Below, one piece after another: positions 1 to 64,000 of a stretch of 64,000 bases of DNA. Every line of letters begins with the position of its first letter. Position 1 is the first letter of the stretch. The DNA is from Mactra quadrangularis (lineage: Eukaryota > Mollusca > Bivalvia > Venerida > Mactridae): the NCBI GenBank assembly GCA_025267735.1, contig CM046299.1, positions 20,854,232 through 20,918,231 on the forward strand. The letters run 5' to 3'. Made by a program: the position numbers and the translations under genes. The notes under the pieces are model-generated. The model saw only the letters and a list, made by a program, of their open reading frames with translations, was not told the origin of the DNA and searched no databases.

Positions 1-110
1 CTCTGGTACCCTTCTTATACCAAAAGGAATAAGTATGTTATATCAAATTCAGGGTACCAGGGGGCAAAGTGCTAGCTAGCGATATGCTTAGGCAACTCGC
101 CCTATATGAT
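1..110. mobile_element. MITE copy (CCCCTGGTACC family), cut by window edge
   Basis: The segment carries CTCTGGTACC near its start and GGTACCAGGGGGC followed by GCTAGC and CTTAGG at its end. The same blocks recur in the elements at 1872-1995 and 40482-40610, so this is one of three copies of a short inverted-repeat element. It lies in the intron before the last kinase exon. No coding content is visible. Confidence 0.5.
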
Positions 111-845
111 ATGTTACAGGTCATCTACCCTATCCTGACATGGGTCCACAAGAAGTTACAGAGAAGATACATACTGGATATAGAATGCCTCAACCTATAC
201 ATTGCAGTGGTGATCTGTAAGTTATTGTCGTTGCTTGTTATCTGTATATGGTTTAAGTTTTCAGGTTTGATCTGGTGACTTAAGAAAAAGAGGAAAGTTT
301 TTTTTCCTATGTAAAAGTGGCCTAGAACATAAAATTCAGAAATATTAGGATTAAAAATTTGTTGGACCTTCACCCATAAACCCATAATGTATTAAATATG
401 TTTATATCTTGTTGACCAGATTGAAATAGTCTCATGACCTTGATTATGTACAGAAAAGGTCTTTAAATACTATTGCTATTAGTAATCATATGTATTGAAA
501 TGTATTATTACAATACAGTTAATTCATTGCTTTATTTATCTAAAGGATCGGGCATGGCCAAGTGCTTACTAAGTTGGACTGGTAATAATTGGATAGCTAG
601 GTTGAGTCCCATTCAAAATCAACCCCATTGTTTCCTTTTGCTAAAATCTTTATCTTACTGGATCAGTACTGGGGGACCAGGAATAGGACTCAAAAGTTAT
701 ATACTAAGTTGTAAGAACTTGTTTCACAACTTAACTAAAATAAGTTAGTATAATCTTTACTAATTTATCCCAAGAAATCATTGATAAATGGCTTAAAATC
801 TAGTTAAAACAAGATGTAATATAATGCTGTTTTATTTCTGTACAG

Positions 846-1023
846 GTACAACTTGATGTTGATGTGTTGGGCTGAGAACCCTGAGAATCGTCCAAGTTTT
901 GGTGATATAATGCAGAATTTACATCATTTAGCTGAGAATGCAGAGAATCATATCAATATTGATAAATTACCTGATGGCTTGAGAAGTTCTGATATTATAG
1001 ATAGTATGAATTGTGTTGCTTAG
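846..1023 (+). CDS. Last coding exon of a receptor-type tyrosine kinase-like gene
   Basis: A pyrimidine-rich acceptor ending TTTCTGTACAG at 845 precedes an exon read in phase 1, with stop TAG at 1021-1023. The 58 residues begin YNLMLMCWAENPENRPSFGD, which is kinase subdomain XI: CW, then acidic/Pro residues, then the invariant Arg of RPSF. A short tail rich in Asn, Asp and Glu follows and ends DSMNCVA. The CWxxxPxxRPsF pattern is typical of tyrosine kinases rather than Ser/Thr kinases. The arrangement of helix, short tail and stop resembles RET- or Cad96Ca-type receptors, but the fragment is too small to name a subfamily. The rest of the kinase lies upstream of the window. Tail tyrosines are absent, so docking sites, if any, are elsewhere. 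Confidence 0.85.
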
Positions 1024-1560
1024 ATGACATCAATTGAATGGTGAAATATTCCATTTACATGGCTGTGACAGTATCAGCTGAATGGTGAAATATTTCATTT
1101 GTATGACTGACACAATATCAGTTGTGTGGTTAAATATTTCACTCCTATAGCCGAGAAGTTAAAAATTTGTTACTAACGATACAAATGTGTTGTGATTATG
1201 TTGAAACTATATTTCATATCTCATGGTATAAAGAACCATCTAAGCAATTTTCGTAAACAAATCATGTTTATAAAAATAGAGACTACTTGTAATGTATTAT
1301 CACAGTTGATAGCACTATGTTACAGATGTGAGACTAAAAATGAAACAACTGTGTTGTGTAATTTTTCAGTCTTTATAATCAAATGTCATCATTCCATATT
1401 ATCATCAAAAATACTTCAAATTATGTGAACACTCCTTGTAGATGGTCAAGATAAGTCTTAACATTTTGTAAAAATGTTTATCATCAAAATAGCTCTTAGA
1501 CATACCGGTATGTACAACATGTGTAAATAAATTTAAATATTTACCATTATTCAAAACCTT
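1024..1560 (+). other. Probable 3'UTR of the kinase gene
   Basis: The sequence after the stop has no open coding frame and is AT-rich. A possible poly(A) signal AATAAA is at 1526-1531, but such hexamers are common in this composition, so the 3' end is uncertain. Confidence 0.4.
1029..1160 (+). repeat. Three tandem 44-bp units in the 3'UTR
   Basis: Three diverged copies start at about 1029, 1073 and 1117, each opening ATCA(A/G)(T/C)TG followed by TGGT(G/T)AAATATTTCA. The period is exactly 44 bp. The array starts six bases after the kinase stop codon, so it is probably transcribed. Confidence 0.75.
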
Positions 1561-1871
1561 TATAATACGTCCTTGCAGTAAAACATTTAACTGTAAGGCC
1601 TTAGCATTTTTCAGAAATTTTCTGCACTTTGGTTGCTATTTTTACCCCTATCACTGAGAAGCAATAACTCATGGCTATCTGTATAGCAATGAACAACCAG
1701 TAACATATTTTATTGCATTAAAAGGCCTCTGACCAATTCGCAAACAAGGATTTGATACATTCACTGTCTAAGACAAAAATGTTTTATACAATCCTTACCA
1801 AATCTGGTCAGAATGTTCTTTACTAGAATAGCTTAGACGAGTCTGAATATGATATCTATTTTCAGGCTATT

Positions 1872-1995
1872 TTCCTAAGCAAATGCTAGCTATCACTTAC
1901 CCCTGGTACCTTGGTACTTATTTCTTTTGGAGTGAGGTCAAGGATATCAAAGGACAAAGCGTTAAGTAGCAATATCATTAGAAAACTGACCAAAT
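1872..1995. mobile_element. MITE copy (CCCCTGGTACC family)
   Basis: It shows CCTAAGC, GCTAGC and CCCCTGGTACC in order, then a degenerate second half containing GCGTTAAG. The order matches the copies at 1-110 and 40482-40610. No target duplication was identified. Confidence 0.5.
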
Positions 1996-3118
1996 GTCTT
2001 TGTAGAATTTTAGTTGCATATTTTGCCACATTTTAAAATCTTCTAAACTTGATTAACTTTGTGTAATATTGATATTAAATGTGTTCATGTTTTCTCTATA
2101 CTCTTTTTTATGCCATAAATGTATTAGAATTAGCAGTTGAGATCTTAATGTTTCAGCCCTAGGTATCCGATGATGTAGAATTAGGTATTTACATTGTTTT
2201 TGTCTACTTTGTGTAGTATTCTTTATTGTTTTACTCCCACAGATTTTACTGATCTGCAGTATATTTGAAAATCAAATCTTCATTAAGATAAATTCATTGA
2301 AATTATTATAGATCATTTGTAAGTCATTTTGATACATTGTTTAGAATGGATGTAAAAGTTTTCTTTACATTTTGTGATGCATTTTTCATATCAACTAAAA
2401 AATCATTTTTTATTCATCATGTTGTGTATTGTGTTTTTATCTAAATGGATCAGCACAAAGGTATTCTACAACCATCTTTATATACATGTAGTTAAACTAG
2501 TTTTGTGATGACCTGTTGATATCTCAGAGTCTTTGAAACCTGTTTATATAAAAGTATTGTCCAAATTTAATAACCTGTCTCTGTCTGGATACATTAAATG
2601 TAAAATATTTGCATTATTTATTGTCATGGTTATGTTAAATTGAAATTACTATATCTGCTGTGGACATCTAACAAACTGGGGTTGGCAGCTGGCAGCTAAA
2701 TTATCTGACATTTGAGCTCCATGACACCCTGTTTTGAGGATCAGTGTCCATGAGGTTGTAGACTTTTAAATCCACCTTTACACACTCTGACCATGTCTTT
2801 CTTGGAGGTCCACGCTTACCAGGGATCCTTATGCTGGTGTTTTTTTATATAGATAATATTATTTCTAATATCATCTATGGATTGATTCTGCAGCTTGGTT
2901 GATGACTTTAGAGATAAAGTTCTGGTTCAAAATTTTTCTTATATTGTTTTTTATTGGAGAAGGTTAATATATTTGGACTATAGTTTGTATGATCCTTCCT
3001 AAGGTTAGTGTAATAGTAACTATGTTGACATGACATTTTTATTGTCTCCTCTATTTGTTAGTGCTGCCATTAATTGTTGGTATGAGATGTTTTTTCTTGC
3101 TATTTATTACTTTCATTT
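1996..3118. other. AT-rich noncoding stretch
   Basis: I see no exon with convincing splice sites, no long ORF and no clear repeat here. Confidence 0.4.
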
Positions 3119-3217
3119 AACTGTCAGTGCTGCATACATTAACCCCACTTATTTAAATACTTCTGTAATCATAATCAATTTAATTTAGTGAGGTTAATGT
3201 ATGTGCCACTTACAGAT
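3119..3217. mobile_element. Palindromic MITE (CATACATTAAC family), short copy
   Basis: The left arm CTGTCAGTGCTGCATACATT and the right arm ending GTTAATGTATGTGCCACTTA are inverted copies, each continuing into ATTTAAAT-type sequence. Related elements are at 17987-18167 and 50577-51178. Confidence 0.65.
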
Positions 3218-3272
3218 GAATGAAATTTAACAATACCTGTACTTATAATCTAATAAAAGATGATATTCCATA

Positions 3273-3708
3273 TAGGGCTGTCATGATATACCGGTATACC
3301 AGTATATTGCAATACGCAGCTGTGGCAATACGTATCATGTACGAATTTAACCTACCGGTATTTGGCGATTTTTCATTTCATTGGAAAATGTTTCCCTTCA
3401 CGAAATGAAAGTACTGAAACATCAGTTTTTCCATGTTCATTCAATCTAAGCTTAAGTTACAAGAATTTTAACTGAATGGGACTCGTTTGGTTGGTCAAAC
3501 AACATATATCACATTCCTAATTGACTGTATAGACTTAAAGAAGCTAAATTTTATCAGTCGCTGCATGTAAGACTTGCAATGTTTCTGTTAAATACAGCGG
3601 AGGAATAACAAATCTAAAACCCACAATATATTGTGGTACGAATCGGGATACAGTGCTAGTGTATTTCGATATATCGCAATACGCTTCTGGCGTATCGTGA
3701 CAGCCTAA
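3273..3708. mobile_element. hAT-like MITE, copy 1
   Basis: The ends TAGGGCTGTCATGATA and TATCGTGACAGCCTAA form imperfect terminal inverted repeats. The interior contains several ACCGGTAT blocks. It aligns in opposite orientation with the copy at 14247-14679, including subterminal and central blocks. I could not find an intact 8-bp target duplication here, unlike the second copy. Confidence 0.7.
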
Positions 3709-4878
3709 CTAATACAGCCCTTTTCCTGTTTCTTTAAATAGATTTTATACATGTGTTAAAGACTAAAGTATTTGAATAAAATGTGATAAGTTTACCCAGA
3801 GATATATAAGTGATTCCTTTATACATAGTTTAGTCTTGCAAATTGGTCTGATGTATCAATATTCAACATGATATGCTCAACTTCTTTTATAACAAGTTAC
3901 ACATTTTTTTGAAATTTTTGATTTTTTAAAATCACTGGTGAGATTGTGATTAATGGATAAAAATTGAGTCTTGCACTATGACAGGGCTGAACATAAGACA
4001 GTTGTCCTATTGCCCCTGACCTATATGTGGGTTCTAGCAACTTGTTACTGCTAGTAAACATATGGTTTGAGCAAGTAAAATACATGGCTTGTTGTCCAAC
4101 TGGACAGCCTAGTTAAAAAACTAGTATCAAGCCCTAAATGATAAAAATAGCTTGTTTCAGCCATCATGAAATTGTTATGAAATAAAAAGAAAATTGAGTA
4201 TCAGATTAAATCTGTCAAGACTATAGAATAGATTATGATGTTTTAAAATAATGTGCAATATTTTCTTCTGTCTCATTTACATATAACCTGTTTATGAAAA
4301 ATCCATTCCATTATTCAGTATTAGTGTACTGACATTTTTATATTATAGACTTTATCCAGGAACTCAAAGTATTTGGTTTTTCCCTCGAATGCAAACAAAC
4401 ATTTCAAAAGCTGACATAGCACAGTGGTATAGGGGGAAAAAATGTGAAATCCTAAGATTCCGTAACAATTGCTCAGCGTATTACTACATCCTTATTTATT
4501 TACATAAAGTTACGATTAGTTTTGTACTGACTGATCAATTATATTTAATACATTGATTTTCACCGAAGAAGGAAAAGTTGTCAGTTCTCTATGGAAGAGT
4601 AAACCAGTGCTGGTAAAAATATGTTCAGTCTTTAGTTCAGGTGAAAACCCCCATTTACTTAAGTTCCAGATCGTATCTAGTATTTAACTATACGTAATAA
4701 TTACACAAAGCATGTAGTTTTTATTTACATTTTCTTCTATGTATTATTTTATTATATTTAACTACCATGGCATGAAATCCATAACAGTTTTGATTATATT
4801 TTTGTTTTATTTGATTAATTCTTTTTAAGCATTTTTTTATGTATTTACAGTGTCCTTACAATATTATTTGATAAGATT

Positions 4879-5258
4879 TAGGGGCGTATTTGATTCGCTA
4901 GATCTGAGTAATCGGAGTTCTCCGATCACTGAAAAATTGAATCAAACGTTTCAGATTACACGCGCTCGGAGTACTCCGAATATACCTGCCTTTTAGGAGG
5001 AGTAAGCAGAGTATGACGTAATTAAAGAGACCCAAGTTTGAATGCTTGGATTGCAAATGTTGTTTTTGACCATATTTTAACTTATTTTTTGTCAAATCGT
5101 CATCATACTCTTTTTATGAACTGCTGTCTTCTAACAAAAAACAACCTGTAACCTTTTCCATCATTCTTGTGTTTTGCTACAAGATTGCGACATTTGATTC
5201 ATCGGTGCTCGTAGAGTAAATTGGAGTACTCAGAGTAGACTGAATCAAACACGCCCTA
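4879..5258. mobile_element. MITE with TAGGG(G)CGTxTTTGATTC ends
   Basis: The left end TAGGGGCGTATTTGATTC is matched by GAATCAAACACGCCCTA at the right end. Internal copies of CGGAGTACTCCGA-like sequence add further dyads. About 380 bp, no ORF. The termini suggest a hAT-type nonautonomous element, but no target duplication was found. Confidence 0.65.
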
Positions 5259-5272
5259 GAATGTAGTACTTA

Positions 5273-5365
5273 ACTATCTCCCTTTTGTTTATAAATAGAG
5301 TATAAGTTTTTAGTACTTTATTATCTCCCTTTTGTATGAAAAATAGAGTATAAGTATTATGTATG
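5273..5365. repeat. 48-bp tandem duplication containing TATCTCCCTTTTGT
   Basis: Two copies of a unit with TATCTCCCTTTTGT followed by AATAGAGTATAAGT start at 5273 and 5321. It lies directly beside the preceding MITE. Confidence 0.65.
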
Positions 5366-7711
5366 AATGATCTCTATGTTTAGAACCAAGGTGTTTAAGA
5401 TCTATCTTTAATGTTATTTTTAATCTTATTTAGAGTTAATAAAAATGTTCTAAGATAATACCACCAACTTTGTTAGCTGAGATTACTAGAGTACATTTTT
5501 TGAGATCCATTAATATTTCGTTGCATAGGCATGTATAGTGTGACAATATTAACCTGAGCTTGAACTACCTAATTGAACTTGAACTACACTTCACTTACAT
5601 TAAATTGTGAGTCTCCATATGCCAGTATACGGTTATACACATGTTTATAACAACCTATGTGACTATTTTAAAACAGTATGTTATTGTACTTTTAATTTTG
5701 GAAACATTAGTTTTTGGGAAACACGTAAGTTTGCAATATTGTGGCACAGTTTCAAAGTATTTATTCTTATAAAAACAAAATTAATTGTTCAGTATGTGTA
5801 TTTTACCGAAGGCTTCCGATAAAGCGTGATTTACAAACCAAGACAAAAATAGACTGTAAATACTAAGTTTAATATATTCTTGCAAGGTCAAGCTCAGGTT
5901 AATTTTGTCGGACTATACAACCTGTTGTACTGTTGGCTTTTTAATCTGTTCTGACTTGTTTCAGAGAGTACTCAGACCAATTGAGATTAGTAAATTTCCT
6001 GGTTCCCACAACCTAGGTTCATTTTCAAGTTTTTTCTGTATTAATTTGTTAACAAGATTGAATAAATACATCAGGGATGTAGAAATCGGTTCTAAATGTG
6101 TACAAAAAAGCAATTCATTAATAGTTGCTTTATCCACAAAGGTACAATCAGTACAAATCAGTAAAATCAGACAGAGCTAGAAATTATTTACTGACCTTAT
6201 TGTTTAAAAAAGAAAGTTTCGTATGGCAAAACGTTGTATAAGTAAACAATAATGAAGTGATGTGTGTTGGTAGTATTTTTATTCAATATACATGTACTTA
6301 GACCTTATTGTTTGTAATACAGTTCTATGTATATATATATTAGATTTACATTTTTTGTACTTATTGTTTATCTTGACTAGTCCTATTATTATATACTTGT
6401 AATATTATATCTATATAAAATTTTTGTTGTATATTTTATGTTGTAATATATTTATAAGTTTTATCATACATTTTCATAAAAAAAAATTCCATTTTGTTTA
6501 CATTTTGTAATGATATTTACTCTTAATCGATGTCTATCTGTACTCTTATAATGTACTAGAAAAAATATTACCAAGTGTGTGAAAATCAATTATTTAGTAT
6601 TTTACATATTTTTGAACGATCATTTAGCATGCGTTCAAAAAAGTTTTAATAATAATATGGAGTTTTCCCAAAATTCAAAAGGCAGTGTTACGAAATATCG
6701 TAATTTTAACTTATTGATAAAATATCTTAGTTTTTCGTTGTGAAACATGGCAAGTTTGTTTACTCATGCATGTATCTGAAGGATATATGTTTTAACATTG
6801 TTGTATGATGTGCTGGCCACACTTGTTGTTATATAAAAAAATTGAAAACTCATCTTCATAATTTTCATCCAAAATTCTGTTATTTATATATAAATATGGC
6901 TTAACTCTGTAATATTATGTACTTATTAGGTTTATACACAATTATGCATTTTATTTCTTAGTAGCTTATTTCATTGACACTTTTTGTTGATATGTTGCCA
7001 TTTGTCTGTTTGATATCTCAGGCCATAGAAAGTTTATTGTTTTATTCTCATCTGAATTTTGAAAAAATAGGGAATTGGGCATATGTTATCGTACAGTTTC
7101 ATGTCACACAGACTTGTATCAAACTGTACACTATAGAAAGACAAAATTTATTATTACTGTAACAGTCTTACTGTGTCCTATTTGACTTATTTTCCATTTT
7201 AATGTTTTAAAAATTGTAATTCTATTGTCCAAAACATTTTGCTCTTTTGAACCTTTTTCCTTAATCAAAATGGTTAGGTGAGTATGAAAATTAAACAATT
7301 AATTTCTATGGCCTTATAGAATTCTAGATATATAAAAGATTCAATCTTGCCGTAGTTATAACTGTGATTTTAGATAGATACATTCCTAGTTTACAAATTC
7401 TAGTTTATTGATGGATGCATTGTAATAATGCTACTTTCAAGTTTAAATTTAACTGTCTGGTGATCTTCTACGTAGGTATACCTTGGATATCAAAGGTAGT
7501 AGTAATACTGTACTAAAGTTTGCTGGTAAGACCATCATATTAAATGTTCTTAATAGCGGGATGGTCTTAATATTGGACCCTTTTCTTTACAAAATAAGCT
7601 TTTGGGACTTAAAAGTTGTCAAAAAATCACATGATTTTGCAATAACCATAGTGGTCTTTATTGTTTATTTTTTGTGCAATAAGTTATAAGGCCTAACACA
7701 TAACTTGCTAG

Positions 7712-7713
<2 letters not shown>
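5366..7713. other. AT-rich noncoding stretch
   Basis: ORFs of 60-90 codons occur here, but they lack recognisable domains, splice context or GC elevation. I see nothing supportable. Confidence 0.4.
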
Positions 7714-7746
<33 letters not shown>

Positions 7747-7815
7747 GACTTTATTTAACGAGGCTACACTTTTGGATAAATCCAATCTTCCATGTGGACC
7801 TCTGGGCTATTATCA
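7714..7815 (-). mobile_element. 3' tail of a retroelement ending in (ATT)n
   Basis: On the minus strand this reads AGGTCCACATGGAAGATTGG, then GTGTAGCCTCGTTAAATAAA and an ATT microsatellite. The same tail is seen at 34791-34865 (plus) and in part at 22716-22762 (minus). A constant 3' sequence ending in a simple repeat is typical of non-LTR retrotransposons or their SINEs. Confidence 0.55.
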
Positions 7816-7994
7816 CTTGTATACTGATTTGATAAGTGATTATAAACTTAAAAGTTGACTGATTTTCTGTAAACTAGCTGTATAGTCTATGTAAGAACTA
7901 TTTTCTCTAATTGTGAAGTCTGAGGCATATTTATGTAGAAAACCACTGAGGAGTCCTAAATGTTTTAACTTAGCTGTTAACATGACTAGATATA

Positions 7995-8374
7995 CACTGC
8001 CCTCTAAAAGTTCCTTCACACATTTACAATTTACATTGTACTACATGGAGTTTTAAAAAGTTGTAAAAGCAAATTATTGTTAAATTAATTTTTATTTTGC
8101 TTTTGTAATCAGTACACTTTTATTTTAGATGTGAAATTACAAAAACATCTAAAACTTGCTATTGGTTTATTGTGGTACATTGACCATAGTTTTGGAGGCT
8201 GATAGATAATATTTGCTGCAACTCGAATACATGTATAAAATGAAAGGTACCCATAGAAATATTGTTTCCAAGGCATTGGATAATAATGATCTAAATAAAC
8301 AATGATATAATTATCCAGCATTTTGAACTTGGTATTTGTAACAGTTCAATTATTTGTACTTTTGGAAGGCAGTG
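7995..8374. mobile_element. Tc1/mariner-like MITE with TA flanks
   Basis: The ends CACTGCCCTCTAAAAGT and ACTTTTGGAAGGCAGTG are inverted repeats, each bordered directly by TA (7993-7994 and 8375-8376). The 380-bp interior encodes no transposase. TA flanks plus CACTGCC-type termini fit a nonautonomous Tc1/mariner element. Confidence 0.75.
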
Positions 8375-11300
8375 TATTTATTTTGATAAACTATGTGATT
8401 GCATTGTATTACAGTATATTATTAGTTCTAAGTTTATGAAATAGTACTTTATTTATTGGATTCTACAAATTTATTATAGTTTCATTGTTGAACTAGTTCA
8501 GGTAGTTTTAATCTATCACTCATGTATCACAACAGCTCTCCACATTGTATTCTAGCTGAATCAAAAATACAACCATTTTGTTTGTTTATAATGTTATGCT
8601 CATTCACCGCTGCCATATTTATTTATAATTGGATATCTTTGAAATAGTCATACATACAGTATTTCTAATTTTCTTACTCTTGATATTATAAAATGTAATC
8701 TTTATTATTAGTAATCCCAGTTTTACGATACATGTATATTAATATTTTAAGTTTTAGTCTATTCTAATTTATGTAAGTTTGATTTTTGAAACAAATTTTT
8801 ACGAGTTAGATTAAACAATCAAGTCTGCTTCCTGGTCCCTGATGGGCTAGTTGGATAAATTTGGTGCTGAAGTAAACAGCAAAATAAGATTTTGTTGTGA
8901 TTTTAAACAACACAGAGCTAGCTTTCGTATGATTACCAGTTCATCATCATGACCTCTTGGTATAGCCCATTCTGCTAAAACAATACCCGGTAATGTTCTT
9001 GTAAAGTAACTTAGTTGTCACTATTTTAATTTATTCATGAAAGTGACAAAATGAATTATGGTGATTTGCACAATTTTGGATGATATTAGTACAGAAACAC
9101 TACCTCTTTTTGTATCATGATTACCTAGCAGTCTTTTTACCAGTTTTTTTTCTATTTATGTAGGAACATATGCCTACTTAATCATTGAACATAAAAACTG
9201 TACAATACTAGAATGCTGGCTGAATAATGTATGTTTTATTACTTTAACTACTAAAATATATGCCTGACACTTGCCTTTTTCTACCATAGTACTTAGAAAC
9301 ACTTTTATAAAAATATGTTCTCTTCACTGTCAAAAACACCCTAATGTTATTCTATAGTTTTGCTCATATAATCAAGGTTTAACTATTTTTAGGTTATGTA
9401 GGTTTGTGTATGTGATTGACCACATAGGTCATGCATTTTAGAATTTAGTTGTGACCAGTAATTATGGAATTATGTCCCTTTAATGTTTAAGTGCTCTCTA
9501 TGTTTGTATGATCTATTTATACAGACAAAATATTATGAATTCAACTTCACTGAGACTGCTTGACAATTTTTTATTTTTCACTGATTTGACTTTTTATTTG
9601 CTGCCATGTTTGATTGATTTTGTGCAATTTTATGCAACTCTAACATATGCTATAGCACTTTTACTATATCTCAGTTCACTATTTTATAGATTTTTTGTTT
9701 GTTTTTGAAATATTAGTAAATTAATGTAGTTTTGTCATGTTTTTATTTTAATTTGTAGTGTACCTTTTTTATCAATATTTTTGCCATATTTTATTATTTA
9801 AGTTTATATGCTTGTTGTTTTTTATTCTATGATTATTTATTATTGTATGTTTCTGTGTGTATAGATTTCATTATTATTGTTTTTTTGCAAATTGTAGACT
9901 AACAACCATGGCAAAGTATTTAGTTGTTAATTATATTGTAAAGTGACTTTTATTGCTTTATATCTGAAACTATTTAGGTTTTAAAGGTACAAGTTCACAG
10001 ATTTGGTTTATTTTTTCTATAATTTTATTATATCATTCAGGGTCTGTCATTGTGTCAAAAAAATAATTCTTATTATTTTAAGACAAACTGACCTGTTGCA
10101 AGAAATATACTATTAAAGTCACAAAAATGCACTTAAGGTGTCTATATCTTGACATACGGGGTAGATATTTACTACATGTAACAATATCATTTGTAGTGTA
10201 TGTCAATTTGCTCTAAAATTGTCATTAGCAGAACACTACTTTCCTGCTTCCAAAATATTTCCATACAATTTTGATAGTTTCAGAAAAGTTTGTGAATGAG
10301 TATCTTTAATAAAGATTATGTGTTGTGTATTAGATACATGTACCCATGCTAAAAGTCAGAAATGCCAGTATCTATTGTCAAACAACAAGTTTTTTCAATC
10401 TTTTTGTTGTTGTAATTTTTTTCATCAGTAGGCTTCAACTATGATAATTTGGCACTTGCAGGGTCAAAGACTATCTATGCATGGTTGCCTTCTGCTTTCT
10501 ACTTAAATTTGATTGTTTTGTTTTAAATTTCATGGCTTTATCAAATGTGAGTTTTTTTACACAAAAGAACACTGGATGAATGAAAAACAAGAAAATGTAG
10601 CATTATCTGTATTTTCTAATTTAAATAGCGAAGCTTAGTTATCTCCCCTATTGTAATTGTATACGGAAAGAAACAATAAAAACTGGTTTGTATAAAAAAA
10701 AATTTTTCATTTATCAATCCAGCCTAAAATTAGGTCCAAGCCAGTATCCTTGATTTCATTGATCACTTACACTATAGCACTAGTGAGATAATTGACCTTT
10801 TATGGATGTGTAGAACATTTTTGTCATAAGTATGAAATTGTTCTGATTTGACTGTTATAATTTGCTTTAATTTACATCATCATGAGTGAAAAATTCCTGG
10901 ATTGTGATTTCAGTATTTTTAGAATAAATAACTTCAAGTAATTTTTATGAAATCTGTCTTTTTAAGTATTATTGAAAGTAGGTTTTCAGTATTTTCATTC
11001 TTTTAACTTCCACCCATGTACCTGCACTGTGTCTTTTAAAATGCAAGTACCAAATTATCATTGAAGTTTACTTTGAGTATTTAAGTTTTGAATCATGGTA
11101 ACTGGTTATTACTGTATGCATTTGCATGGGTAACATTTTCAGAACTTGTTCTGAAGTTAAAGAGTTTGGGATCCTGATATTTTCCGAAAAGTTTGTAAAA
11201 GTAGCTGAAATCATGCAATTTCAGAAATCCAAAATTTCAGAGAGTTTTGAATTTTGATTCATGCCTTTGGTATTTTGATTACAAGGTATAAAATAATATA

Positions 11301-12011
11301 TTATGATACAGTACATATTTACTACATTTGTATATGAACTGTTGACATCATTTTAAAGCAATTGGTTGTAACAATGTTAATTTAAACTATCTCCTTTCTT
11401 ATTTGTGTTCTATGTTGCAACATCATGGTATATGGTTTATATTGTACAACATTTTGGCTTCAGTTAGATGAATAAATGTTGAAGTATAGTTTTCCTTTGT
11501 TGTTTTACTGTATCAATGATTTAGCTCAGATGTTAAAGTGACTGACAAGGAATCCAGATGTCAAGTGTATGATTCCTGGGTCCATTTGCACCCAATGTAA
11601 ATAACCAACTAGGAACTGTGTGATTGCATCCCAAGATTGTCCCACAGACATTCAAGCTTCAAGAATTGGAAGACATGAATATAACAGAAGTATAATGCAG
11701 CACTTGTACTCTCTGGCCTTGAAGCTAGCTTTTATGGCAATGCGGTACAGTGTTCACTTATCACTTAAGAGGTTGTGGGTTTGAATCTTTGTTTGGACCA
11801 TGGATTTTTATCGTGTTACATTTGTCTCCATATAAATTAGTTTTTGTTTCTTTATCTATATTTTCTTTGTTATATAAAAAACCCTTAGAATAACTAAACC
11901 AGTACCATCAGGGTCTTGGTCCTAGCGTCATTTGAAGGCCTAAAAAAACTTATATAACAACTCAAATATATAATTTATAATAATATAAAATAATCTCTAT
12001 CATTGCAACTA
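8375..12011. other. AT-rich noncoding stretch
   Basis: No exon or element is supportable. The region is dominated by A/T runs and scattered short motifs, including one TTATCTCCCC at 10639. Confidence 0.4.
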
Positions 12012-12205
12012 TCATTTCTACAGCCATTCTCCCTCCTACCACTGATTCTATATCATGTAGAGCAGTTGTCAGTCACTGACAGTAGAATACACTTGGTCAA
12101 TGATTTACTACTAAATTCAGGAATTGGCCTTTCAAGGAACAGTGAGTAGGTTGACTGACTTCTGTGCTAAAACATATACAATGTGTTGCTATGGCGTTAA
12201 ACAAA
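12012..12205 (+). mobile_element. SINE, 3' portion
   Basis: The segment matches the body and tail of the fuller SINE at 32510-32805: CCATTCTCCCTCCTACCA, GCAGTTGTCAGTCACTGACA, CAGTGAGTAGGTTGACTGAC and the tail GCTATGGCGTTAAAC. The tRNA-like head is missing. Confidence 0.7.
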
Positions 12206-12357
12206 ATATATTATATATATACTGCTACCAATAGTAGATTGGTTGCCACCATCAATTTATATGAAGTTATAAGCAGTTACTTACACAACATAGGAACAAT
12301 GTCTTCTTTACTTGAACTCTTATAGCAAGTACTGAAATAATCACTGTGCCTACACCA

Positions 12358-12632
12358 CAGGACTTCTCGGGATTTAACTGTAAACCGTATACTGTACTGT
12401 GACTGACAACTGCCCTACATGATTAAGAATGGGTGTAAGGAGGGAGAATGGTCGTAGAAACTATTTTATAATCAAACTCCCAAAAAGAATGTACAGCCCG
12501 TGAATTGGTGGAGTGAAGCAATCATAGGTAAATTTCTTGCTCAATGAAATTTTAGCAGTGCCCCAAGGTGAGGTTCGAACTCGGTACCTTCTCGATCCCA
12601 AACATGCATCCTACCACTAGACTACTAGAAAT
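12358..12632 (-). mobile_element. tRNA-derived SINE, antisense
   Basis: The minus strand has a tRNA-like head (A box near TAGTCTAGTGGTAGG, B box GGTTCGAAC..., in reverse at about 12566-12620). The shared body follows, with the complement of CTCCCTCCTTACA and GGGCAGTTGTCAGTCAC. The head differs from that at 32510, so this is a second head type on the same body. Confidence 0.65.
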
Positions 12633-13067
12633 CCATAACCCCTGGATTCATAGTCAGACACTATCCAGTGAGCTAATTGAATTTATAGAGATCAAAAATA
12701 AACAACAACAAGTCTGTATTCAGTATTTCTTCAACTATTTACTATAACTTGTATATTTTCTAATATTTTAGCAAAGTAAAATTGACATAATAACTAACCA
12801 TATACATAAAATGTTGGCAGTAAAAGAATCTAAAAGATTTACATAATACATAAAACAAAATACATTTAAATATTTATACATATAATGTAAGCTAAATGAT
12901 CACAGATATGCAAATATGCAAATAATTAAATAATTACATGTGATTGACACAATGTGAAATATATGAAGAAAAATTTATTAACATATATGTACTGGGTATG
13001 TTATGTGTGATTGATTCATAAAAAAATTGTAGCACAACTTTTGTCAAAAATAACTATTAACCAGAAG

Positions 13068-13788
13068 CAGGGTTTGACACTTAGTGTTTTTTCCAGGGAT
13101 TCCTAACAGGGTTAGGCCGTGCGGCCCGTGCCATATCGGAATTTTGATAAGTGTCCGCATGCGCGTAGGTTTTAGAGTCCTCAATCAAAATATAAAAAAA
13201 AAAATGTAGGCAAAATTTTCTTAAATAATTCCGATGTTCCGGGATTCCATACGACAATTTAATTCAGGGAAAATTGTGTTCGACAACGACATTATTCATT
13301 GTAAGCAAGTTATTATAACCGCATCTTTGATACAATGTATATTTTACGTGAAAAAAAAACACTAGTCGTTTTATATAAGATTCAGAGCATTGTTTTTATT
13401 ATGAGGATGTTATTTCATTGAAAAAATATATGTAATGCATTGTTTTTGCAAAATATTTGTGTTTTCTTTTTCGGTTTGTGTGTGTTTTGTGAATAGGTAC
13501 CTAGGTTTGTCAAATTTGAGTCGACGCTTAACAGAATTCCAATTTGGCATGGCCTTACCAAAGGAATCCCAAGTCAGTTATTCAGTGATTTCTTTTTAAC
13601 ATCAGATTTCCTCTAAGACAAAAAAAAATATCGTTTTTTGGTCACAATTTGTAATAAAGAATTCATGGAAACAAAAATTCACATAAGAACAGGTCAGTTA
13701 TTTTCAGGGATTCTGATGGAATCCTCAAATAAGAATCACTGGGAGTTTTTGGGATCCTTGAAATCCTGGGACACTGTGTCAAACCCTG
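13068..13788. mobile_element. MITE with CAGGGTTTGACAC ends, carrying a nested element
   Basis: The termini CAGGGTTTGACAC and GTGTCAAACCCTG are inverted repeats. A short direct repeat CAGAAG lies on both sides, one base off on the right. The right half (GGAATCCCAAGTCAGTTA through TTTTGGGATCCT) matches the copy at 41983-42201. The extra length comes from a nested insert at 13110-13559. Confidence 0.7.
13110..13559. mobile_element. Nested MITE with GGTTAGGCC / GGCCTTACC ends
   Basis: Its left end includes GGTTAGGCCGTGC and CCATATCGGAATTTTGATAA. Its right end is the inverted counterpart, GAATTCCAATTTGGCATGG then CCTTACC. It interrupts the element that surrounds it, so it is the younger insertion. 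Confidence 0.6.
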
Positions 13789-14246
13789 TCAGAAGTGAAT
13801 GATAATCTATATCCAAAGAAAGTTAGAAAACTGTGCAGAGCACACACTTCAAATTGCTTTTGATGATATAGTGATGAAGTGATACATAGAATAAACTGTC
13901 TGCTATAAATCATATGATCACCATAACTAAACTGTGCTTGTCAATTTGCTAACTTGCATTTAATTAATTTTTCTATGTCTATTTCACTTCGACTGGCAAA
14001 AAAAAACTGTGTAAAATTCAAATACAAGTGGGTGATACTACAAATTGTTATTGCTCACAAAGCAGACGTTAAAGTGGCGAAAAGTTTATTGCAAAAACAG
14101 CAGCAAGCATTTTAAATGTTAAAACTTTTAAGATAATAAATAAGTACAAAAACTGAGACTCAGTCTTCAAGTACATTTGTCTGACATTGAAATAAGCATT
14201 AGTTAAAATTAAGAAGTAAAATAACTGAAATTATTTATACAAACAT

Positions 14247-14679
14247 TAGGGCTGTCATGATACGCCAGGAGTGTATCGCAGTATATTGTGATGCGCTAGA
14301 ACCTAACCGAGTTTCGTACCACAATATATTGCTTTGCACACCAAAGACACGACTGCATAATACTTCTGTCTTAAAAAACTGTTCTGTACAGTAGTATGTT
14401 ATAGGATTTTGTAAGGAAAGTGCCTATAGCAGACTGGACTGAAAAAACTGGGCATTTTAGAGTTAAGTGAACATTCTGAACACGCCCAAATTCTTTGAAC
14501 TTAGGCTTTCATTGAATGAACCATGGAAAACTAACAATTCGCTTTTTTCCTTTGGCAAAGGGATGAATTTTTCAACGAAAATAGAACATATCGCTAAATA
14601 CCGGTACATTAAATTTGTACCGCAGTACATATTGCTGCAGCTGCTTATCGCAATATACCGGTATATCATGACAGCCATA
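14247..14679. mobile_element. hAT-like MITE, copy 2, with 8-bp target duplication
   Basis: The element begins TAGGGCTGTCATGATA and ends TATCATGACAGCCATA. It is flanked on both sides by the identical octamer ACAAACAT (14239-14246 and 14680-14687). An 8-bp duplication with TAGGG-type ends points to the hAT superfamily. At 433 bp it has no transposase. Overlapping ORFs on both strands here are artefacts of the inverted-repeat structure. Confidence 0.85.
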
Positions 14680-14793
14680 ACAAACATGTCTGCACCTTTA
14701 ACAATGTGGCAAGAAAGTTTTAATGTTGCAATTATCCTGAGTCTACAGAAATTTAACCTTTTCACAACATACAGAAGCATATTTGCCCATTTA

Positions 14794-15187
14794 GGTATAC
14801 AATCCCTAACGCCACTAACGGTTAAAATTGACTTTTCTGAAAGAATGATAAAAGCTTACCAAACAAGAGAATTTTCATTCATTACAACCTGTAAATCATT
14901 TTGCATAGATTAGATTTATTACAGAACTTGCAATTTCAAAAAATAATAGTTTGTATTTGACAAAAACCTTTTACACGACTAAGTAATTGTTCTTTTATGA
15001 ACAACCCTTGCAAATGAAAAAAGAATAATTGTAAATGAGTCCATAAAAAGTCTATGTTGACATTATAAAAATATTTAACATCATCATGATGATAAAATGT
15101 TTAGAAATACAATGTACAAACAAATAAAAAAAATCTAGAATTATTCAGCTGTCATAAAACATTGTTTTGAGTTAGGGATTGTATACC
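14794..15187. mobile_element. Harbinger-like MITE with perfect TIRs and TTA flanks
   Basis: GGTATACAATCCCTAAC at the left and its exact complement at the right form the termini. Each end is bordered by TTA (14791-14793 and 15188-15190). A 3-bp TTA duplication with GG-starting ends fits PIF/Harbinger elements. No ORF. Confidence 0.65.
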
Positions 15188-17986
15188 TTAAGCAATAATC
15201 ATTATGTTTACTATGCTAGACACCTTCCTCACCTGACAACAAGAAAGCTGCTAACTTGTTTGAGAGGAGTATATAAAATTATTTCTAAAAAAATATTTTT
15301 TCAGGAAAGAGTTAAAAATTCAAGGTTTCGCCCATAGGCAGCTGGCATGGTCCCTATCCATTAATGGAGATTTAATCGACAAGTATTGAAGATTCATCTG
15401 TTTATATATTAAATATTCCACCCTAAGAGAGCTACCACTACATGATTTATAAAGTATAATGAAATAGGCAGACCTTAATATAAAAGCCAGTGTAATAATT
15501 ATATTATCAAAAAGTATTATTTAGAGATGACATATATAACATGTATTATAAATGGTCAGTAGATTATAATGGTGATAAATTTCAACTACATTAGAAACAC
15601 GATTAATCAAAGTATACTGCAAAACATCAAAATTTAATACACTGTATGTGTGAAGAAAATTTTGGACCCCAATGTATATCTTTTGCTTATGATTTGACCT
15701 GATGCATTTTCCATTAAATGTTTTTGCTCCAAAGTAAAATCAAAGTGAGTTGTGTGTAATAACAAACCCAAGGAATATTTCAAAGCTTTTCACATCAAAA
15801 CAATGGTATGTAAATACTAAGTCTTTTAAACAGAATAATACATTAAAACAGTAATAAATTTTTACAATTTGATAAAGAAAACTTATCATTAAATCAAAAT
15901 ATTCAGAACTGTCACATTAAGAGTCAAAAGAAGTCAAATCTCTTTGATTTAAAATCCCTAAACAGAAACTAGGCTTTCTGAAAAGAAACTTTAAAAGAAA
16001 CAGACATTTGATACAAAGAAGTGTAAAAACAAATCAGAAGTAAACAATTTAGACCATTCTACTTCCAAGGCACAATACTGCTAGGATTTAAAATTTGTAT
16101 AAGAATGACTATCTAAAAATTATACAAAAAACATCAACAAGTAAAGCCCTAAAAATAACAAGTATCTTGGGTAAAGCCCTAAATATACAGTGTATAAAAT
16201 ATCCTAAAAAGAAAGGCAATTATGAAGTACATGTATATATTTACAAAGTCCAAGTGTTTAATTCACATGATAATCCGGCATCGGTATCTAAAAATGAAAT
16301 AATAAACAACAATAGTAATATTGAGGTAAATATTGTGTAGCAAATAGTATAATGGTATATCAGAAATATAACACAATTTCATCTTCGATTTATACATACT
16401 TAACATAACTTCTAAGTAACCTGATTTTCCATTATTGTAGGAAATTTTTATTTTTCAACATTTATGTCATATCAATAATGGAAATGTAAATGGGACCATA
16501 CTTTCGTCTAATTACATGGTTTTAAGACTCGCCGAAAGGCTTAAGTTATACCACAAATCAAAAACTATAGACAAAAATGACGGACCAGTTTAACCTGCGG
16601 AGTGATACATGATTCTCTGATTTACTACAGAGTCAATTTCTAGGCGATAAAAGTAGTTCCAACAGTGACAGGTGTTTACTTATATTTCATGTTTCTTTAT
16701 CAATGCAAAATCGTTTTTGTCGTGCATGTGTTCAAAAACAGACAGTTACATCGGTATACATGCATATGTATTATGTATTCTACAGAAAGCTGTGCTCGTT
16801 AATCATTGAGACTTATATAACATGATATGTTACATATATAACAAAGAATAAATAAACTATTTACAACATCGATAACAACATTAATATTGTAATCTTAACA
16901 AATATAAATAAACATGATAAAAGAACATACTTTGAGAAAATAGACTGAAGCCTGTGCACTTAATTACTTAAACCCTATTATAAAGATGTAAAAATGTAAT
17001 ACCAGTATCTGTATTAACAATTAAAAGACATGATGACAATGCACACTGTGCTGGTGTTATTTTAAATTACTGTATTATTGGATCATGTAAACATCTTTTT
17101 TTTTTAAAGAACAAATTTGGTAAACATATAAGCATATCTATTCATATACATACTCAAAAATATTTTTGATATGAAAAAAAGTTAAACATTTCTCTGTTCT
17201 AAAAAAAAGACTTTTGGTGAAAACTTTCTTTAGCGTAGACAGAGGAACAAAGTGAGAAATATGAGGCAAATATATATAAATAACTTCCAGTTTTTGCTAT
17301 GGACTAACAATTTTGTATACATGTAGTTTGTTTTTTCCCAACTGTCATAATTATTGTCTTCTTACCTTCATGATTTTCCAAAACGTTTATTATGATCGAG
17401 TAGAGCTGCTCATAGCATAGGCTTATAGTCAATATATTTCAATAACAATGAGGCCTGGAGTGTAAATGTAATGCATTCAGTCACCGTAAAATTATTCAAG
17501 TTTTGACAGTTGAGAAAAAATGGACTACTGGTATATCAGTTATATAAACATGAAAAGTAAGAATTAAAGGTTAAGCATTACTATAAATATAACATCCTAC
17601 TCATACATGATACTATAACACAAATATATCATATAAATATCAACTAAGATTAGTTCATAAAACAATTTATGACTTAGAATAGCTATATCACAAATATCAA
17701 TATGAAATAAAACATACTTTATTTTTAGTCAGCACATGTACATAATAAATAACAAAATTTCTTACAATTTTCACCAACAATATACATATTTATAACCAAA
17801 ACCTTGGTATAAGATGCACCACTAGCGTTGAAGTGATCAAGTCATTTTCAGCATATATATTTTACACACAATATCTAATACACATGCCTAGAAGCAACCG
17901 AATGTTACTCAGTATAAGAATTTGTAAAATCTTTAAAATTTCAAAGACCCATAACAACAAAGCATGAACATGTATTGATAAATTTT
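15188..17986. other. AT-rich noncoding stretch downstream of the annexin gene
   Basis: No coding exon is visible. The segment could hold part of a long 3'UTR of the minus-strand annexin gene, but no poly(A) site can be chosen reliably. Confidence 0.35.
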
Positions 17987-18167
17987 GTTCAACAGTCAGT
18001 GGCACATACATTAATCTCGCTGATTTAAATACTTAATATTTGCTCAATAATCCCCATACATAAATACATATTTAAATATATTTAAATATTTATTAGTAGT
18101 CAGTACCAAAGTACTGTATCAAATATTTAAATCAGCAGGGTTAATGTATGTGTCGCTGACAGTTGAA
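17987..18167. mobile_element. Palindromic MITE (CATACATTAA family)
   Basis: The left arm TTCAACAGTCAGTGGCACAT and a right arm ending GTCGCTGACAGTTGAA are inverted. Both arms contain CATACATTAA / TTAATGTATG and AATTTAAAT-type blocks. It lies about 110 bp past the annexin stop codon, so it is likely inside the 3'UTR. A TTTATT (AATAAA on the minus strand) is at 18089-18094. Confidence 0.7.
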
Positions 18168-18280
18168 AAAAATGTACCAGTATAATAAGTGTCAAGTGTC
18201 AAGCTTTTTATAAGTAAACTGTCAATCTGTACATATATTTCTGTAATGATTTTAAATGTTGATATATCTTCTCTCACCAT

Positions 18281-18355
18281 CTATTTCTTCTTATCAGCAT
18301 TTTCTTCACGTATCAAAGCAAGTACTAATTTTTTATAATCTCCGGATAAATCATC
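18281..18355 (-). CDS. Exon 22 (C-terminus, end of annexin core 2 repeat 4)
   Basis: An acceptor TTTATAG precedes [18 protein letters not shown] and a lysine-rich end, then TAG. The D-D-x-S-G-D-Y block supplies the acidic ligand that caps the Ca2+ site of repeat 4. Exon 15 is its counterpart in core 1. Phase 0. Confidence 0.88.
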   Translation of the reverse strand, partial: DDLSGDYKKLVLALIREENADKKK

Positions 18356-21300
18356 CTATAAACAAAAATATAAAAACAGGTATAACTACAATGTACAGTC
18401 ATCAATGTGATAAATAAACAATAATTACAATATATAACTTATGCTACAGTCCCATAAACATCAAAAAAGACGTGAGGGCACTGTATGGGCGCCGTGCGAT
18501 CAAGCTGCACAAGGATTAGTACGAACTCTTGTGTACCCATACGGACTGTTACATTTTTACCAGAGTCCATGAGGTGAGCCGTGGATACATGGATCAGTTT
18601 TAAAGCCAAATCGTTAACAAAATCGTGGCCAAGTATGGATTAAACTTGCATATCTTCCAGCTACGGCATTGTACGGGTGTGTTGTTTTGTGCCAAGTGCG
18701 TATACTGTCACCTTAACAAGCAAAGCTTCCCAAGGCCTACGGCTGTCTGCATGTACGGGTCTGCAACAAACCACGATTTTATGGGACTGAGGCATTAGAT
18801 TTTAAATTGTCTTAATAGATCATATTAAACAACTTTTTTACAATTTTCTCAATTGAAGTTTTTTTTTTAAGAAAGATTAATTTATGACTAAATTAAAATC
18901 TTATTTCCAAATGCTTTATACTGATGGAAATACCTGAACTTTCCACTTGTTAATTGTTTTGGACTAGGAAAAGTGGTGGTTGAAACCAAACAACTAATAA
19001 TTCTGTGAAGTGACTCTCAAAAAAGAGAATAACAGAACAGAACAGAACAGATCATTTATTTTGTTACAGTTTACACAGAACAATTCTAAAACAAAGACAA
19101 CATGACAATACAATTATCAATAATCACTAACCAACTGTCAAACTTGCCACGATGTAGCTGACCTTCAATACTGTAAATTTCAGGAAATATTTACCAATAA
19201 AAAAGTAGAAAATAAAAATGAAATCTTACCACACAGAACATTCCTAGTGTTTGTTTATACATTTTCTGGAATTCTTCTTTAATTTGAACCATATCTACAC
19301 TAGCTCTAGATACAACCACTCTACATAACGTATCATCATCTGTACCTAAACCTTTCATTGATTTATGTAACTCTGAGGCAAAATGTGCTGCCTTATTTCT
19401 TATACAACGTACTGAAAATAAATGTATAAATTAGTATAGTTTAAACATTTTTATTTTGAACTATGTATATATACAGACGTAAATGAATGATTGACATAAT
19501 ATAAATGGCATTGAAGAAATAGGTAAATATACAAAAATCATAGAGATTAATAACGTTCATTACCAAATAAATGGAAACTATTGTCGTAAAAAACACTATA
19601 TACATATGGGGTATATTACTCAATCAAATGATTTTTTACCCAAGTTCAATTACAAGTCAGTCAGTTTCTTCATTACCCTAGTATAACTTATTACACATTT
19701 CACAGATTAATACATGCATGTATAGCTAATGCATTCTCTTTCCCATATAATTGCCAATCAGTGGTAAGAGGGAGAATGGCCATAGAAATTATTTCATGAC
19801 CAAAATCCAGGAAAGTATGCCCCCACCCTTAAAAAAAACCTATGACCCCTAGATCAGTAGACTTGTGTGTTACTGACTGAGCTAGTCACACAGGCTCTCT
19901 CTTCCTTATAAAAATGTAATATAAAATAAATCATTACCAATAGTTAACATGCTCTGTTTAAGATCTCCAGACATTTCACTCTGTATTGTATCATCAATAT
20001 CTTTATTTGCTATCTTAGCATACTCCTGGAATGTTGCTCTTAATTGTGGGAAACTTCTTGATGACAGAATTACATTGAATCTGAAATAATAACACATATA
20101 CAGTGCTCATCAATATACAAAACTCATAATGCCCCCGGAAGTTGATATATTTTTCACACATTCTCATTGAAAGCAAATAATGATAACTCATCAAGGGAGA
20201 CTAGCTAGTTTTTGGAAAGGGCTATATATTGCAAAATATATTTATTTTGCTAAGACAAAGGAAGCAGGAATTATTCAATGCATATGCACATGTTTTAACA
20301 ATTGCCAATTAGTATCGATGTTTCATTGATTGGCTCTTTTGTTTACAAGTGTCATGTGACTAACTTGTAACTTCCACGTGTCAGCTGTTTGGTGTAATTT
20401 TATGGATTTGGAAGACAATACAGGTGTTTGCTGCCTGCAGACGACAGATGTCCACTGTCTTTGAATAATGTAAAGAGCATTTTCCTAGGGAGGAAATAAA
20501 AGTGTTCGTTGTTCAGAGGTTTTCCTTGTTGAGAGGAGTTCTTCAGCTCAAGTCAGACTTTTTGGCTTCGATTTGCTCAACTACCCACCTTGATTCATCT
20601 GTTCCCCATTTCTTCTCACCAGCATCATACAATGCTTGAGCATCTTGTCTAGCCTTGTTACGGTCAAACTCTTGACCTTCAGGACGATTAGCTTGTAAAC
20701 AACTGATTAATATTCTCTTAAAATGACCAGAAGTATCGCCAGCTACGTCTGCTTCTAATTCTTTACCATGGTCTGAAGTAATAAACATTAAAACAATAAC
20801 TAATAAGTCAGTATGAATAGATCAAATCAAGTTTTGTTACGTCTGTAACTATTTTATACAAAAAATCGAAATAGTTCACCATAAAAAATATTAAACATTA
20901 TCATGTGTTGGTAGTATATATTGATATACTTATATGCATTTTTATTTTTTTAATTTTGGCTCAATAAAATGTTGGTAAGGTCTCCTAAGTTTGCTTGGTT
21001 TGGTTTTTTAACTAAAATTTAAAAATCTACAAAACTACTAATTTTTACAGACTTGAAGAAGAATGTGAGGACTATGATATAAATGACAAATTTTCATCCT
21101 TGCCGATAGCCACCATGATCTAAAAGATTTATACATAACTGTTTTGAAATTTATGTCACATAATCAGTCAGTTTTAACTTTATACACTTTAAACCATTTG
21201 TGGTATACTCTGTCATTATAGCTATCAACAGTTCATTTTATTAAATAGCAGTCAATGAAATTAGTGGTTGTCTAGTTGCCTGGGCAACTACTTTTTAAAT

Positions 21301-24300
21301 CGGACAAGCCAAAATTTCTTTTGGACAACCAAAAATCTATTAACAAGAAATAGTGCTTGCTACTAAAATGACCTGTTTGGAAACCATTTTGATATCCTAA
21401 TTTTGTAGACTGAAATAGTGTGTTTACATTGTTTAAGCATGTTCCATAACACTTATTTAGGGGTTTTAAGATAAGTTACCTAAAATTGAAGCATAAGTTA
21501 AGATAAGTTACCTAAAATTGAAGCAAGTTCGATTTGAATTGTACAAAGAGATCGATTATCTATTGTACAACCTGTACATATAGAGATATCACAAATAAGA
21601 TTTCTAACTTACTAGTTTTGTACGCAGCTTTAATGTCCTTGAGTTGTTGATTTGACCTTGTACAAATGATTTCTATTAGCACTTGTTCATCTGTACCGAG
21701 ACCCTGGAAGAAATGTATATGAATATAAAATAACTGATACCAAAAACAAATGTTTTATAATTATAGTTTTTTTGTATGTTGGTCGTTTTTTTTTCTTAAC
21801 TGGTGTCCGTCTCATAAGGAAGCACTATGTGTAAACCTCAGCAATCTGGCTTAGTTTTGACCCAAGGTGACCCACTTTCAAACTCATCCAAGCAATTCAG
21901 TAGACAAGCACCCTGACAGAGTTTGATGACAATTGAATAAAAAATGTGACCACTAGATTGTTCACAAACAAATGTGGACATATGGATGACAGAAAAAAGG
22001 CGATCACAAAACCGCACTGTCACTACACGACAGGTGAGCTAAAAATATATACAAATTACATACATAGTAAAATATACACTTTAAAATATAAGCATATTAA
22101 ATACATACAATGATTTTTTCATACAACTTTGTGTTTTTATGGAAAATTTTTACAGGTATAATATGTCAACATCCAAAACTTTATAAGCCACCTTTTTAAC
22201 ATTTTTTTTTCATCCAAGGCAACATACACATGTATATATATAAACACAAGATCACAGAAGACCTTAAAACAAGTCAACAATGTTCTTACCTTAATAGCAT
22301 TATATAGATTCATAGCATCAAAGTCAGCTGGTGCCATACAAAGTCCTGCAAGTAATTTCTTAAATCCACCACTTGTTTCACTCTTTAAGTCTGATTTCAA
22401 ATCTTTACCAAACATAGTCTTAAATACTCTAACAATTTCTAACATCTGTTCATTTGATCTATAACCACATACTTTAATAATTGCTGCTTCATCTGTGCCT
22501 GTAATTGGAATCATTATCATCATATGAGAACAGTTTATTATATAATAAATCAAAATATAAATTGAAATACAATTTACAACTGTTACATAGGTTGATTTAG
22601 GAAGCTTGCGAAAACAGACCTTTTGGAAAGTAAACAAGGCCCCCTCCACTTTTGGTATTAGAACTCCCTCACAATTGTGAAGGCATCAGGTTGATTACTT
22701 CTGAAAGATCATGAAGTAATAATAATATTAATAACTTTACAAGGCTACACATTTGGATGTATATATACTTAACGAAACTTCTAAGCACGACAAAACCAGT
22801 TTTGCATGGATTATAGAAGCATGAAAACCATGCAAGCAGACAACTGTTTGTCATACACACATTTCTATTAAAAATTGGACATCAATGTTGAAAATAATAA
22901 TTTCCTTCAATATGGAAATGGTGGTACTCAGAAATTTTGTTAAGTATATAACTTTAAATGGTTGCCAAAACAGGAAGCCTGTATATTAAGTTTATAGTAA
23001 CATTATGTATCACCATATAAATGTATATCGTGAATGTCTAATATCAATCCCAGAAGCCTTTTGTAACACTATAAGTACTAAGATTACAAGAGACCAAATT
23101 TGGAACTCCTATATATGGGTTTATCCATTCATGCACAGACAGTGCAAACAAAGATTTTATACACTTTGTCGAACATCACGAAACACAGATTAAATCCTGT
23201 GGGTTTGTTTGTACGCATTGTACATTGTTTTTCATTGTAACAGAGAGCATTTGTTTGTATCGCAGGGAAAATCCAAAATTGTATTCCAGATATAGTCTAG
23301 GCCACAACAAGTTGATGATATGTTCTACAGATTTTTCTAGAAAAAAATAGGGCGAGCGAGCGAAGAAAAAAAAATCTTAATTCAGTTGCTTTATGTAGCG
23401 GTTTGACCAAATCTTTATGAGCGAGCGAGGAAATAAAAATATATTTTTTGTAAAAACCGTCAAAACAAGTAAATCTGTGAGCTAATGCTCACTAGTGATA
23501 CCCCCGCAAAAATCTAAAAATATGCGACAAACAGGAAGTAGATGAGCAAGGAGCATGAAATCGCTATACGCCACATGGGACTATGGGATGAAGCAATATG
23601 CAAAGTATTAGGCTGCTGCATGTTATAGTTGCTGAGAAAACTGTGACGGAAATTTTGTAATGGACGGACGGACGAATGCACGCACACACGGACAAGGGTA
23701 AAACAGTATACCCCCCTCTTCTTCGAAGTGGGGGTATAATTAAGGTGCAAGCAAATCCATAGAACATATGATCAATTTGTTGTGGCCCTATCAAAATATA
23801 AATATTTTACCAAATCCTTTCATTGCTTTTCTCAAGACTTCAGCATCAGCTTCAGCATTAAAATTTTCAGCAGGTACAAGTGTTGGATCTTCTTTTACAG
23901 GTTCAGATTCTAGTTTAACATCTTCATCTAATTCTTCCTCTGTTTTATTCTTTACAGCTTCAACAAAACCTTTACCAGCTGTAATAGAAAACAGTTTACT
24001 TCAATTATATACCAACTCAATAATAATATGATTTAACAACTTTAGATAACGTTCAAAGGAAAATTTAGTGAATGTGTATAATGGCATATTTCTCCCATTA
24101 GATAGCCATATTACAAACAAGTTAACTATTTAATTAACTACATTTGTATAAAATAAGTCACCATAAAAAGAACTTGAGCTAAGGTGTGTGACATTTTTTC
24201 AGACAAACTCAAAATGATAAAGATTTCTTGAAGTCTGCTGCCTAGTAAAGAAGAACTTCATTTCAAAAGGCCTCATTCCTGACTGTTGTATATTAATTAG

Positions 24301-27300
24301 TTGTTTACAAGCTAATCGTCCTGAAGGTCAAGAGTTTGACCGTAACAAGGCTAGACAAGATGCTCAAGCTTTGTATGACGCTGGTGAGAAGAAATGGGGA
24401 ACAGATGAATCAAGGTGGGTAGTTGAGCAAATCGAAGCCAATAAGTCTGACTTGAGCTGAAGAACAAATCTCAACAAGGGACATCACTGAACAACAAACA
24501 CTTCAATTCTCCTCCTAGAAAAAAGCTCTTTGAATTACTTGAGGACAATGGACATCTGTTGTCTGTGAACAGCAGACACATGTATTTTTACAATTACATT
24601 AAATGGTTCTAATGGGTATACAAATGTACTTACATTTACTGGACATATCTGGTGGTTCACCTCCATTAACCAAAGATAATATAGCGTCCCTATAATCACC
24701 AGATATATCATCCTATAAATAGACAAGAAATCTAATACGGTAACCACATTTAAGCCTGATTTTCATCAAGATCTGACCACAAATGACAGAGATATCCAAC
24801 ATATTAAAAACTTAAACACAAAAAGTACAAAGGGAAATAATCCATAATAAAGCCAGGTAGAGTTGTGGTTACTTTCTAATTCTGTTCATCACATGTTATG
24901 TTATCATTGTATGAAGTTTCATAAAGATCTAACAATAAATGGCAGAAATATATGGTAAAGAAAAAACTTTAACGCAATTGTTAACAACATCAGATGCCTA
25001 CCTGGCCAACCTCCCAAAAACCCACCCGCCCTGGTTTTGCCAAACTATATGCCAAATGTTTTCGTTGAAAAATCCGGCTAATAAAAGAGCTTTTTCATAA
25101 AGACTATGATACTTGCAACATTCATGATTATGATGATGATTATTTTTATCATTATATACAATATTTGTATAGAGAGGGCTCTTTTCATATCAAAACTACC
25201 CTCAAAAACATTTTACAATTATATTCATATAATTATGAATTAATGATATCAATCGTCCAGAATTTTTTTTTAATTAAAAGAATGTATACAAATGAACAGT
25301 AAATATCAGTGATCAATTTGGTGATCATGATGTTGATTTAGATAAAATCTTCTATAATGGACTATATTAACTTACAGCAATATATTGTGATAAAGTCTGT
25401 CCTGTTAATTTTTCAAATTCTTCTTTTATTTGAACCATATCAATCTCACATCTTGAAACAACAACTCTAACTAATGTATCATCATCAGTACCGATACCTT
25501 TCATTGTCTTCTGTAGTTGACGAGCAAAATGATTGAACTTGTGTTTTACACATCGTACTGAAAAACGAGAACAGACAATTGTTGCTAGAATTGTGTTATA
25601 CACATTGTACTAAGAAAACAGTAAACTGTCGCTAGACTTGTGTTTTACACATCGTACTGAAAACAAGAATAGAAAATGTACATGTAGTTAGACTTGCGTT
25701 TTACATGTTGTACTAAAAAAAGAGGACAGAAAAATGTTGCTAGACTTGTGTTTTACCATTCTCATTCCCAGAGTCTAGTAGGATTCTCAATACTAGCTAG
25801 TACAGTGTAACCTCTGCAGAGCGACTTTCGGCGGAGTTTGAAAAAATTGCCGCTCTGCAGAGGTGTCGCTCTGCAGAGGTAGACTTTTCTACCGATCACG
25901 AAAACGCCCGTTTTCGGTCCGGAAAACTGGCCTTTATCCGTTCCGTAATGTAAGTTAAATAGCGAGCGCTGATCGACAAAAGTAAAAAAAGTTTAAATAA
26001 GACTATGAAGTTTTTTAAATAAATAATTATAACGGTTGACAATTCCTAGCATGAAGGTTAGTTTTATGCTATAGAAAGCAATATACTAGAGAAATCGATT
26101 CCGTTACTGTCAAATGTTTTTATACTTGTCTAATGGCGAATACTATTTAGCATGAATTATCTTCGTCTTTTCGGGAGTAAATATCAGATTTTATCTTAAG
26201 GTGGGTCGGTACCTTACTCGGAGGGAAAAGCGAAAAAAATATTAAGTTCACCGATTATAATAAAAGTTAGCGAGCAGATACCTTCATGCTTCTTGTTTGT
26301 TTTTCTGGTAACCTTAGCGACGTTGTCGTTTATTTTCACGACGTCACGGACGTCACAATGGTTCGCGCTAAAAACAGGCATGCAAGTACATTAAACCCAT
26401 ATATTTAAAGTATTGAATGTCCTAGGACAAAGATAATTATACCAAAATGTTTCTGAAATGTTGTTGCATACGAATATTTTGTTCCGATTATCTAAATATC
26501 ACGTCAGTCGTAAAGATTGTACATTTCATTACTGAATTTAGGGTTTTCACGCCTAAAAGTTTTCACCAATTGCCGAGTTATAACGCTAATTTTCAAATAA
26601 TGCAGAACGGTGGTCAGATTCTTATTGCGATTTTTGGAAACTACACACTTTTTGTGTCATTTTAATGAAATAAAAAAGGAAAGTGAACGTTCTCAGTTTT
26701 TCACAATATCGCTTTCAAAGTAAAATTACCATCAAAACAACGACGTTAATATTACGTTACGCTGATGTTGTGATTTTGCGTTATGTATGTAATTTTCGTG
26801 TAAATTTAATTTTGTAGTTTTTTTCCAGTTCTTAATTAATTTCTTGTGACACTCTTGTGACTGATCTGTTCAAAATTAGTCAATCAAAGTTCGCTTCTCC
26901 TTATTTTTGCAACAAATGCTTTAATCACAACGTCAGCGTAACGTTATATAAACGTCGTTGAAATGAAGGTAATTTTACTTTGAACGCGATATTGTGAAAA
27001 ACTGAGATCGTTCACTTTCTATTTTTATTTTATTAAAATGACACAAAAAGTGTGTTGATTTCAAAAATCGCGATAAGAATTCGACCACCGTTCTGCTTTA
27101 ATATGAAAATAAACATTATAACCCGGCAATTGGTAAAACCGTTTAGACGTGAAACCCTAAATTCATTGATGAAATGTACAATCTTTACGATTGACATGAT
27201 ATTTGGATAATCGGAACATAATATTTGTATGCAACAACATTTCAAAAACATTTCGGTATAATAATCATTGACCTCGGACATTCAATATCTTAAATATGTG

Positions 27301-30300
27301 GGTTTAATGTACTTGCATGCATGTTTTTAGCGCGAACCATTGTGACGTCCATGACGTCGTGAATAAAACGACAACGTCGCTAAGGTTACCAGAAAAACAA
27401 ACAAGAAGCATGAAGGTATCTGCCTGCCAACTTTTATCATAATCGGTGAACAAAATTTTTTTTTCGTTTTCTTCTCCGAGTAAGGTACCGACCCACCTTA
27501 AACCTCATAATCTTAAAACAGAATTAATTTCATCGAAGCTTTTAATAAAAAGAACAATAACAAATAAGTTTAATTTATTATCGTCAAGTAGCTAGACGTA
27601 TGTGCATCTGATACTTGATGACGTCAGCCTACCAAACAAAGCGCCCCTCATCTAAGGTCCGTTCGTTGGTGTCATGGAAACCATATGTCACTTTTCATGT
27701 TTATTAACCCCTGTTAGTCAAATGATTTAGCAACATGACACTTGAGGGTAGTGTTATACGATTAGGGGTTTTGCTTATTGTTTAAATCATCCGGTTATAG
27801 ATAATTATCGATTATTAATGTAAACCTTGCTAGACTTAGTGTCGCTGCATAGAGGTAAAGATTAACTTTGGGAATTTATTTGAACGGCCGTTTACCGCTC
27901 TGCAGAGGTGTCGTTCATTAGAGGTAAATCATAGAGTAAATCGACGGGGGGAATTCTAATTGCCGCTCGTCAGAGGTTGCCGCTCGTTAGAGGTGCCGTT
28001 AGCAGAGGTTATACTGTATTGAGAATCCTACTAGACTCTAGGTACGAGAATAGTGTTTTACTTGATGTACTGAAAATCAAGAACAGAAAATTGCAGTTAG
28101 ACTTGTGTTTTACACTTGAGTTTAAAACATGGTACTGAAAATGAGAACAGAATATTGTAGTCTAATAAATGCCTTAACCATTTACTGGTCAGAACATGGG
28201 CAAAAAACTGCCAGTTTTTCACCTTAAAAAAGGGCTATTTCAAGATGCTATTGTTTCATTACTAATTGACTGACCAATTAGCACATGAAAAAATCAATTG
28301 AAATTAATATATTATAGCTTAATTTTGAGAAACTTGGTACATGTTTTTTTTTAAAAACACTAAAAGTTGAAATTTTCTTGAATAATTATATAGCTCTTAA
28401 AATATACCTAAAACTGCCATACTTCAATCTTTCTTAAAGTTAACTAAGTTATGTACACACTAATTGATGGCATCATCATTTTACCCCTGAGGTTGCTATG
28501 ACTACTAGTGGTGGACTTAATTAATTAAGCACTAAACAGTGGCATCATCTCTTCTTCCATTATTTTTACTTGCCATGTTTGTAACTACAAGTACAAATGT
28601 ACACATAAAATGATGACATCACTACTTACTCAAGTACAAAATGTGCACACAAAAGTACCTACCCACAGTAAGCATTCCACGTAGAAGATCTCCGGACATT
28701 TCACTCTTCAAAGCTTCTTCTATATCCTTCTTAGATATATTTTTATATTCTTCAAATGTTGCTCTCAGTTGTGGATAGCTTCGAGTTACTAAAATTGTAT
28801 TAAATTTTGATTCATCTGTTCCCCATTTCTGTTCACCGGCCTGTAAAATAAGAGTGAAAAGTTACATTGCAGTTTCAATAAAACAAAACAAGAGTCTCTG
28901 AAAATAGACTAATGTTTCTAAATTCATTTTACACAAGTTGTTGAAGATCTGGAATATTTTGTTGAAAAGGTAGGAGAAAATCATCCAGCATATCTTCCAA
29001 TAGGATAATATAAGACATCAAAAAGTGGACTGGATTATATACAAGCTGATTAATGACATCATCGTTTCCCCCTGAAGTTGCTATGATAAGGAGCTGTAGA
29101 TTACACACTTAATAAAAGACATCATATTTACTTCCATTACTTGCAATGTTTGTCACTGCAATGAGTACTTACTAAAGTACAAATGTGCACATGAAATGAT
29201 GACATATCTACTTACTTAAGTACAAATGTGCACACAGAATGATGACATCATCACATCATGTTAACTGTTTCTATGGTAACCATGATAAAACTTACTTGAT
29301 ATAATTCTTTAGCATCTTGCTTGGCTTTATTTCTATCCACTTCCTGACTATCACTTCTATTAGCTTGGACTAGAGATACTAGTAAACGTTTAAAATGACC
29401 AGACGTATCAGAAACAATATCCTTCTCTAAATCTCTGTTGAATTCTGAAAACAAATTGTGTCATGTTAAATAATAGATTAATGGGTCAGTGCAAAAACAA
29501 GTCTAACTTCATGCTTAATTAAAAATTGTAGGCTAGTTTTGCACAGACTTATTGAGATATATCTATAATCATCAACCATACAGCCATCATGCTCAACGGA
29601 CATCATGTATTAGGAAGTTTTAGCTGTAGGCTACAATAATTGGACTAAGAATCAGATCAGGGGTTTTATTGGTGAGTCAGAAAAAAGGGGAAAATATTTT
29701 GGTAGGGGTCCCTAGGTTCAAGGTTGGTCCAGGTTTATTGTCTACTAAGGGTTTCAAGGCCAGTATCTATAATTCAAAATAAGGTGGACTGTTGTAAAAG
29801 AAAATGATTCCTTTCTCTATCTATGGTTACACATTTGTGTTAGATGTCATTGCGCTATTGACCAGCGAGTGATACAAAACTTGTTAATAAACCTTGTCTA
29901 TGATTATATCAGATTATTACCAAATGCAGCTGGCACAGTTCTGAGCAAAATCATACTAATTTTAAAAGCCAACATGTGATGTTTGCACTTAAAACTATCA
30001 TCAATACACCGAAGTCAGAACTTTAATAGATTGGTTTTCCCCATCTGTGCACAGGTGATACATACAAAGTTTTTTATACATTATTGCTGAAAAGCACAAA
30101 ACACAGATTAAATCCTATTGTTCTTTGTGCACATATTTTTACTGAAACAGTAAAAGTTTGTTTGTACATGTATCTCATGGAAAACCTTACTATTTGAATT
30201 TCAGATAATAAATTATTTTTACAAAACCCAAGTATTTAAATTCCTGATATTAAATGCTGATACAGTCTTTTTCATTGTAATTATTATGCATAAAAACAAT

Positions 30301-33300
30301 AAAACTATGACTTACTTTCTTTGTATACTCTAATATCTTCCTTTAACTGAGCATTAGATCTAGTACATAATATTTCTATAAGTACATCTTCATCAGTACC
30401 TAAACCTTTCATTGCTTTACGTAGTTGATAAGCATCATATTCAGCAGGTGACATCAGTAAAGCTTTAATTGTATCACAGAAGTGACCACTTGTTTCACTT
30501 TTAATATCTTCTATTAAATCCTGTAGGTTATAAATACAATTTTTTAATACTGGGTTCAACGTTATGTCAACACAATTTCAGGTTATATTACGGTGTCTAG
30601 CAAACCTAACCTAGCTTTCCTGGACACTTGTCTATAACCAGTAATAACCTAGCTTTCCTGAACACTTGTCTATAACCTGTACTCACCTACCATTCCACAA
30701 GGCCGGAAACTTCTCCACATATACCTTATTAATAGAGGCTAATTGACATTATTGTAAATTTTCATGGAAGGGTACTATAACCTCCCTGCCGGGATATGAA
30801 CCTGTACTCCCTTCAAAACACTAAATTTTGAAAACCCGATGCACTACCAACTAGGCAACCAACTCGGGTTGATTAATAAGTACAACCACAGTCACCAAAA
30901 ATTTTTTATTCTTGGTAGCAAATAAAAAGGTAACAAATTTCAGAAATTATTTATAATTTTTCTTAAAATATATAATATATTCATGTATCTATGTAGTACT
31001 GTTCTTATTTCAAACATGCAAAATAGAAATTTTGATTGTTAACATGCAACAGCAGAATTTTATTACAAATATGCACAACCAAACTTTAACTACAAAGTGC
31101 AAAAATCTTTTTTTTATTTTTTACAAGAAATCTAATATGTAAAACCACATTCAAGCCTGATTTTTATCAAGATCTGACCACAAATGAGAGAGATATCGAA
31201 CATATTAAAAACTTTAATGCAAAAATTACAAAGGGAAATAATCCGTAATAAAGCCAGGTAGAGTTGTGGTTACTTTCTAATTCTGTTCATCACATGGTAT
31301 GTTATCATTGTATGAAGTTTCATAAAGATCTGACAATAAATGGCAGAAATATATGGTAAAGAAAAAAATTTAACGCAATTGTTAACAACACCGGAAGCTT
31401 GCCTGACCATTTTTTTCATTGAAAAATCCGGCTAAAAATACACTTATGCAAAAAATGTTTATCACTATCATGCATAAAGAGACCTTAAATTTTTTTTCTC
31501 CTTAAGCTGTTTTATCATTCAGTTCTATATTATCATACCAACACCATACCTTTTTTAGACAAAAAACTTAATCAGAAGCCCATCAGGGACAGAAAGATAT
31601 TGACTTGAAGTAAAATTACCTTTCCAAACATAGCTTTATAAGCAGCAACAATTTGTTGTCTTTGAGGGTTAGAACGGTAGCAGACGACATTTATAATAGT
31701 TTCTTCATCAGTACCTAGTCCTTTCATTGCACCACGTAACACCTCCGCATCTTGTTCAGCATTAAAATTTGCGTAAGCTTTTACAGTTCCTTCTTGCTGA
31801 AATTATAATAAAAAACGAAAGATTATTTCATGTTTTAATATCAAAGCACTGAAGACATTGAATTTGTTTGGGTTTGATCATTTTTGTAAAGTCTATTTCA
31901 TTCTCCATCTTGGGATCCATAAATATTTATTAAATGGCTTGTTCGTAATGAATAAATTGTGCACAACCGCAATTAGTGAATAGACGAAATCAAGGGTTGC
32001 TTGCAAGACTGTAGTAACTTGCTCTTTGACGTAATGTACTTACTACAGTCTTGCGGGCAACCCACGAAATGAACCAAAGCATAACCAAATGTAGAAATAT
32101 GTGAGTGAAGAGTTGCTGTTTTAAAATATGTAACTTTATTTGTTTGTAGCAAAACAAATTATAGTTCTGAAGAAACAGAAAACTCTACATTTTATAGCAT
32201 ATATTGCATTGTGTCATATGACATGTACATATTGGACTCATAAGAAGACTACAATTCAATAGTGTAAAAGTGTTGATGCCTCAGAATGGGAGTGAAGCTA
32301 TTAAGACCATAGATTTTGATGGTCCTAATAGGGGAACTTCACTGAATAAGATAAATTTAAGTGCAGTGCTTATATTGCTGTCTGACATGGGGTTTTGATG
32401 GTGTACTATAATCATGGAGTTATACGACTGCAGTTACGTAACTGTCCCTTTAACTGCCCATATACAGCCCTATGTAATCATCAGTGGCAGAGTAAAATTA
32501 GGGTTTTAGGGGCCCGGCTAGCTCAGTTAGTAGCATGCAAGTCTACTGATTGAGGGGTTGTGGGTTCGATTCTGGGCGGGGCATACTTTCGTGGAGCTTA
32601 GTCATGAAATTATTTCTAGGGCCATTTTCCCTCCTACCAATGATTTTTTATTATGTAGGGCAGTTGTCAGTCACTGACATAGGTAAGCGCTTAGTAGTTG
32701 GTTAACAGCTAAATCCAGAGATTTAGCCTTTCAAGGAGCAGTGAGTAGGTTGACTGACAGCCATTATATGACCTATACAATGTCTTGCTACGGCGTTAAA
32801 CCCAAAAACATATAAAAAACAAATAAAATGAGGGTTTGCTACAGTCAGCATCTTAACCATGAGGAAACAAAAAAAATTCTAAACAAAGATAACATACATT
32901 TAAGTTCTCTGTTTCCATGGCGAAGAAAGGATCAGATTTGACTTCAGGAGTTGGAGGTTTCTTTGGTTTAGGTTTAGGTTCTTCCTTTTTCTCTTCCTTT
33001 TTCTCTTCCTTTTTAACAGGTTTAGGTTTTTTCTTTTCAACTGGTGGTTTTCGTACAGACCCACCTGTAACATTTTTTATTCAAAGTAGAAATATATAAT
33101 AATGTTAATTGTTAAAACAGGAAAAATAATAGTTTGTTTTCTTCAAAGACAGAGTATACAGAATGAAAGTGTCAAGCACAAGAGCTTGACATTATGTCTT
33201 CCTTACATATACAAATCACAGGTTTTGCACAAAATGGTTGTAACTCAATATAAGAAAAGAGCAAGTTACGTCCGTTTTGAGCTAAACCTGCGAAATGTAT

Positions 33301-36300
33301 TCGTCACTGTAACAGTAAATGTTTGTTAGCACTGCAGGAAAAATCCATAAGATGAAGTCTATTGGCTCAAACCACTCTTTCATTTTCCAGGGCTCGAATT
33401 TAAGCTCGCATACTCGCAAAATGCAAGTGAATTTTAAAAATTGCGAGTAACTTTTATCCTAACTCGCAAATTTTTGCGAGTTGAAATTGAAGCAATATTA
33501 TTACTGTCGTAAATAATGAGGCTTAAATAAGTGTTAAAACGCACAGATAGATCAATAGTATCAATTAAAGATTCACGGTAAAACATGTTGGTTATTCTTT
33601 GTCTATCCCATAAAAACGCCCTTGTTTTATCCATAGTCAGATATGGTGCTATTTTGTCTATTGCATATATGAAAACGTTTGATAGTAAAATTTGAGAAAA
33701 ATGCGAGTGATTTTCTCATTTTAGCGAGTTGAAGTAAAATCAACTCGCAAAAATTTGCAAATCCAATTTTTGGTTTAATTTGAGCCCTGATTTTCATTTC
33801 ATTGATTATCTTGGTAAAATTTGTAGACTGTTGGTGGATTAAAGGCAAACTTTGAGGTACTAGTAGACACATAGATACTTACGTGGAATACCAGGCTTAG
33901 CCAAAACAATATTGACTTGATAACAGTCTGGCTGATCTGTAAATTTAACTTCTAAAATCTGAAATATTGATGATGTTGTCAGTTAAATACTTGTACTCAT
34001 AACAATGGAATCATACATAGATCTGGCCTTTTCCAAACAAAGGTCACATTCAGGTGACCTTTTCTCATCATAATATTCATGACGAAATTGTTATGACACG
34101 TAACTTGTTTACATCGTCTACGCCACGCAATTTTAAATGAGCCGTCCAATCGCAGACTGTGAATTATACCGCTGTTAAATTAGCTTGCAAACCTTGGTCG
34201 AAAATAGAAATTACGAAATCAAAATGTTATTAATAGTGTTCGTCTAGATGAAAGCTACATTGATTGGTCGACACAAAGTTCATCTCGACGTGACCTTCCA
34301 CGGAGACAGTAGAGATCCTGTACGACAATGCTCTACAGGATATCTGTTTACAGAGATTGCATAGCATACATATACAATATGTTTCTTAGCAATGCAACAC
34401 CATCATTATATTGTAAATACAACCTTGTTGATGTGTTTTCATATATAATTTCTTATGTAGAACAGGTCCATGCAAATGATTACAAGCAAAAAAAATTACT
34501 TTTACCATTTTATTTATGTTTTCTTACCTTTCCCATTTTAGGTTCAGATACAGGTAGTCTAAATTCTTTATGATTGTTGGCATAATCAAGTAGATGAGCA
34601 TAAATATGTGATAAATTTCCTTTGATATCACCTAAAAATATACAAATATCAGTTCCTATAGATTCAAGGCATAACTCTTGATATAAGCTGGTTATAATAG
34701 CAGATATAATTCTAGCAAGACTAGTCTACATTTATATCAGGGTCCAAAGTTATAAAACTTGAGAAAAGAATCACTACTAGTGTTTTATCAGAGGTCCAAA
34801 TGGAAGATTGGATTCATCCAAATGTGTAGCCTTGTTAAATAAAGTATTTATTATTATCATTATTACTCAAACTTAATATCATTCTTATATATCATTCTTA
34901 TATATATTAATATATATTTACAATAGCATATAACTGTTAGTGAATTTAAAACAGAGCTTAAGAACAATCACTCTGTGTTTAAAGTTTAAACCCATAAGTT
35001 TGATTAATAATGCCTTTCGACTGAATAAGTGTTTTTGCCTGGAGTCTATCTTCAAGTTTTATAAAATTGGGTCCAGAATTTCAAATGGCATCTGTAAAGT
35101 TAAATTTAGCTTTTACAAAGTACTACTTGCAATCTTACTAATTGCAAAAGCATGTGACTTTTCAATAACATTTAAGTCCCAAATACTTAATTTGATAAGA
35201 AAAAGGTCCATAATTTATACTAACACCATTTATTTTATGCTTTCCAGTGGAATACTGGGATTTATCGGTGAAATAAAAATCGATATTCCACTGTTTTGAA
35301 ACAATGAAAATAAATTTGTTAATTTTCACTGTGTGAATGCAGCATTCTGATGACAAATCATACTTAAACTTTAAAAAAGCCAGTTTGAAGCATATAATAA
35401 ACAGAAAATTTGTTTATTTCAGTGTAAGATCTATTTATTTCACTCGTGACAAAAATCGATCTTACACCGAAATAAACAAATATCCTCTATACTGTTATTA
35501 AGACCATGGATTTTGATGATCCTAATGGTGGATTTTAAATGTATACTGCTATTAGATTCCAAAAGGTAAAAGAAAGTAAAGAAAAACCCAACACTTGGTA
35601 AATTTAGATTTCTTTTATTTATTTTTTTAAGTTAAATAGCAGTATACAATGTAAAAATAGCAAAATAGCAATTACTATGTAAAATACTAGAGAAAAGTCA
35701 TTAATATCATTTAATAGCAAAGTAAAATAAAAAAATAAACAATAACAAAAAATGCCCCAATGCCGAAATATTAAACAAAAATATTATTCAAGAAAATATT
35801 TTTCCACGACTTTTATACATATTGTGGACCCCTTCTTTTGAAACCATTATGTACAAACACTATGTAACACACAGGCTGTCGGCGTCCCCACAAATTTTTT
35901 TAAACACATATATACTAAATATAAGTGTTTAAAAAAAATTGTGGTGACGCCGACAGCCTGTGATGTAACATATAAAATTGCACATCAAACATGTTCATAT
36001 TATATTCTTCAGACAAAGTAAAATAAAATAAAAGGTTTCTCACAACACCATTAAAAAGTATACTCGGCTTTTAAGATACACATGATACAAAAAGCTATAT
36101 ACAGTACCAACCAAAAGTTTGGAGACAAAAGAAATTTACAACAATTCTTGAGTTCTGATGAGTACTTTTTGTAGAATCATTATTACTTAAATACATGTAT
36201 ATCTAAGAATGGTTTGTAATAAAATGAAAATAAATTTTATGAATGCAACACATTTATAAGATTCAGCATGTGATATTCTAAAGCCTCCAACACCATGTTT

Positions 36301-39300
36301 ATTGTAATAATTTTCTACAAAATAGCTTTTATGCTATTTTGTGGTCTCGGTTATAATCATATTGATAATCAAACAAGCAAAACTTAAAAGCATTTCAATA
36401 CAAACAGTTATCAAAATTTTAAATAAAAAGCTGTTCAGGAGGCCTACAAAAAGATATTTTCATTTTTTATAATACATGTATGTCTACATTGGGGGAGACG
36501 GCAGAGTATACTTTTGATTGTCAATGTACCAACTATATACAAGCAGTAACAAATATAATGTGAGACAAACAGCATACAACAGACTGGAATTACATGTACA
36601 CATAGGCTGCCAGCATGCAAAAGTTCCATTTTGTGTGTATATAATTTTAAAAAAATTTGGGGAGAGGGTGACTCTTTCATGCGGGCACCCTGTTAGGTCT
36701 ACATACAATACCATTATGAGCATTTTATGGAACGCTTATTTTACTAAGAAGGTCTAGCCAAACACATGCATAAGATACAAAGCGTAACAAAAATAAATAT
36801 GAATACATACATATACAGATATAATTCAACACTACATTGGTGTATAATGCTATTTCTAAAAACATACATGTACTGTGATGTACATACAGTCAGTATGTAA
36901 AAGTTATACATTAAGTCACAGCATATTCCAGATACATTGAAGTTATGGCAAATTGTATTTTACTTATTTTCAAAATGTAGTCACCTAGATACTAGTACCT
37001 AGTTTTTTACTCCATGTGACCTGAATTTTGTAACATTTGTATAATAATATTACATGTATAATTCATTGCTTTGTTAGCAAGATATCATTCTGAGAACATT
37101 AAACCCACAGACAGATTGACAAGGTCTGATGATGGTTTGAGATAAGGGTCCGTCTGCTGTATTAGAATGCATTTTGAGCAGACCCAGGGATGTTGACAAA
37201 GTCAATCTTATTTACTCCTTTTTAACTATACAATTTATATACAATAGTACCCCAAAAAGACAAAAAAGGAAAGAAAACGTAGCAAGGAATTGCTATGACA
37301 TAATATAGACTATATACATGTGTATTTCTAAGTTGATTACACAAGGCAAAAGCATATTGCAAGCTTAGCGCAAAACAGTGGTAACTCACTCTTTTTTTTA
37401 AGTTAAGTTACAACTGTTTTGCCCTAAGCCCGCAAAATATAAAATATAATGTTGCTGAATAGAATCTAAGAACACTATCTACACATAGGTTAATACAATA
37501 AAGCAGAAAACAACAAACATGCAGTATAAAATATCACAAAGAAAGTAGACTAACATTCAAAGACATATCATATCAAAAGAACACATTTGTACTGATTGTT
37601 AAAGTTTTTTACATCAAAATTATTTTACATCTAAAATGTGAGGCAAAAAAGTTCCAACTAATGAGCAAATAGAGACTTAAAGGTAGAATTTAAAACTTAA
37701 AAAAAACCAATTAAATTAAGTAGTTAAAAAACAAATAAATTAAGTAGTTAAGTTTGTATTGTCTATAAAGACATAGATAACAGTACCCATGTCTCTGTTA
37801 TCAATAACGATATAAGAGATTCATAAAATTGCTATGATTTAAGATGATAAAACTAACAATAATAATAATATCTCACTAAAATGCGTATTTTTTTAAATAT
37901 ATTCAAATTGATTCGCAATTTATTTAAATCTAAAGGGACCTGCGCTCAAATATGACACATTTAATGGTTTTCTACGCCAAGATTTAGGCCTACCTCCTCC
38001 AGGACTGATGGGGTTTAGAGGTGGATCTTTATAAACTGGAACTTCTACTTTCTCTGGCTCAGGGGCAGGAGCTGGTGCGGGTGCTATAGCTGGCCGTTGT
38101 TGTTGTGACTTCAACATTGAACGTAAATCTCCAACTGTCACATGACGAGTATCTGGATTACAGCTCTATAATGAGATAAATGATACATGATATGTTTACA
38201 TCCATATTTTTAAAATAAATCTATATCAAGTAACATGAGGGTTGCCCACAAGACTGTAGTAAGTGCATTGCGTTAAAAGGCTACTACAGTCTTGCAGACA
38301 ACCCTTGATTACTAATAGTAAGTAAAATGAAGACAGTGATTATTCTAAGTTGTAAGAACTTGTATCACAGTTAGGCTAAAATAAATTTGTACACAATATT
38401 TATACCAGTACATGTTTACTGATCTGTGGTGCTTTTCACAAAAATTCTTACGAAAAAAGTTATCGTAAGTCAATTTCATATAATTAGCAGTTCAAAGCCA
38501 GATGAATAAATACGAAGATTTTTTTCGTAAGAATTTTTGTGAAAAGAACCAAGATCAGTAAACATGTACTGGCAAATGGGTTAATAAAGCAGTTTTAATA
38601 AAATACGGTCAGAATAGTCTAGTTCCAAATATTTTACTCTATGGGCATTGTATTTAGTCTGGGCAATGTTTTTGACATATTGTTTTTCTATACCATGATA
38701 AATATTGTACAGTACTTGTCTTAAATTTTCTTAAGCAATTGCCCGATTTATAATACAAAAAATGTATTAAATACCGATAAAAGGCAAAATTATCGACTAA
38801 TCCAACTCTATGAAATTAGTCATTTTAAACAGCCTGAATCAACTCTTATTATTACCCGATTGCTTATATAAGTGTAATTCAACATTTTTAACTGTTTTCT
38901 GAGTGAACTGTTGACCTGTCAATAGGTTTGACTGTTTCCCGCACATGCTGTGACGCCACACAATGTTATTCGAACTGTTACTGTACTGATATAAGAGGAA
39001 GTAACTGCAACAGGATTTAAAACTTTACCAGACGCTTTCAAATACACCAAGCGTCCATTAATCTTGATTTAGCAGACGTAAACATGTCAAGTACTGCTAA
39101 AATAGTAATTGATCAGGTAATAAAACAGTTATTTCATGTTTGATTTGGGAACAGTCAAACTATTGTCCCTTGGTGTCAGGAAGAGTGTTTTGAAATGTTT
39201 TCCTTGGCATACGCATCAGGAAACAGTTCAAAACACTATTCCATCCATCTCCGGCCAACAGTTTGACTGTTCCCAAATGGCATATAAAATAACTGTATAC

Positions 39301-42300
39301 TTGTTCTGGGCTTCAAGCTTGTGGGTAAAGGTTAAGACTGATGGTATCAAAGATGGTTGAATAAATTAATAGATCTAATATTTACACATACCTGAAGCAT
39401 ATTTTCTGTAAGGTAGCCATACTGTGTGGTATAAGGATTACAAATACCAGGTTGTCCAAGATTGACGGTACCTGGCACACCCTGCATCATATTGGGTGTA
39501 GTACCTCCCCATACATTGATCTGGGTACCAGAATAGTTGGTTGGATTAAATGGACCATCTGGAATGGGCGGAGCTGAAATAAAAGGTTGGCATGTTAAGC
39601 ATGTAAGACATAATGAACAAGTAAATCTGTGAGCTAATGCTCACTAGTGATACCCCCGCAAAAATCTAAAAATATGCGACAAACAGGAAGTAGATGAGCA
39701 AGGAGCATGAAATCGCTTTACACCACATGGGACTATGGGATGAAGCAATATGCAAAGTATTAGGCTGCTGCATGTTATAGTTGCTGAGAAAACTGCGACG
39801 GAAATTTTGTAACGGACGGACAGACGGAAGGACGGACGCACGCACGGACAAGGGTAAAACAGTATACCCCCCTCTTCTTCGAAGTGGGGGTATAATAATG
39901 ATAACATAATAATATACTGAGGACAGTCTTCTTCTTCTTTGTTGGTACAACACCATAATTCGAGTCACAGCAATGAAACGTGATGCCTCTCACGATTCTT
40001 CAACATTTCTGTATAGTTGATGGTCAAAAGGAGTTGTATTGGCCATATTTCTTTTCTAGCCTGTTCCAATAAATGACATCTGAGGACAGTGATTATGCCA
40101 TTAGATGCAGACCACAAGATTGGTTGATTTGATTTTTTGTTTTATAATCCTTTTCAAGGGTTGAATTCTTGTAAGGTGGACTGTTTATACAACCATCTTA
40201 TCAGAGTCACAAAAACAAAACTCCAAACCTCAGTTAGAAACTGTCTAAAAAACTTACAACCTTCTACCCTCCAGAGGTTCCAGTGATTCAAAGTTCAGTG
40301 ATCTTAACAACTCAACCATACAAATGGGTCAGACCCCAGTATCAACAGTTCTAGGTTTAAAGTCAGCCCAGACAACTGAGATTTTTCTATAAAAGCATAT
40401 GAGTGACAGCTGTAAGTCTATGTGTTGTGGTTACTCTTTGTGCCATCAATTAAAAGTCAGTTATACACCATAGAATGACCAGTTTCCCAAGCATATCCCT
40501 ACCTAGCGCTTAGTCCTCTGGTACCTTTTTAACATCAAAAGTAATAAGTGTGTAATATCAAATCGAGGGCACCAGGGGGTGAAGTGCCAGCTAGCATTAA
40601 GCTTAGGAAAGTAACAAGCAGATTTAAAGAAAACTGTTTGTGGTAAAAAATGACTGTATGTTGTTTCTTTGACCTAGCATAGGTACTGGAAGGATATGAG
40701 GTAATTGTAACTAAAGCAAATAGTCAGAATCATTTCTAATGATTAAATACTTACGATTCTCACCAAATGCACCAGTACTCAATCTATCAGCAACACCACC
40801 ACTGGCCCAGGCTTCTTTAGGTGTTTTTCTCGTTGGAGATTTAGATCTAGACCTTGATCGTAAAGTTTTAGGTGTAGGCTTATTCTGAAATACAAATTAG
40901 TAATACAATTTAATTGAATATCATTACTTAACTTAAAACCAATAGTTAAGTACATAAATTGCAAGTAACCAATGGAAAATCATACATGTATGTACCGTTA
41001 GTAAAATTGCAAACAAAGCAATATATTTTTCAATCCCCTAACAAGCTAGTCTAATTTTGATTTTACTTTTTGGAATTATGAAAACAAAGTCATTTTTCAT
41101 TTTATAGCTGAAAAGCACACACTACAGATTATATTCCCTTGTTATTTACACTTTTTTCAATTTTAAGGTAAATTTTGTACCTAGAAAAAAATCCATCCAT
41201 TTGAGTTTTGAAAATTAACAATTCCAATACATTTATGTAACAAAGTTTTATGCTACACAAAAACAATCACAAACCTTTTTCGTCTTGGCTTTATTTGAAC
41301 CAACAGATTTATGACTTTTTAAAGTAGAATCAGTATATTCTAGACCATCAGAATCATAGAGTTCTGATGTATCGACGTCAGATGATGATGAGGTGAAAGG
41401 TATAGGACTTGAATTGATCTTTCCTATATCATCGACAATAAATGCTTTTGTGAACACATCGCTTTCTTTAACACCATCCCTAGAAATAAATATAAAAGAT
41501 ATTTCAGAGTTTTTTTTTAGCAATACATGAGCAAAAACTGTAAGTTTTTCGAAAGCCTGAAACTCCTGAAATTAATGATATTACAATGTTTACGCATAGC
41601 CAAAGCACCTTCCCTGAAGCCCAAAAATCCTGAATTTCAGGACCATTATTGAAAACTTTTACCAATAGCAACTTGATGCAGTACTATTTAACAGTAGTAC
41701 TGAACTCCCTGCAAATCTTTACCTTCAAGATAACTGTCATGGTCTGCTCATGAATCAAGGGCTCATTTGATTAAATCCAGTTTTGTAATGGCAACCTATG
41801 GCTACAGGATAAAATGGTTTTCTCTATTTAGGGATTCAGGTCAAGCTTTGGGAGTCTGAAATTACTTGCTGCCAGGTGAAAGCAACTAGCTAATTGGACT
41901 TGTAAACTTTAAACTGACACAATAGTCAATGTAGGATTTATCAGACAGTATCTTGATATTGTAAATAAACTCTGACTTTTTGCAGGTTTGTCACTAACTG
42001 TCCCAAAGGAATCCCTAGTCAGTTACTACGGGATTCCTCCTTAACATTAGGGATTCCTCCAATAAAAGACAAAAAATTTGGATACATATGTGCAGTCACT
42101 AATTGTAGAAAACCATTCAAGGCAGTTTTGCGAATCACTGGAATCTCTCCCAAGTTTTTGGGATCCTCAGAATCCCGGTACACTGTTAGTGTTGAACCCT
42201 ACTTAATGTGATTGATGAATCAGGTTTAAGTCAATATCTAGGACAAAACAACCAACTAAATATTTCTTTTAACTCACCTTGTTACAGCAATGGCTTTTAT

Positions 42301-43111
42301 AGTACGCTTTCCTTCTTTCAAGGTAAAAGGATCTGTGTATCTATGAGTGACCTCTCTACCACCCACTTTACGTTGAAATGGATTAGGTTTCGTTCCATCG
42401 GCAGTAAAATATATTTTTGTACTAGGTGTTTCTGTAATTGAAGAACACATTAAAATTGATGTTGAAAAACTGAATTCATAAAAACAAATAAATGCAGGAA
42501 CATGTATGAAATGCAAGGTGCATTAATCAAGCTGTTGTTGTGGTGTAGTGGTTTCAGACTCAACTTTAAATCTGGAGATCCGTGTTCAAGACAGAGTTGA
42601 CAAGCTCTAGTTGTGAATAATTAAAAACTTAAACTGTACATTTCTTGGCAGCTCTTATATATAAATATAACTAACTTAACTAACTGATATTTTTTAAAGA
42701 TGATCTAGGAAATAATTTCTTGTGTTATTTCAGGAAAAATTTTGTTGTAAGACAAGTAAAAATCTATCTTTATAAACATGACAGACTGTCATCATCTTAC
42801 ATATAAATCAACAGCAAACATTTTTGTTACACATATTTTTCATATTCTTGATAAATGAAGTTTGACTGTTGACAGACTTCACTAATTTGTGGAAAGTTTA
42901 AGATAAACTGAAAGTTCAACATCCAACAGCTCAAGTCATCACAGTATTATACACAGGATTTACATTATTGTTTTAGTGTTTTAAAATACAAGTACTTACC
43001 ACAGGTTATTTCAACTAGAGTAGTAGTGTCAATATGATTTGTAGCTTGTCCATAAACCTGTCTCCTTATAGGAGAAATTAATGGCGGACAAACTGCCCCT
43101 GCACTAGGCAT
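18281..43111 (-). CDS. DZANK1-like N-terminal region fused to two annexin cores (22 coding exons)
   Basis: Joining the 22 minus-strand exons listed individually gives a continuous frame of 1,107 codons from ATG at 43109-43111 to TAG at 18281-18283; each junction has GT and AG and the codon phase closes exactly. Domains in order: residues about 30-108 chitobiase/hexosaminidase C-terminal-like (Fn3-type) fold; 158-180 Arg/Ser-rich; 280-303 Pro/Ala-rich; 312-378 a block I recall from the middle of vertebrate DZANK1; 380-425 Lys/Glu/Pro hinge; 445-752 annexin core 1; 759-796 acidic linker; 797-1103 annexin core 2. Annexins bind acidic phospholipid through Ca2+ held by GxGT loops and a distant acidic residue; these are visible in repeats 1, 2 and 4 of both cores. 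DZANK1 zinc ribbons and ankyrin repeats are absent. No signal peptide or membrane helix is seen. The protein is probably cytosolic and membrane-binding. Alternative: two neighbouring genes joined by read-through splicing. Confidence 0.78.
18447..18789. mobile_element. GC-richer element with CAGTCCCATAAA ends in intron 21
   Basis: CAGTCCCATAAA at the left and TTTATGGGACTG at the right are exact inverted repeats about 340 bp apart. The interior is clearly richer in G and C than the intron around it and has no long ORF. The superfamily is not assigned, since no clear target duplication was found. Confidence 0.6.
19028..19052. repeat. (GAACA)n microsatellite
   Basis: Four or five tandem GAACA units in intron 21. 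Confidence 0.8.
19230..19411 (-). CDS. Exon 21 (annexin core 2, repeat 4)
   Basis: The exon is 182 bp, phase 1 in and phase 0 out, and reads (V)[14 protein letters not shown] then [25 protein letters not shown] is the canonical type II Ca2+-binding loop. The donor is GTG|GTAAGA. Exon 14 has the same length and borders in core 1. Confidence 0.9.
19751..19901 (-). mobile_element. tRNA-derived SINE, antisense, 5' part
   Basis: On the minus strand it reads CTAGCTCAGTCAGTAAC (A box), an eroded B-box region, then GGCATACTTTC and CCATTCTCCCTCTTACCA as in the SINE at 32510. It is truncated before the tail and lies in intron 20. Confidence 0.65.
19938..20080 (-). CDS. Exon 20 (annexin core 2, repeat 3, second part)
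   Basis: The exon is 143 bp and reads [20 protein letters not shown], then a Lys/Asp helix and [13 protein letters not shown]. The E of SEMSG is the capping acidic residue of repeat 3. The last G joins TA of the next exon to make Val. Confidence 0.9.
20543..20588 (-). other. Possible alternative end of exon 19 (intron retention)
   Basis: Reading past the donor gives [14 protein letters not shown] and a stop, which would truncate the protein in core 2 repeat 3. The inverted copy at 24290-24590 keeps the same open tail with a single residue change (K to N). That hints at, but does not prove, constraint. Confidence 0.3.
20589..20772 (-). CDS. Exon 19 (annexin core 2, end of repeat 2 and start of repeat 3)
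   Basis: The exon is 184 bp and encodes [20 protein letters not shown], a linker rich in Asn/Arg/Gln, and [12 protein letters not shown]. The repeat 3 loop is KWGTD rather than GxGTD, as is usual for that repeat. The donor is CAAG|GTGGGT. If it is not used, the frame continues 14 codons to a stop at 20543. A copy of the 3' part of this exon sits in reverse orientation at 24290-24590. Confidence 0.9.
21613..21703 (-). CDS. Exon 18 (annexin core 2, repeat 2)
   Basis: A 91-bp exon encoding [20 protein letters not shown] and [16 protein letters not shown] completes the Ca2+ loop begun by AIK at the end of exon 17. The final A joins AC of exon 19 to give Asn. Confidence 0.9.
22290..22498 (-). CDS. 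Exon 17 (annexin core 2, repeat 1 and start of repeat 2)
   Basis: A 209-bp exon: (G)[19 protein letters not shown], a helix with [18 protein letters not shown], then a loop ending NLYNAIK. KSETSG supplies the acidic cap for the GFGTDE loop split across the exon 16/17 junction. The acceptor is AATTACAG and the donor AAG|GTAAGA. Confidence 0.9.
22716..22762 (-). mobile_element. Fragment of the (ATT)n-tailed retroelement
   Basis: The complement of GTGTAGCCTTGTAAAGTTAT followed by an ATT-type run matches the tails at 7714-7815 and 34791-34865. It lies in intron 16. Confidence 0.45.
23464..23740. repeat. 277-bp dispersed repeat (ATACCCCC family), copy 1
   Basis: It is nearly identical to 39616-39896. 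Shared blocks are CTCACTAGTGATACCCCCGC near one end, a CGGACGGACG tract, and a terminal hairpin made of ATACCCCCCTCTTC and GAAGTGGGGGTAT. It lies in intron 16. Overlapping minus-strand ORFs here are shared by both copies and come from the repeat itself, not from a gene. Confidence 0.8.
23811..23978 (-). CDS. Exon 16 (linker between cores and start of annexin core 2)
   Basis: A 168-bp exon: [20 protein letters not shown], an acidic/Pro linker of about 20 residues, then [19 protein letters not shown]. FNAExDAExLRKAMKG is the helix A and loop start of an annexin repeat 1. It parallels the start of core 1 in exon 10. The donor is TTTG|GTAAAA. Confidence 0.9.
24290..24590 (+). pseudogene. Inverted copy of exon 19 and its downstream intron
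   Basis: On the plus strand this reads [20 protein letters not shown], then [12 protein letters not shown], the former donor GTGGGT, and [14 protein letters not shown] followed by a stop. About 300 bp match the minus-strand segment 20411-20714, very closely in the exonic part. It lies in intron 15, antisense to the gene, so it cannot be used as an exon by that transcript. Its frame is still intact, which suggests recent origin or gene conversion. Confidence 0.85.
24634..24712 (-). CDS. Exon 15 (end of annexin core 1, linker start)
   Basis: A 79-bp exon: [20 protein letters not shown] then PDMSSK. DDISGDY closes the repeat 4 Ca2+ site and matches exon 22. Here a donor AAAT|GTAAGT continues into the second core instead of ending the protein. 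This is the clearest evidence that the two cores share one protein. Confidence 0.9.
24726..25082. repeat. About 300-bp dispersed repeat, copy 1
   Basis: It shares long near-identical stretches with 31132-31434 in the same orientation, for example AAAGCCAGGTAGAGTTGTGG and AATGGCAGAAATATATGGTA. One end has AAAAATCCGGCTAA. Both copies lie in introns of the annexin gene (introns 14 and 10). Confidence 0.8.
25376..25557 (-). CDS. Exon 14 (annexin core 1, repeat 4)
   Basis: A 182-bp exon identical in length and phase to exon 21: (V)[40 protein letters not shown], and a helix ending QYIA. MKGIGTD is a canonical Ca2+ loop. The acceptor and first exon bases have been copied several times upstream (25561-25756 and beyond). 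Confidence 0.9.
25561..25756 (-). repeat. Tandem copies of the exon 14 acceptor region
   Basis: A unit of about 55 bp contains the minus-strand order CAG or TAG, TAC(G/A)A(T/C)(G/A)TG and AAAACACAAGTCTAGC. It is repeated upstream of the real exon 14 acceptor, with copies near 25590, 25630, 25685 and 25738. The series resumes at 28046-28140 after a large insertion. Each copy resembles the 3' splice site plus the first exon bases, so these are potential decoy acceptors. Confidence 0.75.
25803..28016. mobile_element. pogo/Tigger-like nonautonomous element with TA flanks
   Basis: The termini CAGTGTAACCTCTGCAGAGC and its counterpart AGCAGAGGTTATACTG are inverted repeats, with TA on both sides (25801-25802, 28017-28018). 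Several GCTCTGCAGAGG or GCTCG..AGAGG subterminal repeats occur at each end. CAGTxxAACCTCT ends with TA duplications fit pogo/Tigger-type Tc1/mariner elements. It carries no transposase and is interrupted by a long foldback element. Confidence 0.7.
26196..27501. mobile_element. Foldback element with about 580-bp inverted arms and TTAA ends
   Basis: The arms 26196-26774 and 26924-27501 are imperfect inverted copies around a 150-bp spacer. The ends are TTAAGGTGGGTCGGTACC and its complement, so TTAA is present at both borders. The mirrored ORFs that include FLKCCCI on each strand are the same sequence in the two arms. TTAA borders are compatible with a piggyBac-type insertion, but the transposase group is not proven. 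Confidence 0.8.
28046..28140 (-). repeat. Continuation of decoy acceptor array beyond the insertion
   Basis: GTGTTTTACTTGATGTACTG and AGACTTGTGTTTTACACTTG on the plus strand continue the series seen at 25561-25756. The nested element therefore split a pre-existing tandem array in intron 13. Confidence 0.65.
28462..28660. repeat. Direct repeat on the 3' side of exon 13
   Basis: It contains GATGGCATCATCATTTTACC, TTGCTATGA, ACTTGCCATGTTTGT and AAATGATGACATCA in the same order as 29045-29250. The two copies bracket exon 13. Confidence 0.6.
28663..28840 (-). CDS. Exon 13 (annexin core 1, repeat 3)
   Basis: A 178-bp exon: [20 protein letters not shown], a helix starting [12 protein letters not shown], and [14 protein letters not shown]. 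In core 2 the same stretch is split between exons 19 and 20, so an intron was gained or lost between the cores. The final G joins exon 14 to make Val. Confidence 0.9.
29045..29250. repeat. Direct repeat on the 5' side of exon 13
   Basis: Partner of 28462-28660. Shared blocks include TTGCTATGATA/TTGCTATGA and AAGTACAAATGTGCACA. A local duplication in introns 12 and 13. Confidence 0.6.
29296..29444 (-). CDS. Exon 12 (annexin core 1, end of repeat 2)
   Basis: A 149-bp exon: [20 protein letters not shown], a helix with SLVQANR, and a linker ending DAKELYQ. SDTSG provides the acidic cap for the repeat 2 Ca2+ loop. Acceptor TTTTCAG; donor CAA|GTAAGT. Confidence 0.9.
30316..30520 (-). CDS. Exon 11 (annexin core 1, end of repeat 1 and repeat 2)
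   Basis: A 205-bp exon: [20 protein letters not shown], then [20 protein letters not shown] and a helix ending IRVYKE. KSETSG caps repeat 1 and MKGLGTDE opens the repeat 2 Ca2+ site. The donor is GAAA|GTAAGT. Confidence 0.9.
30762..30870 (-). mobile_element. tRNA-derived SINE head, antisense
   Basis: The minus strand reads GTTGCCTAGTTGGTAGTGC (A box) and GGTTCATATCCCGGC (B box) with about 40 bases between, the layout of a tRNA-derived promoter. The anticodon arm region is not a functional tRNA. It lies in intron 10. Confidence 0.55.
31132..31434. repeat. About 300-bp dispersed repeat, copy 2
   Basis: Partner of 24726-25082, in intron 10. The copies are collinear except for an indel near the AAAAATCCGGCTAA end. 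Confidence 0.8.
31620..31796 (-). CDS. Exon 10 (start of annexin core 1, repeat 1)
   Basis: A 177-bp exon, phase 0 at both ends: [40 protein letters not shown], and a helix ending AMFGK. It opens the first annexin core directly after the Lys/Glu/Pro hinge of exon 9. Acceptor ATAATTTCAG; donor AAG|GTAATT. Confidence 0.9.
31992..32063. mobile_element. Small hairpin MITE (GGGTTGCxxGCAAGACTGTA), copy 1
   Basis: GGGTTGCTTGCAAGACTGTA and its near-complement at the other end, ending GGGCAACCC, form a 24-bp stem. ACGAAAT lies outside both ends, possibly a target duplication. A second copy is at 38238-38305. Confidence 0.7.
32510..32805 (+). mobile_element. tRNA-derived SINE, near full length
   Basis: The head has GGCTAGCTCAGTTAGTAG (A box) and GGTTCGATTC (B box, 32563-32572). 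The body has GCAGTTGTCAGTCACTGACA and GAGTAGGTTGACTGACAG, and the tail is GCTACGGCGTTAAACCC. The other copies in the window share this body. It is sense to the plus strand in intron 9 of the minus-strand gene. The head is not flanked by tRNA 3' processing features, so it is a SINE, not a tRNA gene. Confidence 0.85.
32898..33064 (-). CDS. Exon 9 (Lys/Glu/Pro-rich hinge)
   Basis: A 167-bp exon: [16 protein letters not shown], an alternating Lys/Glu run, [12 protein letters not shown], and [12 protein letters not shown]. It is low complexity and joins the DZANK1-like part to the annexin cores. The first Arg codon is completed by exon 8 (C plus GT), and the end is in frame with exon 10. Donor AAT|GTATGT. 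Confidence 0.85.
33388..33789. mobile_element. MITE with CAGGGCTCGAATT ends
   Basis: CAGGGCTCGAATTTAA on the left and TTAATTTGAGCCCTG on the right are inverted. ATTTTC lies on both sides. The interior has repeated AACTCGCAAA / TTTGCGAGT dyads. It lies in intron 8. Confidence 0.7.
33883..33958 (-). CDS. Exon 8 (second part of the DZANK1-like middle block)
   Basis: A 76-bp exon: [20 protein letters not shown] then KPGIP. It follows PKMGK of exon 7 in frame. From memory, vertebrate DZANK1 has a similar block (helix, PRMGK, then a beta-strand-like stretch) before its ankyrin repeats. Donor CCAC|GTAAGT. Confidence 0.82.
34528..34631 (-). CDS. Exon 7 (first part of the DZANK1-like middle block)
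   Basis: A 104-bp exon: [34 protein letters not shown]. The pattern HxxAHLxxYAxxxxEF with PxMGK is what I recall from DZANK1. Acceptor TTTTTAG; donor AAAG|GTAAGA. Its phase needs one G from the exon 6 donor at GGAG|GTAGGC. Confidence 0.82.
34791..34865 (+). mobile_element. (ATT)n-tailed retroelement 3' end
   Basis: AGGTCCAAATGGAAGATTGG, GTGTAGCCTTGTTAAATAAA and an ATT run match the copy at 7714-7815 in the other orientation. Confidence 0.55.
35409..35482. repeat. Imperfect hairpin
   Basis: TTTGTTTATTTCAGTGTAAG and its near-complement CTTACACCGAAATAAACAAA are separated by about 30 bp. The origin is unassigned. Confidence 0.55.
35870..35962. mobile_element. 93-bp hairpin MITE with 8-bp target duplication
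   Basis: Arms of 38 bp beginning CACAGGCTGTCGGCGTC match at 36 of 38 positions. The octamer ATGTAACA flanks both ends exactly (35862-35869 and 35963-35970). It lies in intron 6. Confidence 0.82.
36102..36130. mobile_element. Tc1-like terminal inverted repeat, single end
   Basis: TA followed by CAGTACCAACCAAAAGTTTG GAGACA resembles Tc1-type ends. No matching opposite end was found nearby, so this is a fragment or solo end. Confidence 0.5.
37363..37429. repeat. Hairpin, 24-bp arms
   Basis: GCTTAGCGCAAAACAGTGG and its counterpart ending GTTTTGCCCTAAGC match at 22 of 24 positions with a short loop. It lies in intron 6 and is probably a very short MITE. Confidence 0.6.
37920..37993 (-). other. 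Alternative 3' extension of exon 6 with in-frame stop
   Basis: Read-through of the exon 6 donor adds about 25 codons and a TAA stop. The product would contain only the chitobiase-like domain and linkers. The Trp-Arg-Arg in the extension resembles a motif I recall at this place in DZANK1, so the extension may be a real alternative exon rather than intron. Confidence 0.35.
37994..38165 (-). CDS. Exon 6 (Pro/Ala-rich linker)
   Basis: A 172-bp exon: [20 protein letters not shown], a glutamine run, alternating Ala-Pro, and [13 protein letters not shown]. The acceptor is ATTATAG and the preferred donor GGAG|GTAGGC, which leaves a G that completes Gly with exon 7. If the donor is skipped, the frame continues [20 protein letters not shown] to a stop at 37920-37922, giving a short annexin-free isoform. 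A weaker in-phase donor GCAG|GTCCCT lies further on. Confidence 0.82.
38238..38305. mobile_element. Small hairpin MITE (GGGTTGC family), copy 2
   Basis: GGGTTGCCCACAAGACTGTA and the inverted TACAGTCTTGCAGACAACCC flank a short loop. Same family as 31992-32063. It lies in intron 5. Confidence 0.7.
38405..38572. mobile_element. 168-bp palindromic MITE
   Basis: The arms of about 53 bp run from CCAGTACATGTTTACTGATC through TTCACAAAAATTCTTACG. The inner 27 bp are perfectly complementary. The loop is about 60 bp. It lies in intron 5. Confidence 0.75.
39392..39573 (-). CDS. Exon 5 (Gly/Pro/Asn-rich region)
   Basis: A 182-bp exon: [34 protein letters not shown], and [17 protein letters not shown]. 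It has single cysteines only, so no zinc ribbon (which needs CxxC pairs) is present where DZANK1 would carry them. Acceptor TTATTTCAG; donor CAG|GTATGT. Confidence 0.82.
39616..39896. repeat. 281-bp dispersed repeat (ATACCCCC family), copy 2
   Basis: It is nearly identical to 23464-23740, with an expanded ACGGACGG tract and the same terminal hairpin ending GGGGGTATAAT. It lies in intron 4. Confidence 0.8.
40482..40610. mobile_element. MITE copy (CTCTGGTACC family), fullest
   Basis: The left half CCTAGCGCTTAGTCCTCTGG and the right half CACCAGGGGGTGAAGTGCC then GCTTAGG are imperfect inverted copies. Copies are also at 1-110 and 1872-1995. It lies in intron 4. Confidence 0.6.
40755..40884 (-). 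CDS. Exon 4 (Arg/Ser-rich linker)
   Basis: A 130-bp exon: [20 protein letters not shown] then [20 protein letters not shown]. The RSRSRSKSP run is a plausible phosphorylation or nuclear-speckle type segment, but this is low complexity. Acceptor GTATTTCAG; donor AATC|GTAAGT. Confidence 0.8.
41275..41479 (-). CDS. Exon 3 (end of chitobiase-like domain, acidic Ser-rich tail)
   Basis: A 205-bp exon: [20 protein letters not shown], then Ser/Asp/Thr-rich sequence with [11 protein letters not shown] and a lysine-rich end. The DGxxxSxVxTxxF strand is the last strand of the Fn3-type fold shared with DZANK1 and chitobiase C-terminal domains. Donor AAAAAG|GTTTGT is the weakest of the set. Confidence 0.82.
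41983..42201. mobile_element. MITE, uninterrupted relative of 13068-13788
   Basis: It contains AAAGGAATCCCTAGTCAGTT, a second GGGATTCCTCC block and TTTTTGGGATCCTCAGAATCC, in the same order as the right part of 13068-13788. It lies in intron 2. Confidence 0.6.
42278..42431 (-). CDS. Exon 2 (core of the chitobiase-like/Fn3-type domain)
   Basis: A 154-bp exon: [20 protein letters not shown], a loop, [20 protein letters not shown]. The patterns [10 protein letters not shown] and [10 protein letters not shown] are the hallmark strands of the CHB_HEX_C/Fn3 domain at the start of DZANK1. Acceptor AATTACAG; donor CAAG|GTGAGT. Confidence 0.87.
43000..43111 (-). CDS. Exon 2 of transcript / coding exon 1 (start of DZANK1-like region)
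   Basis: The ATG at 43109-43111 begins [20 protein letters not shown], then [17 protein letters not shown]. The start follows a 5'UTR acceptor (TATTGTAG at about 43119) by seven bases. AGxVCxPxIxPxR followed by NHIDxxTLxE is the N-terminal signature I associate with DZANK1. Donor TGTG|GTAAGT. Confidence 0.85.
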
Positions 43112-44302
43112 TGTGAATCTACAATATTAAAAACACATAGCAAATATAAAATATAGATGAATAAACAGATGCAAAGAACATACATTGAAAACTAATTTAA
43201 CAGTTAGTGTTCCCACTTAATTAAGTTAGTAATTAATTTGAGTTATTAAGTATTCATACAAGAAAATTGGTAGTCATGCAAAAGAACTTGTAAAGGAACT
43301 TTGAATAGGAATAAACCTAACTCATAATCACATCCAAACACTGATGAATTTTATAGCCTTTGCTTGTTATTTTCATGTTAATTTAATTTGGCAGTCAATC
43401 TGCTTTTAATTAATGGCATCTTGCAGCTTCACATTAAAACTGAACAATTGGTATTATTGCCAACTACTGTAGCAAAGTAATCACTATGTAAACATTAAAT
43501 GAAAACATATTGATGAATTGACAAGCCAAATGATTCGGAACTCCTTGACTTTTCATTAAGAATAATCTCAGACATATGTAGAAGCTATATCCGAACTACC
43601 GTTGCGTCGCATTCCTACAAAATAATATCTACTGGTAAACATATAGCCACAAATATAGTAAAAAATTTGTATTTACTAAGCCTTGTGAGTTTACGACAAG
43701 AACTATTTTGCATAACCATTAAGTGCTTCACCTGTGTTTAGCCTCGGCTATCTAGTAAAAACCCAGTAGTATTGGTGGACCCCCACAAATCCTCCAAGAT
43801 CATTCATTCATTGAATGGTCGAGGTGTTCCGAATGAAGTAAATTTTATCTTAATATTGACTTGTTTATAACATGAAAGTTGCAGCAAACAGCGTAAGTCA
43901 ATGTAAATATCAACATCAATTCAATCATACACAACTACATGTACAAGTTGTAGAACAAGTCATGTATTAAGATCATGTAGTCTATGAACGACGGTTATCT
44001 CTAAGCAAATGACTCTATCACAGTGGCATAACAGCAAACAATATAGCGAATTATGTCAAACTGCTAGAAATAAACAGTATGATTTAACATATAAGCTGTC
44101 ATTAACACATTAATATAAACATGATGTTGAAGTAATGTGTGTTAGGACTTGTCTCTCAAAACGTCAAAAAATCAATTGCGATACGGAATGACCAAAACAC
44201 TTCCTATCTAAACGACATTTAAATGATAGAATAAAAACTAACTCTAAAAGAACTATCCAATAAAAATAACACAGAAAAATAACTAAATTCATCGAAACTT
44301 AC

Positions 44303-44420
44303 CCGGTATTTTAACTGAAATTAATGTTTACAAATATTTACTGTTGTTGTCAAGATGCCTTATTTATCTTCCATTGAAGAGTTCGCGCACCTGACATAAT
44401 AAGAGCATATTAACCCAACG
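44303..44420 (-). promoter_or_regulatory. 5'UTR exon and probable promoter of the DZANK1-annexin gene
   Basis: A strong donor CCGG|GTAAGT (44303/44302) fits a noncoding first exon that joins the acceptor at 43119. The transcription start is not defined by a clear TATA or initiator. The GC content rises modestly around 44380. Confidence 0.5.
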
Positions 44421-44514
44421 ATGAAATAATAAACAAAAAGAGTTACCATTTCGTAAGAAGCGAAAAGAAACATAAGTTTCTGCAGTCTGGTTACTGGTCT
44501 CATTTTCTACGCAA

Positions 44515-45175
44515 TCTATAAGAAGGGACAGGTAATCCTATCTTTAGAAGGGGCAGGTAATCCAATCTATTAGATGGGAGCAGGTTATCCTATCTATTAG
44601 ATGGGGCAGGTAATCCTATCTTTAGAAGGGGCAGGTAATCATTTCTATAAGAAGGGGAAGGTAATCCTATCTTTAGAAGGGGCAGATAATCCTATCTTTA
44701 GAAGGGGCAAGTAATCCTATCTATTAGATGGGGGCAAGTTATCCATCCTATCTATTAGATGGAGCAGGTAATCCTATCTATAAGAAGGGGCAGGTAATCC
44801 TATCTATTAGATGGGGTCGGTTATCCTATCTATTATATGGGACAGGTAATCCTATAGATCTATTAGATGGGGGTCGGTTATCCTATCTATAAGAAGGGGC
44901 AGGTAATCCTATAGATCTATTAGATGGGGGTCGGTTATCCTATCTATTAGATGGGGAAGGTAATCCTATAGATCTATTAGATGGGGGTCGGTTATCCTAT
45001 CTATTAGATGGGACAGGTAATCCTATCTATTAAAAGGGGCAGGTAATCCTATCTATAAGAAGGGGCAGGTAATCTAGGTAATCATTTCTATTAGAAGGGG
45101 TAGGTAATCTTAGAGAACTATTAGAAGAGGGAAGATAATCCTATCTATTAGAAGGGGCAGGTAATCCAGACCAAC
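44515..45175. repeat. About 26-bp minisatellite, roughly 25 units
   Basis: Units vary around AGGTAATCCTATCTATTAGA followed by AGGGGC or TGGGGC. Longer-order variants (GGGGGTCGGTTATCC, ATAGATCTATTAG) are interspersed, so it evolved by blocks. It begins about 100-200 bp upstream of the inferred first exon of the annexin gene. Confidence 0.85.
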
Positions 45176-45399
45176 TCCCATTGCAAACACATTACAGTGT
45201 TTACGTCACGCTTTACAACTTAACCACTGCCAACACGTAAATCACGTGACGCTAGTAATACCATGTGATCAGTGTGTTACATGTGAAAAGTAATTTTGTT
45301 ATTTTTACAAAATAATAATTCATATCATTGAAATGGAAAAAAGATGAAAAATCGAATTTACTTGTGTCTTTGAAAATCCTACGCAATTAACAAAAGAAT

Positions 45400-45652
45400 C
45401 ATAGGCAGATCCAGCGGGGGTGTTTTTTTGCCTGTAAGTAATTTTAAGTAGCATGAAGCAATTTTTCTCGGTGCTTAACATAGATTAATGGTAGTGTAGT
45501 TTTTATTATCAATTAATATGTTGCATTCTTTCTGCAAAATGTGAATAATGTGGTTGTGGTTCGAGGTTCGAACCCCCCCCCCTCTAGAAAAGTACGGACC
45601 CCCCTAGAAAAGTTCGGACACCCCCTAGAAAAAAATCCTGGATCCGCCCCTG
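45400..45652. mobile_element. CATAGGC..GGATCCGCCCCTG element, copy A, 5-bp TSD
   Basis: It begins CATAGGCAGATCCAGC and ends TCCTGGATCCGCCCCTG. AGAAT flanks both sides exactly. The interior includes a poly-C tract and two CCCCCTAGAAAAGT(A/T)CGGA repeats. No ORF. Confidence 0.75.
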
Positions 45653-45851
45653 AGAATAATACGATTCGGTGGTCTTGCAATGAGTCAGCATTCAGCTAAC
45701 TTGTCAACATCTCAAAATCTGTTAATCGTGATGTTTAAGACTGTCATTACGAATGTTTTTCTTTACCAAATGTCTGCTATAGAAATTTGTCTCACTTTTT
45801 TTTAAAGAATACAATAGGGTGACTCTCTACACAGGCCATGTTGTTATTGTT

Positions 45852-46352
45852 CATAGGCGGATCCAGGATTTTTTGTAAAATTCTAGTAATAGGGGCCGTA
45901 AAATGAACGAGCAGAATGGGGTTTCAAGGGCCGTATAGGCCCCGAATGGTCCAGGGCTTGCTTTGCTTGGGTTCTAGATGACCAGCGGCACCCGAAATTC
46001 CTGAGTTTTGATCATTTCTAAGTGATTCAGGCACATTTCGAGAGTCTCAACTATCCTTTCCCAAGGTATACAATATAAAGCATATAGATATATCATTTAA
46101 TTTTCTAACAGCCGTTGGTTCATGTTAAATACGTACTTACAATAATGAGAAAAAATGTTTTAAATTGTTATCTAGGTTCCGTACTCCAAGTCTCATTAGT
46201 TAATGCACGCGTAGCGTGCGAAAACAAAAGACATATATACATATTTTCCTATAAATATCATATTCATGATTGAAAAAAAAACTTTGTTTGGGCAATTTTA
46301 GGGGGGGGGGGCGTTCGCCGGGTCCGCCCCCCCCCCCTTGGATCCGCCTATG
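45852..46352. mobile_element. CATAGGCGGATCC element, copy B, 5-bp TSD
   Basis: It begins CATAGGCGGATCCAGGAT and ends TTGGATCCGCCTATG. TTGTT flanks both sides exactly. Near the right end are opposed G12 and C13 runs that can form a very stable hairpin. Confidence 0.8.
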
Positions 46353-46524
46353 TTGTTGATCTATTTCTTGTATACATACATTTGTATTCATTTATACTTA
46401 TTACCATACCGCTGTAAAGTTTTCTTTCTGCTAACAAAACCAGCAGAAGGATTGTTCCTTCTGTTATAATTCAATTCTTCTGTCGCAGCAGATAAATTGA
46501 TTTTTCCGTTGTTGTTTTATCCTT

Positions 46525-47178
46525 CTGCCAGCAGACACATCTTTCTGTTATAATTCAATCCTTCTGCCAGCAGACACATCTTTCTGTTATAATTCAATCC
46601 TTCTGCCAGCAGACACATCTTTCTGTTATAATTCAATCCTTCTGCCAACAGACACATCTTTCTGTTATAATTCAATCCTTCTGCCAACAGACACATCTTT
46701 CTGTTATAATTCAATCCTTCTGCCAACAGACACATCTTTCTGTTATAATTCAATCCTTCTGTCAACAGACACATCTTTCTGTTATAATTCAATCCTTCTG
46801 CCAACAGACACATCTTTCTGTTATAATTCAATCCTTCTGTCAACAGACACATCTTTCTGTTATAATTCAATCCTTCTGCCAACAGACACATCTTTCTGTT
46901 ATAATTCAATCCTTCTGCCAACAGACACATCTTTCTGTTATAATTCAATCCTTCTGCCAACAGACACATCTTTCTGTTATAATTCAATCCTTCTGCCAGC
47001 AGACACATCTGTCAGTTATAATTCAATCCTTCTGCCAACAGACCCAGCAGAAAGATTGATCCTTCTGCTGTTGAGTCATCCTTCTGCCAGCAGACACAGC
47101 AGAAAGATTGATCCTTCTGCTGTTGAGTCATCCTTCTGCCAGCAGACACAGCAGAAGGATCGTTCCTTCTGCTGTGTC
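46525..47178. repeat. 39-bp minisatellite with a diverged right flank
   Basis: About 12 units of TTCTGCCAACAGACACATCT then TTCTGTTATAATTCAATCC run to about 47040. A longer-period variant with CAGCAGAAAGATTGATCC and GTTGAGTCATCC follows to about 47178. Because 39 is a multiple of 3, long repetitive ORFs appear by default; they have no start context or neighbours that support a gene. Confidence 0.88.
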
Positions 47179-47441
47179 TGCTGAGTCTGCCAACGTTACG
47201 TTCATCTCTAAGCATAGCTGCAATGCAGAAACTTCCAACAATCGTGAGAAAATGAAACCATTTTTCAAGTTGCCCGTAATTTCAAGCGTAACCCTTTGAC
47301 TGTGATGAGACTTTTTAGACAGTTTAAGCAAACCGGAAGTGTTTAAGACCTCCCAAGGCAGAAGAGTGTCTCATTAATGAATATGATGCGAGCAAGATAT
47401 AAGTTAGCGATTCAATTCAATTTACCTCTCTTATTGATGAA

Positions 47442-47500
47442 CCAGCATGTTTCATTCTAATAGCCCGGCATTTTTCTTCCAAACTTATTCGTGTCATACT
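47442..47500 (-). other. Possible first exon with HTH-like sequence
   Basis: The minus strand reads MTRISLEEKCRAIRMKHAGS then SIRE followed by the donor-like GAG|GTAAAT. The spacing of Leu-Glu-Glu, Ile and Gly-Ser-Ser-Ile resembles the helix-turn-helix start of Tc1/IS630-type transposases. No downstream exon was found, so this may be a relic or chance. Confidence 0.2.
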
Positions 47501-48238
47501 TACGGCTTGTGAAAGTTTAGATGTTCTTTCTAATTGTAAATCGTTATATATACATGTCGGTATGTATAAAATAAATGTGTTAATGTAAACCATTTGGCTT
47601 ATACGAGTAAAAAGCACGAAATGCACGTGTATCTTGGAAGTTAAATATTTTAACAACTGTTGAAATTATCTGCAGGAGAAAAGTTGTTAAATGTACTATT
47701 ACTATCTTAGATTCCAGATTGCTAGTGTAACATAATGTTCCAAAATATGTTCGGAAGGAAAGGTCAGGAAATGGCTTGTACAGTCGTTTATTTTTCAAAA
47801 CTTTCCTGTTTCCGGTAAAAGATCTAAAATCCTGATGGACTGTATTACAATCTTTGAGGTGAACCTAAGTATATAAAAAAACGGGTGGATATATTATACT
47901 ATGTTCTATGACAACGTGCGATCTAGTGAATTGCATGCACGATAGATGCTAAACATCGATCTTTGCGTGACGTCGGTATGCACCATGTTCCATGGCAGTC
48001 TCATATTGTTCTGAGAAAGAAGGAAACTTGCTATTTGGTGTTTCCAGATCGTATTTGGTACAGTTTGTTTGTTCCGCAGTTGCGGCTCTCATAAGGCTAG
48101 ATTTAAGGTTTGATGGACCTCGACTAACTCTTTCTGTGACCATGTTTACACGGACCTATGTGTATCTGCACCGGGATGACTCACAGTTAAGGATCTTAAT
48201 CATTTTGGAGGCACAACCATACTGCATATCAAAAGTCA

Positions 48239-48508
48239 ATGAATACTGTAGCTGTCCGATCTGTGTTTGTTCAAATGAGTGATGTAGCGGGCTTGAAAAA
48301 AGGTCCTACATTATGGACGCGCACTCTAGCTAATGATGGGCTCATTATGGTTCGACAGACAGTGTTCTTTACTTTCAATGGGAAAATGCTAAATGCCGTA
48401 CTTCGTAGCGGAACTTATAGAGTAATGCCATTCGGAACACATCAGCGATCGTCAATTTACGGAATCACACGAGTGCATACGCTGGCGAAATGGGTCAAAG
48501 CTACTTAG
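48239..48508 (+). CDS. Unidentified 89-codon ORF in a GC-raised segment
   Basis: The ORF lies in DNA richer in G/C than the surroundings and reads like a mixed-composition protein (for example MSDVAGLKKGPTLWTRT and RSSIYGITRVHTLAKWVKAT at the end). I recognise no family. It has no clear promoter, splice sites or neighbours. It may be a transposon relic. Confidence 0.22.
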   Translation: MNTVAVRSVFVQMSDVAGLKKGPTLWTRTLANDGLIMVRQTVFFTFNGKMLNAVLRSGTYRVMPFGTHQRSSIYGITRVHTLAKWVKAT

Positions 48509-48939
48509 GTCTTTCATACTTCAATTATGTATGATGAAATATATGTTTTGTCGTTATTGGGGGTTAAACATAATTATCATATAATGGGAAAACAAGTGGA
48601 TATTATTATGCGCAGATAAGTAAAAAATGCTCGTTTTGGTAGATTGCAATGCAGCGTTTTCTTGAGTACTTGTTTTGTCGTACAAAACGTAATCGATTCC
48701 CCTTTGTTTTAAACAAACCCTGGATCCACACCCATAATATTTATCGGAAAGGAAAATTTTAAAAAATAACTTAATTGACCATAAGGCCTTTAATCTATGT
48801 TAAGATCAGAAGCGAAATCAAACAACGGACTTGATCACAATAGCGTCAAGAAAGACGCACTCTCATTGGTCGAGAGCGTGAGCGAAATTCAACTAGCTCG
48901 TGCGCTCCATAGATTCAAGTTTAGTTGACGATGGTGTGG

Positions 48940-49050
48940 TAGGCCTGTGAAAATCCCTGCAGGCAAAAATGGATGAATGGCCGATGTTTGTAATTCCGGA
49001 CAGGAAGTAACAAGGCCGCGCATGTCAGTTGTTTGGATATTTTGAAAGAG
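48940..49050 (+). ncRNA. Putative first exon of a spliced plus-strand transcript
   Basis: A segment with raised GC, containing GTGGTAGGCCTGTGAAAATC, ends in a good donor AAAGAG|GTAAGC at 49050/49051. The start is only approximate. It faces away from the annexin gene. It could be a 5'UTR exon of a gene that continues beyond the window, or a noncoding RNA. Confidence 0.3.
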
Positions 49051-49547
49051 GTAAGCCTAAATTTTTGAATTTGACATTTTGGATTGGAATTTATGTGTTT
49101 TAGAGGTTTGTAAACTTAATGAACATTATTTGTTACATGTGACGTGGAGAAGAACGTTCGTTTTAGCTATTGTTTGGATATTTTACCATCATTTATGCGT
49201 ATTTAGACGTCTGTGAGTGATTTTCATAAGTGTTTGTTCATTTGACCAAGGGCCATATATTAACTATGTATAAGATCAATGATTTGGCTTGGTTCATATC
49301 CGATTCATAAAAATGTAACGTACATTGAGAAGGGTTAAGAGTTTCCATAGAATATGATTGACACAATGTTTAAGATATTTCTCCTGGCACTGTAAATTTG
49401 ACCGGAGGCTTATTTACTGTAACACAATCTGTCTGTGTGCAAAATACGTATTTATCATTAATTTTATATTGTATATCGTTGGCAGTCATGCAATACAGGT
49501 CATTGATTCTGACACTATTTGTTTTTTGTTTATTTCATGTCTCACAG

Positions 49548-49679
49548 ACTTCATGATTGATACACATTACAATAGCTACACTGAATGTTGTCTACCAAAT
49601 ATGGAACTGGTGACTGGTCTTTCATCTATAGATCTATTGACTATCAAACAAAGAACCAATGAGCAGTACTCATAGCTTG
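49548..49679 (+). ncRNA. Putative internal exon of the plus-strand transcript
   Basis: A strong acceptor (TTTATTTCATGTCTCACAG) and a consensus donor CTTG|GTAAGT bound 132 bases. All three frames contain stops before the donor, so it is UTR or noncoding. Confidence 0.4.
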
Positions 49680-49830
49680 GTAAGTAAAATCTTTTAAATA
49701 CTCATTATTCAGAACAAGAGACATTTTCTCCATATTTTGATGTAATTTATTTGTTATTTATCTTCAATAACAACTGCTCATTTATCTTTGGTTGGTTTTG
49801 ATGTAAGATTTCATCATTAGTAGATTAATA

Positions 49831-49904
49831 TGGAAGTTGTGGTTATCTCCCTTCCCCTGGATATTCATGGAAGTTGTGATTATCTCCCTTCCCCTGGATA
49901 TTCA
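49831..49904. repeat. 37-bp tandem duplication with TTATCTCCCTTCCCC
   Basis: Two near-identical copies begin TGGAAGTTGTG(G/A)TTATC at 49831 and 49868. Confidence 0.85.
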
Positions 49905-50576
49905 TAATACATGCACTAAGTGGATTCAAACAATATGTATGGTTTTAAGACACCTTCCTGAAGCCCTTTTTAAAAAATTTGGATTTACCATTATTAGTTT
50001 TTGCTACTGTATACAGTTCAATGATATTGACATAATGATGAGCTGCATGTAAGCATATTATAGGCTTGATTGCTTCAAAGACCCCTATATAAACACTATG
50101 TATGTAGGGTCCATGATTGTTTTATTAATTTATGTATGGACAATGTCCATATGCAGTGGTAATGAATTACAAACATTGAACTTAATTCATCGTCTATTTT
50201 TGGCTTTGTCAATTTATCACAAAGATTGGAACTCTTAATTGAATAATGATTATACCTCAATGAGAACTATATTGTTTTATTTATAAAATTAGTTTCCTAT
50301 ACAGTAATGAGTTCATTGATACAGTGATTAAGAGTAAAAATTTTAGTTTTTTATGCATCTTCCATGAATTTGAATTCCCCTTGTGGTCTTTTTTGCTGAA
50401 CATTTTTTTACCAGCATTATACAATTTTCTTAAAGAACCAGAATGATATTTTTGTCGTATGAATAGAAGTCATTCAAGAGTATTAATTGGTGAATTCATT
50501 TTGTTTGACTAAAATATTCACTTGATTTTAACTTATTCAAGCAAGAATTTTTTTTCTGGAAATTCTGATTCATTTT

Positions 50577-51178
50577 ATTGAACTGTCAGTGGGGCATACA
50601 TTAACCTTGCTTATTTAAAGACTGACTTTAGTATTTCTGTACTCACAATTGATACATAGGCAGATCTAATGGGGAGGAATATGAGAGTATTGTTTTAAGT
50701 GTAAACCATTTTTAAGTAGCATTAAACAACTTTACTCAAGCTCAATACCCTTGCCTTTTTGTTTAACATAGGTGTATTGGTTACATAGTTTTTATTAATG
50801 ATATAAAATCTTTAATATAAGTAGAACTACATTATTTCATGACATTTAATTTTAACTTTTCCTATTCAACTTGAGATTTTAATTTCATTTTTTAGAGGCT
50901 GACAAGTTTGTCTTGTTTTGTCAAGATTGTTTAAGCCTTTGCCTTTTTAAACATGATATGCTCCTTTTATGTTTGCCTGCCCCCAATAATTGAGATAAAA
51001 TGTATTTATGTATGGTAAAAGGGTGGTTCAAAAGTTTTGGACCCCTCCCCTGAAAAGAATCCCCAAACTGCCCCTGTGATAGAAATAGTAATCAATATAC
51101 AACAATGTACAGGGAATTTTAAACAAATAATCGAGTATTTAATTTGACAGGGTGAATGTATGGGACAGTGACAGTTGA
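50577..51178. mobile_element. Palindromic MITE (CATACATTAAC family) interrupted by copy C
   Basis: The left arm GAACTGTCAGTGGGGCATAC and the right arm ending GGGACAGTGACAGTTGA match the family at 3119-3217 and 17987-18167. The element is longer because another transposon (50655-51076) lies inside. Confidence 0.65.
50655..51076. mobile_element. CATAGGC..CCCCTG element, copy C, 5-bp TSD, nested
   Basis: It begins CATAGGCAGATCTAATGGGG and ends CAAACTGCCCCTG. TGATA flanks both sides exactly (50650-50654, 51077-51081). It is the third member of the family of 45400 and 45852. Confidence 0.78.
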
Positions 51179-51519
51179 TTAAATTTTACAAAGGAGTTAA
51201 ACAAAAGGAGCTGAATTTATTGAACTTTCAACTCTAAAAAAGGTGGACAAGGCTAAAGTCACCTACAGATTAACTGATTATGGTCTTTGGAATGATTTCA
51301 TGCTAGATGCAAAAATGCCTGCCTGGGCATTGAACCCATGACCCTTTCACTTTTATGCTAACAATTGAGCTTGACAGGCAGTTAATGTAAATAATGGATA
51401 TGTTTGATATGATGTGGAAACTATGTATTCTTTGTGATTCAGTTCCAACTGGGTGTTTTATAAATACTTTATACTCTGTTTCCATGATATCTGTTATATA
51501 AAATATTTTATAATTACAG

Positions 51520-51601
51520 GTACTGATACAGTTGTATGTATGTTTGATTGTCCAACATGATGTCACATTGTCAAGTTAGGGAGATTCATTTTCCATTACA
51601 T
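51520..51601 (+). ncRNA. Putative internal exon of the plus-strand transcript
   Basis: Acceptor TTTTATAATTACAG and donor TTACAT|GTGAGT bound 82 bases with no convincing coding frame. Confidence 0.35.
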
Positions 51602-52632
51602 GTGAGTTTACTATGTCTTTATTTATTTAATCATCAGTATCTTACAATGCTTACTGAATTTTATTTGATTGTGTATTGACCTTTTAAAGTCAAGAATCCA
51701 ACCCAAGATAACTGGATCTGAAATTGTGCACGCTATGTTTTGGCCACTGCCACAGCTTTAGTTAGATTTTTGCCGTGACTAATAGCATGTACACTCTGTT
51801 TTTGATTTATATTTTTTTGCATTGAAACCTTGACCAATTACTTGTGGAAGATTTTATCAATAAGGAATTGTGACCTTGTAATCAGCCTTTGAACAATATT
51901 GGTTTTCATCTCAATCAAAACTGATCTTTTTTCCATGAGCAAGAAATATTTTTATAACATTGTAGTGGGGCTCAAAAAAGTAATTTGCATGATGATGATA
52001 TAACTAGGGCTGAAATGATTCAATTAAAATTGATTGCAATTTTTTTTTTACCAATAGAAGTTAGTTTTTAAGCTCAAATGAATGTACATTTTTGTATTAC
52101 TGTTCATTTGGAATAAAATATACAATTATATGAATTGAATAAAAAAATCAAATCGAAAGAAAACAAATTGAATCTACTTTCCTGGCAACGAATTATGCAG
52201 CTCTTATTTATTACAACAATGATTCGGTTTAAATACATTGACAAATTATAGCAAGTATAACATAGGCCCAATGATAGCAGTTCTGACATTGAATTATGAC
52301 ATTTTAGACTAGAACATCTGTTTGGCATTTGCTTTAAAACCTGTTAAAAACTGTATGAATATGAAAGGCCATGGCCCAATGTCTCTGATGTTGGACTGAT
52401 TAAACACTGGTCTAAAATAAAATCTGAAACCTACCTTGTTGCTTTCTTGAGCAAGAAACATTATCATTATCGTTCTAGCTCAATACTGGGGCACCAGGAA
52501 GCAGATTTGTAAAGGATTTAACTAACTTGTAAGAGCTTGTTTCTCGATCGAGCTTAAATGAATAAGTAAAAAACTTATTTTACAATGTATATGTACATAT
52601 TTATAATATTGTTTTATTTTTATGTTTTGTAG

Positions 52633-53290
52633 GATGTTAACCAGTTGATGTTGTTCCTGTCACATATATGAACATATACAGATGAAGAAGACAGTGAATG
52701 ATTGAGGCTACAGCACTCTTGATGAAAAATGAAGAGAAGATAAAAGCTAAGTTTATTTATTTCCTTTCATGTGCTGAAAAATTTTGTAAGCTGGCCCTCG
52801 AAAGTGACCAATAATTTGAGAGAACTGGTACTTCCATCTGTCTGATTATGTATTGCAACATAAACTTAAGTATACAGTGGGCCTTTTCAAATAATATCTT
52901 ACTATCCAGGAGTTATCTAGAGTCATATCAGGCAAATTTGTTGTAAAATTTTATACATTCATTATTTAGAAGTAGCGAACATTTGATTAAGTACTGTCTA
53001 ATTTGGACTAAACATAATTTTTACAGTAAGATATTATGTGAAAAAAGCCACAGTTATCATTCTGGTACTTTTTCATGGTAAGAAAAACAGTAGACATTAA
53101 AATTACTGTCATTTCTCATTATCTCAACTGTTATGATTTAGAATGCTCTCGTGAATAATCTTGACTGATTTGGTGGTCTTTAACTTGTATAACATTTATT
53201 TCTTTCGTAACATGCATCCAGCTTCACGTCTTAATTCGGATTATATCTTTGTAAATTTCGGAATGCTTCTGACAAAATAAAATATAGACT
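52633..53290 (+). ncRNA. Putative last exon of the plus-strand transcript
   Basis: An acceptor TTTTATGTTTTGTAG starts a stop-rich stretch. A possible AATAAA occurs near 53278. With no good donor, it would be a terminal exon. The four-exon model is speculative. Confidence 0.25.
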
Positions 53291-54126
53291 TTTCTTTATT
53301 TTCCCTATTTTTATGGACCCAGCTTAGTTGAGATAGTGAGAAATGACAGTAATTATTTCTACTGCACCCAATACCATCCCAAACCAACGACATCATGGTC
53401 CATTTTATGTAAAAAGGTACCGGTATCTTCGTGATTTTTGTTAGAAATTGTGATTTTTATTGTTTAAATAAGTTTTTTTGGACTTTTATTTGATTGTAAT
53501 TTTGATTCTGAAAAGTTTTGGTGATTGTCTGGAATTTGCATCAAGGTACCTTTTCATGTAAAATGGCTCATATAGTGTTATTAGTTTGGGTCCATGCTGG
53601 AAACCACTTCAGCTAATTATTATCTCGACAAGAACATTATTCTAGAATTCTAAACCTTATCTTTTGACTTACTTTTTTCATTAAATTTGTGTGTTTATGA
53701 TTATGCTTTCAAAATCTCAAGGGTGTAAGATTTTGATTCAAGGGAGATTATTCAGTATGTCATTATACTGTATAGAATAATTACATACTTAATTACCTCC
53801 CTTTGATTTTTTTTGCAATTCACTTCGTTTTCATTTTCGTTCAAAATTTAAATTGATTTTTTTTTCTATTTCATGCAATTTATTTGGCTGAATCATTGAT
53901 TTCTATTTAATTTTTATGATTTTACTATTCCAAATTCTAAATTATTAGGTTTAATTTTTCTATATTTTTTCAATAACTTGTTTCAGGAATTATTAGTTAA
54001 TGTACATGTAATACTACAAGAAAGTTGCACGACAGGTTTTTGCAATAATAAGGCATAACATATGTAAACCTTTTTTAATTGTAATTTTTTTCTAGAATAA
54101 TGTTCTTGTTGAGATGTCAAAATAGA

Positions 54127-54614
54127 TTATACATGATAATGAGCAAGTCTGAACTTCCTAAGTCTTGGATTGCGGGATAGATTATGAGGATGCAAGGTTT
54201 GTGGAACCTGGATGTACTGACAGTTGGGCTGGAACCCAAGCCCTGCAGTACCGTTGATGTCACTGGGTTGCTGGGTGGAGTGTCGTCTGATCAGAGGGTC
54301 CCATATGTGATTTTCATGTATCTTGTGTGCTGGCAAATCCCTGAGATCTAAACAGTGTTGGTGGGATTTGGTTACCAACTTCTTTGGAGGGTGATTATTT
54401 AGGGCGGGAGGGTTGTACTGTGTGGGAAGGGGGATGTTATGAGGGGGTGGGGAAGAAGTAGGGTTTTTCGAAATTTTCTGAGACCGGTTGGTGGTGTTTC
54501 CATGATATATACTATCAGAAATGTGTAATGTTGTACAGTGCTTGTAAAGTATAGTTGGTCCGTATTGAACTGGCATTCCTTTTTTGATCCATTCATTTAT
54601 TGAATTTCTGTTCA
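54127..54614 (-). CDS. Unidentified minus-strand ORF, possible terminal exon
   Basis: The frame is open for 162 codons and is preceded by an acceptor-like TTTTGAACAG at about 54605. The product is rich in Pro, Asn and His, with stretches such as HNIPLPTQYNPPALNNHPPK, RRHSTQQPSDINGTAGLG and RNPRLRKFRLAHYHV at the end. The DNA is richer in G/C than its surroundings. No domain is recognised and no upstream exon was found. It could be a transposon-derived or noncoding ORF. Confidence 0.35.
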
Positions 54615-54650
54615 AAATTGTTACAAGTGTGTTTATCTTGTTTGTTTTTG

Positions 54651-54862
54651 CTCAACTGTCAAAACATGAATAACTTGGCAGTAAATTTGTTTGATAAATT
54701 TATGCCATGTCTCGCAATATTCCGATAGTGTGTTTTGGATCAGGTATCTACTTGTGCTGTGACAGAAGTTTTTCAGCCTAGGTATTTCTGTTATGCAGAG
54801 GATAGGAGTACCATTACTACACCTTAATTCACGGTGAAATTTATCATGCTTTGACAGTTGAG
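54651..54862. mobile_element. MITE with CTCAACTGTCAAA ends
   Basis: CTCAACTGTCAAAACATGA and the inverted TCATGCTTTGACAGTTGAG are the ends of a 212-bp element. The minus-strand ORF across it is a by-product. Confidence 0.6.
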
Positions 54863-54972
54863 AATAAAAAACGGACAATACCCTTCTATTAATATATGTA
54901 CAACATTTACACCCTTACATAGTGTGGGTTGTTTAAGTTTGATATTTAGAATTAGTTATACATCAGCCCTGC

Positions 54973-55291
54973 ATTCAGTTACCGCGAACGTTACAAAACG
55001 TTCCGTAACGATACATTGGGAACTCCTCGGCCATTCGCTGCGATTATTATCGCGGACATATTTAGATGCTATTTTGAAACTACCGGTGTTAAAGTAAACA
55101 AATATATGATCGTTTAGGCGTTGAGTGATGTTTCGTTTTTAGTCCGCAAATTTTGAAACATCACTCATTGCCTTAACAATCTCATATTTGTGTATTAGAT
55201 TAGGTTATTCGCAGCGAATGGCCGAGGAGTTTCGAATGTATTGTTATGTAACCTTCTGTAACGTTTTGGGTAATTGAACACGCTACTGAAT
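54973..55291. mobile_element. Inverted-repeat element with about 80-bp arms
   Basis: The left arm carries GTTACAAAACGTTCCGTAAC and CTCCTCGGCCATTCGCTGCG. The right arm carries CGCAGCGAATGGCCGAGGAG and GTAACGTTTTG in inverted order. A second small dyad, GAGTGATGTTTC / GAAACATCACTC, lies in the centre. A related fragment (GAATGGTCGAGGTGTTCCGA) occurs at about 43813. Confidence 0.72.
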
Positions 55292-56618
55292 TTGCCTTAA
55301 ATGCCAGTTCAATACTATATTTACCTATAGTGACTGTATGAGGGAAGATTCAAAATTATCTTGCTGATGGTCAGGCTATTCATAGAATATTACTTACTTG
55401 AATTACTCAAGAGAAAAGAAAACCTTTTCGCATTATGAATTTAGTATCATTATGATGAAACTTTGTTACTTTCTATATGTGATACCCATCTTTGTGCGTT
55501 TGTTCTCTCAAATCGTTTTTGCCAATGTTTGGTTGGTCTGAACATTTTGACTGTAAACTAAACATTGACTTAAGTTGCTGCACAATATGAAACTTGACCA
55601 TTTTGTTCTGATATGTGTAAATCTTAGATAACGGTAAAGGGTTTGGGTCTAATCATGGTACGACTCACAGGAGGCTAGCACAGTTCAAATCAACCTAATA
55701 TACTATAATGTATAGTGTCTTAGGTGAATTGAGGCTGTGTCAGCATCCTGTGGTATCACAGATTATTTGAATATGTTTGCAACAGACTCCATTTCATCCT
55801 CTGAATAACTTTTCATGTACATGGAATTTATAAGATTCTTTATATAGATATCTTATGAGCTTCAGATACATATAAAATTATCACAGCTGTGTTTTATGAT
55901 AAGCTTGAAGCATTGTCTTTATCCATTTACTTTTTTTCTTAAAGTGTTAATACATTTTTTGTTAAGAGTCAAAGTTAGACAGTTTTGAATCATCCCTCAG
56001 ACAGATTATATATGAGGGGCGTTTAAAGTCAAGGCATTAAACCTCTATGGGGAAAATCATGTTCGTAAAAACTTCTTGTTTCAAGATAGAACATTTATTT
56101 AGCCAAGGTCTTGGGTTTCGATCACTGCTTTGACCATTGGTCTTAATTAGGCAGAGGTCAATGGTTTGGATAGGAGAGTATCTCTAAGTACAAATGTCTT
56201 ATTGCCATATGGTCATTGTTTTTTGGTTTAATATAGACCATTATATATATATCAAGTGATAGATGACTGCCACAGTTCCAAATCATAAACACAGTATATA
56301 TTGTATCTAGTGTTTTTGATTTGTAACTGTGCTGGTTGTCTATGTTAACTGATTGGTTTAATTATTGCTCGTGTAGGATACAATGAGACATTGTTTACAT
56401 AAAATATTGTGTACATTTGTCTCAAGTTATCCTAAACAAGCCATACAATGTTCTTTTCTTTTGGAATGCTGGAAATGAACGAGTGTGGTGCATCTCATTG
56501 TGATTATACTTAACTTGATAATATATTGATGTGAAATGTAGATTGTCTTATCTGGATACATAAAATCCTTTACCTGTATTGTGAAGTTTTGATAATTTTC
56601 AATCACTTAGGAGATCTA

Positions 56619-56650
56619 CAGTGCCCAACTAAAGTTTTGAGACATTTTCA
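56619..56650. mobile_element. Tc1-like terminal repeat, single end
   Basis: TA then CAGTGCCCAACTAAAGTTTT GAGACA resembles Tc1-type ends and the fragment at 36102. No opposite end was located. Confidence 0.45.
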
Positions 56651-56940
56651 CATAGTAGGGGTACTACTAGCTTTTTCAAAAATTTGATAACTTGTTATTA
56701 CTTATTGTAATAAAATGTGTTGATTAATTGAAATATAGTCAAAATTCATTCAGCCTATAATGACATTATCAAATTCTATTACCAAGTAAGAACATTTTCT
56801 TACCTAATTTTTGGTTTATAGCAATCCCGATTGTTGAAGTCTGGGGTCAACTTCGTACAGTAGTACTTCGTACATCATTGCCATTGTACAACTTAAATAA
56901 AATTTTGTAGTCATTCACCTGGTAATATAAAGAGATCTGC

Positions 56941-57025
56941 GCCCTGTAAGGTCCCGGGCATGAGGAAAAGGGCCACTGTCTCCCCCTTGCATGTCGTAAG
57001 AGGCGACTAAATGGGGGTTGCATGA
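56941..57025 (+). repeat. CCCGGGCATGAG module, copy 1
   Basis: It contains CCCGGGCATGAGGAAAAGGG, CTCCCCCTTGCATGTCGTAA and GGCGACTAAATGGGGG. The module recurs at 59215-59300 directly after the 60-bp array. Confidence 0.75.
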
Positions 57026-57854
57026 CAATGTCATATACAGCTAGCTAATTTAGAATTTCACCTCACTAAGTGATATGGGGTGTTTAGATTGAGTATAACA
57101 TCTTATGAATGAATGAACAATGTAAAGTAGACCATGTACCATTATTATTTTGTAATAACTGTATATTTTCAATATTTGCTGCATATAATATCGTTAGCAG
57201 TTAACACCCAATTCAAGATAGATAAGTCTTATCAGTTAACACCAATTAATATCTGAATGATCTCCCTTTATATACTAATGTGACTTTAAAGATTTGATAA
57301 GATATTTTCATTGGCGTTTCCTTCAGAGTCCTTTTTGGCTTCACATAGTCTCATAAGTTTGAGTTATTTTAGAATGTATTGTCTTGCCATTACAGTATTG
57401 AAATTGGAACATGATTTTGTTGACAAAATTTTAGTGTGTGTAAATCATTTACTCTCATTACCATTGAACTTATATTTTAAATTGACAAATGATTTTGTCT
57501 TGTTGTCAAGTTAGAATATAACTTCTTACCATTAATAGGTATGATTTACATATAATGAAATTTAAGCAATTAATTCATGTTCTTAGTTCATAAAGTCTGT
57601 ACCCTTGAATTTAGATTCTAAAATGACGCTTCTAATTAGGCTGTTTATACCATCAGCTATTGAAGGCTTTGATCTTTTTGATACATTTCCTTACTTTATT
57701 AATTAGTTTTGTGGTTCAAATTCTAGGATTTTTAAAGAACTTTACAGGTCTTTTGACTATTGTCCATCAGCATGTAAACTAGAGTAAGAGGATAATCCAG
57801 TTAATACAAGAGAATATGAACTCTAATAGCTAGCTGTATATGAGTTGCTGCAAG

Positions 57855-59214
57855 TATATGTATTGTGTCTCCTGACAGTCTGGTCCATATGTCTACTGTT
57901 AGGCTTAGCCTATCTCTGTATATGTATTGTGTCTCCTGACATAGTCTGGTCCATACGTCTACTGTTAGGCTTAGCCTATCTCTGTATATGTATTGTGTCT
58001 CCTGACATAGTCTGGTCCATATGTCTTCTGTTAGGCTTAGCTTATCTCTGTGTTGTGTCTCCTGACATAGTCTGGTCCATATGTCTTCTGTTAGGCTTAG
58101 CTTATCTCTGTATTGTGTCTCCTGACATAGTCTGGTCCATATGTCTACTGTTAGGCTTAGCCTATCTCTGTGTTGTGTCTCCTGACATAGTCTGGTCCAT
58201 ATGTCTACTGTTAGGCTTAGCTTATCTCTGTGTTGTGTCTCCTGACATAGTCTGGTCCATATGTCTTCTGTTAGGCTTAGCCTATCTCTGTGTTGTGTCT
58301 CCTGACACAGTCTGGTCCATACGTCTACTGTTAGGCTTAGCTTATCTCTGTGCTGTGTCTCCTGACATAGTCTGGTCCATACATCTACTGTTAGGCTTAG
58401 CCTATCTCTGTGTTGTGTCTCCTGACATAGTCTGGTCCATATGTCTACTGTTAGGCTTAGCCTATCTCTGTGCTGTGCCTTATGACACATTCTGGTCCAT
58501 ACGTCTACTGTTAGGCTTAGCCTATCTCTGTGTTGTGTCTCCTAACATAGTCTGGTCCATACGTCTACTGTTAGGCTTAGCCTATCTCTGTGTTGTGTCT
58601 CCTGACACAGTCTGGTCCATACGTCTACTGTTAGGCTTAGCCTATCTCTGTATATGTATTGTGTCTCCTGACATAGTCTGGTCCATACGTCTACTGTTAG
58701 GCTTAGCCTATCTCTGTATATGTATTGTGTCTCCTGACATAGTCTGGTCCATACGTCTACTGTTAGGCTTAGCCTATCTCTGTGTTGTGTCTCCTGACAT
58801 AGTCTGGTCCATATGTCTACTGTTAGGCTTAGCCTATCTCTGTATATGTATTGTGTCTCCTGACATAGTCTGGTCCATACGTCTACTGTTAGGCTTAGCC
58901 TATCTCTGTGTTGTGTCTCCTGACATAGTCTGGTCCATACGTCTACTGTTAGGCTTAGCCTATCTCTGTATATGTATTGTGTCTCCTGACATAGTCTGGT
59001 ACATACATCTACTGTTAGGCTTAGCCTATCTCTGTGTTGTGTCTCCTGACATAGTCTGGTACATACATCTACTGTTAGGCTTAGCCTATCTCTGTCTTGT
59101 GTCTCCTGACATAGTCTGGTACATACATCTACTGTTAGGCTTAGCCTATCTCTGTGTTGTGTCTCCTGACACAGTCTGGTGCTGTTGTCTTTTGTTAGGC
59201 TAAGCCTATCTCTG
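57855..59214. repeat. 60/66-bp satellite-like array, about 22 units
   Basis: The unit is TTGTGTCTCCTGACATAGTC, TGGTCCATATGTCTACTGTT, AGGCTTAGCCTATCTCTGTG (60 bp). Some units carry an extra ATATGT to make 66. Both lengths are multiples of 3, so very long repetitive ORFs run on both strands. These are not supported as genes, as they have no upstream exon and are open in opposite strands at once. Confidence 0.92.
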
Positions 59215-59300
59215 AGCCCTGTGTTATCCCCGGGCATGAGAATAGGGCATCTGTCTCCCCTTGCATGTTGTAAAAGGCTAACTAAATGGGGGATGCATGT
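59215..59300 (+). repeat. CCCGGGCATGAG module, copy 2
   Basis: It contains CCCCGGGCATGAGAATAGGG, CTCCCCTTGCATGTTGTAAA and ACTAAATGGGGG. It continues without a gap from the last 60-bp unit, which suggests the array grew from sequence normally adjacent to this module. Confidence 0.75.
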
Positions 59301-59971
59301 TACCAGCATGGTACCATTGCAAAATGTTTTTTCTCCTGTCTTTTCCTACGAAGTGTCTTCATAATTCCTGTCAAGGAATTTCTCTGTCATATTTGTTTCT
59401 ATTGAATTCAAATTTTAAACAAATCTTGCATACTGCAAAAGAACTGTACTTTAACAATTATTTTTGTAAACTGTATTCTTATTCTGGATGATGTACAGGG
59501 TTTCTGCTACAACCTGTATATCATTCAGTTGTAGCAGATTGTACAGTTCCTTAAATGAATGTTTTTCTGTCAGTTCTGTAACTGTATGTGTCTATGATTT
59601 GTTTCCATAAACAAATCAACTGAACTATGGTTTATTGTTTGGGTCACAATTACAAGTGTATGAACATTTGTTTTTACTCAAGGTTGTCTCCCATGTCTGT
59701 CTTTCAATTAAAAGCACAATGAATAATGAAATATATATAATAATATTAACAACAATTTAAACAATTTACATTAAATAGAAGTCTTTTTTGCACATTGTAT
59801 TTCTAATTTTATAAGGAAATTATATCCCAATGTGTTTTTAGCTGACATTAACCCTTCTTTCAGTCAGAGAGAGTGTCTCTATATCTGAAAGATATCTGAA
59901 AACTTGAATTGTTTTCTCTGATGCACGAAGTTGTATCCTGGGTCTGTCTTTTAATCACATGCACTATTAAA

Positions 59972-60045
59972 ATGAATATAATAATAATAAAATAGATATA
60001 ATAATAATAAAATAAATATAATAATAATAAAAATAATATTAATGT
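59972..60045. repeat. (ATA)n-rich microsatellite
   Basis: A compound run of AATATAATAATAATAAAATA-type units. Confidence 0.85.
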
Positions 60046-61033
60046 CTTCATCTGCACACTATTTCCTGTGGGTAAAGGAAATATGATCCTAATCTTCTTG
60101 GTTAGGGTGATCCTAACTTTCTCGGAAGATTATCTCATGTCTTCTGTTCTGGAAGGAACTCTGTCTTCCCTCCTGACTCCTTATACAATAAGACAGTATT
60201 TCTTACTATAAATGAAAATTCCAGAAAAGTTGTATTTTACAATCAAACGTTAAGTTCTAATCATTGTTTTTCATATAATACTTCCACTCTATCAATTATT
60301 TTTGTGTACACTTAAGTGATTGATGGCATTATATGGCAAATGTAAGAGTTGTCTCCCCTTGTTCATATCAATGTCATATAAGAATCTATATTCCTACCAT
60401 TATAGGTATTATTTAAGTATATACTTTTGTTGCCAAGTTACTATGACTCTAGATCATTTCACTATACCTTTGAAGGGTACTCTAGTGTGTCATTGAAAGG
60501 TAGGAGTCTTTAAAGTTGTCTTCAACTACTTGCTACACCTTTGACACATTAAAGTATCATTTGATACCATTATAGGTATGGTTTAGATTCATAGTTAATT
60601 TTAGTAACCTGAGCATGTACTTAGATAATTACATTAACTATACCATTGAATGAAGATTTTTAGATGTTATTGATAAGTATGAACATTGATCTTGCTTTTT
60701 TGATTGAATGAAACATTCCTATTTATTTCCGATTGCGTAGTCATTTATATTACAACATTGGAAATGAATTTTAATGTCATTAATCATTTTATTCTTAGAA
60801 GCGTAGATCGCGGGACCTCTTTTGCTGTTATATGTCAGAAATGGCTTAAGTGTACATTAAGATATTTGATGTAATTTCATACAATTGGATTAATTATGAC
60901 CATGTTTTATTCAGTAATTAATGAAGGCAGATTAAATCAACAACCAAATGTCATCTTTGGTTTGATTTATTGAAAAAAACCCATTATTTTTACACTTATA
61001 GTAAGAAATACTAGTCTTTTGTATTCACATTTT

Positions 61034-61790
61034 AGGCTACACCTATCCCTGCATTTGGAGTGTGTCACCTTAAACAGTCTGGTCCTTGTATTTTGTTAGG
61101 CTAGGCCTATCCCTGTATTTGGAGTGTGTCTCCTTACACAGTCTGGTCCTTGTCTTTTGTTAGGCTACACCTATCCCTGCATTTGGAGTGTGTCTCCTTA
61201 CACAGTCTGGGCGATGTCTTTTGTTAGGCTAGGCCTATCCCTGCATTTGGAGTGTGTCTCCTTACACAGTCTGGTCCTTTTGTTAGGCTACACCTATCCC
61301 TGCTTTTGGAGTGTGTCTCCTTACACAGTCTGGTCGATGTCTTTTGTTAGGCTACACCTATCCCTGCATTTGGAGTGTGTCTCCTTACACAGTCTGGTCC
61401 TTGTCTTTTGTTAGGCTACACCTATCCCTGCATTTGGAGTGTGTCTCCTTACACAGTATGGTCCTTGTATTTTGTTAGGCTAGGCCTATCCCTGCATTTG
61501 AAGTGTGTCTCCTTACACAGTCTGGTCCTTGTCTTTTGTTAGGCTAAGCCTATCCAGGGCTGCATTTGGAGTGTGTCTCCTTACACAGTCTGATCCTTGT
61601 CTTTTGTTAGGCTAGGCCTATCCCTTCATTTGGAGTGTGTCTCCTTAAACAGTCTGATTCTTGTCTTTTGTTAGGCTAGGCCTATCCCTGCATTGGAGTG
61701 TGTCTCCTGACACTGTCCGGTTCTGAAGTTTTATTAGGCTACGCCTATTTCCTTATATGGAGCATTTCTCCTGACACAGTGTGGTCTAGA
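61034..61790. repeat. 64-bp satellite-like array, about 12 units, related to the 60-bp array
   Basis: The unit is GGCTACACCTATCCCTGCAT, TTGGAGTGTGTCTCCTTACA, CAGTCTGGTCCTTGTCTTTT, GTTA. GTGTCTCCT, CAGTCTGGTCC, TGTTAGGCTA and CCTATC are shared with the 57855-59214 array at matching positions, so both descend from one unit. Confidence 0.9.
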
Positions 61791-62596
61791 TGCTGAAGTC
61801 TCTATGATCTTGACAATTTCAAAAACTACAAAATCCAATTTATTTAAAGTGGTAATACTAATATAGCGAAAAATGTGTATTTGAGTTTACATTATGTTAA
61901 AATAATCTCATAGGCTTATTCTGCAAGTACTAAAATAATTAGTGTTAAAATACTGTTTATTATAGTTTGAACACAGGGCTTCCTCATGTTTAGAAATGGA
62001 CTGTGGCAAATAGGAATCCTTATTTCAATCCACCATTGACGTTAGGTGGCTTATGCCCAATTAAGATAATAATTACTACAGCAATTAAAGTGGTACTATC
62101 AATATGTTAAAATGCTGATGATTCAGTTTGTGAAATTGAAGTATATCTGACCAGTGCTTTAGTATACTAATGATCAGTAAATGTAAAGATAAAGTTTTGT
62201 AACCTTTCCATTAGTTACACAATTCTGTGTTAACAATGCTTTGATCTATAGATGTCACTTACTTTATGATCAGCTTTAAGTAGACAGTTGTCTGTACGTT
62301 AGACTCAAATTATGGCTCACTGTTTTAAGTTTGATACACGGTTTTATCCGATCATACATTATCTTGCAAATTTGACTAAATTTAGATTTTTATACCACAT
62401 ATGGCTAAGTTGTTAGCTGCCTTTTAGAATTGATAGAGTGGTACTGATTAGAATTAAGTCCAGAAAACCTGGTTTGGTGAACTGGTCATAATAATCTTTA
62501 TAAATAAAAAAACAACAAAACATATAACATGAAAGTTATTGTTGTTATGTTCTATGCTAGTTTATTTGTTCTGTATTTATTACAGATGACTTACTG

Positions 62597-63256
62597 GCTT
62601 TGTTAGTTAGTGTTCAGTGGTTTGAAACCCAAGTTTGTTTGTGGTACTGAATAGTTTATTTCATGACCGTTTGACCATTCTCTGCTCTGAGTTTGATCAT
62701 GACTTAGAATATTTTTACTGAAGAGATTTTAAGGCTTTGGGTTGATTTTTTCAATTTCCTAGATGATATTTTTTCTTTCTTATTTTCAATTAAAATTTAT
62801 AGTTTTAAAACATGATTCATCTGAATAGGTCAGTTTGCCTCATTTAATATAAAATAGTGGTTTGTGAGTAAAGGTCTCCAAATCTTCAGATAGCTGTTTT
62901 ATCTTTTTTGAGAGTTGTAAAGTTTTTTTATTATTAACTTAGCATTTTATAAAGAATGCAAGTTTTTTGTAATAATAGTAATGTGTGGAATCAAAAACCA
63001 GTAAAGGTCAATTTACCTCATTAAATATAAAATAGTGGTTCGTGAGCGAAGGTATTTCAGACTCCGAATCTTCAGATAGCTGTTTTATATTTTTTGAGAG
63101 GTGCAAAGTTTTTTATATTATTTCAGCATTTATTATTTTTATAACACTTGATTCCACTTATCTTTTCATCAGCAGAGAAGAGTCAAAAGATTAAGAAATC
63201 GACTATTCAGTACTACATACAAACTTTGGTTTCAAACCAGTGAACACTAAAGAACC
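62597..63256. mobile_element. 660-bp element with about 95-bp inverted arms
   Basis: The left arm has TTAGTGTTCAGTGGTTTGAA, GGTACTGAATAGT and TTCTCTGCT. The right arm has the inverted versions, ending TTCAAACCAGTGAACACTAA. Inside is a direct duplication (about 62830-62935 and 63007-63115) of AATATAAAATAGTGGTT with CTTCAGATAGCTGTTTTAT. Confidence 0.65.
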
Positions 63257-64000
63257 AAGGTCAAAAGTTATTCGTACATAAGACAGTATATATATATTGT
63301 ATAACATACAATATATTTGCAGTGGTTTAATCCTGTACTGAGTTATAGAACCTGATCATTAACTTGAACAATACTGTGTAGTTGATTGGAAAGCCTAAAA
63401 GAGATAACCATTTTTCAATAAGTGACACAGTATTTTCTTGTAAAAATCTAGCTCGTAATAGATAAGGCTGATTTGACTCACCATCTAAAACTTATAATAT
63501 GAAACAAAAGGCTGATATAGTTTTATGATTTGTCTTAATTTCATTAACACAAGTGTTCTCTAGTCTTCATATACATGTACTATTAAATCTCAAGTAGCAG
63601 TAGATAACTCCATTGTATAAATGGTTAATTAAAAACAGATTATCTCCCTTGTATCAGGTATAAAATAATTTTCCATTGCTTTTACTCCTAGTAAGAAACT
63701 ATAGTTTTGTTGTGTCAAAATATTCAAACATTTGTCAGAAATGAAGTTTAAGTATTACAAGAACTGCAGGAAGAATAATGTTGTCTATAGATGGTTATAA
63801 TTTATGTTTTATAACATAGGCCTATAAAAATAGTAATAATAATGCTAAACTGCTGGTTTGAAGAGACAAAATCTTGACATGTTCTTGCCCCTTAGACATT
63901 TTTCGAACTTTGAGATCTCTGTGTATTCTTGATAGAGTTTAAAGTTGATGTTAAATAATTAGCATTAAGGTTAGATAACTTTTACTCTGATAATAGATTT
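63257..64000. other. AT-rich noncoding end of the window
   Basis: No exon or repeat is supportable here, apart from one ATTATCTCCCTTG at about 63640. Confidence 0.35.

What the first reader, a model, noticed from the sequence alone, without database searches (positions are those of the whole stretch)
18281..43111. A DZANK1-like protein fused to two annexin cores
The sequence shows 22 minus-strand exons that join in frame without exception. The first eight carry the chitobiase-like/Fn3 domain and the middle block I know from DZANK1. The last thirteen carry eight annexin repeats with usable Ca2+ sites. Zinc ribbons and ankyrin repeats, which define vertebrate DZANK1, are missing; the annexin cores occupy the place of the ankyrin repeats. 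I know of no described protein with this architecture. If real, it would couple DZANK1's presumed scaffold role (linked to cilia and vesicle traffic in vertebrates) to Ca2+-dependent membrane binding. Domain identities rest on motif reading and memory; the joint is an inference from splice phases.
Basis: partly seen in the sequence, partly recalled or inferred. Interest (0 to 1): 0.92.

Follow-up and report, generated by a model that had tools for sequence, protein, structure and literature searches.

The report
DZANK1 paralogue fused to annexins
A clam gene joins the front half of DZANK1, a protein that vertebrates use in cilium-linked vesicle transport, to two annexin cores with predicted calcium sites; the same fusion occurs from rotifers to octopus and, with one core and ankyrin repeats, in sea urchins and acorn worms, and the protein would likely tie membranes to dynein light chain complexes when calcium rises.

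Summary
Twenty-two minus-strand exons (43111-18281), all introns GT-AG, join into 1,107 residues: Fn3_assoc/CHB_HEX_C, a disordered stretch, a small alpha/beta block, a K/P-rich linker and eight annexin repeats. It is most likely one gene: whole-length relatives occur in molluscs, an annelid, a priapulid and rotifers, often named "annexin A6-like", and eight of them lie on transcript-sized contigs. Echinoderms and hemichordates have DZANK1 front, ankyrin and one annexin core, without zinc ribbons. The clam keeps a separate DZANK1; four introns match the fused gene in place and phase. Trees of the two halves each group the fused proteins (100/95; 84/90), fitting one old fusion; rival topologies are not rejected. 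A GTQ-I/V motif is the best conserved stretch of the disordered region; DZANK1 has TQT in the same order of parts. DZANK1 pulls down the dynein light chain LC8 (PMC4617706), and PDB 11xu lists both proteins. I propose a Ca2+-switched membrane tether for LC8 complexes; this function is inferred. My paper searches found no description of the architecture.

The parts
43000..43111 (-). exon 1 (coding): MPSAG start, first part of the Fn3_assoc/CHB_HEX_C domain; intron after it phase 1, same place and phase as in the clam DZANK1 gene
42278..42431 (-). exon 2: core of the Fn3_assoc/CHB_HEX_C domain (residues 33-102 span exons 1-3); intron after it phase 2, shared with DZANK1
41275..41479 (-). exon 3: end of the Fn3_assoc/CHB_HEX_C domain, start of the disordered region
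40755..40884 (-). exon 4: disordered, basic region
39392..39573 (-). exon 5: disordered region with the conserved motif
39506..39538 (-). motif [11 protein letters not shown] (residues 213-223), predicted LC8 (dynein light chain) docking site; same order of parts as TQTVGLFYPS of DZANK1
   Evidence: LC8 function inferred
37994..38165 (-). exon 6: rest of the disordered region, start of the middle block; phase 1 intron shared with DZANK1
37920..37993 (-). possible read-through of exon 6 to an in-frame stop (342-residue short form); use untested
34528..34631 (-). exon 7: helical half of the small alpha/beta middle block; phase 0 intron after it shared with DZANK1
33883..33958 (-). exon 8: strand half of the middle block; the intron after it (phase 1) has no match in the DZANK1 gene
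32898..33064 (-). exon 9: K/P/E-rich linker, in the place where ambulacrarian relatives have ankyrin repeats
31620..31796 (-). exon 10: annexin core 1 (residues 441-756), repeat 1
30316..30520 (-). exon 11: annexin core 1
29296..29444 (-). exon 12: annexin core 1
28663..28840 (-). exon 13: annexin core 1
25376..25557 (-). exon 14: annexin core 1
24634..24712 (-). exon 15: end of annexin core 1
23811..23978 (-). exon 16: linker between cores, start of annexin core 2 (residues 789-1105)
22290..22498 (-). exon 17: annexin core 2
21613..21703 (-). exon 18: annexin core 2
20589..20772 (-). exon 19: annexin core 2
19938..20080 (-). exon 20: annexin core 2
19230..19411 (-). exon 21: annexin core 2
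18281..18355 (-). exon 22: end of annexin core 2 and stop

Best explanation
This 22-exon gene encodes a predicted 1,107-residue protein in which a DZANK1-type amino half (Fn3_assoc/CHB_HEX_C domain, a conserved GTQ-I/V motif and a small alpha/beta block) is joined to two annexin cores, and it likely works as a Ca2+-switched membrane tether that would dock the dynein light chain LC8 and its partners on phospholipid membranes. Origin (supported by two trees, shared introns and an intermediate architecture, not proven): a DZANK1 copy, duplicated before protostomes and deuterostomes parted, gained a four-repeat annexin core behind its ankyrin repeats and lost its zinc ribbons; the protostome branch lost the ankyrin repeats and doubled the annexin core. 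Mechanism (inferred): Ca2+ makes the cores bind acidic phospholipid; the disordered front, paired by an LC8 dimer through the GTQ motif, presents the Fn3-like domain and the middle block to transport or cilium-base partners. Two cores on each chain and two chains per LC8 dimer would allow bridging of membranes or a high-avidity grip. The NINL link of vertebrate DZANK1 should be absent, because NINL binds the zinc ribbons.
For: Shown: one open frame over 22 exons with GT-AG introns; Pfam domains. Relatives cover 97-100% of the length in molluscs, the annelid Owenia and bdelloid rotifers, 96% in Priapulus; 55 of the 120 listed of 912 matches carry Fn3_assoc or CHB_HEX_C and annexin by precomputed Pfam (counted by eye), and 42 of 43 in the front-half search. 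Eight relatives with 99-100% coverage (P0006, P0007, P0009, P0010, P0018, P0023, P0035, P0038; 1,043-1,110 residues) have longest contigs of 3.4-5.2 kb although the gene spans 24.8 kb here, so these should be transcripts (the sources do not say so). Intermediate: 13 of 28 proteins carry ankyrin and annexin (12 named as echinoderm or hemichordate, one name cut off); 11 of the 13 also show Fn3_assoc, none lists a zinc ribbon, and the 11 that I scanned have one core each. The clam has a separate DZANK1 on C9, and four introns inside the shared blocks match in place and phase. Trees: front halves, 27 fused against 8 DZANK1, 100/95; annexin cores, 27 fused against 12 others, 84/90. Motif: 10-residue windows up to 0.90 conserved against a median of 0.35 in the disordered region; GTQ in 49 of 50 rows; TQT in 16 of 16 rows of DZANK1 and ambulacrarian proteins. 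DZANK1 pulls down DYNLL1 and DYNLL2 (PMC4617706, passages and sections 6 and 11 seen), and PDB 11xu lists DZANK1 (chain G1) and DYNLL1 (chain E1). The clam genome has nine near full-length LC8 matches at 92-94% identity to human DYNLL1.
Against: No RNA or protein from this animal was available. The clam motif is GTQIN, not the canonical TQT with D/E/P after it, and many TQT peptides do not bind LC8 (PMC6607443, passages). The motif is conserved over 10-13 residues, more than LC8 alone should need, so another partner is possible. That it corresponds to the DZANK1 TQT rests on order of parts, not on one joint alignment. The AU tests do not reject rival trees: ambulacrarian fused with deuterostome DZANK1 p 0.198, protostome fused with protostome DZANK1 p 0.197, protostome octads with vertebrate A6 p 0.165 and 0.429, ambulacrarian cores with A7-type cores p 0.651 with a likelihood above the free quick tree. 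In the 66-row quick tree rotifer cores lay outside the other fused cores, and four cores of two listed proteins without the front (Capitella P0058, Plakobranchus P0044) lay inside the fused group; they were not in the 39-row tree. The intron after exon 8 is not shared with DZANK1. What complex 11xu is, and which part of DZANK1 touches DYNLL1, I did not see. No membrane binding was tested.
Confidence: 0.5

Rival explanations
1. It is a true fusion, but the front half targets an annexin-A6-like membrane organiser to a site through the Fn3-like domain and the conserved motif without LC8; the GTQ-I/V motif docks some other, unknown partner.
For: The motif is conserved over 10-13 residues with a tryptophan or phenylalanine after it in most rows, more than LC8 needs; a +2 asparagine is not among the preferred proline, aspartate and glutamate (PMC6607443, passages), and the motif quoted in PMC3078936 has T or V at +1 (abstract). 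Eight annexin repeats are recognised.
Against: The corresponding stretch of DZANK1 is a canonical TQT, DZANK1 pulls down DYNLL1/2 (PMC4617706), and 11xu lists both proteins.
Confidence: 0.33
2. The fusion arose more than once: ambulacrarians joined annexin to a DZANK1 copy independently of protostomes.
For: Ambulacrarian forms keep ankyrin and one core, protostome forms lack ankyrin and mostly have two cores; AU tests do not reject it (p 0.198 and 0.197; p 0.651).
Against: Both halves group the fused proteins (100/95; 84/90); most of both kinds begin MPSAG where the DZANK1 rows begin MTAG or MAAG, with exceptions in rotifers, Priapulus, Lineus and Glandiceps; no zinc ribbon is listed for either kind.
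Confidence: 0.13
3. Two neighbouring genes: a short CHB_HEX protein ending at 37920 and a separate eight-repeat annexin starting near exon 10, joined by wrong gene models.
For: An in-frame stop follows exon 6 and 3.4 kb separate exons 6 and 7; annexin-only models of the octad exist (e.g. P0041, 646 aa).
Against: Exons 7-8 hold the DZANK1 middle block, whose start lies at the end of exon 6; the exon 6/7 intron is shared with DZANK1; whole frames on transcript-sized contigs and in several phyla.
Confidence: 0.03
4. It is simply the invertebrate orthologue of vertebrate annexin A6 with an added front half, as the database names say.
For: Eight repeats; names 'annexin A6-like'; AU tests of protostome octads with vertebrate A6 not rejected (p 0.165; p 0.429).
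Against: Core 1 and core 2 of the clam are 60% identical to each other and 58-60% to the single ambulacrarian core (Diadema, Glandiceps), against 47-52% to the two cores of a sawfish A6; the tree puts vertebrate A6 outside (84/90).
Confidence: 0.07

Closest known systems
[quoted passage not shown]
   Same: Fn3_assoc/CHB_HEX_C front, a TQ motif before the middle block, middle block with SPG-x-G and PK/PR-x-GK elements in most rows, four introns of the same place and phase
   Different: no zinc ribbons, no ankyrin repeats, two annexin cores instead; DZANK1 itself is a separate gene in the same clam
Ambulacrarian DZANK1-ankyrin-annexin proteins (e.g. Diadema P0122, Patiria P0126, Glandiceps P0133)
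   Same: front half, TQ motif, middle block, annexin core at the end, no zinc ribbon listed
   Different: keep ankyrin repeats, have one annexin core (11 of 11 scanned)
Annexin A6 (vertebrate)
   Different: no DZANK1-type front in the listed A6 rows; cores fall outside the fused group in the tree
LC8 (DYNLL1/2) client proteins
   Same: short TQ motif in a long, probably disordered region between folded domains
   Different: +1 isoleucine, +2 asparagine; binding untested

Membership tests
DZANK1 | Fn3_assoc / CHB_HEX_C_1 domain at the amino end | tested here: met
   Pfam 2.1e-12 and 1.5e-9; phmmer to PDB DZANK1 4.1e-29
DZANK1 | middle block between zinc ribbons and ankyrin | tested here: met
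   alignment and trees
DZANK1 | double zinc ribbons | tested here: not met
   no zinc ribbon in Pfam scan at E up to 1
DZANK1 | ankyrin repeats | tested here: not met
   no ankyrin in Pfam scan at E up to 1
Annexin | four-fold (or eight-fold) annexin repeat core | tested here: met
Annexin | type II Ca2+ sites GxGT-(38-40)-D/E (pattern recalled) | tested here: met
   6 of 8 repeats at spacing 39; repeats 3 and 7 read KWGTDES and did not match the pattern
Annexin | Ca2+-dependent phospholipid binding | not testable with these tools
   needs protein
Annexin A6 (vertebrate orthologue) | core 1 and core 2 each group with the A6 core of the same number | tested here: inconclusive
   A6 cores outside the fused group at 84/90, but p 0.165 and 0.429 for octads together
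LC8 client | canonical TQT anchor in a disordered stretch | tested here: not met
   clam reads GTQIN; TQT at this place in DZANK1 and ambulacrarian rows; the stretch has low model confidence, as disorder would give
LC8 client | binding to LC8 | not testable with these tools
   no complex prediction or assay on hand

The most novel reading that the evidence does not exclude
An unrecognised protein family of the bilaterian ancestor: a DZANK1 paralogue that swapped its zinc ribbons (NINL link) for annexin cores and became a Ca2+-gated, LC8-paired membrane adaptor, kept in molluscs, annelids, nemerteans, rotifers, a priapulid, echinoderms and acorn worms and lost on the way to vertebrates, where DZANK1 and the annexins went separate ways.
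Probability: 0.35. Interest if true: 0.8.

Novelty: new variant of a known kind. Interest (0 to 1): 0.62.

Why it matters
It shows a direct covalent link, found in seven animal phyla here, between a cilium and dynein-light-chain scaffold family and Ca2+-dependent membrane binding. If right, it would suggest that vertebrate DZANK1 works next to membranes, explain a large set of proteins named 'annexin A6-like', and turn the unknown function of DZANK1's Fn3-like domain and middle block into a question testable in bivalves and sea urchins.

Tried and rejected
Two separate genes: rejected on shared introns, whole-length homologues and transcript-sized contigs. Orthology to vertebrate A6: not supported, not excluded. 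A fold search with the full Ruditapes model listed only annexin-containing chains among its 50 rows, so it says nothing about the front half; the same with the Latimeria DZANK1 model (mean pLDDT only 59.5) listed matches in its ankyrin part only and did not show what 11xu is. Asking PDB for DYNLL1, TUBB4B, DYNLRB1 and ACTB showed 11xu in the DYNLL1 row; I saw 11xu in no row shown for the other three, where each row lists the example chain and up to seven further codes, and only the best 60 rows for tubulin and actin, so it is probably not a doublet-microtubule or dynein-dynactin entry, but this is weak. Paper searches for the architecture: annexin + DZANK1 gave 3 papers (listing only, one mention of annexin in each); annexin + chitobiase + mollusc gave none; two wider searches gave 2,283 and 451 papers, of which I saw 20 and 10 in the listings, none on this; DZANK1 since 2021 gave 29 papers, listing only; DZANK1 with axoneme or cryo-EM gave 434, 8 listed. 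The library holds only openly licensed PMC papers. Two LC8 papers (PMC5746249, PMC12057147) were searched for TQI without a find (passages only). The bdelloid protein P0062 has lost the TQ (GTPV). Pfam's Myb_DNA-bind_7 match (8.8e-8, residues 603-662) lies inside an annexin core and also appears in annexin A6 rows, so I take it as a chance likeness. In one search my automatic finder missed the middle block in two rotifer rows (P0104, P0068), which then entered the front-half trees with the front domain only; Seison was left out as a long branch. Protein searches are word-limited, scored only about 8,000 candidates, and the list is capped, so absence from vertebrates, arthropods, nematodes and cnidarians is not shown.

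Full report
The observation. Each of the 21 introns begins with GT and ends with AG, and the joined frame of 3,324 nt codes for 1,107 residues with one stop at the end. Exon borders were picked by eye from splice sites and frame; no RNA of this animal is on hand. Pfam gives Fn3_assoc (residues 33-102, 2.1e-12), CHB_HEX_C_1 (26-98, 1.5e-9) and eight annexin stretches (1.5e-193); no zinc ribbon or ankyrin appears at E up to 1.

One gene, widespread. A search of a large protein collection gave 912 matches among 7,991 scored candidates, 120 of them listed. Proteins aligned over 97-100% of the length come from bivalves (Ruditapes 81%, Dreissena 80%, Mya 77% identity), a chiton, gastropods, octopods, the annelid Owenia and bdelloid rotifers; Priapulus reaches 96% of the length at 41% identity, with a partial third core in its model. 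A second annelid, Paralvinella, has an incomplete second core. Many are named 'annexin A6-like'. By my count of that table, 55 of 120 carry Fn3_assoc or CHB_HEX_C together with annexin by precomputed Pfam. Eight full frames (P0006, P0007, P0009, P0010, P0018, P0023, P0035, P0038) have longest contigs of 3.4-5.2 kb, while this gene spans 24.8 kb, so they should be transcript assemblies; the sources do not say so. Searching with residues 1-440 alone gave 43 proteins, 42 of which carry both parts; the other one is DZANK1 of the feather star Antedon. Two nemertean rows (Lineus P0074, Tubulanus P0078) have one annexin core.

The link with DZANK1. Searching with residues 1-430 of the sea urchin relative P0122 gave 28 proteins: 13 with ankyrin and annexin (12 named as echinoderm or hemichordate, one with its name cut off; 11 list Fn3_assoc, two do not), 6 fusions already seen (five octopods, one unnamed), and 9 with zinc ribbons and no annexin, DZANK1-type. 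None of the 13 lists a zinc ribbon; the 11 scanned have one annexin core each. The middle block of the clam protein aligns with the DZANK1 block that lies before the ankyrin repeats. This clam also has its own DZANK1 elsewhere (G000 contig C9): stretches for the Fn3_assoc domain, zinc ribbons in four places, the TQT motif, the middle block and ankyrin repeats lie in order. Four introns inside the shared blocks have the same place and phase in both genes, read by eye: exon 1/2 phase 1, exon 2/3 phase 2, exon 6/7 phase 1, exon 7/8 phase 0; the intron after exon 8, at the edge of the block, is not shared.

Origin. A tree of the front halves (35 rows chosen by me, 181 columns; Seison left out as a long branch, two rotifer rows with the front domain only) puts 27 fused proteins on one side and 8 DZANK1 on the other with support 100/95; with Seison in, the support is 91/96. 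Inside DZANK1 the Antedon row goes with vertebrates (91/86) and the clam row with the nemertean (87/30, weak), as expected if the two genes parted before protostomes and deuterostomes did. A tree of annexin cores (37 of 109 extracted cores plus two PDB sequences) puts the 27 fused cores on one side of a branch at 84/90, with vertebrate A6, A7, Hydra XII and other annexins outside. Left out of it were, among others, the second core of Priapulus and the cores of two listed proteins without the front, Capitella P0058 and Plakobranchus P0044; in the larger quick tree of 66 rows these four cores lay among the fused ones, and rotifer cores lay outside. Whether those two proteins lost the front or have incomplete models is open. 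Holding all fused cores of the larger set together, with those four in, gave a better likelihood than the free search (by 8.97, p 0.671). AU tests do not reject the rivals (p 0.165-0.651). I therefore favour a single old fusion without calling it shown. The step order DZANK1 copy - annexin core added behind ankyrin - zinc ribbons lost - ankyrin lost and core doubled in protostomes is the simplest reading of the architectures. Both clam cores are about equally close to the single ambulacrarian core (58 and 60%) and 60% identical to each other. Three core-internal introns (exon 11/12 and 18/19 phase 1, 13/14 and 20/21 phase 1, 14/15 and 21/22 phase 0) match between cores; the others differ (by eye).

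What it may do. In zebrafish and cells, DZANK1 acts with NINL in dynein-based vesicle transport, sits at the cilium base, binds NINL through its zinc ribbons, and pulls down the light chains DYNLL1 and DYNLL2 (PMC4617706; abstract, passages and sections 6 and 11 read). The main text of that paper does not use the words motif or TQT. The tightest LC8 peptide from phage selection is VSRGTQTE (PMC3078936, passages; PMC6607443); TQT alone does not guarantee binding (PMC6607443, passages). A PDB entry, 11xu, lists DZANK1 (752 residues, four chains) and DYNLL1; its title and contacts were not seen. The clam genome has nine near full-length LC8 matches at 92-94% identity to human. From this I infer that the fused protein keeps the LC8 dock (as GTQ-I/V) and the Fn3-like and middle blocks, drops the NINL dock, and adds Ca2+-dependent membrane binding: six of eight repeats have GxGT with D/E 39 residues on, and repeats 3 and 7 read KWGTDES, which I recall as the usable repeat-III form of annexin A5. 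Membrane binding and LC8 binding are both untested.

Naming and print. [quoted passage not shown] Searches of openly licensed PMC papers found no description of the architecture (listings only).

Noticed in passing
24290-24604 versus 20397-20713: Intron 15 holds an inverted copy (318 aligned positions, 88%) of the 3' part of exon 19 and its following intron, so the pre-mRNA could fold exon 19 onto intron 15, around exons 16-18; it might favour circular RNA or double-stranded RNA.
   Followed up: partly
26196-27501: A fold-back element inside intron 13: two arms of about 580 nt, 89.5% identical in inverted orientation, with 147 nt between them.
   Followed up: partly
39616-39896 and 23464-23740; 31123-31409 and 24723-25008: Two families of dispersed repeats, each with two copies in introns of this gene (95% and 92% identity).
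   Followed up: no
44514-45167, 46519-47043, 57859-59214, 61032-61786: Tandem arrays with units of 26, 39, 60 and 64 bases; the 39-base array has 98% matches.
   Followed up: no
G000 contig C15, about 43233000-43367000: Six places with near-equal annexin scores at regular steps, which look like a row of copies of another annexin gene.
   Followed up: no
L019, L018, L017, L020 (G000:C9:34090001-34130000): The clam's own DZANK1 gene with zinc-ribbon stretches in four places and ankyrin repeats.
   Followed up: partly
residues about 246-256 of the Ruditapes relative P0001: A second conserved island, YGYLTEQM, in the disordered region of the protostome fusions (mean 0.72); no partner known.
   Followed up: no
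37920-37993: Read-through of exon 6 gives an in-frame stop and a 342-residue form without middle block and annexin cores; use unknown.
   Followed up: no
P0058 (Capitella), P0044 (Plakobranchus): Two listed annexin proteins without the DZANK1-type front whose cores fall among the fused cores in the 66-row quick tree: lost fronts or incomplete models.
   Followed up: no
G000 contig C13, e.g. 7159124-7174387 and 9426161-9457062: Eight of the nine near full-length matches to LC8 (DYNLL1) lie on one contig, in what look like repeated groups.
   Followed up: no
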